64,000 bases of DNA from Sugiyamaella lignohabitans. Lineage: Eukaryota; Ascomycota; Dipodascomycetes; Dipodascales; Trichomonascaceae. The translations under genes were made by a program, and so were the position numbers. The stretch is taken from positions 1,178,001 through 1,242,000 of the forward strand of contig NC_031672.1 of the NCBI RefSeq assembly GCF_001640025.1. The letters are read 5' to 3'. A model generated the notes under the pieces. It did no database searches. It saw only the letters and a program-made list of their open reading frames with translations, and was not told the origin of the DNA. Shown here one piece after another: positions 1 through 64,000 of the stretch; within the stretch, counting starts at the first letter, position 1, and every line of letters starts with the position of its first letter.

Positions 1-185
1 GAACTTGGGACATGGAACGGCGACTACTCTCGACTCAGTGCGGAGCTGAATCTGGATCATTCGACACACGACACTATCGACTCCTCCCGAATATGGACAA
101 ACGAAACAGTCAATGACAAAATTTAGGTTTCACCAACAACGAAAAACAACGAAAAACACATTCGACCCCACGTCCACGTCCACGT

Positions 186-219
<34 letters not shown>

Positions 220-958
220 CCCACCATTCTTCATCAGCTCTTCATCAACCCTCAATCAGCGTTGGTGACACAGTCAATGGATCACTGACGGAGGACAGGC
301 GGGACAGACCGACTGGCGACCACGACCCTGGCGAATCGACTCCTCTAACAACTCTCACCTCGAACTCCAACACCCACCACCGACCACGACCCGGAGCTTG
401 GATCAGGGTCCTGCAACGACTGCTGTCTCACACGGTCCGCTGGACACGGGACTGGGTGCCGTGCCTCCGGCGGCTGGGGCTCCGCCCCAGACCCCGCTGC
501 TCCTCTCGCTTCGCTCGAGTCGGGCGTGGGGGTCCCCCGTTTGTTGAAGGACGGTCGTCGTCAGGAACAAGGTGTCCGGCATCAGCACTGGCATCGGAAT
601 CAGCAGCACCAGAACCGATCCAGACTCGAGAACCATTGGTTCAATGGAGTAATTTTCTGTGATTATGGTTCTTTTCGACAACAGAGAGCCTCGACAGGGC
701 CTCTTTCCATGAACCAACCCCCTCGACACCCCCCTCCCCCTGATCTGCTCACCATGTCCCCTCCACCCCGCATGTCTCCACCATCCCCCTCCCTCGCCTC
801 TCCCCGCACCGCCCCTCCCCAACGCTGCCCCTCACCCCACGCACCGACTCGAGCGTAGCGAGAGGAGCCACGGGGTCTGGGGCGGAGCCCCAGCCGCCGG
901 AGGCGGGCCCCCCCGCCCCTCCCCCTTAGAGCCGTAGACTAACAGTTACAGATTCATT
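1..958. promoter_or_regulatory. Upstream region of EGD1
   Basis: No gene is seen here. Positions about 169-221 hold an imperfect hexamer tract (CCACGT changing to CCACGA, about eight units). PGE1 occupies 463-904. The last 54 bases before the EGD1 ATG are pyrimidine-rich and then A/T-rich, as expected of a yeast 5' leader. The open frames crossing 456-858 read through the PGE and are not credible proteins. Confidence 0.5.
463..904. repeat. PGE1, inverted-repeat element, type a / type a, long spacer
   Basis: The left half (463-522) and right half (845-904) are near-perfect reverse complements of each other, about 60 bp each, and both start GCCTCC at the outer end. The 322-bp spacer is unrelated to the other PGEs and is C/T-rich in its right part. 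This is one of the few copies in a promoter, ending 54 bp upstream of the EGD1 start codon. Confidence 0.9.
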
Positions 959-1405
959 ATGGACGCCGATAAGTTAGCTCGTCTTCAGAAGTCCGTCAGA
1001 ATCGGCGGTAAGGGTACTCCTCGTCGTAAGGTCAAGAGAACCGCCAAGAACACCGAGGGCGATGACAAGAAGCTCCAAGCCGCTCTTCAAAAGGTCCAAG
1101 TTCAACCCATCACCGGTATTGAGTCGGTTAACATGTTCAAGGACGACGGCACTGTTCTGCACTTCCCCCGTGCCTCTGTTCAAGCCTCTGTTCCTTCCAA
1201 CACATTTGCCATCACCGGTAACCCCGTTGAGAAGACCATGAGCGAGATGCTTCCCGAGGTCCTTTCTTCCATGGGTCCTGAGTCTTTGGAGCAATTGCGT
1301 CAACTCACCGAGCAACTCAAGGCCGGTACCGGTGCTAAGGAGGCCGAGGACGACGATATTCCCGAGCTCGTCGAGGGCGAGAACTTCGAGGACCGTGTCG
1401 ACTAA
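959..1405 (+). CDS. EGD1: Nascent polypeptide-associated complex subunit beta
   Basis: This is the beta subunit of NAC, the cytosolic heterodimer that binds ribosomes near the exit tunnel and shields emerging chains from mis-targeting. The 148-residue protein matches the usual fungal length (about 150-160). Residues 21-27 (PRRKVKR) form the basic ribosome-docking motif. The NAC domain covers roughly residues 38-100 and contains [10 protein letters not shown]. The C-terminus is acidic and ends with the family-typical [13 protein letters not shown]. The ATG at 959 directly precedes the conserved DADKLARLQ, so the start is secure, and no intron is needed. A PGE lies 54 bp upstream. The next one is 247 bp past the stop, an unusually large distance in this window. 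Confidence 0.97.
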
Positions 1406-1652
1406 ACACTCCCCCCTCGTCCCCCTCTCTTCTCACGAGCACCACCCCACTTCCCCACTTCTACCACCACCGCGACCATGTCGTGCCCCACTCTACGAAT
1501 AACGAAGTGAAAAAAACTGCAACCCTCGAGAGCTACCTGTTAAGATAATATCTGTATATATATATCTTGTGTACGAAAAGAGCAGCCTGCCGCTGCCTCG
1601 CGAAACCCTCATCTCGGTTCCGGCCCCGGACTCACGGTGGGGGCACGCACCT

Positions 1653-1932
1653 GCCTCCGGCGGCTGGGGCTCTGCCCCAGACCCCGCTGCTCCTCTCGCT
1701 GCGCTCGAGTCGTTGCGTGGAGGGGTCCCCGTCGCTGGGGGGTGGGGTTCTGCCTCCGGCGGCTGGGGCTCCGCCCCAGACCCCGCTGCTCCTCTCGCTG
1801 CGCTCGAGTCGATGCGTCGAGGGCCCTCTGCCATCTCCTGCGGAGCACCCCGCTGCGTGGAGGGGTCCCCCCGCCATCTCCTGCGAAGCAGGAGCAACCA
1901 GGGTCTGGGGCGGAGCCCCAGCCGCCGGAGGC
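1653..1932. repeat. PGE2, compound element with three halves (a, a, b)
   Basis: Two type-a left halves in the same orientation (1653-1712 and 1752-1811) are followed by one type-b right half (1878-1932) containing the CTCCTGC-GAA-GCAGGAG hairpin. It looks like an element that gained an extra left half by local duplication. It lies 247 bp downstream of the EGD1 stop. Confidence 0.88.
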
Positions 1933-2236
1933 ATGTGCCCCTCCGACAATTGCGGACCGTGGTGGGGCCCCGATGGGAGGAGTAACGGCGTGGTGACAGA
2001 CGGGCTCGTGTCCAATTAGTAATTGAGGGCAGAGGGTGGCAGGTGAGACACGCAAGGGAGAGGCGGTTCATGGGGGCCAGAACCACTGTGTTGGTGCTGT
2101 GATGACCTGATGGCCTGCTGTGCTGATGTCATGACCTTTCATGATAAGCTGCCGATGGGGGTTATCTAACAGATCGACCAGCTCCCCACACGCCCCCCTG
2201 GTCCTCTCCCCTCCACGTCCACCCTTCTCCCGCCAT

Positions 2237-2291
2237 CTCCTGCGAAGCAGGAGCAACCAGGGTCTGGGGCGGAGCCCCAGCCGCCGGAGGC
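2237..2291. repeat. PGE3, solitary type-b right half
   Basis: A single right half made of the CTCCTGC-GAA-GCAGGAG hairpin, a CAACCAGGG linker, and the terminal hairpin and GCCGCCGGAGGC end. No left partner is seen nearby except the compound PGE2 about 300 bp to the left. Confidence 0.85.
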
Positions 2292-2600
2292 AGACCCCGG
2301 TCCCAGTGGACCCCTCCCTCGCCGGGACTGGCGGTAGTGAGACGCCCGTGTCATAGGGGCGCCGATGGAGGGGCTGTTTTGACAGGAGCAGCGGCAGCAG
2401 CAGCAGTTGCGGAAATGCTTGGCCTGCATATGATGGGCGGAGCAGCAAAGGAGTGAATAGCAGCGGCATGGTTCAGGCATGGTTTAGGCATGGAGCAGAC
2501 ACGACAGGGGACCGGATCGGCCGGCAGGTTTGCTAGTGAGTGAGAGCGTCTTAGCGTGGTCTTAGCGTGGAGCTTGTGCGTTGTTTAGCTAATAACAATT

Positions 2601-2775
2601 GAGGGGCTACACACGATACAGGACGGGGAGGCACAGCGACCCACTGTTAATTGAGGGGTTGAGAGGGGTTAGAGGGGTTAGAGGGTTGCAGAGGGATCAT
2701 AGAGGGGATCACAGACTGATCGAGAGGGGTACAAGGGGTTTATAGATAACGAACTACAGAGGGGTTATAGGGGTT
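2601..2775 (+). promoter_or_regulatory. Cluster of AGGGG (stress-response-element-like) motifs
   Basis: AGGGG occurs nine times on the plus strand, several as GAGGGGTTA in near-tandem. In budding yeast AGGGG is the core of the Msn2/Msn4 stress response element. The next gene downstream is GAD1, 1.2 kb away, whose yeast ortholog is linked to oxidative stress tolerance. The assignment as functional sites is inference. The tract could equally be a simple G-rich repeat. Confidence 0.3.
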
Positions 2776-3999
2776 ATGAGCACGAGTGTCTCAGATTTAG
2801 AGAGTCGAAATGAGAACACAATGGGAACGTGGATGTGGATGTGAACTCAGTTGTAATGTTGTAATGAATCGGTACAATCGGTGGAATCGGTGGAATCGGT
2901 AGACCGGTGATACTTTTTCTACAAATTATCACGAGTGGGAGTAAACTTAGATATACCAAAAACAGTTCAAAAAACCGGTACTTTCAGCTCCTCTCGGGTA
3001 GTTATTGACAGTCGGGCCGGTGAGGCTCTGAACCGTACTGCGGCACTTTGTTCATGCAACCACTTTGTTTACGGGGTAATAAGGGACGATCCGGGCATTA
3101 GGCTGGCAACTTGGCAGGCAGGCTTGCATAGGCTCGCACAGGCTCGCATAGTATGACGAAATTACTAGCAATTGGTTTGGGAGGCCAGCCAGACACCCCT
3201 GCCTGTGAACTCTACGTTGGGGCAGGTTTTGGTAGCAAACCTTAACATGCGAACTGAGTGGTTTAGGGGCGTCTGTGGCCGGAGCGGTCGCTCGCTCCTA
3301 GGGCGGCTGCTCAGTATATATAAATATGTCAACCTAGGACCGTTACTGTCAATTGTTTATCGATTTTAGATAGGAATTTTTTTATTAGTAGTTATTATCA
3401 TACTACTAAGAAATAATTTTTGTGTGTGTGTGTGTGTAAGTGAAGAGGAATATGAGGAATATGGATTGGTTGAAGGTAGCAAGCAGGGTGTGAGGTAGTG
3501 GTTGGTGGGTGATAAGTGCGATGAGGTACATGTTTTATAGACATGTCAGCTACAGTGCACCGATGCACCGGATGGATGTTACGGACGTGCGGGGCGGAGA
3601 TACCGGGGTTATGAGTTGGGATAAGAGGTGGGAGAGGAATTGACAGAGGAACTGTCAGAGGAATTGGAAAAGGAATTGAGAAAGGAGCTGGGAGAGGAAT
3701 TGGAAATTGACAAGATCGGAAACTAATAAAAATAAACAGATCGTCTACTTGTTGAGATACGCTAGAACCGGTGTTTATCGCAATTGAGTTGTAATTGACT
3801 TGAAATTGGCTTTCAATTGACTTGTGATTGTATTTCAATTGGTTTTTTTCAACTGACTTGATAACTGGAAATTAGATATTAGATCGACTTGTTAGTGTTG
3901 GCTTCATATTCAACATTACATTAAACTGAAATTGATTGATTCTTGACGGATACTTCAATCGACATACTTACTTAACTCACCTACTTAAGTATCTCAAAA

Positions 4000-5661
4000 A
4001 TGTCTCTCTCTGACGACGTCAACGCTGAAACCTTGCTGGCCAAGCTTCAGAAAACCACTCCTGATTCGGCCGTTGGTCTGCGTGCTGGAAACCAGAACAC
4101 CACCGAAGGTTCACACGACTTGGCTCGTTATATCCATGAGCCCATTCCCAAGTTCCGTATGCAAGAGGCTGCAATTGACAAGCGCATTGTTGCGTCTGTC
4201 ATCCGTTCTGAACTTGATTTGGACGGTATCCCTTCACTCAACTTGGCTTCCTTTGTCAACACCTTCATTGAAGAGCCTGCTTTGAGTTTGCTCGCTGACA
4301 ATATTGGCAAGAACTTGGCTGATGGTGACGAGTACCCTGCTTTGCAAACCATTCACCAAAGATGTGTTGCTATCTTGTCCAACCTCTGGAACGTCCCCAA
4401 GGGCGAATTGGGTGTTGGTACTGCCACTACTGGTTCTTCTGAAGCTATTCACTTGGGAGGTTTGGCCATGAAGAGACGTTGGGAAGCTGCTCAAAGGGCT
4501 AAAGGAAGAGATATTAAAGGCGTCACTCCTAACATCATCATGGGATCCAATGCCCAAGTTGCTTTGGAGAAGTTTGCCCGTTACTTTGACGTCACTGCCA
4601 GATTGTTACCAGTTGATGCTGAAAACTCGTACGGATTCAATCCTCAGGACTTGAAAAAAACTGTTGATGAAAATACCATTGGTGTTTTTGTGATTGCCGG
4701 TTCTACTTATACTGGACACTACCAAGACGTCGAAGCTGTTTCTGATGTTCTTGATGAGATTGAGAAGGAGACTGGTATTTCTGTTGATATACATGTCGAT
4801 GGTGCCAGTGGTGCTCTTGTTGCTCCTTTTGTGACTCCCAGTCTCAAGTTCGATTTCCGTATTGATCGTGTCAAGTCCATCAATACCAGTGGCCACAAGT
4901 TCGGTCTTGTCACTGTAGGATTGGGCTGGATCATCTGGAGAGATCGTAAGTACCTCCCTGAAGAGCTCTTGTTTACTCTCCACTATTTGGGAGGAAGTGA
5001 AGACACCTACACTCTTAACTTCTCGAGACCTGGTTTCCCCGTCATTCACCAGTACTACAACTTTGTCAGTCTCGGACTCGAGGGCTACAGAAACCTGCAC
5101 AGTGCTTCGCTCGCCAACGCCCGTTTGTTTGCCACTTTCCTTGAGGCCACTGGATACTTTGAGGTTTTGAGTGATATCCACAGACCCAAGGGTGTACACA
5201 GTTACACTGGAAAGCCCTCGGATATCACCAACCAGGACCCCGAATTCTACAATCCCGGTCTTCCCGTTGTGTCATTCCGTTTCTCCAAGAGTTTCAGAGA
5301 ACAGTATCCCATGATCCCCCAACAAGCTGTCTCGACTCTTCTGCGTGTTCGAGGCTACATCATCCCCAACTACCCCATGCCAGCCGACCTCGAGGACATC
5401 GAAGTGCTCCGAGTGGTGGTTCGAGCCTCGCTCTCGGTCGACATCCTCGATATGCTCATGGAACACATCGTGGCCACCGTGCAAAAACTCACCTCGTCGG
5501 TCAAGGACCACTACACCGCCGAAACCGAGTCCGACAAGCTCTACAAGACCCTGCTGGCCCTTACCACGTCGAATCCACTCGACTCGGAACACCCTCAATA
5601 CTGGGACTTCCAGGAGGAGACCGGCACCCGAAGCGGCCACTCTCACGGTACCAAGTGTTAA
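4000..5661 (+). CDS. GAD1: Glutamate decarboxylase (PLP-dependent)
   Basis: Converts L-glutamate to gamma-aminobutyrate and CO2, the entry step of the GABA shunt in the cytosol. The 553-residue protein is close to fungal GADs (about 550-590). The pyridoxal-phosphate lysine is K300 in the motif NTSGHKFGLV. The preceding DGAS (267-270) contains the aspartate that contacts the cofactor ring. TTGSSEAIHLG (143-153) is the phosphate-binding region of class II decarboxylases. The C-terminal tail is hydrophilic and His/Gly-rich. The ATG at 4000 follows an A-rich leader (CTCAAAAATG), and no intron is needed. AATAAA occurs just after the stop, and PGE4 begins 37 bp downstream. The gene has a long upstream region with repeated TTGACTTG words, suggesting complex control. 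Confidence 0.96.
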   Translation: MSLSDDVNAETLLAKLQKTTPDSAVGLRAGNQNTTEGSHDLARYIHEPIPKFRMQEAAIDKRIVASVIRSELDLDGIPSLNLASFVNTFIEEPALSLLADNIGKNLADGDEYPALQTIHQRCVAILSNLWNVPKGELGVGTATTGSSEAIHLGGLAMKRRWEAAQRAKGRDIKGVTPNIIMGSNAQVALEKFARYFDVTARLLPVDAENSYGFNPQDLKKTVDENTIGVFVIAGSTYTGHYQDVEAVSDVLDEIEKETGISVDIHVDGASGALVAPFVTPSLKFDFRIDRVKSINTSGHKFGLVTVGLGWIIWRDRKYLPEELLFTLHYLGGSEDTYTLNFSRPGFPVIHQYYNFVSLGLEGYRNLHSASLANARLFATFLEATGYFEVLSDIHRPKGVHSYTGKPSDITNQDPEFYNPGLPVVSFRFSKSFREQYPMIPQQAVSTLLRVRGYIIPNYPMPADLEDIEVLRVVVRASLSVDILDMLMEHIVATVQKLTSSVKDHYTAETESDKLYKTLLALTTSNPLDSEHPQYWDFQEETGTRSGHSHGTKC

Positions 5662-5698
5662 ATTGTACTAAATAAACTGGTTTTTTTTGTGTCAGACT

Positions 5699-5988
5699 GC
5701 CTCCGGCGGCTGGGGCTCCGCCCCAGACCCCGTGGCTCCTCTCGCTGCGCTCGAGTCGGCCGTCGGGGGTCGCTGCTGAGAGGGGGGAAGTTGTGAAGTT
5801 ACCCCTGAAATTAACAATTCGGGCAAGGATCGGCATTTTTCAGGGATCCCTGACGACACAATCCACGTTCTCTTCAACTGAGAAACTGAACTCCCGAAAC
5901 AAAACACATGCAGGGGACGCCCACGCAACGACTCGAGCGCAGCGAGAGGAGCCACGGGGTCTGGGGCGGAGCCCCAGCCGCCGGAGGC
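5699..5988. repeat. PGE4, inverted-repeat element, type a / type a
   Basis: Left half 5699-5758 and right half 5929-5988 are inverted copies with a 170-bp spacer. The left GCCTCC end lies 37 bp after the GAD1 stop codon, past an AATAAA. This is the last PGE before a 10.6-kb stretch without any. Confidence 0.9.
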
Positions 5989-6787
5989 AGCGCCCCCCTC
6001 CCGTGTGGGCCCGTGTTTCACTCGAGGCACGTCACCTGCCAGAGCGTGTCTTGGCAAGAACTATAGTTAGGCGAGCTATATTAACAAGGTTTGACTCGGT
6101 TCGCTGTAAGACGACAGAAGGGCCGTGGCGTGCTGTGGGCACAGAGTTTCTGCCCACGTTCTGGAGGTGGCCCGGTGAGGTTGCTGAGGGTTGAGACAGA
6201 AGTTTGGTTGGGTGTTAGCTGCTATTTTTAATATGAAACAGATGAGCTTATGCTATTTTTACTCATCAACTACTGCCGGAATAGAACAGCTACCCGAGAG
6301 ATATAATAAGAGCCAACTTTAAATGGCCCGCAGCCATGCTGCCACGAGGTGTGAGTTTGCAGTCGCTATACGAGCGAGAATGAGGGCTGGTTATAGAGTT
6401 TCGTCATGTCTGATATTTTTCGCTAGTAGATACTACATTACCTGCAACGGCAGGGGCGTCAATGTAGTAATTTTCGCCATATCTGACCGCTGATGCTGCT
6501 CGCCCTGGCAATGCCAAATGCCAATGCATGTGTTATAAACATTTCTTGGCAGTCGTTCGGTGTGAAATTAACGTGATGTGTGTATCTATGTTTCCGTTGT
6601 TACTTTGGTTGTTACTTTGGTTGTTACTTTCTGGTTGTTAAGGAACATTCTGATAAACGAGTGTGAACTGACAGGTGACCGACCATTAACGACAAAAGAG
6701 GATTACGTTCCAGACTCAGTCTGGACTCCATGCCCGTTATTTGTACTTGATTTATCGAGAACACCTTTGCAGAAATGGGATGGAAGC

Positions 6788-6845
6788 ATCGCAATGCCAG
6801 GGAAGTTCAAAGCTTAATCGCAATGCCAGGGAAGTTCAAAGCTTA
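6788..6845 (+). repeat. Perfect 29-bp direct tandem duplication
   Basis: Two identical 29-bp copies sit back to back (6788-6816 and 6817-6845), each starting ATCGCAATGCC and ending AAAGCTTA. Perfect identity suggests a recent event. No coding context. Confidence 0.9.
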
Positions 6846-8352
6846 ACGACGACGCTTGAAGCACCAGAGCAGGCTAAATTGCACTGTAAATAGCACTGTA
6901 AAGATGCACCTGTGGATTTAAAGTTAGCCCCGGGGAGGGTACACTCTGCAAATGTCTCAAGAAGTACAGTTCGGCATCTCATTCCAGAAGGTAAAAGTGG
7001 AAAACAAATGTCGAACTACAGGCTCCACCTCTTGTATTTACATCCATGGCGTATTGAAGGTGTTATGAGAAAAGTGCTGCTGCCTTTATTGCAACTACCC
7101 CGTTTCTCTGTTTACAGGTAAAATTAGTTCACGTAATATAAAAAGAAAAAGAAATACTGGCCAATTCTGTTGTTATAGTTTAGATAACTCAAACTTGCAC
7201 TTTGGTTTTACCCCGCTAAATCTGAGCAAATTACTAATACTTTATTCGAATAACTAGCTTGTTAGTACTAGAAGAACCATGGTTGATGAGGTAAAGCTGT
7301 AATAGGTATCACCAATCAATATTTTTAGTGTACAAATCGGTTGTTAAGAACCAATCAATGCAATTTACTAGAGTGTAATCAATAGTTTCGCTGTCATCTT
7401 TCTATACCTTTATAGACAGGTGGATTTTTCTCATGACAAATAGTAGTTCAAGGATCGTGAAGCAGAGGTAAACAAAAGCCAAGTGCACCTATTTCCAGGG
7501 CCTAGAACCTACTGGAAAACGGTCCATTATATGAGCTTTTTTGGACTCTCTCGGATGCGGCAAGCGATACGCAAACGCCATGAGGGTCTAGTGGCACTTA
7601 GGTTATTTGCACAGTCAAACCATGTGTCTTGAAACACATTTATCAGTATGGTCAAGTGTCGATCCAGGAGTTGCAAAGTTTAAACCTATATCCGAAGAAG
7701 CTTAATTTTATCTAACGACCGCACAGGACCCTTTGCCTTTGCAACATGCCTAATATACTAGCCAGGTCACATGCAAGACATTTGTAGCAGCAAGTTGCAC
7801 TGATCAGGGGTCTAAGTGGATTTAAATTTGAAACACTTTTGTGTGATTAGCCGGCTCCCTTAGTTGTCGACTGGATCGGTTGTGTCAGCAGTTGCTTCCT
7901 ACCAGTTTCAAAAAGTTCCAGAACTTGGAAGGGAAGAAATCTATGCAATATCTATGCAAGGAATGAGGGGAACTTGTATATTTTAGGCGAATTTAAACAG
8001 CTCAAGATAGCTTATGAGGATTGGATACGAATGTCAACCGAGACATGAATGTCAGAGACATCATGTCCAAGTGCCTGTGACAACATGATGAACATGTGTA
8101 TCATAATGCAAGGACCGCAACAGGCATGTTATTTGATTCGGAAAGAGTAGCGAAAATAGCGCACCTTCCTTTGGACAGTATTATTGGACCCCATTTCTCA
8201 AGAAAGATGAATTATGAAACTTATTCATTGTATGCGAATCTACAGTCGAGATCCAAGAGATCTTCAGAGCAGATGCATATACTGGCTATGAATAGTAACT
8301 GTTATGTACAATAAGAGCACGATCTGTTGCAGGACAACTGAGTTGTGGAAGT

Positions 8353-8424
8353 GAGTAACTGAGTAACTGAGTAATTGAGTAACTGAGTAACTGAGTAACT
8401 GAGTAACTGAATAACTGGGTAACT
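8353..8424 (+). repeat. Octanucleotide tandem repeat (GAGTAACT)n
   Basis: Nine consecutive 8-bp units, six of them exact GAGTAACT and three with single changes (8369, 8409, 8417). A short GTTCCA repeat (8428-8450) follows directly. Confidence 0.9.
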
Positions 8425-8759
8425 GAGTTCCAGTTCCAGTTCCAGCTCCATAAACTCAACTCTATAGAGCTGAGCCCTACAACTCAACTCTATAGCCCAC
8501 TTTCTATAATCCAGTTTCAAATGACAACGGGTTGCCGTCGGAAAAGCCACAAAACCTACCAATCAGGGCAGCTGTCATTCAAACAAAATAAGTATAATAA
8601 AATTCGAACAATGTCAGTAATAATAAGCAATCCGGTTGAGCTGCCAACTGTAAATGCCTGAAATGTAGCGAACAAACGTGGGTTCCGTGCTGCATATGGC
8701 CGCCTCATTTTCGTGTTGTCGAGTTTCTATAATAATTTAGACTGTATCATAAAGAATTT

Positions 8760-8800
8760 CATAGAGTATCTCATAGAGTATCTCATAGAGTATCTCATAG
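8760..8800 (+). repeat. 12-bp tandem repeat (TCATAGAGTATC)n
   Basis: About three and a half copies of a 12-bp unit, preceded by a partial copy. Variants of TAGTAGAATAAT and TATAACA recur over the next 150 bp, so the neighbourhood is generally low-complexity. Confidence 0.85.
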
Positions 8801-11757
8801 CGTATTATGGGTCTGTATTGGCATATCATAGTAGAATAATATCAAATTGGTGGTAATCACAGTAGGACATTATAGCGTCGCTGTATAGTAGAATAATATT
8901 CGTTCTAGACATCTTATCAGCGTAGTAATATAACAATGTAGTAGCGTAGCATATCAATATAACAGGGTAACCTCCCTCCACTCAAAAGAATTCATCCTGG
9001 AATTTCACCACCATTTTACCCTTTACACCACCCTCTCCCTGATTCCTAGATCCCCTGCAATTGCAGCTCATGCACTGCGATTAATGACACCATGCCTATC
9101 TGGACGATCGGGTTAACTACGCAAAAGGCTCAAAAGAGGAGCATTATCGATTAATAGTTATGAATACCCCAAAAGAGATTAAAAGCTACCCGTAAACTGA
9201 CAAGAAAAGTATGAACCCGTTTAACATATCAAATCCACCGTAAACAGAAGATAAAGTCATAAGAAATTTGTAAACTTGATGTTGATATATTCTGTCGGCC
9301 ACATACGATCGGGTAATAGTTTTGGAGCGTAACTCAGTTTATTATGCAAGGCTGCTGACCCCACTCTTTCCAGGCAATTTCCATCGGGATAACTCTCAAC
9401 CACCCCGCGTATTTCCCCTCTTTCTCCGAGTTCCCCCTCAGCTTTTTTTGCTCGGCGCCCGTACTTGTAGGACTCGTATTCTTGATTATAAGTCAATTCG
9501 AGACATGCATAGCTATTTATCCACTCTTCAGTTACGTAATCAGCGGTGTCTTACAGTACACAAATAAAAATACCCACTTGCTGAGTGGTTCGATAAATAG
9601 ATCCAGGCCATTATTTACCTTTATGCCTGTTTCTCAATTTTTTTTAGTTTTGGCACTATGAATCACTGACACTACCGGAATTACTCCGACAGCATACGGT
9701 AATCTTTTGTTTTTTCTTCTTCTCACGCAGCAGCATTATATAATATATAAAATATATAAAGCCGCGTCTACAGGGGATCGAAACAGAAAACAGGAAAAAA
9801 ACGAACCACAAAGACACACCAAATAGAAAAACAAAAAAAAGTTGGCGTTTTGAAAAAGGCTGTTTGAAAAACATGATTTTACAAGATATCGAAAAAGGTT
9901 GGCTATTAACAGGTCACATACTTCAAAAGAGTATTTCTGACCAATATCAATTATCTAAGTAACAAAGAAATTATATGAGAAATTCACCGACAATTGCATT
10001 ATTAAAATCGACCGTTTTTACGGCTCTTTTAACAAAACATTCTCAAACGTGAACTATAAAGCCATACCATCTGTTGATAATGCACATCCGTATGCTGCCC
10101 CTCCCCACCACTGACTGCCCTACTTTAAAATGAAATCACGGCGGTACTAAACTAATACCAACACTATATTTTTTTGATCTACATAGATTAAGAGAGAGAG
10201 TTATTCTCAACAGATCAGGGAAAAAAAAAGCAAGAACAAGAAAGAACTACAGTGATACCCATCAGGTACATGACCTTGATGCTGCCCCCAAAAGAAAATG
10301 AACTAATCATTGAACAGAAAAAAAAAAAACAAAGAACAAATCAAGAATATGAGTAGATGTAAACCAAGACATGAACAATAGGTTGGGAAAAAGAAAAACA
10401 AATTTCACTTGATTATATACGGGTCTAATAGCTGAGAGATATGTATCTTGACATATATGTCAAAAAATAAATATACACTATTTACCAGTTTCTGGTATAG
10501 CCAAGTTTTGCTTACAAGCCCGGATCTGGTTTGGGTCTCTTAGATTGAGTATTTTTAAACAGGTGTCAAGCTAGTGCTTGTTTGTCGCCATTGAACAATT
10601 ATTCATTACACTTAGCATTCAGTTCGAAAGGATTATACAAGAGTCACCTCAGTCGACCACGAGAAAAAAACATACTCTGAGGAAGTTGCTTATTATGTCT
10701 GAGACTAGTTGGATTTATAAACTTAAATTCTAAACGTGGTCCAGACTAAAAAGCAAGCTAAACGGAACATAGCTGAAAAGAAGAAAACACCCCCGGTTAA
10801 ACTAAAGACATTATAGATAGATTTGGGCATACATCAAGTAGAAAAAATTGCTTATAAACTGGAGTGTTAACTATATTACTTGGCCGTATTGCAAGCTATT
10901 GCAGTTGACTTTTGTTGCAAGATTTCTTATATCATTTGAGTTATCACTAAAGTTTTACAGAATTGTTATTCTTTCATTCATTTTTGTTTTTTTTTTATAT
11001 CTTCGGAATCACGTTCCTTGCTCGAGTTGGAAATTTTATCCACTAGTATTCCAGAACATGGAATCAGAGATTTTATCTCAGTTCAGATATAAACAGCAAG
11101 TGCACATTTTGTAAGTATGTTGGCTTTTCCAGTTCGGTTTAGTCAGGGGTGTAGTAAAAGAAGTGAGAATGAGGAAAGCTCAAACATAGATGGGTTGAGA
11201 GATGAAGATAATTGTGCTAGAGAATTGAGCAATGAATTTGGATCGAATCAATGTTAAGATTACAGATATGATATGGGAGAAAGATATGGGTGAGACGAGA
11301 GATACGCGGTGAAGTAGGCGATAATTCGACAAGTACTTCAGTTAGGATGGTACGGATACCCAATTACACGCAATTGACATTATTGTCAGCTATTAATTCT
11401 ACGATTGATATTGATATTGGTTATTGGTATTGATATTGGCTTGACATTGCAGTTGCGGATGGATGATTCATTGATTTCGTGGATTATAATACCAATGTTG
11501 TGCCATTGAGCATCACCGACCAGTAAAACTTCAACAAGATAGCACCAATTATCCACCAATTATCACAGGCAATATCAACAACCCTCAACAGAATTCATTA
11601 GTTTACTGTCGGCAAACCCATCTAGGGGTCTAGACTTTTTGATACAGGAAATATTGCGTTTACAATAATTCGTGGATCAAAAGCCAAAAAAAGGCAATAC
11701 CCGACCACTGCAGACAGTTACCTGTTTGATCAGATTTATGAAAATGCCGAACAACTG

Positions 11758-11815
11758 ACAGCAGCAGCAGCAGCAGCAGCGGCAGCAGAACCAGAAGCAG
11801 AACCAGAAGCATAAG
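11758..11815 (+). repeat. GCA-trinucleotide-rich tract
   Basis: Seven to nine GCA units are followed by two GAACCAGAAGCA units. In one frame this would encode poly-Ala then (EPEA)2, followed by TAA. No gene is supported around it. Confidence 0.75.
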
Positions 11816-14800
11816 CAGCAGCGCCACGAAAGGTCAAATTCATTGACAGAGTTTCAAGCTACGACCGCAACGAGCTCTGAATAGTATAACAATCATCGGC
11901 GAGGTTACCAATCGGTTCAAACACTAATAATACCATTTGACACTCGTGGAACCGAGCCAGATAAATGTTAACAGTTTGCTTTCTATGATGTCTCAGATTA
12001 TTGCATTACTATAAAAGATACCGAACGCAAGTCTCACTTGTGTAAGCAGCTATTTGTGGAGAACACCAAATATCAAGTCCGGCATCCATTTCCGGTATGA
12101 GACAGCTGATATGAGACAACCGCGTAAAGTGCACTGTGAATCTACCGATTTCAGCCATTAACAGCAAATCGATATCCGCTTTTGATGTGCATCGATATCA
12201 GTGTATTTTGAAAATTACTGGCTCTCTTTGGATTTTAAGTTATCATATCAAATCTGACCACTTTCTTTCTTTTTATAAGAAAAAATTTTTTTGCCTTTTT
12301 TTCTATTGTCAGAGAATATACCCTATGTGACTTTTCGTCGTATATACCTGAGACAAATATTTTTTACTGGGATTGGGTCGGGGACTTATCGGAACTTTTC
12401 CAATGGGAAGGACAAACCAGTTTGATTTTTATTCCGAAAGCCTTTTGCTAATGCTCCTATGCCAACATCTGTCAACAACGTCATTCCCAACTGTCTCCAG
12501 GTAAGCACAGTTTAACAAGAAAAAGCAATCAACATTGTCCAAGATCCTGTTCAAAAGCAATTATAGCTGCAGCAGACCTATTATTCCAATTATTTCACTA
12601 TGACGATCACGGAGTTTGCCAAAGGCCAGTCTATCACCAAATGGCTCGGTATCAAGGTGACTATTGAGAACGGCAGCGAAAAGAAAGGGGGAAGGAAATT
12701 TTTTTAAAATAAAAAAACTAGATACCACTGATAGAAAGATACCCGGAATTGACATGATACTATCCAAATGTTGACGTGCATAATATTGACATAACCAGTT
12801 TAAGTTTCCGGTTAAACAAAATCCAGTGGCTCGTGTAGCGCTCGGTTCACCCGTACTGTTTTGCACTAGTTTTTACCAGAGTTTTGAAAAAAAAGGAGAC
12901 ACGAACAAGTTTATTTTCTTAGTTTTCTTTTTTTCTTTTGATCTTATACTAAACTATAAAATTGGTCAGATAGAGAAACCAAAAAATGCACATTATCAAA
13001 AAGCAAAAGCAAAAAAAAAAAAAAAATTGAGGGGGTGCTTAAGAAGGGCGGGGGATAAACGAAGTGGGGAACAGCAACAGGGACTTGAGCGAGACCGGAG
13101 AGGGGTTGAAGCAAGGTGAAAAAGCGAGGTGAAAAAGCGAGGTGAAAAAGCGAATTGAAAGAGGAGTTTGGCCAAAAGTCAACAGATGAAGACGAAAAAA
13201 ACAACACGAAAATAAAATGCCAAGAAGAGGTGGGTACAGACAGGAAAGAAGGACGAAAACGGAAACCAACTTTGCATCTGAATTATTACCACCGGAATAA
13301 GCCGAATATCATAGGAGAAAAGTGATGATTCTGATGAGTGATAGATTAATCCGGTTCTTTGGTCAGGTGCTACAGTGTCGATTACTAGTCGTCAGGTGGT
13401 AGGCGGGTTGGGTTGATCAATTAAACCAACCAAAACAGCCGGGTTTGTGAGACAATCGGAAAATCGGAAAACTGCCGCCTGTTGGCGTCGTCTCTCAGTC
13501 ATTAGCAGTAGCAATTATGGAGATTGAATTCTTTATTTTTATTTTTGGGTCCTCATCAACATTTAGGGCCAACCGCCCTACATTTCATCTTGAACATCGG
13601 CCACTCGATTCTCTGATTCCTCCCTCCAGTTTACAAATTAGACCTACTGTGAGGTGGCATCCCTGACCCTAGCGGGCTCGATATCCGTAACTTGGCATTT
13701 CAAAAGCATAGCTTTCAAGTTAATCCTGATATGATACCTGATATCCATGCATTTTTCTGCTGCACCGACAGACAAAGGTATAACTCTTACCGAGCATAAT
13801 ATATTGTTCTATGCATGGCATATGCGGCTTGCTTTCCATTCTGGGTTTAGCCTACCAGTTCCTACCGCTTGCATGCTGCTGATGGTTCCACTGTGCTTCT
13901 GGCTCGGATCGATGTTGCTTTTTGCTCACTAACTGGCTATGATTTGGTTTATGGTACTTTGTACTTCTGAGACATCCCCGACTTGTATATATATTAGAGC
14001 GTGTCTCTCGGGTCCATGTAGGACATGATTATTTTTAGACTCGACTCCAGGATGATCTTTACTTGGACATGAATGTCAAGTCAATTTTTATTTTACCATA
14101 TTTCTCCTGCCTTTTGGACTTGTCTGCATAAACCACATTAGCTTTATTATTTAGGCAGGGTCCTAGATCAGTAGTTGAGCTCGGTGCGAAAATCGTCCCC
14201 GGAAACCTGACTAGCCAAATTGGATTTAAACCACAGTTTTTCCCTGACAAATATTCAAACCAGGCCAAACTGTAAATCAAGCCAAGCTAAAGTACTGGTT
14301 TGACCAGTGAGGTAGGGGACGGGACTTCACTGTTTTGTTTATTAGTCCCTTTGCCATCTATCCATTCACTACTGGGTATTTTGATCTGGTTTACCACTGG
14401 CATCACCAGTGTTTTCTTTCCTTCTTTTCATTCTTCGTTCTGTTCCTTTCTTTTTATTGACTTGCTTGTGTTTTGTTATTATTATTATTTATTTATTGAC
14501 ATACAGGTCGACCGTCGTGGATCCAAAAAGGTGTGCAATTATCCAACCTTGACTAAATTATTAAGTGGGAATCAAAAAAAAGGTATCTAGAAAATATCCG
14601 CAATACCCATTCACTTTCTCTATTTCTTACCCCTCTCTTTTGTATCATTCTTAACATCGTTCTTACTCTCTGATGGATATGGATGTCAGAAAATAACCAG
14701 GGGGTGTGTGCATTCAGAATGTGATTTTAGATTTCAAAAGCAAAAAAAAACAAAATAAAACTAACGACTGCCTTAGATATTGGACCCAAAATATTATTTC

Positions 14801-14919
14801 AAGAAACAATCACCAGTTCTGCATTTGATTATTTGCATGATTAACCGCCTAATGAACGTTTAAACAATTGAGCTCTGCAATATCTGGTCATCGTCTCTTT
14901 CATTTGTGCTATATTACCA

Positions 14920-16475
14920 ATGGAAAGTTCTGAGACTGAAGAAGATCACCGAAAACGACAAAGAAAGAAAAAATATGAATGGGATCATCCTATATCTCCC
15001 CAAGATACATCGCTACAAGACGAATCATCACATTCTGCTCACAGCAGAGAACCAGAGGTTGTTTCTCCTTTGTCCAGACCACGACCCTTGCCAGATATAT
15101 ACAGAACGCAACAACCACTACCCACATTCAGCGAAGCAGTGGTCCATCCTACATCTCCTGAACTGCCAAGAGTTATCAAGAGATACAAATCAGAGGCCGA
15201 CTTGTCATTAACTTTATCCCCTATATACCTGGGTAGAGAAGAAGCCCCCATGTCGAGTGCAATTACAAGCGCTACTCCTTCGTTATCCTTATCGTCGACA
15301 TCCAGTATAGGTACTAGAATTGGCACCAGTACCAGTTTTAGCGAGGGGTCCACTGGCAGCGGAAGTGGTAGCTCCATCTCAAGCTCGAGCTCACAGCAGT
15401 ATTCTAGCGCTCCTTCATTGGCCTCCGCAGGAAGATCTGTTTCACTATCGATCCCTAGGGAGCCAGTGAGATCTAGAAACCGGTCGACTGGTGCTGGTGT
15501 CATGTCTTCTGGAGGAAACGGTCCTGGACCTACTCCTCATCAGAGACAGAGATCTGCTATTGCCTGTCAATATTGTCGACGAAGAAAGGTAAGTGATCTA
15601 ACTTCTATTCACTGTCATTGCAAAACAACAACTAACTTAACTTCCAGATCCGATGTTCGGGGTTCGACCCAGCTGTAGAAAATTCAAAGTGCTCTAATTG
15701 TATTCGATACAACCAACAATGTCTCTTCACACCAGTGAGTTCAGCTGCGATGCACACCTTGGCGATTCCGACTTCTATCCCCTCATATCACACCCCTCCT
15801 AATCAACAGATGTATGGATATCCACTTCCATTGCCACAATCACAAGCTAATTTCCCACCTTCACAGTCGATAAACTATGGTCTTAATCAACCGCCACACC
15901 AACTGGGACACCAAACCCAATCGCCTTCAGGTTCGCCGTATCTATACGCACTTCCACAGGCACCTGTCGGCCCAGAAGAAGAACTGTATCAACGCCAGCA
16001 TTCACAAAGTGAGCAATATTATTATTCAAGTCGGCAAGCACCACCTCCAACGCCACCGACCACCGAGCCAACTCCAGCATTCTCGCCTGTACAACAGCCA
16101 CTATTTACAATGCAACCACTCAGCTATTCGACAGCACGTTCACATGTACAACCGCAAGCACCACCTCCTCCGCCACCGCCGCCACCGCAACCAGCACGAC
16201 CTATACTCCCAAGTGCCTCTATAGACAGCCAGCAGCGAGTGGCAGCTCCACCCATGCGACGACTCTCGGTGCCGGCCCTGAGACCACCGGTGTCTCACGC
16301 CGGCCAAACCCCACTGACGACTCCACCCCCCCTCTTAGAGCAGACCAACCCCCCTATAACCTCATCCACCACCAATCCCACTACGACCACGTCAGCCGAG
16401 ACTCGACCCGAACAGAAAGAGGACCACCAGAAGCAACCGAAACGACGCTTGCAAATATCTGACCTTGTAGAGTAG
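14920..16475 (+). CDS. Zn(II)2Cys6 binuclear-cluster transcription factor (one intron)
   Basis: Coding exons are 14920-15588 and 15648-16475, joined in phase 0 to give 498 residues. The 59-bp intron starts GTAAGT, has ACTAAC inside and ends TTCCAG. Joining restores a complete binuclear cluster at about residues 216-243: CQYC, RRRK, IRC on one side, then CSNC and a final Cys in NQQCLF. Without splicing, translation stops 29 codons into the intron and exon 2. The flanks are disordered: a Ser/Gly-rich N-terminal part, and a Pro/Gln-rich C-terminal part with a run of about eleven prolines. Zn2Cys6 proteins are nuclear, sequence-specific regulators; the target genes cannot be read from sequence. 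The fungal-specific middle domain is not obvious. The gene follows the 9-kb gene-free region and is convergent with the cyclin gene. Confidence 0.88.
15589..15647 (+). other. Intron splitting the zinc-cluster domain
   Basis: 59 bp, donor GTAAGT, branch ACTAAC at 15631-15636, acceptor TTCCAG. The short branch-to-acceptor distance matches the other introns in this window. It falls between the second and third zinc-ligand cysteines. Confidence 0.9.
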
Positions 16476-16572
16476 CCACCTAGAAAATGTTTCGACACGA
16501 CCGTTATGAGTAATAATACCTATTTATAAGCTAATAGTTAATCTGAAGTGTAAATAACGAACCTGATGGCGT

Positions 16573-16710
16573 GCCTCCGGCGGCTGGGGCTCCGCCCCAG
16601 ACCCTGGTTGCTCCTGCTTCGCAGGAGATGGCCAGGACCGTCGACGGAACGACTTGAGCGAAGCGAGAGGAGCAACCAGGGTCTGGGGCGGAGCCCCAGC
16701 CGCCGGAGGC
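16573..16710. repeat. PGE5, type b / type a, between two convergent genes
   Basis: A compact 138-bp element: a left half with the CTCCTGC-TTC-GCAGGAG hairpin, a short spacer containing CCGTCGACGGA, and a type-a right half from 16650. Its two GCCTCC ends lie 97 bp from the transcription-factor stop and 45 bp from the cyclin stop. Confidence 0.92.
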
Positions 16711-16755
16711 AGACTGGGAGAGCGTTTCTTAATCTTTTTGTTGGTTATAGTTTAC

Positions 16756-18012
16756 TTAAATAATGCCATCTACGTGGATGACACGGCGCTTGACGGAGCG
16801 GACATTGACGATGCTGATGGCTTCGTCGTCTTCGGCGGTGAAGCTGCGTTTTCTTTCGGCGGTCAAGCGCACTTCGGAGGGCGCCGGTGTGGCTAGAACC
16901 ACGGCTTCGACAGAGCGTTGTTTGGCTTGAAGAGCTTTCATGTTGGTTTGGAGCTTCTGTTTGATGGCCAGACTAGATCGGATGTATCGCCATTCGTCGC
17001 GGTTGGTCATGTAATAAGCGCCTGTTTGAGGTGGTGTGAATTGTGTTTTAGTGGGTTCGGGTGTGAGTGGCATGTCACACTCGACCTCGACTGGGGATGT
17101 GTCAGAGACCTTGGCAATGGTGACATCGCATGAGTCAGAGGTGCCGGTGCTACAGTTGTATCCGGAAGTGACGTCTTCGCCAGTTGCAGTAAGATCGATG
17201 AAATCACCCCATACAGTGGCATACGAACACTCGTCGAATTTGATATCGGGACCAATGGTCTTAATGCGGTTCTTCCAAGTCTCAGGCTTGACAGAGCCAC
17301 TGCTCAAAAGAAGAGTGCTCCATCGATTGTAAACTTCCTGAGGAACATGGAGTTTCCAGTCAGCAGCCTTGAGAAATTCAATCTCATTATTGCCAAGCTC
17401 TTTGACAGAAAGGCCAGAGATTTTGGACCAAGCACTGATGCTGTAGTTCCTGTCTTGAAGACATTTGGATGCCAGCATTAGACTGGCTAGGAAAGTGCGT
17501 CTCGCACAGCTCAGAGGAGACTTTGCTAGTCTCTTCTGACGAGCCTGTTCGAAAATAAACGGCTTGACGAGAATTAAATAATACAGAGACACTTGAAAAG
17601 TGCTGTACGAGGTTCGTGAGCGTTTGAGCGTCTCTTGGATAAACCGCCGTAGAGGCATTGATTTCTTGGAAGAGCCGCCAGGGTTCTTCCAAATGGCATC
17701 TACCAAGAGAACAGCGGAACCAACCAAAGCCTCGACAAACACAGTCTTTGTATTTTCATGCTTTAATAATTTCGACACAGTTGGCTTGGCCGTTGGCGTC
17801 GGCGCTTTCCTTTCATTTAAAATAGTGATTTCTGGGGATGTGGATGATTCAACTGAAGAAGTAGCTGATTCATAGTCACCAACAGTGGCCGAGCTGAAAA
17901 TGCTAGCCGACGAACCAGTTGATGACGATGAGGATACCAGCGAGTGGGATGGAGAGCTAAGATCCAAAGGCTCATCAGCAGTTAAATCATGCACAGGAAT
18001 TATCGTTAACAT
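16756..18012 (-). CDS. Pho85-type (PCL/Pas1-like) cyclin
   Basis: A 418-residue protein with one cyclin box at about residues 85-245. It is recognised by the family pattern LSCARRTFLASLMLASKCLQ followed by NYSISAWSKISGL, NEIEFLKAADWKLHV. This subfamily (S. pombe Pas1, S. cerevisiae Pcl proteins) activates a Pho85-like CDK controlling G1 events or nutrient responses. The N-terminus is Ser/Thr-rich. The C-terminal third is low in complexity, with several S/T-P sites and a basic stretch (SVKRR) near the end. Start is an ATG at 18012; no intron is needed. The exact PCL subtype is uncertain. The gene is convergent with the zinc-cluster gene and its upstream gap is 3.8 kb. Confidence 0.85.
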   Translation of the reverse strand: MLTIIPVHDLTADEPLDLSSPSHSLVSSSSSTGSSASIFSSATVGDYESATSSVESSTSPEITILNERKAPTPTAKPTVSKLLKHENTKTVFVEALVGSAVLLVDAIWKNPGGSSKKSMPLRRFIQETLKRSRTSYSTFQVSLYYLILVKPFIFEQARQKRLAKSPLSCARRTFLASLMLASKCLQDRNYSISAWSKISGLSVKELGNNEIEFLKAADWKLHVPQEVYNRWSTLLLSSGSVKPETWKNRIKTIGPDIKFDECSYATVWGDFIDLTATGEDVTSGYNCSTGTSDSCDVTIAKVSDTSPVEVECDMPLTPEPTKTQFTPPQTGAYYMTNRDEWRYIRSSLAIKQKLQTNMKALQAKQRSVEAVVLATPAPSEVRLTAERKRSFTAEDDEAISIVNVRSVKRRVIHVDGII

Positions 18013-19872
18013 TATGAATAGTGTGAAGACAGGAGAAAGAGCTTTATCTATGGTGAGTAATCAGGAAATACAAATTACTAACCACAGAATAATAAAAAAA
18101 GAATTCCAAAAAACCAAATAAAAAATCAGAGTAAGAATTAGTCTGTCGAATTAATAGAGGAAATCCAAGATCATTAATAGATTTCCACAATACCAACCAA
18201 AAATAAGATAATAATCACTCTGAAATATTCGTTAAAATACACCAGACAGTTTCCGAAAAATAATAAAAATAATAAAATCAAACAACAATAAATAGAGTCG
18301 TGAGTGGGAGGTCGTTAAAAATAATGAGGAAAAAAAATAAAAAGGTGGTGGCAAATATTATTCTAGGAATGGATCCGAGATTAATATGGGAAAAATGGAT
18401 GATAGATGTTGGAGAAGTTAATAGCACAGGCAGATTACTAAACCAGTCAAGAGGCAAAACAACCAAGTCAGATGAGAGACCTAAATAACCAGGAGAGAAA
18501 TAACAAATGCTATTGCTTCGTTCAACCCTACCAAGGATTAAATATAAATCCAATCCTAAGGAAAAATCAAACTTGGCAATGACAGAAGCCTCAGTAATTA
18601 TAGGTCACACTACCAACAGTGATGCTGGTGGGCGATGAGCTTCGGTGACCAAATCTGTAGCTGGATTAGGCTAGATTAAGCAATATTAAGCCGCCGTGTT
18701 CGGAGGAACTACGCAGTATGAGTCTTTGATACAGGAAGGCGCGGCTGCCGGAGCACGGCAACTGAGGTAAAATATGCGACAAACTGCGAGACTACGGGCG
18801 TACAAGTCCGTGGCGTTATTTTCAGGTTCAGGGTAAGGGTGGTTGGATTGGTTGGGAGTTTTGATGACTCAAAGAATTGATAGTGGTGGTGCGGTACCTA
18901 GTAAATAGCTGGGAAACAAAAACTAGGTGTGTTAATTGCAGGACTCACTATAATGAGAAATAGACACTGTTGATAACGTGATTAAACAGCAGTGTAATAG
19001 TCAACCAAGATCTCTAGAGTGTAAACAATGGACGATAAAGTAAAAAGATGTTGAGATGAGTCGCCAAAAGTTTATCTCGATGAATTTGTAGTTGTAATTT
19101 ACTTGTAACTTATTTGTAGTTGAATGCTGACTTGAATAGAAGAAGTTGATGAAATATAACCAATAATACCGTTGAGGGTTGACTGGCTACCAAGTCAATT
19201 CGATGATGATAACTTAAGAAGTATTAGACAGTGTTGAGAGTGTAGGACGTAATGAAGTCGAACTAAAGAACAAACAATTGATTCATTAATTTATTTAATC
19301 CAAGAATCAAATAAACCAATTGGCAAGTTGCTGTCTGTTCTCTGTTGATTTTTTCTCTTAGTAGGGGCGTGCGGGAAATGACTTAAAAGTAAGTCATTTT
19401 GATTACTCTCTCCTACTAGGTCACTTCAAAATACAAAAAAAAAAAAAATTAACACAACTGAAATATGTTGAAAATAAAATCAAATCAAAAGAAACAAGAC
19501 ACGGAGTCGACAAGGACGAAAAACACGGTCAAAAAATCACAAAACTGATGTAATCGGATGTCGTTTTTAACAAAGTGCCGCGTCAATCGAACCGTACAAA
19601 AAACCAAGATGGGGACGGAAATTATCCAAGAGGTCTCAAAACAACAAAAAAGATGACAATAAATATAACAGCCAATCCGGTGAGTAACAAGCGCTGGCAG
19701 TAGTTGAGTCAGTTCAAGTGACAAAAATCCAACTATAGGACAGCGAAGTACTTCCAGGGTGGTTATTAAATAAAAACCTAAGAACAGAAAAAAAAGTACT
19801 TTGGTTCAAAGAGCGCCCTGGCAAGGTGCGGATGCAGCCAGCTGGTGCAATGCAGCTGCCAACACAAAATTA

Positions 19873-19910
19873 GTCTGTCAGTCAGACAGTCAGACAGTCA
19901 GTCAACTGGT
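19873..19910 (+). repeat. CAGT/CAGACAGT short tandem repeat
   Basis: Imperfect repeats of GTCAGTCAGACAGTCAGACAGT type in an otherwise AT-rich intergenic stretch. No function can be inferred. Confidence 0.6.
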
Positions 19911-21079
19911 AGTCAGCACACCAAATACAATAAAATCAATACAAGAATACTCGCTCGATCGATGCATCTACTTTAGCACGGACGGCACCGACAATGGACT
20001 TATCAAGCCAAGAGATCTCAAAGTCAAACAAACCAAATAATCCCAAATAAAAAACGGATAATACACTCGGAAATAAATAAAAATAATACGTAGAATAATA
20101 CATAGAATAAGATATAGAATAAGATATAATAGATAGATAAATACATAGAAGTAAATAGAAATACTTAGAGCAAATACATAAAAAAAGTTGAACAAACGGC
20201 CAATATAAATCTACAACAAAAACAAAAAACATCGAAAATAAACTGAACAAAAACCAGTGTAAAACAAATAGAACAAACACAGCTATAAAAATATAACGTA
20301 ATTGAAGAAGAACTAACAAAAACAAAAAACAAAAAAAAAACAATCAGAACCGCCCACAGGATGACATCCTAAAAGAACAAATTAGGATATTTCGGCTGAA
20401 CCGACGAGCCCCAAGACCCAATGATAACAATAATAATATCCAGGACACCCGCATCCCGGTCCATGTCGAGTAGAATATTTTTTGATATCCGGTGCATGTA
20501 TTATGACTAGGTTCTCTCCATCGACCTAATCTAAACTTTACAGCTTAGTCCTGGATGTACAGAACGTTGACCAGTATGAGGCAGGTTTGCGTCACCACCG
20601 ACCACCTAGGCACCACACCCAAACCACGTCCAACCCTTACCACGACCTACAAAACCCCCCGCCCATGCTCCTCATCGCACCCTCCCCGCCAACAGTTCCA
20701 CAGCAACCCGTGCAAAAACAACCCAGAAACACCCATCACGGGAACCGAGCAACCACTTAAACCCCACCCTGGTAGTAGTACTCTGGACACAACTGCAAGC
20801 CCAAACTAGCAACAACCCCGCCGCTAGCAAGCCCGCTGGCCAGTCGGCACATACCTGTAGTCATCCTTACCAGCACAACCCTTGCCCATACGGCACTAAC
20901 CGTCCTCGGAAAAAGCAATTCGCAAACCTAACGGCACCGAAGCAGCCAGAAAGAACCGTGCAGCCCAATCGGTTCGGGCATAGTCCCTGTTAGTCTAATA
21001 AGAGTTAATGGTGAGTCAGGCCATCTCACCCACGACCACCGCTCGGGTCGTCACACCCCACTTGGGGCAGGGGGACGTG

Positions 21080-21214
21080 GCCTCCGGCGGCTGGGGCTCT
21101 GCCCCAGACCCCGTGGCTCCTCTCGCTACGCTCGAGTCGGGGCTTACACGGTCCCGGCCACTCCTGCGAAGCAGGAACTACTGGGTCTGGGGCAGCGTCC
21201 AAGCCGCCGGAGGC
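21080..21214. repeat. PGE6, type a / type b, degraded right end
   Basis: Type-a left half 21080-21139, type-b right half from 21161. The right terminal hairpin has lost pairing (GGCAGCGTCCAAG instead of GGCAGCGCCCCAG), one of the few PGEs with a damaged stem. It lies in the IVY1 upstream region, not at a known gene end. Confidence 0.88.
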
Positions 21215-21248
21215 ACACCTGTACAACACCGGTTATTGGCGGGGGTGT

Positions 21249-21476
21249 GCCTCCGGCGGCTGGGGCGCTGCCCCAGACCCCGTTGTGCTCCGCTTCGCGG
21301 AGCGGGCTGGGACCGTGTACGTGTGTGGCTGATTGGGGTCCGGTGCCGGGACGGACTTGGACCCTGCATGGCGGTGCTACCTCCAACTCCCGAGTTCGGC
21401 CACAACACCCACGCACCGACTCGAGCGTAGCGAGAGGAGCCACGGGGTCTGGGGCAGAGCCCCAGCCGCCGGAGGC
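21249..21476. repeat. PGE7, variant inner hairpin / type a
   Basis: The left half has a unique inner hairpin GCTCCGC-TTC-GCGGAGC, different in sequence from types a, b and g but with the same TTC loop. The right half (21417-21476) is type a. It sits 35 bp from PGE6, so the two may be a local duplication or a nested insertion. Confidence 0.88.
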
Positions 21477-21860
21477 GAAACCCACCCCCCAGTAATGACC
21501 CCGGTAGGAGCAGATATCACTGGAGACGGGAGCGTGGCATGTGAAAGGGGGGAGATGGTGGGGCTGAAAAATTAAGAGTGCAGATGGTGAAGTAGCGGAC
21601 CACGTTCAGATTGAGATTGAGATTAGTATTGGGAGCTGAGATAACTCGCCAAAAGAGGAGCAGTGACTGGCAGGAGCGTGTCTGGTTTTGTTCGTGTGTT
21701 TTGGAAGAAACGAAAGTGGAAGTCAGGAGACTGGCTGATTGATTTTGGGATTTAATTCGTGCAGTTGCACGGGTTGTGGCCGAGTTTAAATAGGCCGTTA
21801 AACCTACGGGAGGTCAGTGGAGTGTGTGGAGTGGATCGATCTGTGGTGATTTTTGGGACT

Positions 21861-23993
21861 ATGTCGGGTGAAGACGCGTCTTCGTCGCCCGTACAGTCTC
21901 GTTCTACAACTGGAAGACCACCTCTTGGGACGTCGTCGTCGCATTCAAATTCGCCCGTTCCTCCTCAGCATTTATCCGAGTTCTACTCGTTTGTCAACCC
22001 GGGTCTTCCCAGTCCTGCTTTTAGTGGAGTGTCTCGAGACAGAGATATTGACGGTGGTGACACGGGTCATGGTTCGAGAGGATTCATGTCAGGGGGTCAT
22101 GGACATAATAATAGAAACAATGCTGCTGCTGCTGGTTATGGGTATAACCATTCAAGAAACAATTCTTCAGCGTCCACAGATGATCATGTAGCAGGTTCTG
22201 CTGGTGTGGCAGCTGGTGCTGCTGGATTCATCAATCGCAATACTGGTTCTGGGACTCCAGTTCATGGATCTTCTTCAATGTCTGCATATGGAATAGGACC
22301 CGGTTCGAGACCTGGATCCGGTTTAGCTTCTGGTCGACCAGGTTCGGCTTCGGGACCTGCTGGTCCACCTGGAGGTCCAGGAACTAGCAGTTCGCCATGG
22401 GGATTCGGTCTGTTTCGTAAACCGTCAATAGCATCTTTTCAGACGGCAGATTCGACTATGAGTGCTTCTTTTTCGAATATTGGTAATAATCATCCGGATC
22501 TGCCAGCATTAATCACCTCGAGTGAGATTGAAAATACAGCCAAAACGTACCAAAGCCTGCTGGATTCAGCAGCTCGATACCGAGAATCCATTCTAACAAT
22601 GTCTCGAGCAGCAGCAGACTTTGGTCAGGCTTTAGAGGCATGTTCTAGATGTAAAGGAGCAGGTAGTTCATCCGATGGACTACAAGCAGCTGGAGGATTA
22701 CACTATCTTGTGTCGAATCACCAGCAGATTCTCGCCAAAAGTATAACATCAGCATTTGAAGTACCAGTCAAGAAACAGCTCGACTCGTTCACTCAAGTAG
22801 CCAAGGAAAACGAGCTCAAATTTAAAGCCGAGTTGAAAGAAAAAACTCGCAATCTGAAAAGAAGAGAAGCAGAAACTGAGAAAATGGCCCGTCGAAGGGT
22901 ACGAAATCTCGCTGACTACAGAAACTCTCTGCTAGAACTGACTTCGCTAGTCGATGATATTGACCGACTCAAGTACTCATATTTCCAATCTGCATATGAC
23001 GTTGCTGAAACAACATCCAACGAGATGCTACAACTAGCAGCGTCCGTCGTGAGAGCCGAAGTCGAGATCTATGAAGGAATTGCACGAAAAGGATGGTCAG
23101 GAGGTGGTCTCGAAGACCTCATATCAACCTGTCCTGATCCATTTACTGTTGACAATGACGACGATGACCCAATTAACGGCTCGAATACTATTAGTAGTAG
23201 CAGCAGTAAATCCGGTGGCATTTCTGGACTATACGGGTTAATAGCCGGCAGCGGCAGTACAAATGGATCTAGCAACGCTGCTAGCGGTCATGGATATAGA
23301 GACGATAAGAGCGGCAGCACGTTTAAACGACCCAGTACAGCATCTGGCACATCGAGCCACAAGACTCCTAAACAGATATTTAGCATTTTACCCAGCAACT
23401 CGATTCTGCCGCAGAGCCATAATTCTGTGGCAGACAACTCAGAAGACAACGATCCAGGCGACAATGAAGACGACGACGACGATGATGAGGCCGAAAACGA
23501 CGATGTCGGTACTATTAAAAAGAAGGACCGACAACCGTACGACGACGGAGAAATTAACAATCTCGACTCACCAAGTCACCTTCAAGAAACGAACGAAAAC
23601 GGTTACGAAACGAAAACAGAAGAAGACAACGAAGACATTAATAACCACAATAACAACAACAACGATACATATAACACGACATCCTCAAGCGAGTCGCCGA
23701 AAGACGACTCGTTCTACATCGAACGAAACGATTTCTCAGCCGGTCCGTCAGACAGCCGAATCCTGAGCTCTCACGGCTGGAAGAGCCAAGAATTCAAAAC
23801 CGGTTCACTCGAGTCGCCAACGACCCCACACCGACCAGACGACGACCTCGACGAGGTCATCACCGACTTCAGTCGCATCCCGACCCTGACGTCCACACCC
23901 ATCGCCGCCAAACGAAGCTTCTCCTCAGATGACCTCGACGAGGCCATCAAGAGCCCCCACAAACACATGGAAGTGGGCACCACCTTCTACTAA
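21861..23993 (+). CDS. IVY1: IVY1-like inverse-BAR (I-BAR) phospholipid-binding protein
   Basis: 710 residues from the ATG at 21861. An in-frame extension upstream to 21759 begins with GTG and is not used. The recognisable part is about residues 210-425, mostly helical, including YLVSNHQQILAKSITSAFEVP, KRREAETEKMARRRVRNLADYRNSLLELTSLVDDIDRLKYSYF, and AEVEIYEGIARKGW. In S. cerevisiae Ivy1 this is the I-BAR domain that binds phosphoinositides, the Rab7-like Ypt7 and Vps33 on the vacuolar membrane, and dampens TORC1/Fab1. The first 200 residues are Ser/Gly-rich and disordered; the C-terminal 280 are acidic, with Asn and Asp runs. It is longer than yeast Ivy1 (about 450), the difference lying in the disordered ends. 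Convergent with TRM5; PGE8 starts 54 bp past the stop. Confidence 0.82.
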   Translation: MSGEDASSSPVQSRSTTGRPPLGTSSSHSNSPVPPQHLSEFYSFVNPGLPSPAFSGVSRDRDIDGGDTGHGSRGFMSGGHGHNNRNNAAAAGYGYNHSRNNSSASTDDHVAGSAGVAAGAAGFINRNTGSGTPVHGSSSMSAYGIGPGSRPGSGLASGRPGSASGPAGPPGGPGTSSSPWGFGLFRKPSIASFQTADSTMSASFSNIGNNHPDLPALITSSEIENTAKTYQSLLDSAARYRESILTMSRAAADFGQALEACSRCKGAGSSSDGLQAAGGLHYLVSNHQQILAKSITSAFEVPVKKQLDSFTQVAKENELKFKAELKEKTRNLKRREAETEKMARRRVRNLADYRNSLLELTSLVDDIDRLKYSYFQSAYDVAETTSNEMLQLAASVVRAEVEIYEGIARKGWSGGGLEDLISTCPDPFTVDNDDDDPINGSNTISSSSSKSGGISGLYGLIAGSGSTNGSSNAASGHGYRDDKSGSTFKRPSTASGTSSHKTPKQIFSILPSNSILPQSHNSVADNSEDNDPGDNEDDDDDDEAENDDVGTIKKKDRQPYDDGEINNLDSPSHLQETNENGYETKTEEDNEDINNHNNNNNDTYNTTSSSESPKDDSFYIERNDFSAGPSDSRILSSHGWKSQEFKTGSLESPTTPHRPDDDLDEVITDFSRIPTLTSTPIAAKRSFSSDDLDEAIKSPHKHMEVGTTFY

Positions 23994-24047
23994 ACTGGCA
24001 CACGGACACTTAGAAAACTAATGAATGACTTTGTAACGAGTCATGCT

Positions 24048-24185
24048 GCCTCCGGCGGCTGGGGCTCCGCCCCAGACCCTGGTTGCTCCTGCTTCGCAGG
24101 AGACTGAGGGCACCGTCGACGGAACGACTCGAGCGCAGCGAGAGGAGCTGCCAGGGTCTGGGGCGGAGCCCCAGCCGCCGGAGGC
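24048..24185. repeat. PGE8, type b / type a, between convergent IVY1 and TRM5
   Basis: 138 bp, same layout and spacer core (CCGTCGACGGAACGACTCG) as PGE5. It fills most of the 217-bp gap between two stop codons, 54 bp from IVY1 and 25 bp from TRM5. Confidence 0.93.
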
Positions 24186-24210
24186 AGCGGGGGAATTCGT
24201 AGAGAGTCTA

Positions 24211-25695
24211 TTAAGCTAGCGCCACGGGTAGTGGCAGACGGAAGGAGATGCAGTACATGGTTTTGGTGGGTGCGACTTTGCGAACTTTGTGGAAGGAGAG
24301 TTCGGAGAGCGCGATTTGGAAGGACAGGTTTTTGCTGACACGGGCTCGCAGGTCTTCGTGGATTTGGGCGGGCTCGGGTTCGGGCTCGTCGGGCTCGTGT
24401 TTGTGGAAACAGTGCACGTTGATAATGGGCATTTGTTGTGAAGTGGGTGTGTCGGTGCCGAAAGCTGCTTGACGGAGAGATAGGTCGCGGTAGAGACCGA
24501 TGAATCCGTCAAGGAATTCGATGGCCGAGTCTGGCAAGTTCATAACGTAGTGTTTGAAGTGGGTGGGAACCGGGATTTTTTCGGGGATAGAAGTCTCGGG
24601 TTTTGAGCGAGAGACCCGTTTGGGTGGGATCTCAATGACGGGGTTTTTGGCAGCAAAGTCGACGAGCATTTGTGACGATTTCTTGATATACTCACGGCCG
24701 TCTTCGTTTGTGGGGAACACGGTTCTATCGACTTTGTTGAGTTTGATATTGCCGACCATGGACTCGTAGCTGTGGGGGTTCAGATCGTTAGCAAACACAA
24801 TAACGCCCTTTTTACCAGCTGGAACAGCAAATGGACCAACGCCGGCGAACACATCGCATACAGCTTCACCTTTGTTGAACTGCGATATCAGACGAGCATG
24901 CTCAGTGTGCAGACGAGAATTCCAGTACACAGCTTTGAAATTGAATCTGAATCGACAGCCCGATTCGCTCTGTTCGACTTCGAACTCTTCCTTACCAGCA
25001 AGAACTTCCATATCAAAAGTACGGTATACAGCGTGGATTGAGTCCAGTTTATTTACAACAGTCTCGACAAGCGGGTTCTTATCGAGAATGACTTGCCCAA
25101 TGAGGAATCGATATGGCATGTACTCTTCCCGGATATTCATATGAGCAATGTGACCGACTACGGTGAATCCAGTAGGAACCTCGTTTAACAGGTCTTCAGG
25201 CAATACTGATTCCAGAATGTCTTCAGCACGCCAATAGTCGTAGTCTAGATTCAGGGTGTATGGGTGATAAGTGGCTTCAGCTTTCGTTAGAACATCGAGA
25301 GTAGTTGGGGTTACTGCTTGAGGAACTTTATCAGGAGAATTGATATCATGGCGTAACAGAATGGCTTTTTGATTGTTTTCCCATTCGACAATCCGTGATA
25401 TTCCTTGTAATTGTAGCAGGTCAGATCGCGAGTTTTTTACTAGAGATGCAAAGAAAGACTGGTCTTTTAGAAGTGCTGCGACAAGTGGTACTTTGACTGT
25501 AAAGGCTGATTTGTCGAGTTCCATCATGCCTCTATGAACAGGAGGATGGAAATCACGCACCCATTCTCGTCGGTCAGTTTTTTGTTTTTTGGCGACCGAC
25601 TCAGATGCTGACATTCTAAATAGTTGACTGATATAGGAAACAGGTAGAGTGAGATGTTTGGGCTGGTTTTTGAGAAAAGGCAACAACCGGTTCAT
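24211..25695 (-). CDS. TRM5: tRNA (guanine37-N1)-methyltransferase
   Basis: Transfers methyl from S-adenosylmethionine to N1 of G37 next to the anticodon, which prevents +1 frameshifting. The 494-residue protein shows the Trm5 signature GHIAHMNIREEYMPYRFLIG (about 181-200), NSRLHTEHARL (259-269), the SAM-binding motif DVFAGVGPFAVPAG (281-294) and the catalytic MNLPDSA (385-391). The first 27 residues contain several basic residues and leucines but no acidic residue, and are followed by a second ATG (residue 28, at 25614) opening MSASESVAKKQ. Yeast Trm5 acts in both nucleus and mitochondria, so the long form is likely mitochondrial and the short form nuclear/cytosolic (inference). It shares a 714-bp divergent promoter with OMS1. 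Confidence 0.95.
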   Translation of the reverse strand: MNRLLPFLKNQPKHLTLPVSYISQLFRMSASESVAKKQKTDRREWVRDFHPPVHRGMMELDKSAFTVKVPLVAALLKDQSFFASLVKNSRSDLLQLQGISRIVEWENNQKAILLRHDINSPDKVPQAVTPTTLDVLTKAEATYHPYTLNLDYDYWRAEDILESVLPEDLLNEVPTGFTVVGHIAHMNIREEYMPYRFLIGQVILDKNPLVETVVNKLDSIHAVYRTFDMEVLAGKEEFEVEQSESGCRFRFNFKAVYWNSRLHTEHARLISQFNKGEAVCDVFAGVGPFAVPAGKKGVIVFANDLNPHSYESMVGNIKLNKVDRTVFPTNEDGREYIKKSSQMLVDFAAKNPVIEIPPKRVSRSKPETSIPEKIPVPTHFKHYVMNLPDSAIEFLDGFIGLYRDLSLRQAAFGTDTPTSQQMPIINVHCFHKHEPDEPEPEPAQIHEDLRARVSKNLSFQIALSELSFHKVRKVAPTKTMYCISFRLPLPVALA

Positions 25696-26409
25696 AAAAA
25701 GAGTGAATGATCAATCTAGCAGCTAGCAGATAGATTGATAATTGCCAACTGACTGAAAATCAGCTAAGATTTGACAGAATGGACTGAGAATTAGCAACGT
25801 TTGGAATGAGACTAGCTGATACCAGTGGTGTGAGATCAGTGGTATGGGATCAGTGGTGTGAGAACAGACTGAGAACTACCTGAGAAACTGGGAACGAACT
25901 GAGATCCACTAGAGAAGAGATTAAAAACAAAGTGAAAATCAGCTGTGAACAGACGGAGACCTAGTTGTAAGCAGACTGATATCAGGCCGAGAAGAGTGTG
26001 AGAGCAGACTCAGATCACAACTGAAAAATTAATCCACAAACCAGGATAAAATGAAAGCAACGACAAAAGTGATTCAATGCTGAAAAAATCAAATCGAAAA
26101 ACAAACTCAACAAAGTCAGATCAAATATTCAATGACTGTCAGAGTCAAATATCCATCTGCAACACCTGCCAGTCTTATCTCCTCTTACATATACATAGTC
26201 TAATTTTTCAAGATCGGCAGGGTGTTTTGCGACATTGGTCTTATCTTTTGAACAGCCGTTCTGAAAAATTGATAAGGATGCTGCAGGTTCATGACCTCTG
26301 TCAACAGATAACCGTCTGTCATTCTCGAGGAAGAACTCATTTATTGTCCTAGATCTGGATTGGGACTGAATAACTATCTCGACTGATACCGAAGGTTGGG
26401 TATTTTGAT
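25696..26409. promoter_or_regulatory. Divergent TRM5 / OMS1 promoter
   Basis: No gene is seen. The TRM5-proximal half is made of loosely repeated words (GACTGAGA, ATCAGCTG), including three tandem 14-bp copies of ATCAGTGGTGTGAG type at 25821-25862. The OMS1-proximal half carries no obvious motif. Confidence 0.5.
25821..25862 (+). repeat. Three tandem 14-bp units
   Basis: Copies at 25821, 25835 and 25849 of ATCAGTGGTGTGAG, with one to three differences between copies. They lie in the TRM5/OMS1 divergent promoter. Confidence 0.8.
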
Positions 26410-27531
26410 ATGTTATCTCGAAATAACTGTAGCTTACGAGAGATGATGAGCTGGTCAGGCAGGCTGGTGGTACCGTCCACTTCACGACATATCCACATGA
26501 ATTCATCCAGAATTTTATCTCTCTCCTCACAATTATCATATACGACACTCAATACACCTGTTATATCCCCAATTACACAAACACCACTCTTAGCAAGATA
26601 TGCCTCGTCAGCACGTGGTCCTATTCGGCCAGCCAAAGTAACGAATAATCCTACCTGGATCAAGAAACTAAAATTGAGATGGAGAAAGATGGACGATGAC
26701 CCAGTCGCTCGTAAACGATTTGCCATGGCTGTCATAGCATTTTATATGATTACAGGATTCTTTGGATTTCAGTATCTTCAAGATACCAAATACCGAGCCA
26801 CTGGTGAGGCCAACCCTTACAAGCCCATGGACGGTAGCAGTGCTGATTCAACTACAAAAGCAGCTGGAACTGAGTCGGCACCTGGGATTGTCGAGCCTCG
26901 TGATACTACAGATGTCTACGAGTCACTAGCTAAAGAGTACGACGACAAAATTTGGCTTGAAGAGCTGACTTCGTACATCTGGTGGACCCGCCGTCGTCTA
27001 ATGCGAGCTGTTGAAGGAGACGCACTTGAAGTCTCGTGTGGAACAGGCCGCAATATCAAGTACCTGGACCCCAAAAAAGTCAATTCAATCACATACCTCG
27101 ACTCGTCTCCAGCTATGCTCGAAGTGACCAAAGAAAAATTCGAAAAGCGATTCCCGAACTATAAAAACGTGCAATATGTGAAAGGACGAGCTGAAGATCT
27201 CGTAGCCATTGCTGCCAAATCTGGACAAAAGTTCAACACCATTTTCGAGTCATTTGGACTCTGTTCACACGAAGATCCTGCCAAAGCTCTCCAAAACTTC
27301 CGACAACTGTTAAAACCCAACGGACGAATCGTTCTCCTCGAGCACGGTCGGTCAACCTACGCATCTGTCAACGAGCGAATGGACCGTACCGCCGAAAAAC
27401 GAGCTCAAGAATGGGGCTGTCGCTGGAACCTCGACATCGACCACATCGTCAAATCCAGCGGTCTCCAAATCGTCGACGAGGGCCGCTACCATTTTGGCTC
27501 CACCTACTTCTACATCCTCAAGGCCGCTTAA
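26410..27531 (+). CDS. OMS1: OMS1-like mitochondrial membrane methyltransferase
   Basis: A 373-residue class I methyltransferase. The N-terminus is rich in Ser/Arg with few acidic residues, consistent with a mitochondrial presequence. One membrane segment spans about residues 104-123 (FAMAVIAFYMITGFFGFQYL). The SAM-binding motif I is ALEVSCGTGRN (205-215), followed by YLDSSPAML (motif II) and GRIVLLEHGRS (motif III region). In S. cerevisiae Oms1 is an inner-membrane protein found as a multicopy suppressor of respiratory-assembly defects; its substrate is not firmly established. The ATG at 26410 is the first in frame. Convergent with RRP4; PGE9 begins 69 bp past the stop. Confidence 0.88.
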   Translation: MLSRNNCSLREMMSWSGRLVVPSTSRHIHMNSSRILSLSSQLSYTTLNTPVISPITQTPLLARYASSARGPIRPAKVTNNPTWIKKLKLRWRKMDDDPVARKRFAMAVIAFYMITGFFGFQYLQDTKYRATGEANPYKPMDGSSADSTTKAAGTESAPGIVEPRDTTDVYESLAKEYDDKIWLEELTSYIWWTRRRLMRAVEGDALEVSCGTGRNIKYLDPKKVNSITYLDSSPAMLEVTKEKFEKRFPNYKNVQYVKGRAEDLVAIAAKSGQKFNTIFESFGLCSHEDPAKALQNFRQLLKPNGRIVLLEHGRSTYASVNERMDRTAEKRAQEWGCRWNLDIDHIVKSSGLQIVDEGRYHFGSTYFYILKAA

Positions 27532-27600
27532 CGCTCCTCCCTCTCATCTCTGTACATAACTTTTTTTGCATTCCCCCTCCATTTCACACGATCGGGGTCT

Positions 27601-27764
27601 GCCTCCGGCGGCTGGGGCTCCGCCCCAGACCCTGGTTGCTCCTCTCGCTTCGCTCGAGTCGGGCTACGGGCCGTCCAGATCGCGAATTCACAGTATTTTG
27701 GACCCTCCCGTTCGCTCGCGAAGCGAGCACAACCAGGTCTGGGCGGAGCCCAGCCGCCGGAGGC
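27601..27764. repeat. PGE9, type a / compact type g, between convergent OMS1 and RRP4
   Basis: The left half (from 27601) has the 7-bp-stem terminal hairpin. The right half has the compact 6-bp version (CTGGGC-GGA-GCCCAG) with the GCTCGC-GAA-GCGAGC inner hairpin. Its ends are 69 bp from the OMS1 stop and 73 bp from the RRP4 stop. Confidence 0.92.
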
Positions 27765-27837
27765 ACGTCTACCCCCCCTCGTGCCCCAGAAGGAAGGAAA
27801 ATGCACAAATAATATTAAATACGGAGGAGGTGGTTAC

Positions 27838-28914
27838 TTACTCGTCAGAGCGGTCAGCGGCCAGGGCCTCGGCAGCCAGGATGGCTTTGACCTCGTCTTC
27901 GATGAGGTCACCGGCACTGGCGTACGCCAGACTGGCTTCATAGGCCGCGATGAGCCGGGTTTCGTTGACCCCTACTTCTTTAAATGCCAGGGCTCGAATA
28001 CAGTTGGCGTATCGGGCAATATTTTCACGTGTCGAGGTGTTGATTTCCTCGTTGGTGTCTGAGTAGATTTCCAGACCCGAGGTCTCTTCGAGTCGGGTGA
28101 TGGAAACATCAGCAGCTACTTTACTGCTCTTACTCAGCCAAATATACCCATTAATCCCCAGAATCATATCAACACCTCCTGGCAATCGGTACAATTGAGT
28201 TCTGAGTCTGATAATCAGCGACGATGGCACTTGTACGAGCATTCCATTTCGCAGTTTTCCGTACCGTAGCGAACGGGTATGAAGAGAAGCACCTCCGTCT
28301 GAAAATAACGCCTGAACCTCGGCATTCAATAGATCTCCTTCTTTTAAAAACTGTCTCATTTGTAATTCGTCGCTTTCGGACTTTCTTCGTAACACACCTC
28401 CTGGCAAATTAACGGATCCTAGTAACAGAGCAGCGTCCTGATTGCCGCCAATATCGACCTTCCATCGCTTGTTGCCGACCTCGGTGATCCTGCCAATGAC
28501 ATGGTCTCCAATAACAGGCTGATATCTTCCTCGTAACGGCGTCACACTCAGCAGTTTATTCACTCGAGTTATAGTTCCTGCCACCGACGAAAACGTCTTC
28601 TCGTCTTGAGAAAATGTGCCATGGCCTCGCATCCACATTGTATCTTCAGTAATCAGTTCTCCTGGCGTCACCAGACTACTTCCTTTCGTCGAGGATCCAA
28701 ATCCCGATCTTTTGTCGTTATCATTTGCATCTCCATCGTCATCATCCAGATCTCTCATTTCAGCATCTGACCCCGAATCAGCGTCTTCATACTCTAACTC
28801 ATCCACTCCATCCACATCCTCCTCATCTCCACCATTGGCCCTCTTCAATTTCCTATTTCCGCCACTAACACCGCCGTAAACGGTCTCTGGCCGCGATATC
28901 GCAATCACAGGCAT
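27838..28914 (-). CDS. RRP4: Exosome RNA-binding cap subunit Rrp4
   Basis: Component of the three-subunit cap of the RNA exosome, which guides RNA into the channel for 3'-5' processing and decay in nucleus and cytoplasm. 358 residues, starting at the ATG at 28914 (MPVIAISRPETVYGG); the frame extends five codons further but only from TTG. After an N-terminal strand region comes an acidic insert (about 29-67), longer than in S. cerevisiae. The S1 domain follows at about 127-195 (GRYQPVIGDHVIGRITEVGNKRW, VDIGGNQDAALLLGSVNLPGG). The KH domain follows, with VPSSLIIRLR and GGVDMILGINGYIWL. All three Rrp4 signatures are intact. Convergent with OMS1 and divergent from NPL3. Confidence 0.96.
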   Translation of the reverse strand: MPVIAISRPETVYGGVSGGNRKLKRANGGDEEDVDGVDELEYEDADSGSDAEMRDLDDDDGDANDNDKRSGFGSSTKGSSLVTPGELITEDTMWMRGHGTFSQDEKTFSSVAGTITRVNKLLSVTPLRGRYQPVIGDHVIGRITEVGNKRWKVDIGGNQDAALLLGSVNLPGGVLRRKSESDELQMRQFLKEGDLLNAEVQALFSDGGASLHTRSLRYGKLRNGMLVQVPSSLIIRLRTQLYRLPGGVDMILGINGYIWLSKSSKVAADVSITRLEETSGLEIYSDTNEEINTSTRENIARYANCIRALAFKEVGVNETRLIAAYEASLAYASAGDLIEDEVKAILAAEALAADRSDE

Positions 28915-29358
28915 TCTCTCACTCTCCAATCACAAAACCGACTCTCTTCTCGGTCACTCTTGTCCCCCTGTATATTTTCTACTTCACCACTCACTCTGAA
29001 ATTTCACGCCGATCCACGCAGGGGGTGCTCCTGCGGCGCGCGCCGCACTGGTGCGATACATCCACTGCCACTGCCTCCGGCGGCTGGGGCTCCGCCCCAG
29101 ACCCTGGCTGCTCCTCTCGCTCCGCTCGAGTCGTTTCTCCGGGAGTCCCCCACCCTCTCCTGCGAAGCAGGAGCTACCAGGGTCTGGGGCGGAGCCCCAG
29201 CCGCCGGAGGCAGAGGACCCTGCTGCAGTTCCCCGTGATCGTCAGGGTAGGGGTTGATCGGGAGATAGGGTTTTCTGGTTCGAGGGCGTGTGTGAGTTTT
29301 TCAGTTGTTCGTTCGTTCTCACATATTTCGAGTGATTGAAAGAAGAAGGAAAAAAAAA
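28915..29358. promoter_or_regulatory. Divergent RRP4 / NPL3 promoter carrying PGE10
   Basis: 444 bp between two start codons. PGE10 occupies the middle (29073-29211). The NPL3-proximal part ends with an A-rich leader. No other motif is clear. Confidence 0.55.
29073..29211. repeat. PGE10, type a / type b, in a divergent promoter
   Basis: 139 bp with both terminal hairpins intact. It is one of the minority of PGEs not next to a stop codon, about 160 bp upstream of the RRP4 ATG and about 150 bp upstream of the NPL3 ATG. Confidence 0.92.
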
Positions 29359-30426
29359 ATGAGTGAACTGGATCTCGCGAGATTGTTTGTCCGACCAGTT
29401 GGTCCCGACGTGTCTAAGGAGGAGTTGGAAGATGTTTTTAGAGCTTATGGAGAAGTTTCTGAGGTGAAGCTTATGCGTGGATACGCTTTTGTGGAGTTTG
29501 GTAACGAGGAAGAGGCCAAGGCCGCTCGTGACGGACTTAATGAAACAGATTTCCATGGCCAGAACTTCCAAATCGAGTATGCCAAGCCTAAGCCAACTCC
29601 CCGTGAACGTGACGAGTACAACAGTGCCAAATTTGGCGGTGGTAAGCGTTATAGAGTTCTTGTCAGTAACCTTGGCGAGGACGCTTCATGGCAGGATTTG
29701 AAGGATTTCGCTAGAGATAATAATATTCAGGGAGTCAATTATGCCGATGTTTCTCGTGCTAGAGACGGTACTGGTGTCATTGACTTTGTTTCTCAGGCCG
29801 ATTTGGAAGATGGTTTGAGTAAATTAGACGGTCTTGAGTTTAAGGGCTCGACCATTTCTGCTTCTGAAGACCCCAATCCTCCTCCTCTTCCTTCAGGACC
29901 TCCTCGTTTTAGAGATAGTTATGGTCGTGGTGACCGTGGTGGAAGATATGGCGATAGACGTGGTGGTGACCGTGATTACGACCGTCGTGGTGGTGACCGT
30001 GGTTATGACCGTTATGACCGTCGTGGTGGAGACCGTGGATATGATCGTGGTGACCGTTATGACCGTCGTGGTGGAGACCGTGATTTCGACCGTCGTGATA
30101 GAGGTGGTGACCGTGATTTCGATCGTCGTGACAGAGGCGGTGACCGCGATTATGACCGTCGTGACAGAGGAGGTCGTGATTTTGACCGTCGTGACAGAGG
30201 TGGCCGTGATTTTGAGCGTCGTGACCGTGGTGGCCGTGATTATGAACGTCGGGACCGTGGTTCTGATCGTCGTGAAAGCCGTGGTGGACGTGATGATGAT
30301 GAGACATATACCAGACAACGATCTCAATCGCCTCCTCGTTATGCTAATGGAGCCCGTGAGCGTGATGACGACGTGCCTGTTCACGATGCCGAGCCTGCTC
30401 ACGACGACGCTGAGGGTACCTGGTAA
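29359..30426 (+). CDS. NPL3: Npl3-like RNA-binding protein (two RRMs, RGG/RD-rich tail)
   Basis: An SR-like mRNA-binding protein used in 3'-end processing, splicing and mRNA export. 355 residues from the ATG at 29359; a frame extension to 29305 begins with TTG. RRM1 spans about residues 8-77 (RLFVRPVGPDV and the RNP1-like GYAFVEFGNEE). RRM2 spans about 95-170 and has the SWQDLKDFARD diagnostic of Npl3 and SR proteins. ISASEDPNPPPLPSG links to a tail (about 180-325) built from repeated GGDRDYDRRG and GGRDFDRRDR units. Yeast Npl3 has RGGF/SR repeats instead; here Asp/Tyr/Arg dominate, giving a mixed-charge tail. The tail DNA is internally repetitive, so open frames appear on every strand; these are shadows. 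Npl3 tails are methylated and phosphorylated in yeast. Confidence 0.9.
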   Translation: MSELDLARLFVRPVGPDVSKEELEDVFRAYGEVSEVKLMRGYAFVEFGNEEEAKAARDGLNETDFHGQNFQIEYAKPKPTPRERDEYNSAKFGGGKRYRVLVSNLGEDASWQDLKDFARDNNIQGVNYADVSRARDGTGVIDFVSQADLEDGLSKLDGLEFKGSTISASEDPNPPPLPSGPPRFRDSYGRGDRGGRYGDRRGGDRDYDRRGGDRGYDRYDRRGGDRGYDRGDRYDRRGGDRDFDRRDRGGDRDFDRRDRGGDRDYDRRDRGGRDFDRRDRGGRDFERRDRGGRDYERRDRGSDRRESRGGRDDDETYTRQRSQSPPRYANGARERDDDVPVHDAEPAHDDAEGTW

Positions 30427-30814
30427 ACTGACATTGCCATTTTGCCTGAAAGCGTTATATGAACCTGTGTATTAAAACAACAAAAAAAGAAATTGGCGCG
30501 GGCTCTTGTTTATTATTATTTGTGTTTTCTTCGCTACCGTTGTCCCGTTTTTGTTCTTCGAATGATAGTCCAGACCCGATTGATGGAGAGATGCTTAGTC
30601 GCTTGTCATGCCGTGCTGTCTGAGTTTTGAGTTTGTGTAATTTTAGTTATCGTTATTGGATACGTTGATATTCAGGTGTAGTTAATTCTAGTAATATTGG
30701 ATTGGCTGGTTTGGTTTGGTTTCACCCGATTCCGTTGCCTGGTATCCCTATTGGACCTCCCTTGGCCTGGTAAGTACTGCTACTAACACACTAGCGATTC
30801 TAGGGGTCGGTTGT

Positions 30815-30874
30815 GCCTCCGGCGGCTGGGGCTCCGCCCCAGACCCCGCTGCTCCTCTCGCTGCGCTCGAGTCG
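30815..30874. repeat. PGE11, type-a left half
   Basis: A complete 60-bp left half, 388 bp after the NPL3 stop, without an adjacent right half. The next right half, PGE12, is 1.1 kb away in the correct inverted orientation. Confidence 0.88.
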
Positions 30875-31123
30875 GGCGTGGGGGACATGCTCTGTTCTGG
30901 CGAACGTGGTTGGCGAGGTGTTTTGCCGGTTGGTATCTCGATTGTTGGCCGTTTGAGGGCTATTCTGGAGCTGTAATTGTGCTGCGAATTCGATGTTAAC
31001 CTTGTTTCTGGGCCTGTATTCTCTCAGGTCGCTGTTAAGTTGGTTTAAAAATCCATAATAAGAGTGTAGGAAGCAAAATATTGTCAAGAGAACATGGCAA
31101 GCTTTAGATGCTGGTATATTCAA

Positions 31124-31880
31124 GTGTGTAATTACAGGTTCCTGAATTCAGTTCTGACAAGAGTTGAACAACAGTCTTGTGTTGAGTGAATAAACTGTCG
31201 AACGTGAATCTGGTGTGTAGTTATAGATTGCTGAAATTCTGTTCTGACACGAGTTAGTTTTAAGTGAATAGATATCGAGCTTGAACCTGAGTGTGTAATT
31301 GCAGTTCGCGGAATTGGTGTTCTGACAGTATTCGAGAAATAATCTTGTGTCGAGTGAATCATCTGTCGTATGTGGAACCAGGTGACCTGAAATTCAGATT
31401 TGCCATGAGTTGAAGACCAATCTTAATATTGGTTGAATGAACTGTCGAACTTGAACGTGAGAGTCTAGTTTGCTGAAATTCACTTCTGAAACAAGTTGGA
31501 AGGACAACAATCTTAGCGTTAATCGAATAAACTATCGAATGTGGTAACGATATACTGTTGACCCAAGTGTGTAATTATAGTTTCCTAGGATTCAGTATTG
31601 ACAGGACTTGAGACAAGCTCAGTGTTCGATGAATAAAATGTTGAATATGAACTCAGGTATGTGATTACAGTTCAGACTGTCAAACTTGGAGTTGGGTGTT
31701 TAATCACAGTTTCTTTGAATTCTGTTCTAACACGACTAATTGGAGGGAAAGGAATAAGCTGTCAAACATGGATCCCAGCTGCAAAATTGCGGTTTACTGA
31801 TGGTTGAAGAAAAGCATTATATTTGTTGAGTGCAGTTTCGAAGTTGAATCTGGGTTTACAGTTTACTGAAGCTCATTGTT
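31124..31880 (+). repeat. Degenerate tandem array, unit about 80-90 bp
   Basis: Nine or ten diverged units recur at about 31124, 31213, 31291, 31380, 31458, 31566, 31655, 31695, 31774 and 31850. Each unit runs roughly GTGTGTAATTACAG, TTGCTGAATTC, TGTTCTGACACGAGTTG, CAATCTTGTGTTGAGTGAA and TAAACTGTCGAACTTGAA. Most units are 78-89 bp, with some truncated to about 40. Divergence between units is high, so this is an old, decaying minisatellite. It is not coding. Confidence 0.8.
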
Positions 31881-31997
31881 GACGCGAGTCGCAGGGCAGC
31901 TATAAAATACCAAACAGAAAAAGAGGTTCCCTTTCTTGGTAGTTCTCCCAGGTCGATATCCTCGACGGTTTCTAGTAGATGCTGCTTCCCCATGCCC

Positions 31998-32056
31998 GAC
32001 TCGAGCGAAGCGAGAGGAGCAGCGGGGTCTGGGGCGGAGCCCCAGCCGCCGGAGGC
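31998..32056. repeat. PGE12, type-a right half
   Basis: A complete right half, 71 bp past the MCH1 stop with its GCCTCC end facing that stop. It may be the partner of PGE11, in which case the pair brackets the degenerate tandem array. Confidence 0.88.
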
Positions 32057-32127
32057 AGATACACAGGAGAATAAGTAAGCGTCTATAGTCTATAAATTGC
32101 AGTACAAAGGATGCTAAAAGAGCGAGA

Positions 32128-34140
32128 TTAGAAGTGCTCCTCCTCACCGAGTTCGTGGGGTTTGGAGTCCTTTCGGGTGTAAATCATGAACAATGCAAGA
32201 GCGATGCCGACGACCGACACACATGAGGTGATGGTAAAGGCGAGTGAATAGCAGCCGGGTCCTTTGAGACAAATGTGGGCCGCACTGCCTTCTACTTTAG
32301 TTGAGCTGTTGGCGTCGAAGATCTTGCCAAACATGAGGTTCAGGAAGTAGGAGGAGAAGACAGGCGAGCTGGCCACGTAGCCCCAATTTTGTGAGAAATG
32401 CTTGAGACCAAACGACTCGCTGACAATAGATGGATACACGCCGAACACGAGACCGTATGACAGGCCAATTGAGAGCGACACGATCCACATCAGCATGGGG
32501 TTGGTCAGGTAAATGGCAAGAATATGGCCAAACAATCCGATAGTGAGTGCGACCACTAGCACCCACAATCGTTGGACATTCAGTTTGTGTACTAACCAGT
32601 CAGAAGCGGATCCAGAAGTAATACGACCCAAAAAGTTCATGGACGAGATGAGTGCAACTTGTAACGCTTGCAAAGACTGGACTTTTCCAGGAGAAAATTC
32701 AGGATTGCTGTAATGGACTAGAGCTCGTACACAGTAGCCACATGAGTAAATGTACATTTGGCCCACTCCTGACACAAATCCGAGAAGGAAAAAGTACTCC
32801 CAGAAATCCCGTCGGAACAGTAGTTTGATACCCACGTCCTGGTGAGGATGTTTGCCATGGCCATGATGGTGAATGCGAGAAGTAGAAGATACAGTTGGAA
32901 AGATATTGGTACTAAATGCAGTTTGAGATGAGTTGGTAGGACGTAACCGGCTGCCGAAATTCGGTGACGAAGACCGGTTGAAAGGAGACGTGGTTGGTCG
33001 CAGATCCGAGCTGAAAACATGCGGTGGGATAGCTGGTGAGCCAGGAATGCGTCCAGGTTGTTCATGGGTATGATAATGACCGTGAACATGAGCAGTAGTG
33101 CTACCAGCAGACGAGCTCGCAGCACCATTTTTGGTGCCAGCATCGCTAGCAGTAGTAGTACCAGCACCATCGACATCGCTATTCCTGTGGGAAGCATAAT
33201 CAGTGCTATTTCCAGACAGCGAGTCATCACTTAGTAAAGAAGTAGACTGGTTAGTACTGGTTAATACACCGTCTTTACCAACAGTCGATTCAGAGCTATG
33301 ACGATACTCTTCTTGTAACTCTCGACCCTGGCTCTCTTCATCACCTTCAATAATGCTCTCATCAACATAACCATCGTCAAACTCGTCGTCATCCTCATCA
33401 GATTGAATAGGAGAAGACGGCTGTGCTATACTAAAATGCGAAGGACCATCATCCTCACCACCATGGCCCGTACTACCATGACCATCTCCAATCTCTGTAT
33501 ATCCATGACGACCTCTTGAAACAGTAGCAGCAGCAGGAGGTTTTCTCTTTCTATGCACACGAATAAACGGGAAACAAAGAAGAACAAGCCCTCCAGTTAG
33601 CATACTAAGAAGTTCCAAGAATCCCTGGGTGTCACCCGGAAAAATGATTCCCGCTACACTGGAAAAGAATAATGCAGACAAACCAAACGCTGACATTGGC
33701 AAAGAAGTGGCAGTACCTCTTCTATTTGGCCAATTAATAGCACTGGTCCGCACCGAGGTGTTAAAAACAAGAGTATTTCCAAGACCAGCTAATCCATAAG
33801 CGAGGACCAACAGAGTGAAATTGTCATTGGCATCGACATATGAAGTATACATGGTGCGATAACCAGTAGAAATAAAGATCCCGCCCATTACAATAGGAAA
33901 CATAGGAGGATACCTATCAATTATAAGACCCGTAACAGGCCCAAATAACGACAAGCCAATCTGGCCAGCCATACCGAGAATCGACGACTGGGTCGCCGTC
34001 ATACCGATTCGATCGGCCAATTGAGTCGAATACGTCGAGTACACATAATTAGTACCGCATGCCAGACTAGCAAAGAACGCTGCCACAAGCGCTATCAGCT
34101 TCTTGCGTGTAGTAGGAGACGTCTCTGAAAACGATTTCAT
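32128..34140 (-). CDS. MCH1: MCH1-like major facilitator transporter
   Basis: A 670-residue MFS membrane protein of the Mch1/nodulin-like group, which in yeast sits in the vacuolar membrane; despite the name, monocarboxylate transport was not shown. Six hydrophobic helices lie in residues about 15-195, starting LIALVAAFFASLACGTNYVYS. Then comes a very long cytosolic loop (about 200-440), Ser/His/acid-rich and disordered, and six more helices to about residue 655. The first half contains the family pattern GTNYVYSTYSTQLADR, then GQIGLSLFGPVTGLIIDRYPP. The substrate is unknown. ATG at 34140; no intron. Convergent with NPL3, with PGE12 71 bp beyond the stop. Confidence 0.88.
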   Translation of the reverse strand: MKSFSETSPTTRKKLIALVAAFFASLACGTNYVYSTYSTQLADRIGMTATQSSILGMAGQIGLSLFGPVTGLIIDRYPPMFPIVMGGIFISTGYRTMYTSYVDANDNFTLLVLAYGLAGLGNTLVFNTSVRTSAINWPNRRGTATSLPMSAFGLSALFFSSVAGIIFPGDTQGFLELLSMLTGGLVLLCFPFIRVHRKRKPPAAATVSRGRHGYTEIGDGHGSTGHGGEDDGPSHFSIAQPSSPIQSDEDDDEFDDGYVDESIIEGDEESQGRELQEEYRHSSESTVGKDGVLTSTNQSTSLLSDDSLSGNSTDYASHRNSDVDGAGTTTASDAGTKNGAASSSAGSTTAHVHGHYHTHEQPGRIPGSPAIPPHVFSSDLRPTTSPFNRSSSPNFGSRLRPTNSSQTAFSTNIFPTVSSTSRIHHHGHGKHPHQDVGIKLLFRRDFWEYFFLLGFVSGVGQMYIYSCGYCVRALVHYSNPEFSPGKVQSLQALQVALISSMNFLGRITSGSASDWLVHKLNVQRLWVLVVALTIGLFGHILAIYLTNPMLMWIVSLSIGLSYGLVFGVYPSIVSESFGLKHFSQNWGYVASSPVFSSYFLNLMFGKIFDANSSTKVEGSAAHICLKGPGCYSLAFTITSCVSVVGIALALFMIYTRKDSKPHELGEEEHF

Positions 34141-34655
34141 GCTGGAAAATGTCGATTAGCAGCACCGTCAAAAGAACAATTTCAAGCGATGAACTTGAAC
34201 TAACAACCAATCGAGTTCGAGTCTCTCTCCAGATCCAAAACAGAATCACAAAACCAAACTAAAAACAAACGAAACAAACGCAACAAACGAAACAAATCAA
34301 AAAAACAAAAAAATCAATATCAAATATCACAGGAAGAAACCGGGTTTAAATACCACTTCAGAATTCAGTCCAACCCCGATCGTTGCCTCAACTGGCACAA
34401 CTCAGTTTCTGTTTCCTCAGGCAGAACCGCACACACGCTCACAAAAGTGCAAGCCACGAACCGTCTGAAAAAGGTTCGTTCAAGAAATCGAAAAGAACAA
34501 CCACTGACGAGCTAGCTATCTCTAATCTCACTCCCTGCTGCCGCCAGTCACTTCGAGTTCGTTATCTACCGCGTTTAGGGTAGATAAACCCCCACGCCCC
34601 ACGCAAGAGCACGTTACGTTACGCGTCATCGGGGTCCGACGGCAGTGGGCCACCA

Positions 34656-34792
34656 GCCTCCGGCGGCTGGGGCTCCGCCCCAGACCCTGGTTGCTCCTCT
34701 CGCTGCGCTCGAGTCGTTCCGTCGACGGTCCCAGCAGTCTCCTGCGAAGCAGGAGCCACGGGGTCTGGGGCAGAGCCCCAGCCGCCGGAGGC
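34656..34792. repeat. PGE13, type a / type b
   Basis: A 137-bp intact element about 515 bp upstream of the MCH1 start. Its spacer GTTCCGTCGACGGTCCC resembles the spacers of PGE5 and PGE8. Confidence 0.92.
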
Positions 34793-35038
34793 ATATCGTC
34801 CCCCCGACGCGATCCGGCACCCTCAAAACAGTCTCCAGGAGACAGTGGGCCCTTCTGATAGAAAGAATAATAATCAAAGAGTGTGGTTGGCAGAGAGGAC
34901 ACGGGTGTTAATGCAGGTCCTAATTAACCGCTGCATGCAGCTAGAGCTTAAACTGCAGCTTGCAGCTATCGACAGGAACAATTATCAATCCGGAAACCGT
35001 TTACGGAGTTTATCCAAGAACGTTCTTATTGGGGGTCT

Positions 35039-35099
35039 GCCTCCGGCGGCTGGGGCTCCGCCCCAGACCCTGGTTGCTCCTCTCGCTTCGCTCGAGTCG
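35039..35099. repeat. PGE14, type-a left half
   Basis: A complete left half with no adjacent right half. The nearest right half in inverted orientation is PGE15, 760 bp away. Confidence 0.87.
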
Positions 35100-35861
35100 T
35101 TGCTCGGGGTGCCACGATACATTTCGAGTGATTCACAGGAACTTCAAATCTGAAAACGGGCCTGTCTGTTACCCAAATTTCATCAGGAAAAACACAGCAA
35201 AAGAGAGAAAATTTCTTCTCAAATGAATCAATCCAAGGCCAATTGCTTTTCTTTGCAGTAAATGTATAAAAAATGTCAAGAAAGAAGACAGGTCTTTCAG
35301 TCTGCTAATGAGACTCACCGGTAGATACCAGCCAGTACCCTTGCTAGCAATAACAAATCTCTGTAGTTAACAGCCAAAAAATCAGTCCAGTGTTCATCCA
35401 AGATAAAGAAAAATCAACTAGCATCTGAACAAACACTCAATTCCACCGGGAGAACACGCTTATTATTGGTATTCACTGAGAACAAGTGAGGCGATACCAA
35501 AGCAGGGACTGTCATATGAACCAATGAGATAAAAAATTCAAACTCATATGGGCTCTTTCAAGACAGTTCAACTACTAAATTAAGTAGTTTCGTCGTGTAT
35601 TATTATATTTATACTTTCTCGCAATAACCTATAGCATGCTCGTCAGGCAGCATCAGAATACACTTCACGCGAAGAGCAGTGATATTTTTACCAGGTCAAA
35701 GACTGAAAACCAGATGCCAGTCTATTAAAATACAAAGAGATCTACATTCGTTTTTAAATTTAAATACTCAGTCACTCTGTGGACCCTGAGTAGTCAGACC
35801 CTGCATACACGCCCCTAACAGACGAAATCCTCCGCCAGACCACCTCAACAGGGTCCAAACC

Positions 35862-35912
35862 GCTCGCGAAGCGAGCAAAACCCGGTCTGGGCGGAGCCCA
35901 GCCGCCGGAGGC
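35862..35912. repeat. PGE15, compact type-g right half
   Basis: A half with the 6-bp terminal stem CTGGGC-GGA-GCCCAG and the inner hairpin GCTCGC-GAA-GCGAGC. Its GCCTCC end lies 80 bp past the SRP14 stop. Confidence 0.88.
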
Positions 35913-35992
35913 ATGCTCACCCCCCAAAAGGTGAAACCACAGATCAATTATTAGCGTTCGTGTCGTATATACAGGATGGCGGCCGGGAACAT

Positions 35993-36572
35993 TCAAGCTT
36001 TTGTTTTCTTGGTTTTGGCGGCCTTCTTCTTCTTCTTATCTTTCTTCCGCAGTCCACCCATTCCCGTCTTGACTGTGTCTGTGTACGCGGTCCAGAACCT
36101 GTCCAGAGCGTCTACCGACACCTCAGTCGAGATCTTGACCCGGGCCTTTTTGTCACTGTTTCCGTCTGTCGCCCGGAACAGCACCGAGTACGACTTGCCC
36201 TCGTCCGACGAAGCTGTCACTTTTGTATCTGATTCATGACTCACTAATTCTCTGGGTTAGTACGTGCGAGGTGGTGGTGAGCCTGCCTCCGGCGGCTGGG
36301 GCGCTGCCCCAGACCCCGTGGCTCCTCTCGCTGCGCTCGAGTCGGATCTGGGGGACCCCCGCATGGCTCGCGAAGCGAGCACAACCAGGTCTGGGCGGAG
36401 CCCAGCCGCCGGAGGCATGTCCACGCCCCAGGACCCGGCCCCATACCCGGGCCCGAACAGCACACTTACATCGCTTCTGGTGCAAGAAAACAGAGCCTTT
36501 CTGTTGAGCAGACGCAAATAGCGACGCCAGCTGGCTCAGAAACTCCGTATTTGACAGTCGGTTATCGGACAT
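35993..36572 (-). CDS. SRP14: Signal recognition particle subunit SRP14 (one intron containing PGE16)
   Basis: SRP14 binds the Alu domain of SRP RNA and mediates elongation arrest during ER targeting. Exon 1 is 36572-36470 (34 codons plus one base, ending FLHQKR). Exon 2 is 36243-35993. Joining gives 117 residues, the normal size. Exon 2 carries GKSYSVLFRATDG, KKARVKISTEVSVDALDRFWTAY and the lysine-rich tail GLRKKDKKKKK typical of the family. The 226-bp intron begins GTAAGT, has TACTAAC at 36261-36255 and ends ATTAG; this acceptor is the only nearby AG that keeps the frame without a stop codon. Most of the intron is PGE16. Exon 2 has no ATG of its own, so the intron is required. Confidence 0.9.
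36244..36469 (-). other. SRP14 intron, largely composed of a PGE
   Basis: 226 bp, donor GTAAGT (36469-36464), branch TACTAAC (36261-36255), acceptor ATTAG ending at 36244. The element occupies 36285-36416, leaving only about 50 bp at the donor side and 40 bp at the branch/acceptor side. Confidence 0.85.
36285..36416. repeat. PGE16, type a / compact type g, inside the SRP14 intron
   Basis: 132 bp with intact terminal hairpins. The left uses loop GCT with a 7-bp stem; the right uses the 6-bp compact stem. It must be spliced out with the intron, so it is transcribed as part of the SRP14 pre-mRNA. Confidence 0.93.
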
Positions 36573-36724
36573 GGTCGCTCTTTTTCTGTTGTATGATGGT
36601 GATGTGGACGTTGACTGGCATGAAATCAGCAGCATCAGATCTGCAAATGTCGTGAACCTGAAATTTTCCAGCTCCCCTGAAATATTGCATTACCGGGGTC
36701 GCTGGACCTGGGGTGGGGGCATCT

Positions 36725-36856
36725 GCCTCCGGCGGCTGGGCTCCGCCCAGACCTGGTTGTGCTCGCTTCGCGAGCCGTGAGGGGGCCCCAGAAGCACGAC
36801 TCGAGCATAGCGAGAGGAGCCATGGGCTCTGGGGCAGCGCCCCAGCCGCCGGAGGC
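36725..36856. repeat. PGE17, compact type g / type a
   Basis: A 132-bp element with compact left half and full-size right half. It is nearly identical to PGE18, which follows 26 bp later. The following flank (CCGGGTTCGGAGAG) is also shared, indicating a direct duplication of element plus flank. Confidence 0.93.
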
Positions 36857-36882
36857 AGTCCGGGTTCGGAGAGGAGGGGTCT

Positions 36883-37014
36883 GCCTCCGGCGGCTGGGCT
36901 CCGCCCAGACCTGGTTGTGCTCGCTTCGCGAGCTGTGAGGGGGTCCCAGAAGCTCGACTCGAGCGTAGCGAGAGGAGCCGGGGGGTCTGGGGCGCAGCCC
37001 CAGCCGCCGGAGGC
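36883..37014. repeat. PGE18, compact type g / type a
   Basis: A 132-bp tandem partner of PGE17. Its right GCCTCC end is 28 bp past the UBX2 stop. The spacer (GTGAGGGGGTCCCAGAAGC) matches PGE19 on the other side of UBX2, so these copies are recent relatives. Confidence 0.93.
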
Positions 37015-37042
37015 GCACCGGGTTCGGAGAGAGAGGGGGTGT

Positions 37043-38905
37043 TTATTCGTTATCTTCGTCGTCGTCAGGGTCGGCTGTTTCTACAAGAACGCTTCCTGAG
37101 GGGTACACCGAGCGTTCGTCTGCGATGTGGATATCGGTTGAGGGTTCGAGCACTTTGCGGGGCATGGGGGTCGACAGTTGGAAGTTGTATGTGAATGTGA
37201 AGTCGGGTGGGGCAGTGGTTTCGGTGGTGGGTGCTGGCTCTTTGAGGAGCTCGTGGCATTCCACAAATGCATACAGGTCTTCGAGTGTGTCGGTTGGCGA
37301 GAAAAGTTGTACCACTCGCTCGCCAGACAGAAGCCGTAAGCTGATCCGGGCAGGTCGTGCTCCGGCAACAGCAGCGTTAGTAGTCGAGGATGGTGAACTC
37401 GAAAGAGATGGGGTGTTGGCTCCAGACGATGGAGAAACGAGATCGAGTTTCTTTCGTAGCTGCTGGGCTCGCCATTGTCTCCATTGAGTTTGGTTTCTTT
37501 GTAACAGATCTTCTTTTTCTTGTGCCTCACGAGCTTCTCGTTCTTGACGCTCTCTTTCTTCGTCGGCTTTCTTCCGCTCTTCTTCTTGTTTCCGTAATCG
37601 TTCTCTATCGGCTTGTAAACTTCGTTCATACGCGGAATCCTGCTCTTCTCGCAGTCGTCTCGACGTATCTCGCTCTTGTTTGTCCAGCACCAATGCTAAT
37701 ATTTTCGGGGAATGAGCTTCCATTCGCTCTTCAATCTCAGAAACAAACTCATTCGAGTCCATTGTAGCTCCCTGTAGTTTACATAGCACCGTCATAACAA
37801 GAACTGACGACGTCGGTGTTCTTGGACTGGGTGCAATCAGAGCACAGAATGGGAATTTGGTCACCTCGAGACCACTGGCTACTTGATATGCTTCCGACTC
37901 TTTAACATTACCTGCCCAGAATATAATATCTTCTCTTTTCAACAGATCAATCACTTGTGGTGATAACAGCACATTCCGATTGAAATCCGCTGTCAGATCA
38001 TGCTCTTCCGATTGAAGAACCACCACCAGATATTTAAGATCAGTCTTGGCTTTTTCCAGTGCTTCTGTATATCCACCCAGGAAAAATGGCAGAATAGATC
38101 CCGATACAGACGAATCTTCATTGTTATCAATTGAATTGTTATCAATACCACCACTGCTGCTACTTGACTCACCAGCATTGGCATCTGAAATAGTACTATC
38201 ACCAGCTCCAGCACCACCAGTACCAGAAGCACCAGTAGAAGAAGAACCAGTACCAGAAGTTGAACTAACAGCACGACCGGTTCCATAATTCTCTTCAAAA
38301 GAACGAATAAACCGAGCAGCTGCGTTTTTGGCGTAATCTCCCGTCTCTGATCCAGTATGTCTAGCAGCCCTGTTGGCTGGATAATAACCAGTCAGACGAG
38401 GCAAAAACGGGAACAACCAAGACAAGAAATATAACAGAGTGTTGAGTGCTTTATAACCGACATTAAACGGAAACAGCAAAACTGTCTGAATAATCGACAC
38501 CCCACCACCATTAACTCCTGTTCTAGCGGCGTATATTGGCGGAGTAGGATTGACCCGTGGTGCTATATTCGTGCTTTCATACAGTTCTTGTTCATCCAGT
38601 TCTTGCATTATCGAAGTTGGCTGTTGATGATCTGATCTCTGTTGAGATCTTAATGATCCGCCATTGCTAATGCCACTATTCAAGCTTCCAACATCGCCAG
38701 CTTGTGAACCAGTGTCTGGCGTGTCATCTTCGTCCATAATCGTCCCGTCGAAGTGGGCTGTGACCGCCTGCTCCACATTCCATTCACACGACCGCAGTAG
38801 GACAACTGCCAGTTGCGGATCCTGGCTCCAGTTCGTGATATCCACAAACGCCTGAAACGCTTCCTGCTGCGAACCGGTCAAACCCTCGGGTACCGTTGTC
38901 GACAT
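37043..38905 (-). CDS. UBX2: UBX-domain ER membrane adaptor of Cdc48 (Ubx2/FAF2-like)
   Basis: Recruits the Cdc48/p97 ATPase to the ER membrane for ER-associated degradation and, in yeast, to mitochondria and lipid droplets. 620 residues from the ATG at 38905 (MSTTVPEGLTGSQQ); the frame runs further upstream but only to TTG. A UBA-like region covers about residues 10-55 (SQQEAFQAFVDITNW, CEWNVEQAVTAHF). A membrane hairpin lies at about 134-170 (IIQTVLLFPFNVGYKALNTL, then LYFLSWLFPFL). A thioredoxin-like UAS domain follows (about 275-400), then an Arg/Glu-rich coiled coil and a C-terminal UBX domain starting near ARISLRLLSGERVVQLF. This order is that of FAF2/Ubx2. Tandem with PIF1 and SRP14. 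TATATATA lies about 45 bp upstream of the ATG. Confidence 0.88.
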   Translation of the reverse strand: MSTTVPEGLTGSQQEAFQAFVDITNWSQDPQLAVVLLRSCEWNVEQAVTAHFDGTIMDEDDTPDTGSQAGDVGSLNSGISNGGSLRSQQRSDHQQPTSIMQELDEQELYESTNIAPRVNPTPPIYAARTGVNGGGVSIIQTVLLFPFNVGYKALNTLLYFLSWLFPFLPRLTGYYPANRAARHTGSETGDYAKNAAARFIRSFEENYGTGRAVSSTSGTGSSSTGASGTGGAGAGDSTISDANAGESSSSSGGIDNNSIDNNEDSSVSGSILPFFLGGYTEALEKAKTDLKYLVVVLQSEEHDLTADFNRNVLLSPQVIDLLKREDIIFWAGNVKESEAYQVASGLEVTKFPFCALIAPSPRTPTSSVLVMTVLCKLQGATMDSNEFVSEIEERMEAHSPKILALVLDKQERDTSRRLREEQDSAYERSLQADRERLRKQEEERKKADEERERQEREAREAQEKEDLLQRNQTQWRQWRAQQLRKKLDLVSPSSGANTPSLSSSPSSTTNAAVAGARPARISLRLLSGERVVQLFSPTDTLEDLYAFVECHELLKEPAPTTETTAPPDFTFTYNFQLSTPMPRKVLEPSTDIHIADERSVYPSGSVLVETADPDDDEDNE

Positions 38906-39021
38906 GTTCACTGGTGGCTGTGAAGCTCTAACCTGTAGAACTCCATCGATATATATACCCCGGCCGAACCCCAACCCTTATCAAATCTCAGGGGGTGGAT
39001 CCAGGGGGAGGGAGGAAACAT

Positions 39022-39153
39022 GCCTCCGGCGGCTGGGCTCCGCCCAGACCGGGTTGTGCTCGCTTCGCGAGCTGTGAGGGGGTCCCAGAAGCTCGACTCG
39101 AGCGGAGCGAGAGGAGCCGGGGGGTCTGGGGCACAGCCCCAGCCGCCGGAGGC
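39022..39153. repeat. PGE19, compact type g / type a, between PIF1 and UBX2
   Basis: 132 bp, closely matching PGE18 including the spacer. The right end lies 41 bp past the PIF1 stop; the left end is 116 bp upstream of the UBX2 ATG. Confidence 0.93.
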
Positions 39154-39194
39154 AGGTCCGGGAACAGCGAAGTGGGAAAATAAATATTAAAAGA

Positions 39195-42100
39195 TCAGAT
39201 GCGTGAGGACCGGGAGGCAGCGTTTGCTGAGCCCACTCTGGTGATGACTTCGGGCGTGGGCTGTGGTTTGAAGTCGTCGAAGCGTAGTTGTTGTTTGGGT
39301 GGGACGTAGGTGTAGTCTTGTTTGAGGAGCGAGCGTTTGTGTTTGGTGGTGGTGGTGGGTTCGGGATCGTGAGTGGTTGTGGTTTGGTTGGCAAAGTTGT
39401 CGTCGTTTTCTTCGTTTGACAGGGATGCTAGGGAGTCGTAGAAATCAACCACTTTACGGTGAACCATGACTTTGTCTCGAGAGAAACCTGACACTTGGAG
39501 TCCGTCGAGACGGGTGGCTCGACTGATGGCAACATAGGCTTGCCCCTTTTCAAAGGCTTTGCGGAGATCGATTTTAACGTACTCGAGAGTTTGGCCTTGT
39601 GCTTTATGGATAGAAAGAGCCCATGCGAGAATCAAGGGCACTTGAGCTCGTGACGCCATTACAATCCCTTCTTGGTTCTCCAGGGTCCATGTCTCTTCTT
39701 GCACGAGAACGTCACGAGTTGTTCCGTCGGTCAGCTTGAATCGCACAAGAGGCCATAACTTGCCAGACTGTTTCCCGGTCGACGGATCTGTGTATTGAAG
39801 TAACCGTAGTTTAGCTTTTTTGCGTTTCCAGTTGACAGACAGACTGTCTCGTTCTACTTCTTCGTCGCTGGGAATGCCAAACACATCATCATCGTCAAAT
39901 TCATTGGTAGTTGCTGTCGTTGGAGGTGGTGTGTCGCCTTTAAGATCTAGTTTTCCAGCATGAGCATCTCTGATTTCTTGTGTCGATAAGTCAATACCTT
40001 TGTTTTCTCCATACAGCATGAAATGATGGTCGTCCATAAACCCAATGACTGTTCCCAAAGAGCCATTGACAAGCGTTTCGTCAACGTTTTTAATCATCAT
40101 CACCTGTGACCCGATTTTCAGTTCAAGCTTCTCCACTGCCATGAGATTGTTTAAATTAAATACATGCTCCATACTGGGTTCCTTTTGTTTATCAGTAGCC
40201 TCGAAAATGTGTGAGATTCCAGAGAGAAGGTCGGATCTTGACCGGTTGGCTCGTTCTACTTGATGTCGCATAGGAAACAATTCAGTAGGAGTTAGGCCCG
40301 CTGGAATATCTTTTAATGGTCTGGATAACGATTCAAATGTTCGGATGGTGTGGTCGCTCATGTCTCCTCGTCGCATTTCGTTCAACATGGTTGAAAAGGT
40401 ATTATCCTTTTGACGGAACACTTGTTTGAGCACGTAGTTTTGAGTGATGACTTCTGGCCAGTACTCTGCTTCAAAACAGAATTTAAACTCTTTTTGTTCA
40501 CCTGAAGTTTTACGGTCCGGCACAGGAGGCAACTGAAAAAAGTCTCCTGTGATGACAACCTGGATCCCACCAAACGGTTTATGTTTATCTGCTCCAGTAC
40601 GTAGTCTCCTAGCAATCTGTTCTAGTTTATCAAACAAGTCACCGTCAATCATTGAGATCTCATCAATAACAAGCACCCGAGTTTCTTTCCACCGTTTGAA
40701 GCACTTTCTGTTGCGACGGATCTTTTTAACCAGAGTATCCACATCCTCTCTACCAAGACCAATACCAGAAAAGTTGTGTAATGTAACACCTCCGATATGA
40801 CAGGCTGCGAGACCGGTCGAGGCAGTCACGGCCACTGCTCCAGGAGAATACTTTCGTCGTAAATCTGTAATAATCCTTTCCAAAAGAACAGACTTACCAG
40901 TACCAGCAGCACCAGTGAAAAACATGTTGTGTTCCTGGTGCACTACCATATCAAGGATTTGCTTCTGCTCTTGACTGAGGAAGAACTTGTCTACTTTTCT
41001 CTTCTTGAGATGAGGCAATGATATTCTCGATGGTCTTTTATGTGGTTCCTCGATAGACGGTGCATTTTCAATTTCTTCTGGGACATATTCTTCTCTGACC
41101 GAGCTGACGTTGCGTTTTTGTTGCATATTCGCTTTTCTCAGCTCGGCTCTGGCAGCTCTAGTAATAGCCACTGGCTGGTTCCATATCTGTTTTTTCGCTG
41201 GTGTTGATAACGGAGCTCGAGGTGGACCAAGAAGATTATCTGTATCGTTATACTCAGTGGTGCCATTTTCTATGGTTACTATTTCCATTACTGGTTTTGG
41301 TTCATTATTTTCATTCGTGACAATTCCTGTTGACCTCGTTGATTCATCACGTTTTTCTGCATTTTTTGCGTGCAACGTGGCCAAGGTCTCTGTTTTGTGA
41401 TAGTCTGGTGACGAAGACCATGCAACAGGTGTTGAGTGGAGTTGTGATATTTGCGAAAACTGTGGGTTTTTTAGTGGTTGCAGCGGTTGTGATGGTTGTG
41501 ATATCTGAGATAGCTGTTGTGGTAATGGTTGTAGAGGTTGTTCATGTTTTAGTGGTTGCAGTGGCTGTGATGGTTGGGGTGGTTGTGGCATCTGCGAAGG
41601 TTTTGTTGGCGAAGATAACAAAGGCCCACGATTATTGTCTATAGAGTAGCTTATTACCTTACTTCCTTCGATGTTTTCTTTAATTTCTATCGTGTCAGGC
41701 TTACTTGTCTGACTAAAGTGATGCAATCCCACATCTAATTCCAGCTTGAACATATCAACTGATGATTCCTGTGATTTTCGAGATTCTCGTAATATTGCTC
41801 CTTTAGACAATGGCGAGCTTTGGATTCGTTCCTTTAAAGGACTTGTGGCATCTCTGCTCATACGAGGCGGGTATATACTAGGAAATTCACTTTTTTCCTT
41901 TGGTAAAGTATTCACATTAGTCCGAACAGGACTCAACTCTGACTTTGCAAAACTTTCTAAATCCAGCACATCATCGGATGAGAAATCACTGGAATGAATC
42001 CCTAGATCAAAAGGAGCCTTACGAGTAGGACTAGCAGCATCAGCCTCGAACACATGTGTAATAGAACCATTTTTGTCGTAAGCATTCTCTATATTCTCCT

Positions 42101-42254
42101 TTGCTGAAAACTCATCATTCCCAAAAACGCCTCTTATATCAGATGATATAGGAGAAGAGCTTTCTAAATCTCTTAATGAAATAGCAAATCCGGTTCTAGA
42201 ATCAACAAACTGCCCATCATCTTGGGGCAATTCGACATTATTGTGCTTGGACAT
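39195..42254 (-). CDS. PIF1: PIF1-family 5'-3' DNA helicase
   Basis: Superfamily 1B helicase acting at G-quadruplexes, telomeres, replication barriers and mitochondrial DNA. 1019 residues from the ATG at 42254. Walker A is GAAGTGKS (448-455) and Walker B DEIS (531-534). FGGIQVVITGDFFQLPPVPD is the PIF1 signature region, and the C-terminal AWALSIHKAQGQTL and GQAYVAISRATRLDGLQVSGF are motifs V-VI. The first 440 residues are disordered, with a Gln/Pro/Ser repeat (PQPSQPLQPLK and variants). The frame continues 44 codons upstream to a TTG at 42386 with no ATG; this extension (WKFACRKGHQQLL...) is basic and nearly free of acidic residues, like a mitochondrial presequence. Yeast Pif1 has nuclear and mitochondrial forms, so a non-AUG or spliced long form is possible. 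RRM3-type function cannot be excluded. Confidence 0.93.
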   Translation of the reverse strand: MSKHNNVELPQDDGQFVDSRTGFAISLRDLESSSPISSDIRGVFGNDEFSAKENIENAYDKNGSITHVFEADAASPTRKAPFDLGIHSSDFSSDDVLDLESFAKSELSPVRTNVNTLPKEKSEFPSIYPPRMSRDATSPLKERIQSSPLSKGAILRESRKSQESSVDMFKLELDVGLHHFSQTSKPDTIEIKENIEGSKVISYSIDNNRGPLLSSPTKPSQMPQPPQPSQPLQPLKHEQPLQPLPQQLSQISQPSQPLQPLKNPQFSQISQLHSTPVAWSSSPDYHKTETLATLHAKNAEKRDESTRSTGIVTNENNEPKPVMEIVTIENGTTEYNDTDNLLGPPRAPLSTPAKKQIWNQPVAITRAARAELRKANMQQKRNVSSVREEYVPEEIENAPSIEEPHKRPSRISLPHLKKRKVDKFFLSQEQKQILDMVVHQEHNMFFTGAAGTGKSVLLERIITDLRRKYSPGAVAVTASTGLAACHIGGVTLHNFSGIGLGREDVDTLVKKIRRNRKCFKRWKETRVLVIDEISMIDGDLFDKLEQIARRLRTGADKHKPFGGIQVVITGDFFQLPPVPDRKTSGEQKEFKFCFEAEYWPEVITQNYVLKQVFRQKDNTFSTMLNEMRRGDMSDHTIRTFESLSRPLKDIPAGLTPTELFPMRHQVERANRSRSDLLSGISHIFEATDKQKEPSMEHVFNLNNLMAVEKLELKIGSQVMMIKNVDETLVNGSLGTVIGFMDDHHFMLYGENKGIDLSTQEIRDAHAGKLDLKGDTPPPTTATTNEFDDDDVFGIPSDEEVERDSLSVNWKRKKAKLRLLQYTDPSTGKQSGKLWPLVRFKLTDGTTRDVLVQEETWTLENQEGIVMASRAQVPLILAWALSIHKAQGQTLEYVKIDLRKAFEKGQAYVAISRATRLDGLQVSGFSRDKVMVHRKVVDFYDSLASLSNEENDDNFANQTTTTHDPEPTTTTKHKRSLLKQDYTYVPPKQQLRFDDFKPQPTPEVITRVGSANAASRSSRI

Positions 42255-43002
42255 GACCAACAGCTCTTTTCCGTTTACTTTCAAACTATAATTTCGCGGA
42301 CATTTCCACTGTCGCAGTCTGCTTGGATTCCACTTCAACAAGAAAAGAAGCTGTTGGTGTCCTTTGCGACAGGCGAATTTCCACAATGTGACTGTGACTT
42401 TCGTTAGTATTCAACATTAAACATGCGGTATAAGTGTACTCCATCTTACAACAACTCACCCTATTCTATCCCCAGATTCCTGGAGAAAGCAAAATATTCT
42501 ATATCTATAAATAAAGCAATGAATAAAACTGATTTGGACCTCTATCAGGATCAAATACTCTTCGATCCGTCCTATCAGCTCGTTATTTCATATACTTTCC
42601 AGGTCTAGGCACCTACTTCTCGAAGATGCAAAATAAAGAAGCCAAATTAACAGCTTCCAGCTCCAAATCCAACTCGAGCCTCCTCCAATGAAATTCAAAT
42701 ACCCGTAATATAGGATATCTCTCTTTTTTTCTTGAAATTTCACCAAAGTTATTTATTTACAAACTCGCCTCATTCATGTCCATCTGTAAGGGCCTTCTCG
42801 CGTTATTGAATATATACACGCTTTTTAAAGAATATTTTGACAGGTAGTAAGTGAACCGCGTGTGAGACGCGAGTAAACTGCATGATGCAAGTTTTAATTA
42901 ATTTCAGCATCCGATACCCAACTCATTCTCTTATCTATTAACAACCAGTTGGAATTCTGGGTTATCACATTTTTCACAATTTAGTCAAGGAACTTTTTAA
43001 AC
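42255..43002. promoter_or_regulatory. Divergent PIF1 / OGG1 promoter
   Basis: 748 bp between start codons, with no PGE. On the minus strand it contains an intron-like set (donor GTGAGT at 42459, TACTAAC at 42409-42403, AG at 42398 or 42392) enclosing all three upstream ATGs of PIF1. The OGG1 side is AT-rich with no recognisable site. Confidence 0.5.
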
Positions 43003-44193
43003 ATGTCACTCGTTTGGAAGTCTATCTCGTTAGATATCAAAGAAGCACATCTCTCCACAATTCTAAGGTGTGGACAGTCTTTTCGTTGGAAACAGATCGA
43101 TAATATCTGGTCAATGGCTTATAAAGGTCGAGTTATATTCCTCAGACAGGAACAAGATAAATTATACTATTCATCTCTTTTTCCAAAAGGTAAAACTGAA
43201 CCTGAACTTGACTCTTCAACTGGGAAATCTTCAACTACGAAATCTACTACAACAGCAGCATCTACAGCCACAGACACCTCACCAGAACTATTTTCAAGCG
43301 CGACATCCACTCTAGCACTTATAAACGATTACTTCAACCTGGACGTCAAACTGAGCTCCTTGTATTCAGACTGGGCCAAATGCGATTCTCATTTCAGTAA
43401 AAAGTCTGGTGAATTCCCTGGAATCAGAATTCTTCGCCAAGATCCATGGGAGAATGTGTGTAGTTTCATCTGTAGCACCAACAACAACATCAAAAGAATA
43501 TCTCAGATGGTTGATAACCTCTGTATTCATTTTGGGGACTATATTGCTACACACGAAGGAGTTGCATATTACGACTTTCCAAAACCCCACCAATTAAACG
43601 ATCCCTCTGTCGAAGCCAAACTTCGGTCTCTAGGATTCGGATACCGGGCCAAGTACATCTATAAAACCGCAGTCATGGTCTCAACACCAACCGACTCTTC
43701 ATCGGACGGTCTTCCAGCTCTATTCAACCTACGAAACCTATCCTACGAGGAAGCTCATGAAGAACTGCTGAAATTTTCAGGAGTAGGTCCCAAAGTCGCC
43801 GACTGTGTCTGTCTCATGAGTCTCGACAAACACGACTGCGTCCCCGTTGACACCCACGTCTGGCAGATAGCTCAGCGCGATTACAAATATGGACGCAAGT
43901 ACAAAACCCTCAACAAAGTAGCTTACGACGACATCCGCATCTTCTTTCGCGACCTCTGGGGTCCGTACGCCGGTTGGGCACATTCCGTCCTTTTCACGGC
44001 CGATCTCCGAGACCTCAACAACGGAGTCAACACCACCACTACCCCGACTCCTCCTCCAGCTGAAGGGAAACCCGTGAAACAAGAACACAAAATCCTCACC
44101 GACGACCAACCGCATCCCAAACGACTCAAAACCACCTCCCCCAACATCCTCAAACGCGGTCGACCAGCCGTCGTCAAAGTAGAGGCCAATTAG
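43003..44193 (+). CDS. OGG1: 8-oxoguanine DNA glycosylase/lyase
   Basis: Removes 8-oxoguanine opposite cytosine and nicks the abasic site, the first step of base-excision repair of oxidised guanine in nucleus and mitochondria. 396 residues, close to yeast Ogg1 (376). The N-terminal OGG domain has LRCGQSFRWK (21-30). The helix-hairpin-helix GPD core runs through LLKFSGVGPKVADCVCLMSL, with the catalytic lysine K264 and the essential aspartate D283 in VPVDTHVW. A Thr/Ser-rich insert (about 70-98) separates strands in the N-terminal domain. The basic C-terminal tail (KRLKTTSPNILKRGRPAVVK) is probably a nuclear localisation signal. ATG at 43003; no intron. PGE20 begins 41 bp past the stop and also precedes BUD13. 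Confidence 0.96.
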   Translation: MSLVWKSISLDIKEAHLSTILRCGQSFRWKQIDNIWSMAYKGRVIFLRQEQDKLYYSSLFPKGKTEPELDSSTGKSSTTKSTTTAASTATDTSPELFSSATSTLALINDYFNLDVKLSSLYSDWAKCDSHFSKKSGEFPGIRILRQDPWENVCSFICSTNNNIKRISQMVDNLCIHFGDYIATHEGVAYYDFPKPHQLNDPSVEAKLRSLGFGYRAKYIYKTAVMVSTPTDSSSDGLPALFNLRNLSYEEAHEELLKFSGVGPKVADCVCLMSLDKHDCVPVDTHVWQIAQRDYKYGRKYKTLNKVAYDDIRIFFRDLWGPYAGWAHSVLFTADLRDLNNGVNTTTTPTPPPAEGKPVKQEHKILTDDQPHPKRLKTTSPNILKRGRPAVVKVEAN

Positions 44194-44234
44194 GCCCCTC
44201 TGTAGCATATTTATACTTCACCGACCCCCTTCGT

Positions 44235-44373
44235 GCCTCCGGCGGCTGGGGCTCCGCCCCAGACCCTGGTAGCTCCTCTCGCTGCGCTCGAGTCGTTTCC
44301 GCGAACAGTCCCGGCCGTCTCCTGCGAAGCAGGAGCAACCAGGGTCTGGGGCGGAGCCCCAGCCGCCGGAGGC
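44235..44373. repeat. PGE20, type a / type b, between OGG1 and BUD13
   Basis: 139 bp occupying nearly half of the 288-bp gap between two tandem genes. Its left end is 41 bp after the OGG1 stop; its right end is 108 bp before the BUD13 ATG. Confidence 0.93.
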
Positions 44374-44481
44374 AGGGTCCACACCCTGAGACCCCCTGAT
44401 CGGCGTTGCAGAACCGAAATTAATTTAATGTGAGATACGGCTTAGATCTGATTTCACATTCGAACATTCACTTTTGGGACG

Positions 44482-45486
44482 ATGTCGCTGGCGGATTATC
44501 TGGCCAAGAATTATCTTTCGGCGGACAAGAAACCCAAGAAGAAAAAGAAGAAGAGCGAGAAAACCGCGAGTCACGCAGAAAGCGCCGTGGTTCTCGAAAA
44601 TGAGGACGTGCTTGGCTGGGAAGGCACGCCAGTTGGAGCTTCTTTCGAGCAGGAGGACGACGATGAAGACCTAGGTCTGCCCCAGACGACTGGGAAAGAG
44701 GCCAAAGAACCCAGATGGAAAAGGCTGGGGGGTAAATCCGGCGATTATACGAGTTTAAGTCAAGCAAAAATACAGAAGGAACCCGAACTCGATGTCGGAT
44801 CACGGAGGAGTGGAGTTGAACAAGGGCGAGAGGAAGACAGTGAAGACCCATCGACGATGATGTCAAACGGAGCTCGAGCAGGTCTTCAAACAGCAGAACA
44901 AGTCAGAGAAGCCATGGAGAAACGACAACAGGCCGAACTGGCGAGATTTCTTAACGATGATGACGCTCTTTCTCGACAGAATGCGAAGACAATATACCGA
45001 GATGCTTCCGGTCGAGTCATTGACCTGGCAGCTCAAAATAATGAAAAAGCGAAACAAGAAGCACTAGAAAAAGTCAAAAAAGAAGCTCGCCAACGCGAAA
45101 GACAGCTTGGAGCAGTACAAAAGTTGAACCAGGAAGCGCATCGACAGCAGCTGTCTGAGGCCGGTACCTCGTCCATCAATATCCATGCCGATGATAGAGA
45201 ACTCAACGAGGAACAGAAATCGCAATACAGATTCAACGATCCTGCCGCAAGGTTCAGTAGGTCAGTGAAACAGCAAAAAGAGCAATCACACGGTCAAACA
45301 CGTACCTCTGCCACCGGACTGCCCAACTACAGAGGTCCATATAACCCCAACCGATTCAATATCCCGCCCGGTGTGAAATGGGACGGGGTGGATCGATCGA
45401 ACGGGTTTGAAGCTCTATATTTGAAGAAGCAGAACGAACGTAGAGAAAAGAAGGCCCTTTCTTACAGCATGGCCATTGATGATTAA
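44482..45486 (+). CDS. BUD13: BUD13/Cwc26, pre-mRNA retention and splicing (RES) complex subunit
   Basis: Part of the RES complex (Bud13, Pml1, Snu17) on the activated spliceosome, promoting efficient splicing and nuclear retention of unspliced RNA. 334 residues, starting with the family-typical MSLADYLAKNYL and a lysine-rich stretch (KKPKKKKKKSEK). The middle has SNGARAGLQTAEQV followed by a charged helix. The conserved C-terminal block includes TIYRDASGRVIDL, RFNDPAARF, YRGPYNPNRFNIPPGVKWDGVDRSNGFE and a basic end. The C-terminal segment is what binds Snu17 in yeast. ATG at 44482; no intron. The 288-bp gap upstream contains OGG1's 3' region and PGE20. Convergent with XRN1. Confidence 0.95.
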   Translation: MSLADYLAKNYLSADKKPKKKKKKSEKTASHAESAVVLENEDVLGWEGTPVGASFEQEDDDEDLGLPQTTGKEAKEPRWKRLGGKSGDYTSLSQAKIQKEPELDVGSRRSGVEQGREEDSEDPSTMMSNGARAGLQTAEQVREAMEKRQQAELARFLNDDDALSRQNAKTIYRDASGRVIDLAAQNNEKAKQEALEKVKKEARQRERQLGAVQKLNQEAHRQQLSEAGTSSINIHADDRELNEEQKSQYRFNDPAARFSRSVKQQKEQSHGQTRTSATGLPNYRGPYNPNRFNIPPGVKWDGVDRSNGFEALYLKKQNERREKKALSYSMAIDD

Positions 45487-45551
45487 TGAATGTAACGAAG
45501 ATACCACCAACTTACAACCGCCAGGCTCCTGAGCCAGGATCGTAGACGGAA

Positions 45552-45611
45552 CGACTCGAGCGCAGCGAGAGGAGCCACGGGGTCTGGGGCGGAGCCCCAG
45601 CCGCCGGAGGC
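45552..45611. repeat. PGE21, type-a right half between convergent BUD13 and XRN1
   Basis: A complete right half, with a short stretch on its left (ATCGTAGACGGAACGACTCG) that resembles the spacer of PGE5 and PGE8, so the left half has been lost. It is 65 bp from the BUD13 stop and 63 bp from the XRN1 stop. Confidence 0.88.
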
Positions 45612-45674
45612 AGAGCCGGTTCTACGAGAAATAATAAAGACTCATTATATGGAATATATAATACAAACAGGCGA

Positions 45675-48600
45675 TTAAGCTGACGACTTAGCACCACGAC
45701 CCCTGGATCCACGGCCACCACGGCCACCACGACCGCCACGACCCCTTCCACCTCGAGTGGAGTTAGAACCGTTTGGTTTAGAGCCAATTGACAGGGTCGA
45801 CATGAGGTCGGCCGAGGCTTGCTCGTCGAAAGTGGCTGGTTGAGGAACGTTTCCGTTAGGATCCTGAGAAGGAGCAGGTTGACCAGGAATTGGGCCGTGT
45901 CCAGCAAACGGATGTGGGATCATAGAAGGAGGAGGAGGGTAGAATTGAGGTGGAGGAACAGGAGGCATTCCACCAAATACACCAGGAGGTGGTACAGGAG
46001 GGAATCCAAAGGGAGGAGGAGGGGGCATCTGGCCTTGAGGGGGAGGAGGTGGTAAAGTGCTTCCATAGTGGCCAACAAGAGTGTTCATGAGATTGAGTTG
46101 AGACTTTTTCTGACTCTTGGAAGTGGCTTTGATGTTATCTAGAACTTCGTTGTTGGATTTGGGAGTGGCTTTTGGAGCGCTGTTTTGGATGAGTGAGAGG
46201 AGGTCTTTACTCATTTGTTTCTCCGAGTCAGCAGGGGCAGCAGCAGCAGGTGCAGCAGGAGCAGAAGGAGCTGCAGAAGGAGTTGGCTGAGGTTTTTGAA
46301 GAATCTTCTTGGGAGCTGGAGAGGAAGATGGTTTTTGAGCGGTGGCAGCAGCTTTGGCAGCAGCAGGAGCAGTAGCAGCAGTAGCAGCAGGAGCAACAGG
46401 AGCAACAGGAGGCTTTTTGCCTTTGGTAGCAGGACTTGGTTGAGACTGGCTGCCAATAGTGAGTGGTTTCTGACCCTGGCTCCAAGCAGAAGGAACTGGT
46501 TTAGAAGGTTTGGCAGCCTGTTTTCCAGCTGACTTGGATTGCTGCTGTTGCTGTTGTTGTTGCTGCTTTGAAGCTTTAGAACCCTTGGGTTCAAACAACA
46601 GTTGTCTGTTGGTGAGATTGACAACCGATCCAGCTTCAACAGTAAGACCTCTGTTGCTATCCAATTTACCACCCAAGTTCGAACCCGCATCGAAATCGTC
46701 GTCAAACAAAACATCAAGCGTGACTTTTAGTGTACTGCTGTTGATGCCGATAACGGTACCACGACTGTAAAGCTTGACTTTACCATGACTCAAGGCAGAC
46801 ACAACTCGGTCTCCAAGATTGAATCGCTGGTTTCTTAGTTGATGGTATGCCTGTGAAGGAGCTAGTAAAGCACCTCGTGGTGTGGCTTTAATCAAAACAT
46901 CCTTTACGGGATCCTCTTGCTGGAAGTATTTTCGAATATAGGCCTCAATTTTCTTGACGGAAATGGTGCTAAGAGCATCTGATTCGAGAGCCACTCGGGT
47001 GAAATCAGGCTTTTCAATAGTGTGAACTTTGATCCATTTGACCATTTCTTCTAGTAAAGGTTTGATCTGTTCCTTGGGCATTTTAAGAACACGACCCATA
47101 TCTGGAATGGAAGAACCAGTCAGAGCCTGAAGTGAGCTCAAAACAAATGGATATGCTGTTCTGTAATCTTTGATCAGATTAACAGCAGCATATGAGTACT
47201 CCCATCCTCGTTGAGACTTGCGGGAATATCCCAATACCTTCTCACGTCTTGCCTCCATCTTCAGCATAAGACCCAAATCGTACTTTTTGTTCTCATACTC
47301 GACGAGATACTTGGAGGTGATTTTACTGAGGAAGAGAGGGTGGATACTCAATGATCTGCTTACTTCATACGAAGCCAAATAGCGGATATTTTGCTTTTCG
47401 AAATCAGCAGCTCGGGTTCCAATGCCAGGCTCTCCTCTTTGCAATTTCTTGAGTAGAACTTCTACTGTATTATGACCATGACCGTTGACAGTGACAGGAT
47501 TACCATATCCAAGAGGACCGAGATAAATCGCTTGCGATCCAGTAGGAAACTCAGTCTCAACGGGCAAAGATGGTCTTTCCACATATCTCTGATCATGTTC
47601 GGTGACATCCTCTACAATAGTCTGGATTGGGAAAGTCTCTTCAGTCGACTCGTCGTTGGCAAACTCCTTGAGATAAGCACCATCCGAGGTTCTACGAAGA
47701 CCTTGAATCTTTTGAACATGTGCAACAATCGATACTTTACCAATCTTAGTACCCATATTACCGTACTGTTCGATGGTACGAGCATTAGTCTTACCCCATG
47801 AACCCAGCGTGTGCTGAGAATGAGGGTAGTTGGATACCTGGCCGTCGACTTTTTCATATCGGAAAAGCTCGTCACTAACAGCTACAAGCTTTGCTTCACG
47901 AAGATATGGCCATCCTACATAAACAGAATCGCCAAGTAATTTTTCAGCAACTGTGGCAGGAGTATCATTAGCATACGAATTCTTCAAATACACCATAATA
48001 GACTCGTTCCTACTGGGTTGTTGGAAAACCTTGACACCAGCAGCTTCAAGACGAGTCTCGTATTCAAGAGTTTTCAAACTAGGGAATCCAGCCAACGAAT
48101 TTTTGCCAAGTTTGACACCCTCACAAAGACCATTCACATACTGTCTACCATTGTTGGTAGGAGGATCAAGAATAACCTCGATGGAATGACAATGAGGAAT
48201 GTCCAAAAAGGTTCCTGGCAGCGACGAAGGATACAAATAATCTGTTTGAGGATTAAACACAAACTGAATATTGGTTCCAAAGCCGTTTCGGGCTTTTTCG
48301 TCCGCTGTCAATTGAGACTCTTTCGACTCCAAAGCAGCTAACAGACGTTTCTCATCGACAAAAGGAATCTTGACAACAGCTTCCCAGTCATTCTTCTTAC
48401 CATTCATATCGAGATCAAACTCACGAGGATAGAAATCAATAATAGGAGACAACTCATCACTCATCAATGGTCTATAAGCAGGAGGTACAAGGTTCTTACT
48501 TCGGTCAGGAAGCACACCCATCAACTGCTCAAACGGTCTAAATGGTTTACCCTTTTCAAACTCAAATTTGCTTTTTAATCCCTTTTTCATATCGGTGATA

Positions 48601-50887
48601 CGAGGAGCATAGTGGTATCTGAAATACCAGCCCCAAGAAGCACATCCTTTATAATAATAGTACAATACCCATTGCAAACCCTCCAAATAATTGGAAGCCA
48701 TATCACGGATCTTGTCTTCGTCTTTAAGAGTAATCCCAAACTTGGATTTGTAATAATTGTTTCTCCATTGATCGAATTTAGCAGAGTATACTTCTTTTTT
48801 GTGTTCCTCTACATCTTCCTTCTTGACCTCGGCATTTTCATACTTTTTCAACACTCTGTGAAGAGAGAGAATACGGTGGGTCTCTTCGTCCTCGTCCTCA
48901 GAGTCCGGCAAACCATCCACATCAAGAACCAACGAATAACGACCCTTGTCTTCAACAACCCTCGTATAAGTTCTCTCACCAACACGCTGCAAAAAGTGGA
49001 TATCATCTGGATTAATATCAGCAGGAAGAGTAAACTCGGGAACAGCTGGTGAAACAGGTGTGGGTGGAACATTTAAACTCGTAGAACTAGCACTAGCACT
49101 AGCACTGGTGCTGACTGCAGCACTAGCATCAGCGCTGGTCGCAGTACTTGCACTGGGTTTACCAGTACTGTTAGCAGTGAGAATAAACGGCTTCACCAGC
49201 CTGACCAACTCCTTCTGTTTAGCAGTCAAACTCAACTTTGCAGATGCCTTTTCTTTCTCCTCACCAGTCACACTGACAGTCTGCAAATCCTCATTAAACC
49301 ATTCAACGTCAATTGACGAATCTTCAAACTTCTTGTACTCAAACTTCGACATCTCATCGAGCCAAATCCCCAGTCGTTCAAAATTAATAACACCGGCATC
49401 ACTAATATACCCGTCAGCGGTCTTCAATACATGCTTATAGGTTTGCAAAACAGTAGGTAACGCACCTTCATTAATGAGCAAAGTGGGCAGTTCTGGCAAG
49501 AAATCATTACCAATAAAAAAGTTAATCAGAATAAAATCATCCAAAACCCTTTCGAAATCAAATGGGAATGCCGTATCATCTCTCACATCGTCGAATTCGA
49601 TCTCCAAATACTCTCTCACCAGCGACAAATGCAGCAAGAAAAACCGCTGGTCAGTCAACTCGGTCGATTTTTTCGAGCTTCTACCAAACGTTACCTCTTC
49701 TCTCAACAGAGCAAAATGCGGTTCGTGACTCAACAGACCCAACATAATCAAATCGGCGTCCAAACCATACAAACAATGACGGACATTCGACGGGTAGCCC
49801 TCTTGAGCCTTGGCATTTCGAATATGCTCCATGATCTTGTGTTCACCTTCACCGGGCACCTCGTGACCAGAGAGAATGATCTCAATGCCCTGCCAAGCCG
49901 TGTCTTCAGACACCTTTTTATTGATGAAATATTTCAGCTGTTTAGTCAACTTGGCCATAAACTCAGTACCGGGAGTAATAGCGTTCGAGTCGAACGGATC
50001 ATTACTCGGCAGCTCGACACCTGACTCAATAGCTTTTCGCCTCGCTCTTTCAGCATCGAGCGCACTTCTAAAACGTCTCGACCGTTGCTGATTCATCTTG
50101 GCTCTCGGAGCCACGCCATCCACCGCCATATAAAACAGTTTCTGGGGATGGATCAGCGTGAACAAATGCTCGATATAATTAAAAATCGCCAGAAACATCT
50201 GCTCCTCGGTCAAATGATGCGTCACATCCGAGTCCTTATGCGTACACGTATGCAAAATCGAGTTCATATCCAAATACAAGTTATCGAACCTGCTCTGTTA
50301 GTCTCTTCTCTGGTGAGGGACTGTGCCTCCGGCGGCTGGGGCTCCGCCCCAGACCCCGCTGCTCCTCTCGCTGCGTTCGAGTCGGGCGTGGGGGTCGCAC
50401 GAGCTCTGGGTTGACTAACTCTGACACCTGTAAGAGTCAAATCAAAGCTCCCCATCCCCGCGCCGCTCGCGAAGCGAGCACAACCCGGTCTGGGCGGAGC
50501 CCAGCCGCCGGAGGCATCTGACCAGTCGAACTTACTCTGGCACCTCGTTCTCGTTGACGAGCTGTGAGATCAGCGGCCATCTCTCCGAGACGTAGCGGAA
50601 AAATTTGGGGATACCTGGACTCTGTTAGAACTGGTGCTGGCTGGATCAGGGCTGCGTGATGACAAGATTTCACCATCAGGGCCTGAAACCACGCAAAAAA
50701 AGCCTTGATCTCATTCAAAAACCACCACCGACATCAGAAAGTAACTGTAATGACCAGAACTGACCAGCGAGTTCCAGAAATTATAGCACTGTTGCAAATA
50801 TCTCTGTTACGGTACAACTGAGAAGCGGTCTCGAATGACGAAGACGCAAGGTCTCGAGACGGTAATATCACGGTTCTACTGACCCAT
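45675..50887 (-). CDS. XRN1: 5'-3' exoribonuclease Xrn1/Kem1 (three coding exons)
   Basis: Main cytoplasmic exonuclease degrading decapped mRNA. Proposed exons: 50887-50884 (ATGG), 50614-50536 (giving GIPKFFRYVSERWPLISQL), 50289-45675 (starting FDNLYLDMNSILH). Joined, this gives 1565 residues, matching the usual Xrn1 length and its invariant start MGIPKFFR. Exon 2 to exon 3 splicing (donor GTAAGT, branch CTAAC, acceptor GCAG) is clear. Exon 1 is less certain because its donor would be GTCAGT, but the acceptor with TTCTAACAGAGTCCAG is good and this is the only ATGG|GT upstream that restores the conserved N-terminus. The nuclease core contains GHEVPGEGEHKIM, YGLDADLIMLGLLSHEPHF and FIGNDFLPELPTL. 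The C-terminal part is disordered, with poly-Gln, Ala/Pro-rich and proline-rich segments, and ends in RGG-like repeats. Confidence 0.9.
50290..50535 (-). other. XRN1 intron 2, mostly a PGE
   Basis: 246 bp. Donor GTAAGT (50535-50530), branch CTAAC, acceptor GCAG ending at 50290. PGE22 fills 50325-50515. Joining gives the conserved PEFDNLYLDMNSILH, so the boundaries are secure. Confidence 0.93.
50325..50515. repeat. PGE22, type a / compact type g, inside XRN1 intron 2
   Basis: 191 bp with a longer spacer. Together with PGE16 in SRP14 it shows that PGEs occur in introns but not in exons. The half combination (a with g) is the same in both introns. Confidence 0.93.
50615..50883 (-). other. Proposed XRN1 intron 1 (atypical donor)
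   Basis: 269 bp if the donor is GTCAGT at 50883. The acceptor side has CTAAC and CCAG|GTATCC. It contains no PGE. The alternative is an exon 1 that I have not located. Confidence 0.6.
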
Positions 50888-52362
50888 TGTATCTATTTAA
50901 GATTGTCAAATGCTCTAGAGAATGAAAATCACGAAGCTGAACTACTAATAGCAATACTACTAACAGCAGAAAGCAGTCCACAAGATCGAAATGAAAAAAC
51001 TGGACTATGGAACTCAGACAGACGAATCAGTAGATCAGTCAGCTCAACTGAATAATCACTAGAAACCAATCTATAACCAAAATGAACGACTAGCACCTAA
51101 CGTCCTAGCGAGTTTTCTCAACCAAGTTCTCAGCAATTGAATTATGTCTCTGTAGCAGCTGCTCGAGACTGTGATGTATACGCAGTCACCGTTTCTGAGT
51201 AACTACCGTCGAAGTAGAGACATTTCATCGCCAGCCACGCCTCGTTTCTGCAGCAAAATGGGCCACTTATGGAAATGCAGGGTTTATCACTATTGCGGGG
51301 TTCGTCATGTGGAGATCAGAGCTGAGAGCGACCGAGCGAGATACCTGTATCACCACTTACCTCCTGATCTCACAACAAACCTCAATTTTTCGTCTTTTTG
51401 CAGTTTTTCTGTGAAAACAAACTCAATTCCAGGTGGCATAATCAGTCCATAGTTTCTGGTATAAATATATTCACAACCAGCAAAAAACAGCAGAGCTTTT
51501 CAGAACCTCACCTGTACTACATTACCAGTGCCATGACCCCAGCATCACCAGCCAGACCTGTCAAAAGCTGCCAAAATTTTCCCAACTGATTTTATTCCTT
51601 TTCTACTGACAGCTCACTAACTACGTACCAGATTAACAAACAAATCCACAAACCCCACAGAACACAAAAGAACCACGAACAGCCACCACCTAATTTCAGT
51701 TGCGGATCACTCACAGCTGAAATGCCCTGTCAACGGCATATTCTCAGGCCACAAGCATCTGACATTCTAAAAACACTTCACACACAGAGAATCAACGCGA
51801 CCGTCCCACTTCAGCAGCACAGCCAGCCCATCCACACGGCCCATCCCACTTCAACTGCGGACCCCATCCACTTCAAACACGACCCTCGACGCCCCATCCA
51901 GCGCTCAGACGCATCCAGTCAGTGACATCCGCCCGGTAGCACGCTGCCTCCGGCGGCTGGGGCTGCGCCCCAGACCCCCCTGCTCCTCTTGCTTCGCTCG
52001 AGTCGGTTTCTGGGGGAATCACGTCAGTTCTGGGGACCGTCGACGCGCCGACTCGAGCGCAGCGAGAGGAGCCGGGGGGTCTGGGGCGCAGCCCCAGCCG
52101 CCGAAGGCACACCCCCCTCCAAAAACACCCCTAGAACGAAGATGGAAGTGAAAAAAGAGGATTAGCTTTGGTGCGGGCCACGGATGTTTCAGGATCGGTT
52201 GTCAGTTCTATAACGGGTATTTTCAGGGGACTTTAGACGTAACATGCATGAACGCCTGCAACCACTTGGCACCCTCGATCTACGCCTTTGTATGCGATTG
52301 CTGGGTTCACAAGGTTCATTTCCTGCTATTTACCCTTTGGACGGAATTTTGTTGGTGAAACG
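50888..52362. promoter_or_regulatory. XRN1 / 52363-gene divergent intergenic region
   Basis: 1.5 kb without a gene. PGE23 occupies 51946-52108. The rest is mixed AT-rich sequence; open frames such as 51171-51452 show no protein features. The C/A-rich stretch 51600-51930 resembles other promoter-proximal regions in the window. Confidence 0.5.
51946..52108. repeat. PGE23, type a / type a
   Basis: 163 bp. Terminal loops TGC/GCA (CTGGGGC-TGC-GCCCCAG), an uncommon loop variant. The right end has one change (CCGAAGGC for CCGGAGGC). It is 254 bp upstream of the 52363 ATG, not next to a stop. Confidence 0.9.
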
Positions 52363-54084
52363 ATGAATTTGTTTGGTGTATATTATGAAGAAGACGCTCG
52401 GCCGCTAACGAGACGGCGGTCGACCTCGTTATCTGATATGAGTCTCAATGAACAGTCGTTTGCACGGGCTCCAGCTGCGAATGTCGAGGCTCGATCAGGT
52501 AGGGCACCGCAGATTGGGATCTACAGGTCGGCAAGTAGCGGACCCAGCTCAACCACCAGCTCGAGTCCTGAACCTGGTCATCATGCTCATGTTCATGGCC
52601 ATGCTAGAGAATCGGAATATGAACTTCGACGAGTCAGTCATGAAAACGGGTTTCTATCGTCTTCGTCGTCTTCGTCTGGTTCAGTTCCTGCAGTCGCTTC
52701 GGCTCCAAGACTGTCAGCTGCTTCATCAACTTCTGGTATCATTAGATTAGCAGGTATCGATCGAAGTGCTAGTTACTCGAAAACTCCTACCAGAAGAACT
52801 CCTCAGCCAGGTGCAACAGACCCGGCTGTCGAGTCTGACACACCCACGAAAAAGAAAGGTCGACGCGGTGGTCTAACTGGTCGTGAACGCGAACGTGACC
52901 GTGAACGAGAACGAGACAGAGATCGCGATCGTGACAGAGAAAGAGAAAGAGAACGAGAACGAGATCGCGAAAGAGAACGCGAAAAAGATAAAAGCAGTCC
53001 TCAGAGTCTGAAAGATATCGAGACGAGACTGACTCGGCAACTGACAGCCTTCTGTGACAAGGTCAGTCAGCAAATCAAAGAACAGAACATCTCGATTGAA
53101 CACCTGTCGCGACGAGTGTCTTTGCTAGAAGACAGCCAGCAGAAGAAAGGGCTTGATCGAGAGTTCAAAGAGATACTCACTGAACAGGAAAAGCTGTTTG
53201 AGATCTACTCCAAGAACATTCTCCGGTCGGTGTCGCAGCAAATCAACAAAACGAGGAGCCCTGAAAACAGCTCTACTCGAAATAATAATAGCAGCAGCAA
53301 CTCCAGTCACAGTAGTAGTGGAACTAATAACAGTAGCAACAGCAGCAACAGCAGCAACAGCAACAACAACAGTAATAACAGCAATAATACTAATATCCAA
53401 GGGGGTAGTAGCCGCAGTATCAGGGCCAGTGGTAACAGCAATGAATCCACCAGAACTGGTGCTGGTGAGGTTTCATTTGACGAGGAGCACGATACACTTG
53501 GCGATATAGAAGTGGATGGAAACGAGTATTCCAGTGATGACAAGAGCAAACACAGACACAAATCGGGCTCAGCATCTCCTGTGGCCGACTCAGGAGCCTC
53601 TTTTGACGCTCCACCACCCGGAACACCATACGTGCTTGTGCGACGAAGCGACGACCAGAAGATCCGAAACCGCGGTATTCTCCAGGCACGAATCAACCGA
53701 AAGCTGAAAAAGACCGGTGTGGTTGCCATTGAACGCAAAATCGATAACCGCAAAGAAGTCCGAGTCTACCTCGTCGACCCTGTCGACACCTTCGACGACA
53801 GCTTCTCGCAATGGCTGTACATCATTCCCAACCACGTTGACGTCATCACAGCCTCGACCTGGATCGAAGAACACGTACACCTCCCCACCGACCTCGCCAT
53901 GCCCGAAATCCGCCAAACCATCGAATCCGCTCTCAACATCCGACTCGCGACCGACCCTCGACCCTCCGACAACTCCTCTGAATCGCAAAAAGGCAGCACT
54001 TTCCTCGCTTTCCGGTCCACAACGGACCGCGACCTCGCTCTTGCCAACCTCCCCACCCTCTTCAACACCACCCCATCTGTATAA
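52363..54084 (+). CDS. Unrecognised protein with charged tract, coiled coil and conserved-looking C-terminal domain
   Basis: 573 residues from the ATG at 52363 (MNLFGVYYEEDARPL); the frame runs upstream only to TTG. I do not recognise the family. In order: a Ser/Arg-rich N-terminus; a basic patch PTKKKGRRGG (about 161-170); a mixed-charge Arg/Glu/Asp repeat (about 173-208); an amphipathic coiled coil (about 215-297: LKDIETRLTRQLTAFCDKVS, then SIEHLSRRVSLLE); an Asn/Ser homopolymer tract (about 300-345); an acidic stretch; and a compact C-terminal region (about 420-573) with PYVLVRRSDDQKIRNRGILQ, KTGVVAIERKIDN and WLYIIPNHVDVITASTWIEE. The last part has the composition of a folded domain. The basic patch suggests nuclear location. 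PGE24 starts 44 bp past the stop. Confidence 0.75.
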   Translation: MNLFGVYYEEDARPLTRRRSTSLSDMSLNEQSFARAPAANVEARSGRAPQIGIYRSASSGPSSTTSSSPEPGHHAHVHGHARESEYELRRVSHENGFLSSSSSSSGSVPAVASAPRLSAASSTSGIIRLAGIDRSASYSKTPTRRTPQPGATDPAVESDTPTKKKGRRGGLTGRERERDRERERDRDRDRDRERERERERDREREREKDKSSPQSLKDIETRLTRQLTAFCDKVSQQIKEQNISIEHLSRRVSLLEDSQQKKGLDREFKEILTEQEKLFEIYSKNILRSVSQQINKTRSPENSSTRNNNSSSNSSHSSSGTNNSSNSSNSSNSNNNSNNSNNTNIQGGSSRSIRASGNSNESTRTGAGEVSFDEEHDTLGDIEVDGNEYSSDDKSKHRHKSGSASPVADSGASFDAPPPGTPYVLVRRSDDQKIRNRGILQARINRKLKKTGVVAIERKIDNRKEVRVYLVDPVDTFDDSFSQWLYIIPNHVDVITASTWIEEHVHLPTDLAMPEIRQTIESALNIRLATDPRPSDNSSESQKGSTFLAFRSTTDRDLALANLPTLFNTTPSV

Positions 54085-54453
54085 ATAACAATTGTATTCT
54101 ACCATGAACCCTCCGGGGAGTGGGTGCTGCCTCCGGCGGCTGGGGCTGCGCCCCAGACCCCGTGGCTGCGCCCCAGACCCCGTGGCTCCTCTCGCTGCGC
54201 TCGAGTCGTTCTGTGGGGGAATTACTCGGTGCTGGGACCGTCGACGAAACGACTCGAGCGAAGCGAGAGGAGCCACGGGGTCTGGGGCTCTGCCCCAGCC
54301 GCCGGAGGCAGACCCCCCCTGAGAACCCCCAAGTGGGACGTGCGGCGCGTGAGCCGCTTCATGAAATATTTGGTGCACGATGCATGTTGCGATTGTAAAC
54401 AAAACTCGAGAACGAGAAAGGTCGAGTTCGAGTGTGGTTTTGAGAGCAGAAAA
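54085..54453. promoter_or_regulatory. NUP49 upstream region carrying PGE24
   Basis: 369 bp between the unknown gene and NUP49, half of it PGE24. The frame is open across this stretch into NUP49 but encodes PGE-derived peptide and should not be counted as coding. Confidence 0.6.
54129..54309. repeat. PGE24, type a / type a with internal duplication
   Basis: 181 bp. In the left half a 20-bp segment (GGCTGCGCCCCAGACCCCGT) occurs twice in tandem, breaking the simple hairpin layout. The left loop is TGC; the right terminal hairpin is CTGGGGC-TCT-GCCCCAG. 44 bp past the upstream gene's stop. Confidence 0.92.
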
Positions 54454-55995
54454 ATGTTTGGATCGACTCAGACGGCGAATAATGCCGGGACCGGCGCGTT
54501 TGGCGCCAACACCGGGTTCGGAGGTGCCACGAATACGGGCGGTTTCGGCGCTGGAACCGGGTCTACAGGGTTCAGTTTGGGTGGTAATACTAACACGGGC
54601 TCTGGATTCGGTGCTGCTGCTGGTGCGAACACTGGTGGCGGTTTGTTTGGTCAAAATAAACCTGTTCAACAGACGGCGTCTCCTTTTGGCGCCCCAACTT
54701 CTACAGCCACTGGAAACACCGGAACTGGCCTGTTTGGCTCGAATAATGCTGCTGGTGCTGGAACTGGTACTGGGTTGTTTGGTTCAAACACTCAGGCTCA
54801 ATCGACTGGCGGTCTTTTTGGCACTAAACCTGCTGCTACCACTGGTACTGGCCTGTTTGGAAACAATACTACAAATACAGCTACCACTGGAACTGGTCTT
54901 TTCGGCCAACCACAACAGCAGCAGCAACAGCAACAGACGACGTCTCTGTTCGGTCAACCTCAGCAACAACAACAACCACAACAACAAGCTACAACGTCTT
55001 TATTTGGAACTAATACACAACAACAGCAACAACAGCCTCAACAGACGACGTCGTTGTTTGGACAGCCACAACAACAGCAGCAACAACAGCCTCAGACATC
55101 GCTGTTTGGAGCAGCACCGGCTGCTACTACTGCTCAGAAACCACTGTTTGGCGGATTAAACACTCCTGCTGCTCCAACAACCAGTACTGGATTGTTTGGC
55201 AGTGCTACTAATACTAGTACCACAGCCAGACCACTTTTTGGCGGCGGTTTGACTCAGCCTTCTACTGGAACCCCCAGTTTCGGTCTTGGCAGCTCATTCC
55301 AAACACCACAACAGCAGCAGCAGCAACAACAACAATTACAACAACCTACACAAGAAATTACACTGTTAACACGACCTAGTGACTTGCCTGAAGCAGCTCA
55401 GAAAGAACTCGAGGCACTTAATGATTATATTACATCGCAAGGACGAGTGTGTGAAGAGCTTAAAGCCAATCAGGACTCTCAAGACGAGATGATTCGCAGT
55501 ATTCCACGAGACGTTGAGCTGCTGACCCGAAAACTCTCGACAACTAAAGAAGCTCTGAAATACGACGACCGTGTTCTCACCAATATCAAGAAACTAGCCG
55601 AGACTGCTGTTCATGACGCCGAGCTGTGTTTCCAACTTCTCGGCAATATCCGAGGACTTTCTGGAGGTCAGTCTCTTTTATCGAACTCGACGTACGGTAA
55701 CAATCCAGCCGCCGGAGCTGCTAAGTTGGGAGGCCGTAAAGTCGACCAACTGGCCCCGTACTTCAACCACAAGATCGAAGAGTTCGGCAACCGGCTCCAC
55801 GAACTGGCTGCCATTATCACCGAAGTGGAAAAAGGCGTCGATGCTGCCGAGCTCGACAGTGTCGACGGCTATGCCAACGTCAACAATATCGTGGCCGCTT
55901 TACAAGAAGAGTACCAACTATTTATGAGTCTCGGCAACCGTGTGGCCGAGCTCCACCACGACGTCGGCCGTCTCGAGCAGCAGAAAATGGCCTGA
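54454..55995 (+). CDS. NUP49: FG nucleoporin Nup49/Nup58
   Basis: A central-channel nucleoporin that forms the Nsp1-Nup57-Nup49 complex and lines the transport channel. 513 residues from the ATG at 54454 (MFGSTQTANN). An earlier in-frame ATG at 54361 would add 31 residues unlike any nucleoporin and is not preferred. The first about 290 residues are FG/GLFG repeats (TGLFGQ, SLFGQPQQQ, PLFGG) with poly-Gln spacers. The C-terminal about 200 residues are helical coiled coil, starting EITLLTRPSDLPEAAQKELE and including YFNHKIEEFGNRLHEL and ANVNNIVAALQEEYQLFMSL, which resembles the Nup49/Nup58 rod rather than Nup57. Convergent with NTH1. Confidence 0.87.
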   Translation: MFGSTQTANNAGTGAFGANTGFGGATNTGGFGAGTGSTGFSLGGNTNTGSGFGAAAGANTGGGLFGQNKPVQQTASPFGAPTSTATGNTGTGLFGSNNAAGAGTGTGLFGSNTQAQSTGGLFGTKPAATTGTGLFGNNTTNTATTGTGLFGQPQQQQQQQQTTSLFGQPQQQQQPQQQATTSLFGTNTQQQQQQPQQTTSLFGQPQQQQQQQPQTSLFGAAPAATTAQKPLFGGLNTPAAPTTSTGLFGSATNTSTTARPLFGGGLTQPSTGTPSFGLGSSFQTPQQQQQQQQQLQQPTQEITLLTRPSDLPEAAQKELEALNDYITSQGRVCEELKANQDSQDEMIRSIPRDVELLTRKLSTTKEALKYDDRVLTNIKKLAETAVHDAELCFQLLGNIRGLSGGQSLLSNSTYGNNPAAGAAKLGGRKVDQLAPYFNHKIEEFGNRLHELAAIITEVEKGVDAAELDSVDGYANVNNIVAALQEEYQLFMSLGNRVAELHHDVGRLEQQKMA

Positions 55996-56777
55996 CCCCC
56001 TCCTCATGTATAATATAAATACTTTGCATGTCCACCCTACCTCGTGCTGCCTCCGGCGGCTGGGGCTCCGCCCCAGACCCTGGTTGTGCTCGCTTCGCGA
56101 GCTCCAAGGACTCGGGAACCAGGATTGGAAGCGAGTGGAGTCCCCCATTAATATTCTGTTTTCTGTTCGGATTCTCTTAATAGTATTCAGCTTCCAGAAG
56201 TCCACGAGATCAAGCTCGAAATTTATATTCATAAACAAAGATTTCTTTACACGGTTTAGGAAGCGAGCACAACAGTTGCCATGTCATTTATATCTGATGT
56301 CAAATTTATAATCATCCAGTCTGCCAACTTAAAGGATTAAGAGCTACTGATTGTACCAGTCGAATCAACTGAAGAGCTCACTTACTATGCGACTGTGTTG
56401 AAGATTTCCGAACGATCAATCTCTCGAATTTGGGAAAAGATCTGGAAGCTTGGCTTTCTAGGTACGTTTGCAACTTCCTGTAAACTGTTATCTAAATTGT
56501 ACGCGAAGTTGGATCTGAAGCATACAATCACAAAGAATTTTCCACAAATCATTCTAATAGAAGTCCCTCCAAGTTAAATTGAAATAAGAAATCAGGTTGA
56601 AATTTTGCTGGAATTCATAATTCTGGAGTTCAATTCAGAAGGTAGAATTTTCACTCAAAATTTATGTTATGAAATCTTTTAGAGAGCTCGCGAAGCGAGC
56701 ACTACCAGGGTCTGGGGCGGAGCCCCAGCCGCCGGAGGCAGGTGGGCCGATAGTAGCAAGAGGAGTAGATTAGATTA
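55996..56777. other. NUP49-NTH1 convergent intergenic region
   Basis: 782 bp without a gene. The two PGE25 halves sit at its edges, each beside one stop codon, with about 580 bp of AT-rich unique sequence between. Confidence 0.65.
56049..56739. repeat. PGE25, split pair of type-g halves
   Basis: Left half 56049-56102 (7-bp terminal stem and GCTCGC-TTC-GCGAGC inner hairpin), 53 bp past the NUP49 stop. Right half 56686-56739, 38 bp before the NTH1 stop on the other strand. The two are inverted with 583 bp between. Each half looks attached to one gene end. Confidence 0.88.
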
Positions 56778-59324
56778 TTAAGAGTGGTTAATGGCTTTGG
56801 CGACAGAGCCGATGTCGAGGCCGTCGATGTCGAGGGTCTCGGCGTCTTCGTCATCTTCGCGACGGAGGGCAGAGAAGAACACGTCGGGTGGGGTGAGTGC
56901 TCCTAGGACACGTCGGAATCGGCTAGAGAGGAGTGAGAGACCGTAGACGTATGAGGCATTGACCCAACCGAATCCTTCGGTGGCCACTCCCTTGAAACCC
57001 AGGCCCTGGTTGCCGTACTCGGCATCGACACGGTGTGGGTCTTCAGGAGAGGTCACGTTATATTTTTCGACAACAACACCGTTGTAGTCGACAAATGCTT
57101 TAGTGATCATGAACAGCCATCGGTAGATGAGTCGTTGGGCTTCTTCTTCATATCCGTATCGCATGAGTCCAACCCACGCGAGAATTTGTTGTGGAGCCCA
57201 TCCGTACGGATAATCCCATTGTCGGTTGGGTCTGTTGAGTCCGGTTTCTCCTCGAGAGGCCAGTGTTCCAGACACAAGACCACCAAACACTTCAAACTTG
57301 GGAAGTGACTCTTCGACCATACGAACAGCTTGTTTTGTCGAAGCGAGTCCAGCCCAGAGAGCCCAGAATGTTGTAGCTGACTCGTAGGTGTGACGACGAC
57401 GAAGTTTGGTGTCATAGTCGAAATACATTCCTTGTGATTCGTCCCACATGTACTTGTCAATGAGGATGCGTCTCTTACGAGCACGACGGTCCCAAATGGC
57501 AGATGTTTCAACTGTACCGTCTTCCATGGTTAATTTATCATCAAACATGTTCCGAATGGTGTGAGCAATATCTGTCTCGTACTTGTAAAGCAAGCTGTTG
57601 AGATCGATAGTGGCGAGGTCGGCACAGATTCCTTCGAATCGGTAGGTGGTGTCGTGACCGGATTCACGGACAGCTCTGTCGTGTAAGAAGTACTCGTCCA
57701 AAGTGGGCTCGTGGATCTCACCATCGTTATACTTTTGTTGGAATTCCTCAAACGACATTCGGTACCGTTTACAGAATGGGAACAATAAATGCTCGAAATG
57801 ACTGGCTTCAGTCTCTGGAGGAATGCCTTTACCGTCAGGACGGTAGCGGGAAAGTCCAGTGACAGGATCGAGTCGTGGTTCGGCTGTCCATACAGTTTTG
57901 TATTCTTTGATAGCAGCTCTCATAGAATCTGCTAAGAAATCAAGTGCCCCATTGGTGTATTTAATTTTTTCATACACTCGCAAAGCCATATCAGTGAGGA
58001 ATGGTGGTTGTGAACGGGTCAAATAGTATGAACGATTGGCATTGAGAATCTTACCGTAATGCTTGATTTCGTAACAGAAGTTGATAACCATTCCTTTAGC
58101 TAGATCGACTCGATTATCCACCAGAAGACCTAGTGATTCCATATAAGAATCCCAGCCGTAAAGCTCGTTGAACCGACCTCCAGGAACGACATATGGCACA
58201 CCCACGTACGACTCGTTACCGTTTTCATCAACAGTTTCGTCGAGTGCTAAAGCCAGAAGACCCGGTTTGTCATTAATAGACTTGACATAGTCGGCAGTGA
58301 TATTTTCTGGCAAGTATTCGACTTGTAAATCAAGCTTGGGATTTTTCTTAGCGATTTCAGAGTAGAAAATAAACTGTTTCTTTTCCGAAAATGGAATGTA
58401 TACTCTTGGACGTTTGTCATCCGAGCGTGATTTAGGATCGAGTGCAATGGTTTCAATAGTGGAAGAATCGATTTTACGAGTAAGGGCGTTCCAGAATTCT
58501 TTAGAAATGAGTCTTTGTAAACGAGCAACGGGATTTTCAGTGAGTCTCTGCTCGTCTAAAATGATATATTTTCTACCAAACCTTTTGGCCAACGTAAGTT
58601 CTTGCAAAAGATTCGACAATTGATAGGTACCTCTGATCTCAGTGGTGTTATAACCATTGGAATTAGCAGTGCCTACTTCAAGCACTTTAGGACCGTCATC
58701 CTCGATAGTAATTTGTGCATTTTGATCAGTGTCTTCGGATTCTAGCAATCTCTTCAAAGTAGTATCCACATGAATAAGAAGTTTCTTAGGACCCAATTGT
58801 TCATCCTTTGAACCTCTTCTTCTTGGAAGCCACTTCTTACGGTCGCTACTGCTTCTGTCCACAGTAGACAGAGTACGAGACCGCAGCAGTCGAATCGACT
58901 TCTTTTCTGATTCGGGGTTGTAATAAACAGCCGGTGTAGAATAAGGATCAATTTCTGATGATGAAGAACGACGGTGATGTTTAGCATTGACTCCAGATGT
59001 TAATACAACAGTAGCAGGATTGGATGAAGAGGGCCCATCATTCTTATTGACCGACTTGTCAAACGAAATATGACGTTGGTGATGCTTTCCAGATTTCGCC
59101 GACCCATTGCCATTTGCAGCTGAATCAGCAGTGTTATCAATTAATTTTGGTTGTCTCCACAAAATAGGTTCATCATCAGTGGCAGGAGGTGGTAGCAGAG
59201 GGTCGTCACCGCCGGACCCCTGAGAAGAGGAGCCACTGTTCAAAGAAGCGGTATCATCGGGAGACACAGAATCCGGAGACACAGGCAGAGGAGAGTCAGG
59301 GGACACGGAATCTGAAGCAGACAT
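56778..59324 (-). CDS. NTH1: Neutral (cytosolic) trehalase, GH37
   Basis: Hydrolyses cytosolic trehalose to two glucose molecules during recovery from stress and on return to growth. 848 residues. The GH37 signature [16 protein letters not shown] is at 381-396, and [12 protein letters not shown] near residue 730 is the second signature. The calcium-binding loop [13 protein letters not shown] (198-210), unique to neutral trehalases, is present. Upstream are PKA-type sites, HRRSSS (117-122), RSRTLST (148-154) and RRRGS (168-172), which in yeast are phosphorylated and bind 14-3-3 proteins. The Ser/Pro/Asp-rich N-terminal extension makes it about 100 residues longer than S. cerevisiae Nth1 (751). 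ATG at 59324. CCCCT words at 59883 and 60145 could be stress elements (inference). Confidence 0.96.
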
Positions 59325-60642
59325 GACAAAACAAATACAATTCTAGACTTTCTCAACCTCAATCACACAGATCTATCAAGAATAATTTACTATCGCCAGA
59401 AAATAAGTTGTGCCAGCTCTATCGATAACCAAATAACAGAAATATCGAGCCGAAACCTGAAACTGATAAAAAAACAAGAGAAACCACCTGCCAGCAATGC
59501 CAATTGGTACCTGTCACAAAAGAAAAAGTCGACAAAATGAACAGCCGAAAAACCTAGCAAAAAATCGCTGACCTGTCGAGAACTAATCACCTAACCGACT
59601 AAACCTAGTTAAACTGATGAGGCAGATGTACCAATACCAACAAAAATCAGGATCAATGTCAAACGACTCGTTACTAACGAATGCAGTATCAAAATCCAAC
59701 CAAACAGCAGATACACTACCAATCAACCAGAAAAAAAATTAAAACAAAATTGACAAAATCGAGACCACTGTTATCAACCGTACCAATCCAATATCGACTA
59801 CCGAACGTTGAACATATACAATCAGAACCAACAAAAACCTAGCAACGACGAACGAGAAACAATCGCAATTAAATACCAACTGCCCCTCAACAATCGGTGA
59901 CTAATTCGAGATTCACACTAAAAACAAAAAATCGCAATCGAGTTTTGTAGACTCGGACTGATCTGGGTGAAAAATGTAGGATAATAGAACAAACAGTGAT
60001 CGCCAGATCAGATAATATATACGGCATGGGTTAGGTCGTCCGCCAGCTACAGCACCGATCGCGGGCGGTATGGAACATTAGCGAGAGATGAGCAGGCAGG
60101 AGGGGGTCAGATGGATCAAGAAACCTGATCCAGCCGCAAATTCCCCTTTTTACAGTCAATTTACCCGAATCCTACCCAAACATCCCCCAATACCCACCGA
60201 AAACCCCCATTTGACCCCATTCAACTCCGTTCAAGTCCGACTGAACCACCCAACTCCGACACACTGATAGCGAGCTCGAGTTCGAGCGGCTGGAGCATCT
60301 GGTGCGTCTGGTGCGTCTGGTGGGGCATCAGCAGCCAGTCGTTATCGTGCAATGAACCAATCGCGGGTGCATGCCGACCCCGCAGATCCAGCGGGGCAAG
60401 CTACCCCAAAACGACGCTCCGCTAACGGCCTGCGATGAGCCCGACCCGCCCCTTGGAATGCGACTAAACCCCCCTTCACCTCCCCCTCCTCCACCTTCTC
60501 ACTCCTCTTTTTTTTCTACCCCCGACCCTCTCAGACCCCTACCACCACCAGTCACGAGCGCGACCGCAATGTACATCACCAGCAGCAACCCGGGTTACCT
60601 AACCGGGACTCGCGTTGACATCACTCTACAGGGGTGGGTTCT

Positions 60643-60815
60643 GCCTCCGGCGGCTGGGGATCCGCCCCAGACCCTGGTTGCTCCTCTCGCTTCGCTCGAG
60701 TCGGGGCTTGGACCGTGGAGAGTGGGTGAGCGGTGGCAGAGGGGCCCCACGTGAACGACTCGAGCGAAGCGAGAGGAGCCACGGGGTCTGGGGCAGCGCC
60801 CCAGCCGCCGGAGGC
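60643..60815. repeat. PGE26, type a / type a
   Basis: 173 bp. The left terminal hairpin has ATCC in place of CTCC, which removes one base pair; the right stem is intact. Not adjacent to a known stop codon. Confidence 0.9.
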
Positions 60816-61130
60816 AGCACCCCCAGCCCGAGAAAGAAGGTCCAGCGGAATTAGTAGGGCAATTGCAACGGGGTCAGGGGGAGGGTCGGGTTAGGGCGCG
60901 ATGGCGGCCACTGCACGATAAGCGGCGACGCAGCAGCGGCGGCCGTGGTCTAGGAAGGAGGGGGGATAATCGGTGCGTTTGGCGGCAGGCAGCCGGCTCC
61001 AGGCCAAGCAGCACCACCAAACCAGAGAACAGCCAAAACCCGCCAAAAACGCCAAATTCGCACCTCACCCACTCCCCCCACCCCTCTAACACTCCGTCCC
61101 ACCCCCTCTAATACCCCCTCCCCACGCCAA

Positions 61131-61185
61131 CTCCTGCGAAGCAGGAGCAACCAGGGTCTGGGGCGGAGCCCCAGCCGCCGGAGGC
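61131..61185. repeat. PGE27, solitary type-b right half
   Basis: Same composition as PGE3: the CTCCTGC-GAA-GCAGGAG hairpin, CAACCAGGG linker and intact terminal hairpin. No left partner is adjacent. Confidence 0.87.
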
Positions 61186-61594
61186 AGTCCCCACCCTCGT
61201 CCATAGTTTCCAGCCCGGAAATTAATGCTGACACGGCCACGGGATTATGTAGCACTTGTGGGTGAGGCAGCGCAGGATGTAATTTAGGACTGCAGCAGGC
61301 CGGCGAAAACGGTGTGCAACCGGTAACGTGAGACGCAGCGGGATGCAGGCCGCTGCAGGCCCTGCTGTTATCAGTGGCTATCTCCCTGACAGCCAGTCAG
61401 CCGGCAAACAGCCTTGCTCCAGCCTGAATCAGTAATTACCACCCCCGTTCGTCGTCGTCTCTTTATTTACGCTTTCTTCAGCCCGTCCTTTGCCTGCTTC
61501 ATAACCAACTGCCTCTGTCCGCTGTTGGGCTACAAATCACACACTACAATTGAACCGGTTCGTATTTGGCTGTTTTGTAAGTCGGTCCACTGGT

Positions 61595-61618
61595 GGGGGG
61601 GGGGGGGGGGGGGGGGGG
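61595..61618 (+). repeat. Run of 24 consecutive G
   Basis: An uninterrupted guanine homopolymer five bases left of PGE28. The exact length is likely to vary between molecules or to be affected by sequencing. Confidence 0.85.
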
Positions 61619-61622
61619 TGTT

Positions 61623-61764
61623 GCCTCCGGCGGCTGGGGCTCCGCCCCAGACCCCGCTGCTCCTCTCGCTTCGCTCGAGTCGGGCGAGGGGGGTCCCCAG
61701 TGGTTTGTTTCTCCTGCGAAGCAGGAGCCACGGGGTCTGGGGCAGCGCCCCAGCCGCCGGAGGC
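61623..61764. repeat. PGE28, type a / type b
   Basis: 142 bp, both terminal hairpins intact, ending 61 bp before the ATG of the last gene. The adjacent G-run makes this the most GC-skewed spot in the window. Confidence 0.92.
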
Positions 61765-61825
61765 ACACACCCCCTGGATGTGAAAGTGTTCTAACGGTGT
61801 GGAAGGAGAGAAGAAGAAGAAGAAG

Positions 61826-64000
61826 ATGGAAGAGTCGACGTCGTCAGTGGCGTCTTTGGACGAGTCGTATGATATCGTGGGTCGGCCGGGGGATGACGGG
61901 GATGAAGAGCTGAGTGGCGATCTGGGGTTTTCGTCGCTGTCTTCGATGTCGTCGTCGATGTCGGAATCGAGCGTTGCCAGTGGCGGCGATGGTGAGGGTC
62001 CGTCAAATGCCGCTGATGCTGCTGCTGCCGCAGCTGGTGGTGGTGCTAGCGAAGATGCTGATTCAGGGAAGAAGAGAAATGCCAGTCGCAGCAGGGTCGA
62101 GGTTGGAGGTTCGAGATCGGGGTCGGGGTCGGGTGGTCCTGATTCTGCTGCCTCGGGTTCGAATTCTGGTGCGAACAATGGACTGGAGACCGATACTGAT
62201 ACCGATGCTGATGGTGGCGAGAATGAGAGTAATAAGGGTAATGGAGACGGTAGAGGTTACAAGTCTCGTCGCCGGAAACTTCGTGGGACCAGCAATGGCG
62301 GAAGTAATGGTGGAAATGGAAGTATAAGTAGAAGTAGGAGCAGCAGCAGTAGTCGGTTGGTCGACTCGTCGCTGCTGCAGACTCCCACTCGAGAGAGACC
62401 GTCTGCCGGTCTAGGACCAGGGTCGGCTACTTCATATGCTTCGAGCAGCCTGGATGACGAGTATACGTCGAGCAATGCTGGCGATGAGTCGTTTGTCGAG
62501 GACGATTATGACTACGAGTTCTCGGATCGGTTTACTAATAGCAGTGTTACTAGAAGCAGTGATGACGATGAAGAGGAGGAGAGCGAGTTTGAGGAGTTTG
62601 CTCGTGATGGTCCTCGAAGACATACTGCCACTGATAACCATACTCCTGATTATATGTTGTCTGGATCAAGCAGTAATCATGGAGATGACGATGAAGAGGG
62701 AAAGGATTTGTCTGGTAGGACCGGGTCGGATCCATCTCATGCTATTCTGGAGAACCCTTCTCTTTCGTCCATGTCGCTTGCTAATAGCAATTCGACTCTT
62801 AAGATGCCTCAGATGAGGACTCCTGATGGGTCACTAGCTTCGTGGATGTCGGTTTGTGATTCTGGAGATGTGTCTAGGGGAGTTATGAAGAATAGTGGGA
62901 GAAAGACAAGTTCGAGTTCTGATAAGACTGCTAATGACGGCAATGAGAGTAATGATTATAAGGTTGATAATGATGAAGCGAGTGATGATGACGATGACGA
63001 CAATGATGGCGGCTCTGATGACGAGGTCAAGTCGACTCTGGCTGAGCTGGCATTTGCAAGAGATCTGATTGTGAAGCCACTGCCTAGTAATTATCTGATT
63101 GATTTTGCTAGTAAGTTGCTTGCCGCGAGAAAGTCGAGTAAGTTGTTCTCGTCAAAGTCCGGTTCTGTCTCATCTGATAGTATTGAGGATGAAACTGGGG
63201 ATAGAACTGATATATCCGAGGAGATTACTAAAGGTACTGCTACAGATACTGCTACAGATACAGTTAAAGATAGCAGTAAGGCTAGGGCCATATCTGATCC
63301 TGTAGCTGCGGTCTATACAGAGAGACTGATACTCCCTGTCGATTCGACTATTGGCAAACATAATCTGTTCTGGACGTATCTGCGAAACTCTGTGGGTTTC
63401 CCGTATCTCAGTCGAGCTTCTAAATCACGACCTGACCGCTCGTCTTCGTCGCTGTCTCTGTCGTCGTCTTCAACAGCCAGTTCTTTAACCTCGTCTGGAG
63501 TTCTATCAAAGAGCTCGGATCTGAATATCATTGGATTCGGTACAAATGAGCTCCATGTCATGGACAACATTCGAATTCTAGCTTCTCGTTTGCGGTGGGA
63601 AGCCTCTGGTACCAGACTTCATCTCTGTTATTGCCAGCCCAAAGTAACTAGTTCGAGTGATGAGAGTGAGCATGATATCAACTCTGATTTCAAGTCGAGA
63701 TTTACTACTAAGAATTATATTGCTGACCCTCGGTACTCTTTTGGAACCACGCTTGACCCTTCTAATACGTCTTCACCTGACTTCTCATTCGACAGTATTG
63801 CTGTCATCTATTACTCGTGTGGTGAATCACATGTCAATTTCAACCCAGTCCCCATTTATAATTTGCTCGTGGAACATAATATTCCTACGATTTGTTTGTC
63901 TGACGAGATTCTAGCTCCCGTTGAAGTTGAAAGTGCCAATTGGCATTTACTGGGTTCTGAATGTGCTCCACGGTGTGCTATTCCTGTGCTGACAACTGTA
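61826..64000 (+). CDS. Large acidic Ser-rich protein of unknown function, cut by the window edge
   Basis: The frame is open from the ATG at 61826 to the last base, 725 codons without a stop, so the gene continues beyond the window. I do not recognise it. Residues 1 to about 410 are disordered and dominated by Ser, Gly, Asp and Glu, with acidic runs (DDDEEEESEFEEF, SDDDDDDNDGG) and a basic patch KSRRRKLRG. From about residue 405 the composition becomes protein-like: STLAELAFARDLIVKPLPSN, ERLILPVDSTIGKHNLFWTY, LRNSVGFPYLSRA, FGTNELHVMDNIRILASRLR, then DSIAVIYYSCGESHVNFNPV and YNLLVEHNIPTICLSDEILA at the edge. The start follows an AG-rich leader just after PGE28. The strong codon structure makes it a real gene; the function remains open. 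Confidence 0.8.
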   Translation, partial: MEESTSSVASLDESYDIVGRPGDDGDEELSGDLGFSSLSSMSSSMSESSVASGGDGEGPSNAADAAAAAAGGGASEDADSGKKRNASRSRVEVGGSRSGSGSGGPDSAASGSNSGANNGLETDTDTDADGGENESNKGNGDGRGYKSRRRKLRGTSNGGSNGGNGSISRSRSSSSSRLVDSSLLQTPTRERPSAGLGPGSATSYASSSLDDEYTSSNAGDESFVEDDYDYEFSDRFTNSSVTRSSDDDEEEESEFEEFARDGPRRHTATDNHTPDYMLSGSSSNHGDDDEEGKDLSGRTGSDPSHAILENPSLSSMSLANSNSTLKMPQMRTPDGSLASWMSVCDSGDVSRGVMKNSGRKTSSSSDKTANDGNESNDYKVDNDEASDDDDDDNDGGSDDEVKSTLAELAFARDLIVKPLPSNYLIDFASKLLAARKSSKLFSSKSGSVSSDSIEDETGDRTDISEEITKGTATDTATDTVKDSSKARAISDPVAAVYTERLILPVDSTIGKHNLFWTYLRNSVGFPYLSRASKSRPDRSSSSLSLSSSSTASSLTSSGVLSKSSDLNIIGFGTNELHVMDNIRILASRLRWEASGTRLHLCYCQPKVTSSSDESEHDINSDFKSRFTTKNYIADPRYSFGTTLDPSNTSSPDFSFDSIAVIYYSCGESHVNFNPVPIYNLLVEHNIPTICLSDEILAPVEVESANWHLLGSECAPRCAIPVLTTV

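Follow-up and report, generated by a model that had tools for sequence, protein, structure and literature searches.

The window, a stretch of 64,000 nucleotides from contig NC_031672.1 of Sugiyamaella lignohabitans, carries a GC-rich inverted repeat, mostly between its genes. A profile scan identified 51 half-elements, i.e. 32 units, and none in shuffled DNA (Table 1). The sequence-only reading, an earlier inspection of the letters, had counted 28 units. The repeat itself was borne out, as profile matches and the excess of GCCTCC (61 observed, 26.2 expected in the window) were far above the shuffled and expected levels. Ten ORFs were checked against Pfam and TRM5 was assigned by homology; the names XRN1, PIF1, NUP49, IVY1 and SRP14 are those of the earlier reading. 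Unless noted otherwise, genes are ORFs of at least 200 aa. Introns were not handled; thus some ORFs are not terminal exons.

Table 1. Copies of the repeat in the window and their neighborhood. A-D, types of half-element; + and -, strands.
Position	Feature	Context
463-904	two A-type halves (463 +, 904 -), 442 bp apart	upstream of 148-aa ORF 959-1405
1653-2291	cluster: solo + at 1653, full AB 1752-1932, solo - ending 2291	
5699-5988	AA pair	37 bp past GAD1-like stop (5661); Pfam Pyridoxal_deC
16573-16710	full BA	common to convergent stops 16475 (97 bp) and 16756 (45 bp)
21080-21476	two full elements, AB 21080-21214 and DA 21249-21476	between divergent genes
24048-24185	full BA	common to convergent stops 23993 (54 bp) and 24211 (25 bp)
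27601-27764	full AC	common to convergent stops 27531 (69 bp) and 27838 (73 bp)
29073-29211	full AB	between divergent genes, RRP4-like 27838-28914 and 29359-30426; Pfam-checked
30815-32056	+ half at 30815, - half ending 32056, 1,242 bp apart	latter 71 bp from MCH1-like stop
34656-34792	full AB	
35039-35912	+ half at 35039, - half ending 35912	latter 80 bp from SRP14-named stop (35993)
36285-36416	full AC	within intron of SRP14-named gene (minus strand)
~35993-36572	SRP14-named gene, minus strand	exon 1 ~36471-36572, exon 2 ~35993-36256; splice sites by eye
36725-37014	two full CA, 36725-36856 and 36883-37014	second 28 bp from UBX2-like stop; Pfam UBX
39022-39153	full CA	41 bp from stop 39195 (PIF1 in the earlier reading)
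44235-44373	full AB	41 bp past OGG1-like stop; Pfam OGG_N
45551-45611	lone half, -	faces stop 45675 (XRN1 in the earlier reading) at 63 bp; BUD13-like stop 64 bp away
50325-50515	full AC	divergent region; 57 bp from ATG
51946-52108	AA	divergent region
54129-54309	AA with internal duplication	44 bp past stop 54084
56049-56739	C-type + and - halves, 691 bp apart	stops 55995 (53 bp; NUP49 in the earlier reading) and 56778 (38 bp; trehalase, Pfam Trehalase)
60643-61764	cluster: AA 60643-60815, solo - ending 61185, AB 61623-61764	

A nuclear family of foldback elements

An exact 16-base core occurs 5,924 times in the 15.93 Mb genome, i.e. once per 2.7 kb (control 0). In 304 kb scanned by profile there were 233 matches as against none in shuffled sequence at an equal cut-off; the 184 halves from which the profile was made came from this very sequence. 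It holds 228 half-elements in 150 units (0 in shuffled DNA), and 5.2% of it consists of elements. At 7.5 halves per 10 kb, the whole genome would have about 12,000. Copies sit on contigs of 2.3-5.9 Mb which carry nuclear genes and are therefore nuclear, not mitochondrial. The repeat is a high-copy nuclear family of foldback elements.

In full elements (n = 78; length 129-145 bp in 47) a short middle separates two GC-rich halves, both facing outward. Each half is a row of small hairpins. An A half was paired with a B half in 46/78 elements, B with B in none of the 78. The plus strand of the copy at 44235-44373 folds into a single hairpin (-71.4 kcal/mol as DNA, z -12.2). Substitutions in hairpin hp2, scored in 208 of the 228 halves, hit 0.9% of stem positions (27/2912) and 18.9% of loop positions (118/624; p = 1e-66). 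The hp1 loop is not variable (11/624 changed; hp1 stem 35/1248). Of the 228 halves, 184 had a readable hp2, and in all of these both arms were equally long; compensatory double changes in the hp2 stem were absent, and 23 of the 27 changed pairs were unpaired. Among the 189 of 228 halves whose hp3 stem is exact, 184 have the loop TNC, which reads GNA on the opposite strand. GNA is described, in the available part of PMC4686876, as the loop of extraordinarily stable DNA mini-hairpins. Outside the elements, the outer flanks paired weakly as a longer stem, with a duplex z of -2.5 and an identity z of no more than 1.5-1.7. The 14-16 nt outside each end are G-rich (G about 0.5; 172 ends which face no stop within 300 bp).

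Like MITEs and foldback transposons, the element is a short non-coding inverted repeat in intergenic DNA. It could be a MITE family of the ordinary kind, belonging to a DDE transposon that prefers insertion at 3'-ends, and have no other role. Terminal inverted repeats, shortness and high copy number fit, and the genome has two matches to DDE_1, both pogo-type open frames, at 1705346 on one contig and 5904871 on another. However, no target-site duplication of 2-10 nt flanked the 78 full elements at offsets 0-5: matches at equal offsets were no more frequent than in shuffled pairs, and when the offsets were allowed to differ, the most favorable of 150 combinations depended on a single one of the 78. 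Further, the halves are hairpin modules which differ in the third hairpin instead of one matched TIR, and the substitution footprint described below would be left unexplained. We consider this origin highly improbable. The domain searches identified no cognate transposase. DDE_3 and MULE domains had 0 matches in the genome with positive controls, as had the Y1 transposase of REP/RAYT systems (PF01797), the control being found in 5/14 genomes. hAT and Helitron also had none, yet no control genome matched either, and these zeros show nothing.

No Rfam family matched the window at the gathering score, and structured RNAs or tRNAs were absent from it. The exact 32-base core was not present in viral contigs. 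The first 60 bases matched 17 plasmid records (best E 2e-3; query coverage below 80% in all) and two phage records (22 bases), which we took as chance GC-rich similarity. The available parts of the literature on the element or the species, including PMC5499181, PMC13130702 and PMC12232646, the last on the chromosome-level genome of S. novakii, do not describe the element; the genome paper (Bellasio 2016) was outside this scope.

Placement relative to genes

The sequence-only reading had claimed that an element marks almost every gene end. Of its 17 distances to stop codons 15 were reproduced exactly with ORFs of at least 200 aa. At BUD13, the 65 bp given there became 64 bp by profile and 94 bp by a stricter pattern. 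The 80 bp at SRP14, a gene below the ORF cut-off, held as well: the stop ends at 35993, the half at 35912. In the window 16/18 ORFs of at least 200 aa indeed have a copy within 150 bp of the stop. Outside, in a 200-kb block elsewhere on this contig and 40 kb from three further ones, a copy lay within 150 bp past the stop in 38/69 genes (55%; Fisher p = 0.0125), and 31 (~45%) had none within 150 bp of the stop. Only in the window is the pattern near-universal. Enrichment at 3'-ends is real: random intergenic placement predicts 8.5 genes (maximum 18 in 1,000 runs), and the non-random placement with respect to stops is thus repeated in fresh sequence. Copy density peaks just 3' of stop codons, within 100 bp. 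Further copies are upstream of genes (before the start in 12/69 genes outside the window), in one intron and in gene-free DNA. That coding exons are untouched was correct for the window, where 0/47 pattern-defined halves fell within ORFs of at least 200 aa; it did not hold in the 200-kb block, where three ORFs of 211-266 aa, of uncertain gene status, share sequence with four units.

The enrichment had been read either as integration confined to 3'-end chromatin or as adoption of the elements as terminators or insulators which keep convergent transcripts apart. It agrees with the latter role, as does the orientation of solo halves: of 18 lying up to 150 bp from a stop, 16 face it. This is partly built in, however, because solo halves close to a start codon are just as regular and face the ATG in 10/10 cases. 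The claim that the GCCTCC end faces the stop is similarly true at any full element because both ends of an inverted repeat point outward. It is not stop-specific; GCCTCC faced 5'-ends within 150 bp in 5/5 cases in the window and 6/6 in the block. The majority of half-ends face no stop: among the 228, 54 have one ahead of them at up to 150 bp, 24 have an ATG ahead at up to 250 bp, and the remaining 150 have neither. Stop-facing halves are not better conserved (median score 50.0 vs 52.05 for others, p = 0.06), and in 18 elements with a single stop-facing end the half next to the stop was no better preserved than the distant one (p = 0.34). Convergent and tandem 3'-ends were equally occupied (34/52 vs 20/30), i.e. 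without enrichment at convergent ends, and a separation of convergent transcripts is not supported. An AT-rich poly(A)-type motif was scarce in the first 60 bp when a copy was within 40 bp past the stop (17%, n = 18) as compared with genes lacking a copy (41%, n = 29) or with a copy at 60-150 bp (59%, n = 22). Therefore, transcripts may there end in or beyond the element; yet the motif may be missing as the element occupies its place. Considering also the 31 genes without a copy, a terminator or insulator function appears very unlikely. Placement 3' of genes probably mirrors where copies arise or are tolerated, not punctuation. In S. cerevisiae, short inverted repeats are enriched at gene ends near poly(A) sites according to the available part of PMC6420913; those are short AT-rich or A/T-tract features, whereas the element belongs to a GC-rich repeat family.

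A strand-polar substitution footprint

The strongest regularity around the elements, absent from the sequence-only reading, is a strand-polar substitution footprint. On the strand running 5' to 3' toward the element T is replaced by C (A by G on the other strand), and the effect fades over about 600 bp. In genes with a 3' copy, third-position C/(C+T) was 0.736 at the gene end vs 0.390 mid-gene (up in 55/56 genes); with no copy within 600 bp it was 0.370 vs 0.340 (up in 17/26). With a 5' copy, G/(G+A) was 0.628 vs 0.421 mid-gene (up in 21/24 genes) and C/(C+T) was nearly flat (0.367 vs 0.345). G/(G+A) was slightly up at 3' copies, too (38/56, p = 0.015), and at 5'-ends without a copy within 600 bp (32/49, p = 0.036). 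Close to the element part of the footprint is symmetric; in the first 100 bp G/(G+A) was 0.522 on the 3' side and C/(C+T) 0.569 on the 5' side (n = 72). With near/far cut-offs picked during exploration, C/(C+T) reached at least 0.6 in 46/56 genes with a copy within 150 bp vs 0/29 without a copy within 300 bp. The observed value of 0.295 exceeded the maximum of 20,000 label permutations (0.192). In non-coding outer flanks C prevailed over G in 119 of 150 scorable cases (p = 1e-14). The polarity tracks the element, not gene direction. The footprint is also present at upstream and non-coding copies and is thus not peculiar to gene ends.

Held-out loci (L002-L008) comprised 14 ORFs of at least 150 aa with a closed 3'-end, overlapping frames counted. 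C/(C+T) was up in 10/11 with a copy within 150 bp, in 7/7 with a copy within 60 bp and in 0/3 farther off; L008:2171-2740 was the sole exception. These loci were best matches to one copy and are thus not a random sample, and in short ORFs end and middle stretches overlap.

Symmetric GC-biased gene conversion was rejected as the whole story because 3' copies raise C with little G and 5' copies raise G without C. Codon selection for expression was rejected since the effect is limited to the element-near end and the base switches with the side of the element.

Elements could be passive passengers: hot spots due to breaks, open chromatin or R-loops at 3'-ends would have come first and made the footprint, and inert copies would have been captured there, e.g. 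as hairpin fragments joined into breaks. The available part of PMC11724301, on foldback insertions at breaks, is a lead for such capture. Absence of target-site duplications is expected for capture at breaks, and the peak just 3' of stops is compatible with it. Element score and footprint were not significantly related (rho 0.19, p = 0.16), which also fits; as the footprint is not stronger around more decayed elements, it is no clock. On the other hand, a copy-free hot spot was not encountered, considering the 0/29 genes above, the footprint also surrounds 5' and non-coding copies, and C/(C+T) was higher when the nearest half was in a full element (0.770) than with a solo half (0.676, p = 0.01). 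We consider a purely passive role unlikely, if by no means negligible.

A replication effect would make the copies sites of initiation or fork pausing, with the polarity reflecting leading/lagging-strand asymmetry. The skew flips at the element from C-rich before to G-rich after, the usual sense at bacterial origins, and the footprint is independent of transcription. Yet yeast origins are spaced by tens of kb and 5,924 cores are far too many; moreover, the footprint is gone within about 600 bp. This makes a replication effect quite unlikely. PMC7403616 was discarded as a comparison for the skew because in its available part 'GC skew' has another sense.

Hairpin clusters and a possible link to recurrent break repair

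We favor, at about even chances, a nuclear foldback element which resembles mitochondrial GC clusters and marks recurrent sites of break repair or recombination. As at a recombination hot spot, a strand-polar footprint decays from the centre, and a Spo11-type (TP6A_N) domain is present in support. The step from footprint to hot spot is one we infer from base composition. The hairpins may provoke recurrent DNA breakage or persist where breakage occurs. Resection and resynthesis, by recombination or break repair, would follow, and repair synthesis or mismatch correction on one strand may leave the footprint. Ectopic gene conversion among the thousands of copies would homogenise them and shuffle halves and loops. 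The order of events could be reversed, with copies landing in sites already carrying the process. Replication polarity would give a similar pattern, which counts against break repair, as do the lack of compensatory changes in the hp2 stem and the small rises of G/(G+A) at 3' copies and at copy-free 5'-ends.

Yeast mitochondrial GC clusters such as GC42 have been suggested as recombination hot spots; judged by the available part of PMC4478555, the element shares with them that it is short, GC-rich, hairpin-forming, repeated and mostly intergenic, with loop-concentrated substitutions and palindrome shuffling. It differs as it is nuclear instead of mitochondrial, about 135 bp long with two inverted halves, present in thousands of copies, clustered past stops and endowed with strand-polar flanks; neither the AG target site of the clusters nor a duplicated flank was found. 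At meiotic DSB hot spots the central ~100 bp are symmetric and the flanks strongly strand-asymmetric, according to the available part of PMC7615360. There, PRDM9, Spo11 and break data define the hot spots, and the flanks measure 2 kb. In contrast, the present signal is repeat-centred, read from composition only, and consists of T-to-C on the incoming strand; human hot spots have an excess of C>N and A>N, and the polarity was not matched between the two. The modular hairpins are reminiscent of the double-hairpin elements of Allomyces.

Those Allomyces elements are mitochondrial and presumed mobile; we know of no gene-end preference or footprint for them.

Tentatively, and somewhat short of even chances, we propose that recurrent breakage and repair are positioned by the hairpin repeat instead of by a chromatin mark or a DNA-binding protein, and that strand-specific T-to-C changes rewrite adjacent codons. 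Synonymous codon use near many gene ends would then be dictated by the repeat, not by translation. If the favored reading is true, a nuclear counterpart of mitochondrial GC clusters would exist, and the spread of hairpin clusters would be testable in a yeast that can be cultured and has a sequenced relative. Passive or not, the copies label sites of a strong strand-specific substitution process. Copies are found several per ten kilobases, many beside gene ends. If the elements set the footprint, each copy would serve as a fixed mark from which the polarity of in vivo repair synthesis could be read, and a selfish-looking small repeat would control local mutation, GC content and codon usage across much of the genome.

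Anatomy and abundance of the element

The analysed sequence (304 kb) comprised the window and a contiguous 200 kb block on contig 1, with a further 40 kb taken from contigs 2-4. The source genome has 15.93 Mb on four contigs (5.93, 4.95, 2.77 and 2.28 Mb); PMC5499181 gives the Sugiyamaella lignohabitans genome as 16.0-Mb, with four chromosomes. By homology search the nearest named relatives of the TRM5 protein of the window belong to Blastobotrys adeninivorans (60%) and Trichomonascus vanleenenianus (61%). When the 304 kb were scanned with a profile of the 61-nt half, one arm of the GC-rich inverted repeat whose GCCTCC end points outward, 233 halves were detected, against none after shuffling; this bears out the existence of the repeat. 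Of these halves, 228 passed the score cut-off applied in later counts. The exact core GCCTCCGGCGGCTGGG had 2,954 + 2,970 matches genome-wide, the reversed control none.

Each half consists of GCCTCCGGC (hairpin 1), GGC, TGGGGCnnnGCCCCA (hairpin 2), GACC with a linker, and hairpin 3. The latter is of type A (imperfect, end CTCGAG), B (CTCCTGC-TTC-GCAGGAG), C (GCTCGC-TTC-GCGAGC) or D (GCTCCGC-TTC-GCGGAGC). Two outward-facing halves form a full element, 129-145 bp long in 47 of 78 cases; pairings were A+B 46, A+C 9, A+D 6, A+A 9, B+B 0 and other 8. The outermost base was T on the left in 91% and A on the right in 92%, and no duplicated target was seen at the ends of the 78 full elements. G tracts, shorter than the run listed in the table, lie within 20 nt of many element ends.

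One copy (+ strand) formed a much more stable fold than its shuffled versions, with z -12.2 as DNA and z -14.1 as RNA. In hairpin 2 variation amounted to 0.9% at stem positions and 18.9% in the loop (208 of 228 halves), and its arms were equally long in 184/184 halves in which it was readable. Hairpin 1 was without such a contrast (stem 2.8%, loop 1.8%), and a search of hairpin 2 for compensatory double changes yielded none. Of the 189 halves in which hairpin 3 has an exact stem, 184 carried the loop TNC, GNA on the opposite strand; GNA is the loop of unusually stable DNA mini-hairpins (PMC4686876). We read the hairpin structure as preserved at the DNA level.

Features with coordinates in the genome and in a bacterial contig
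Sequence	Positions	Feature
Window	5989-14919	8.9 kb, GC 0.395, without element, without ORF of 80 aa or more
Window	36285-36416	Full element within an intron of the gene called SRP14 in the sequence-only reading, minus strand
Window	36710-37025	158-bp unit (element and flank) in tandem duplication
Window	39007-39164	Further copy of this unit, 2.1 kb off; 85-89% identity among the copies
Window	61595-61618	24-G run directly outside the element at 61623
Contig 1	~2178200-2185200	Many elements, GC 0.54-0.65, without ORF of 200 aa or more
Contig 1	5904871-5905413	Long open frame with DDE_1 (pogo-type transposase) domain
Contig 2	1705346-1705858	Long open frame with DDE_1 (pogo-type transposase) domain
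One stretch of a Desulfovibrionaceae MAG	4654-4685	32-base core, apparently one base past a TAA stop

Copies at gene ends

Genes were taken as ORFs of 200 aa or more, a cut-off which small and split genes escape. The 17 stop-to-element distances of the sequence-only reading were correct within one base, that of BUD13 being reproduced with the profile only. Its statement that almost every gene end carries a copy nearly held in the window (16/18 such ORFs within 150 bp of the stop) and failed outside, where 38 of 69 genes had a copy at the 3' end and 31 had none there; the window is richer in gene-end copies than the remaining sequence (p = 0.0125). Outside the window only 12/69 genes had a copy at the 5' end (Fisher p 7e-6), and random intergenic placement reached a mean of 8.5 genes and a maximum of 18 in 1,000 runs. 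Therefore, 3'-end enrichment is strong and general. Of the 228 half-ends, 54 faced a stop no more than 150 bp away and 24 an ATG no more than 250 bp away; the other 150 had neither in front of them, counts in which small and split genes are missed.

A role as punctuation was not borne out: conservation of stop-facing halves did not exceed that of other halves, nor that of the near half that of the far half within an element. Similarly, the proposed insulator between convergent genes found no support, since convergent and tandem 3' ends were occupied equally (34/52 vs 20/30). Solo halves within 150 bp of a stop did point GCCTCC toward it (16/18), yet this is not stop-specific; those within 250 bp of an ATG faced the ATG with equal regularity (10/10). 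In part this is to be expected, as + and - halves tend to alternate along the chromosome and some seemingly solo halves are termini of longer pairs. With low probability, the element may still act as a terminator at gene ends. An AT-rich poly(A)-type motif was present in the first 60 bp in 17% of genes whose copy lies no more than 40 bp from the stop (n = 18), in 41% without a copy (n = 29) and in 59% with a copy at 60-150 bp (n = 22); the transcripts of the first group may accordingly terminate in the element or beyond.

A strand-polar change in composition

Third-codon-position GC increased from 0.37 at 1.5-3 kb from an element to 0.70 at 50-100 bp, and was 0.63 below 50 bp. The rise was asymmetric. 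At 3' copies, located after a stop, C was gained and T lost (fourfold sites, C 0.53 near a copy and 0.22 in genes distant from one; G 0.16 in both). At 5' copies, located before a start, G was gained and A lost: twofold G/(G+A) was 0.715 up to 200 bp from the copy and 0.452 far away, C/(C+T) 0.38 and 0.36. C/(C+T) was higher at the end than in mid-gene in 55/56 genes with a 3' copy (window 16/16, block 34/35, other chromosomes 5/5) and in 17/26 without one within 600 bp. G/(G+A) was elevated in 21/24 genes with a 5' copy (window 6/6, block 12/15, the remaining genes being too few for a separate count) and also in 32/49 without (p = 0.036), evidence of a weak 5' trend that is general; a slight rise was seen at 3' copies, too (38/56, p = 0.015).

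This footprint came close to background about 600 bp from the element, affected both strands below 100 bp and was observed in 16/16 neighbour contexts. Non-coding outer flanks had the same sign as genes in 119 of 150 scorable cases (p 1e-14), inner flanks of solo halves only within 150 bp (43/62); 400 random control points gave -0.032 (p = 0.01), the opposite direction. At seven held-out loci outside the profile, a non-random sample with overlapping frames counted, the rule was followed in 10/11 ORFs whose stop had a copy within 150 bp, and a rise occurred in 0/3 with a more distant copy. The process is centred on the element, unequal on the two strands and independent of transcription.

Relatives of the element and cause of the footprint

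In look and working the element resembles a nuclear version of the mitochondrial GC clusters (PMC4478555); however, it differs from them in location and target, and from MITEs in lacking a target duplication. It was therefore filed as a new variant belonging to neither. Literature searches on such elements and on Sugiyamaella lignohabitans turned up no description of it. The 32-base core occurred in one stretch of a genome-contig collection, which belongs to the Desulfovibrionaceae MAG of the table; this may reflect convergence or shared origin. In this MAG GCCTCCGGCGGCNNGGGG had 11 matches (control 0), and at the 10 loci inspected GC-rich hairpins often came after it, as judged by eye.

Two main rivals concern the cause of the footprint. 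Replication polarity may produce it; alternatively, copies may have been passively captured at older hot spots. Against capture, 0/29 genes whose stop had no copy within 300 bp attained a C/(C+T) of 0.6, which speaks for the element itself as the cause. The closest precedent found is human meiotic break hot spots, in which the central 100 bp are without asymmetry and the flanks strongly asymmetric (PMC7615360). There one strand carries an excess of C>N and A>N changes (PMC7615360), so that a match in chemistry is putative. Given this precedent, a Spo11-type domain present in the genome and the strand-unequal process, we favour the reading that the hairpins would be recurrently broken and then resynthesized or corrected on one side.
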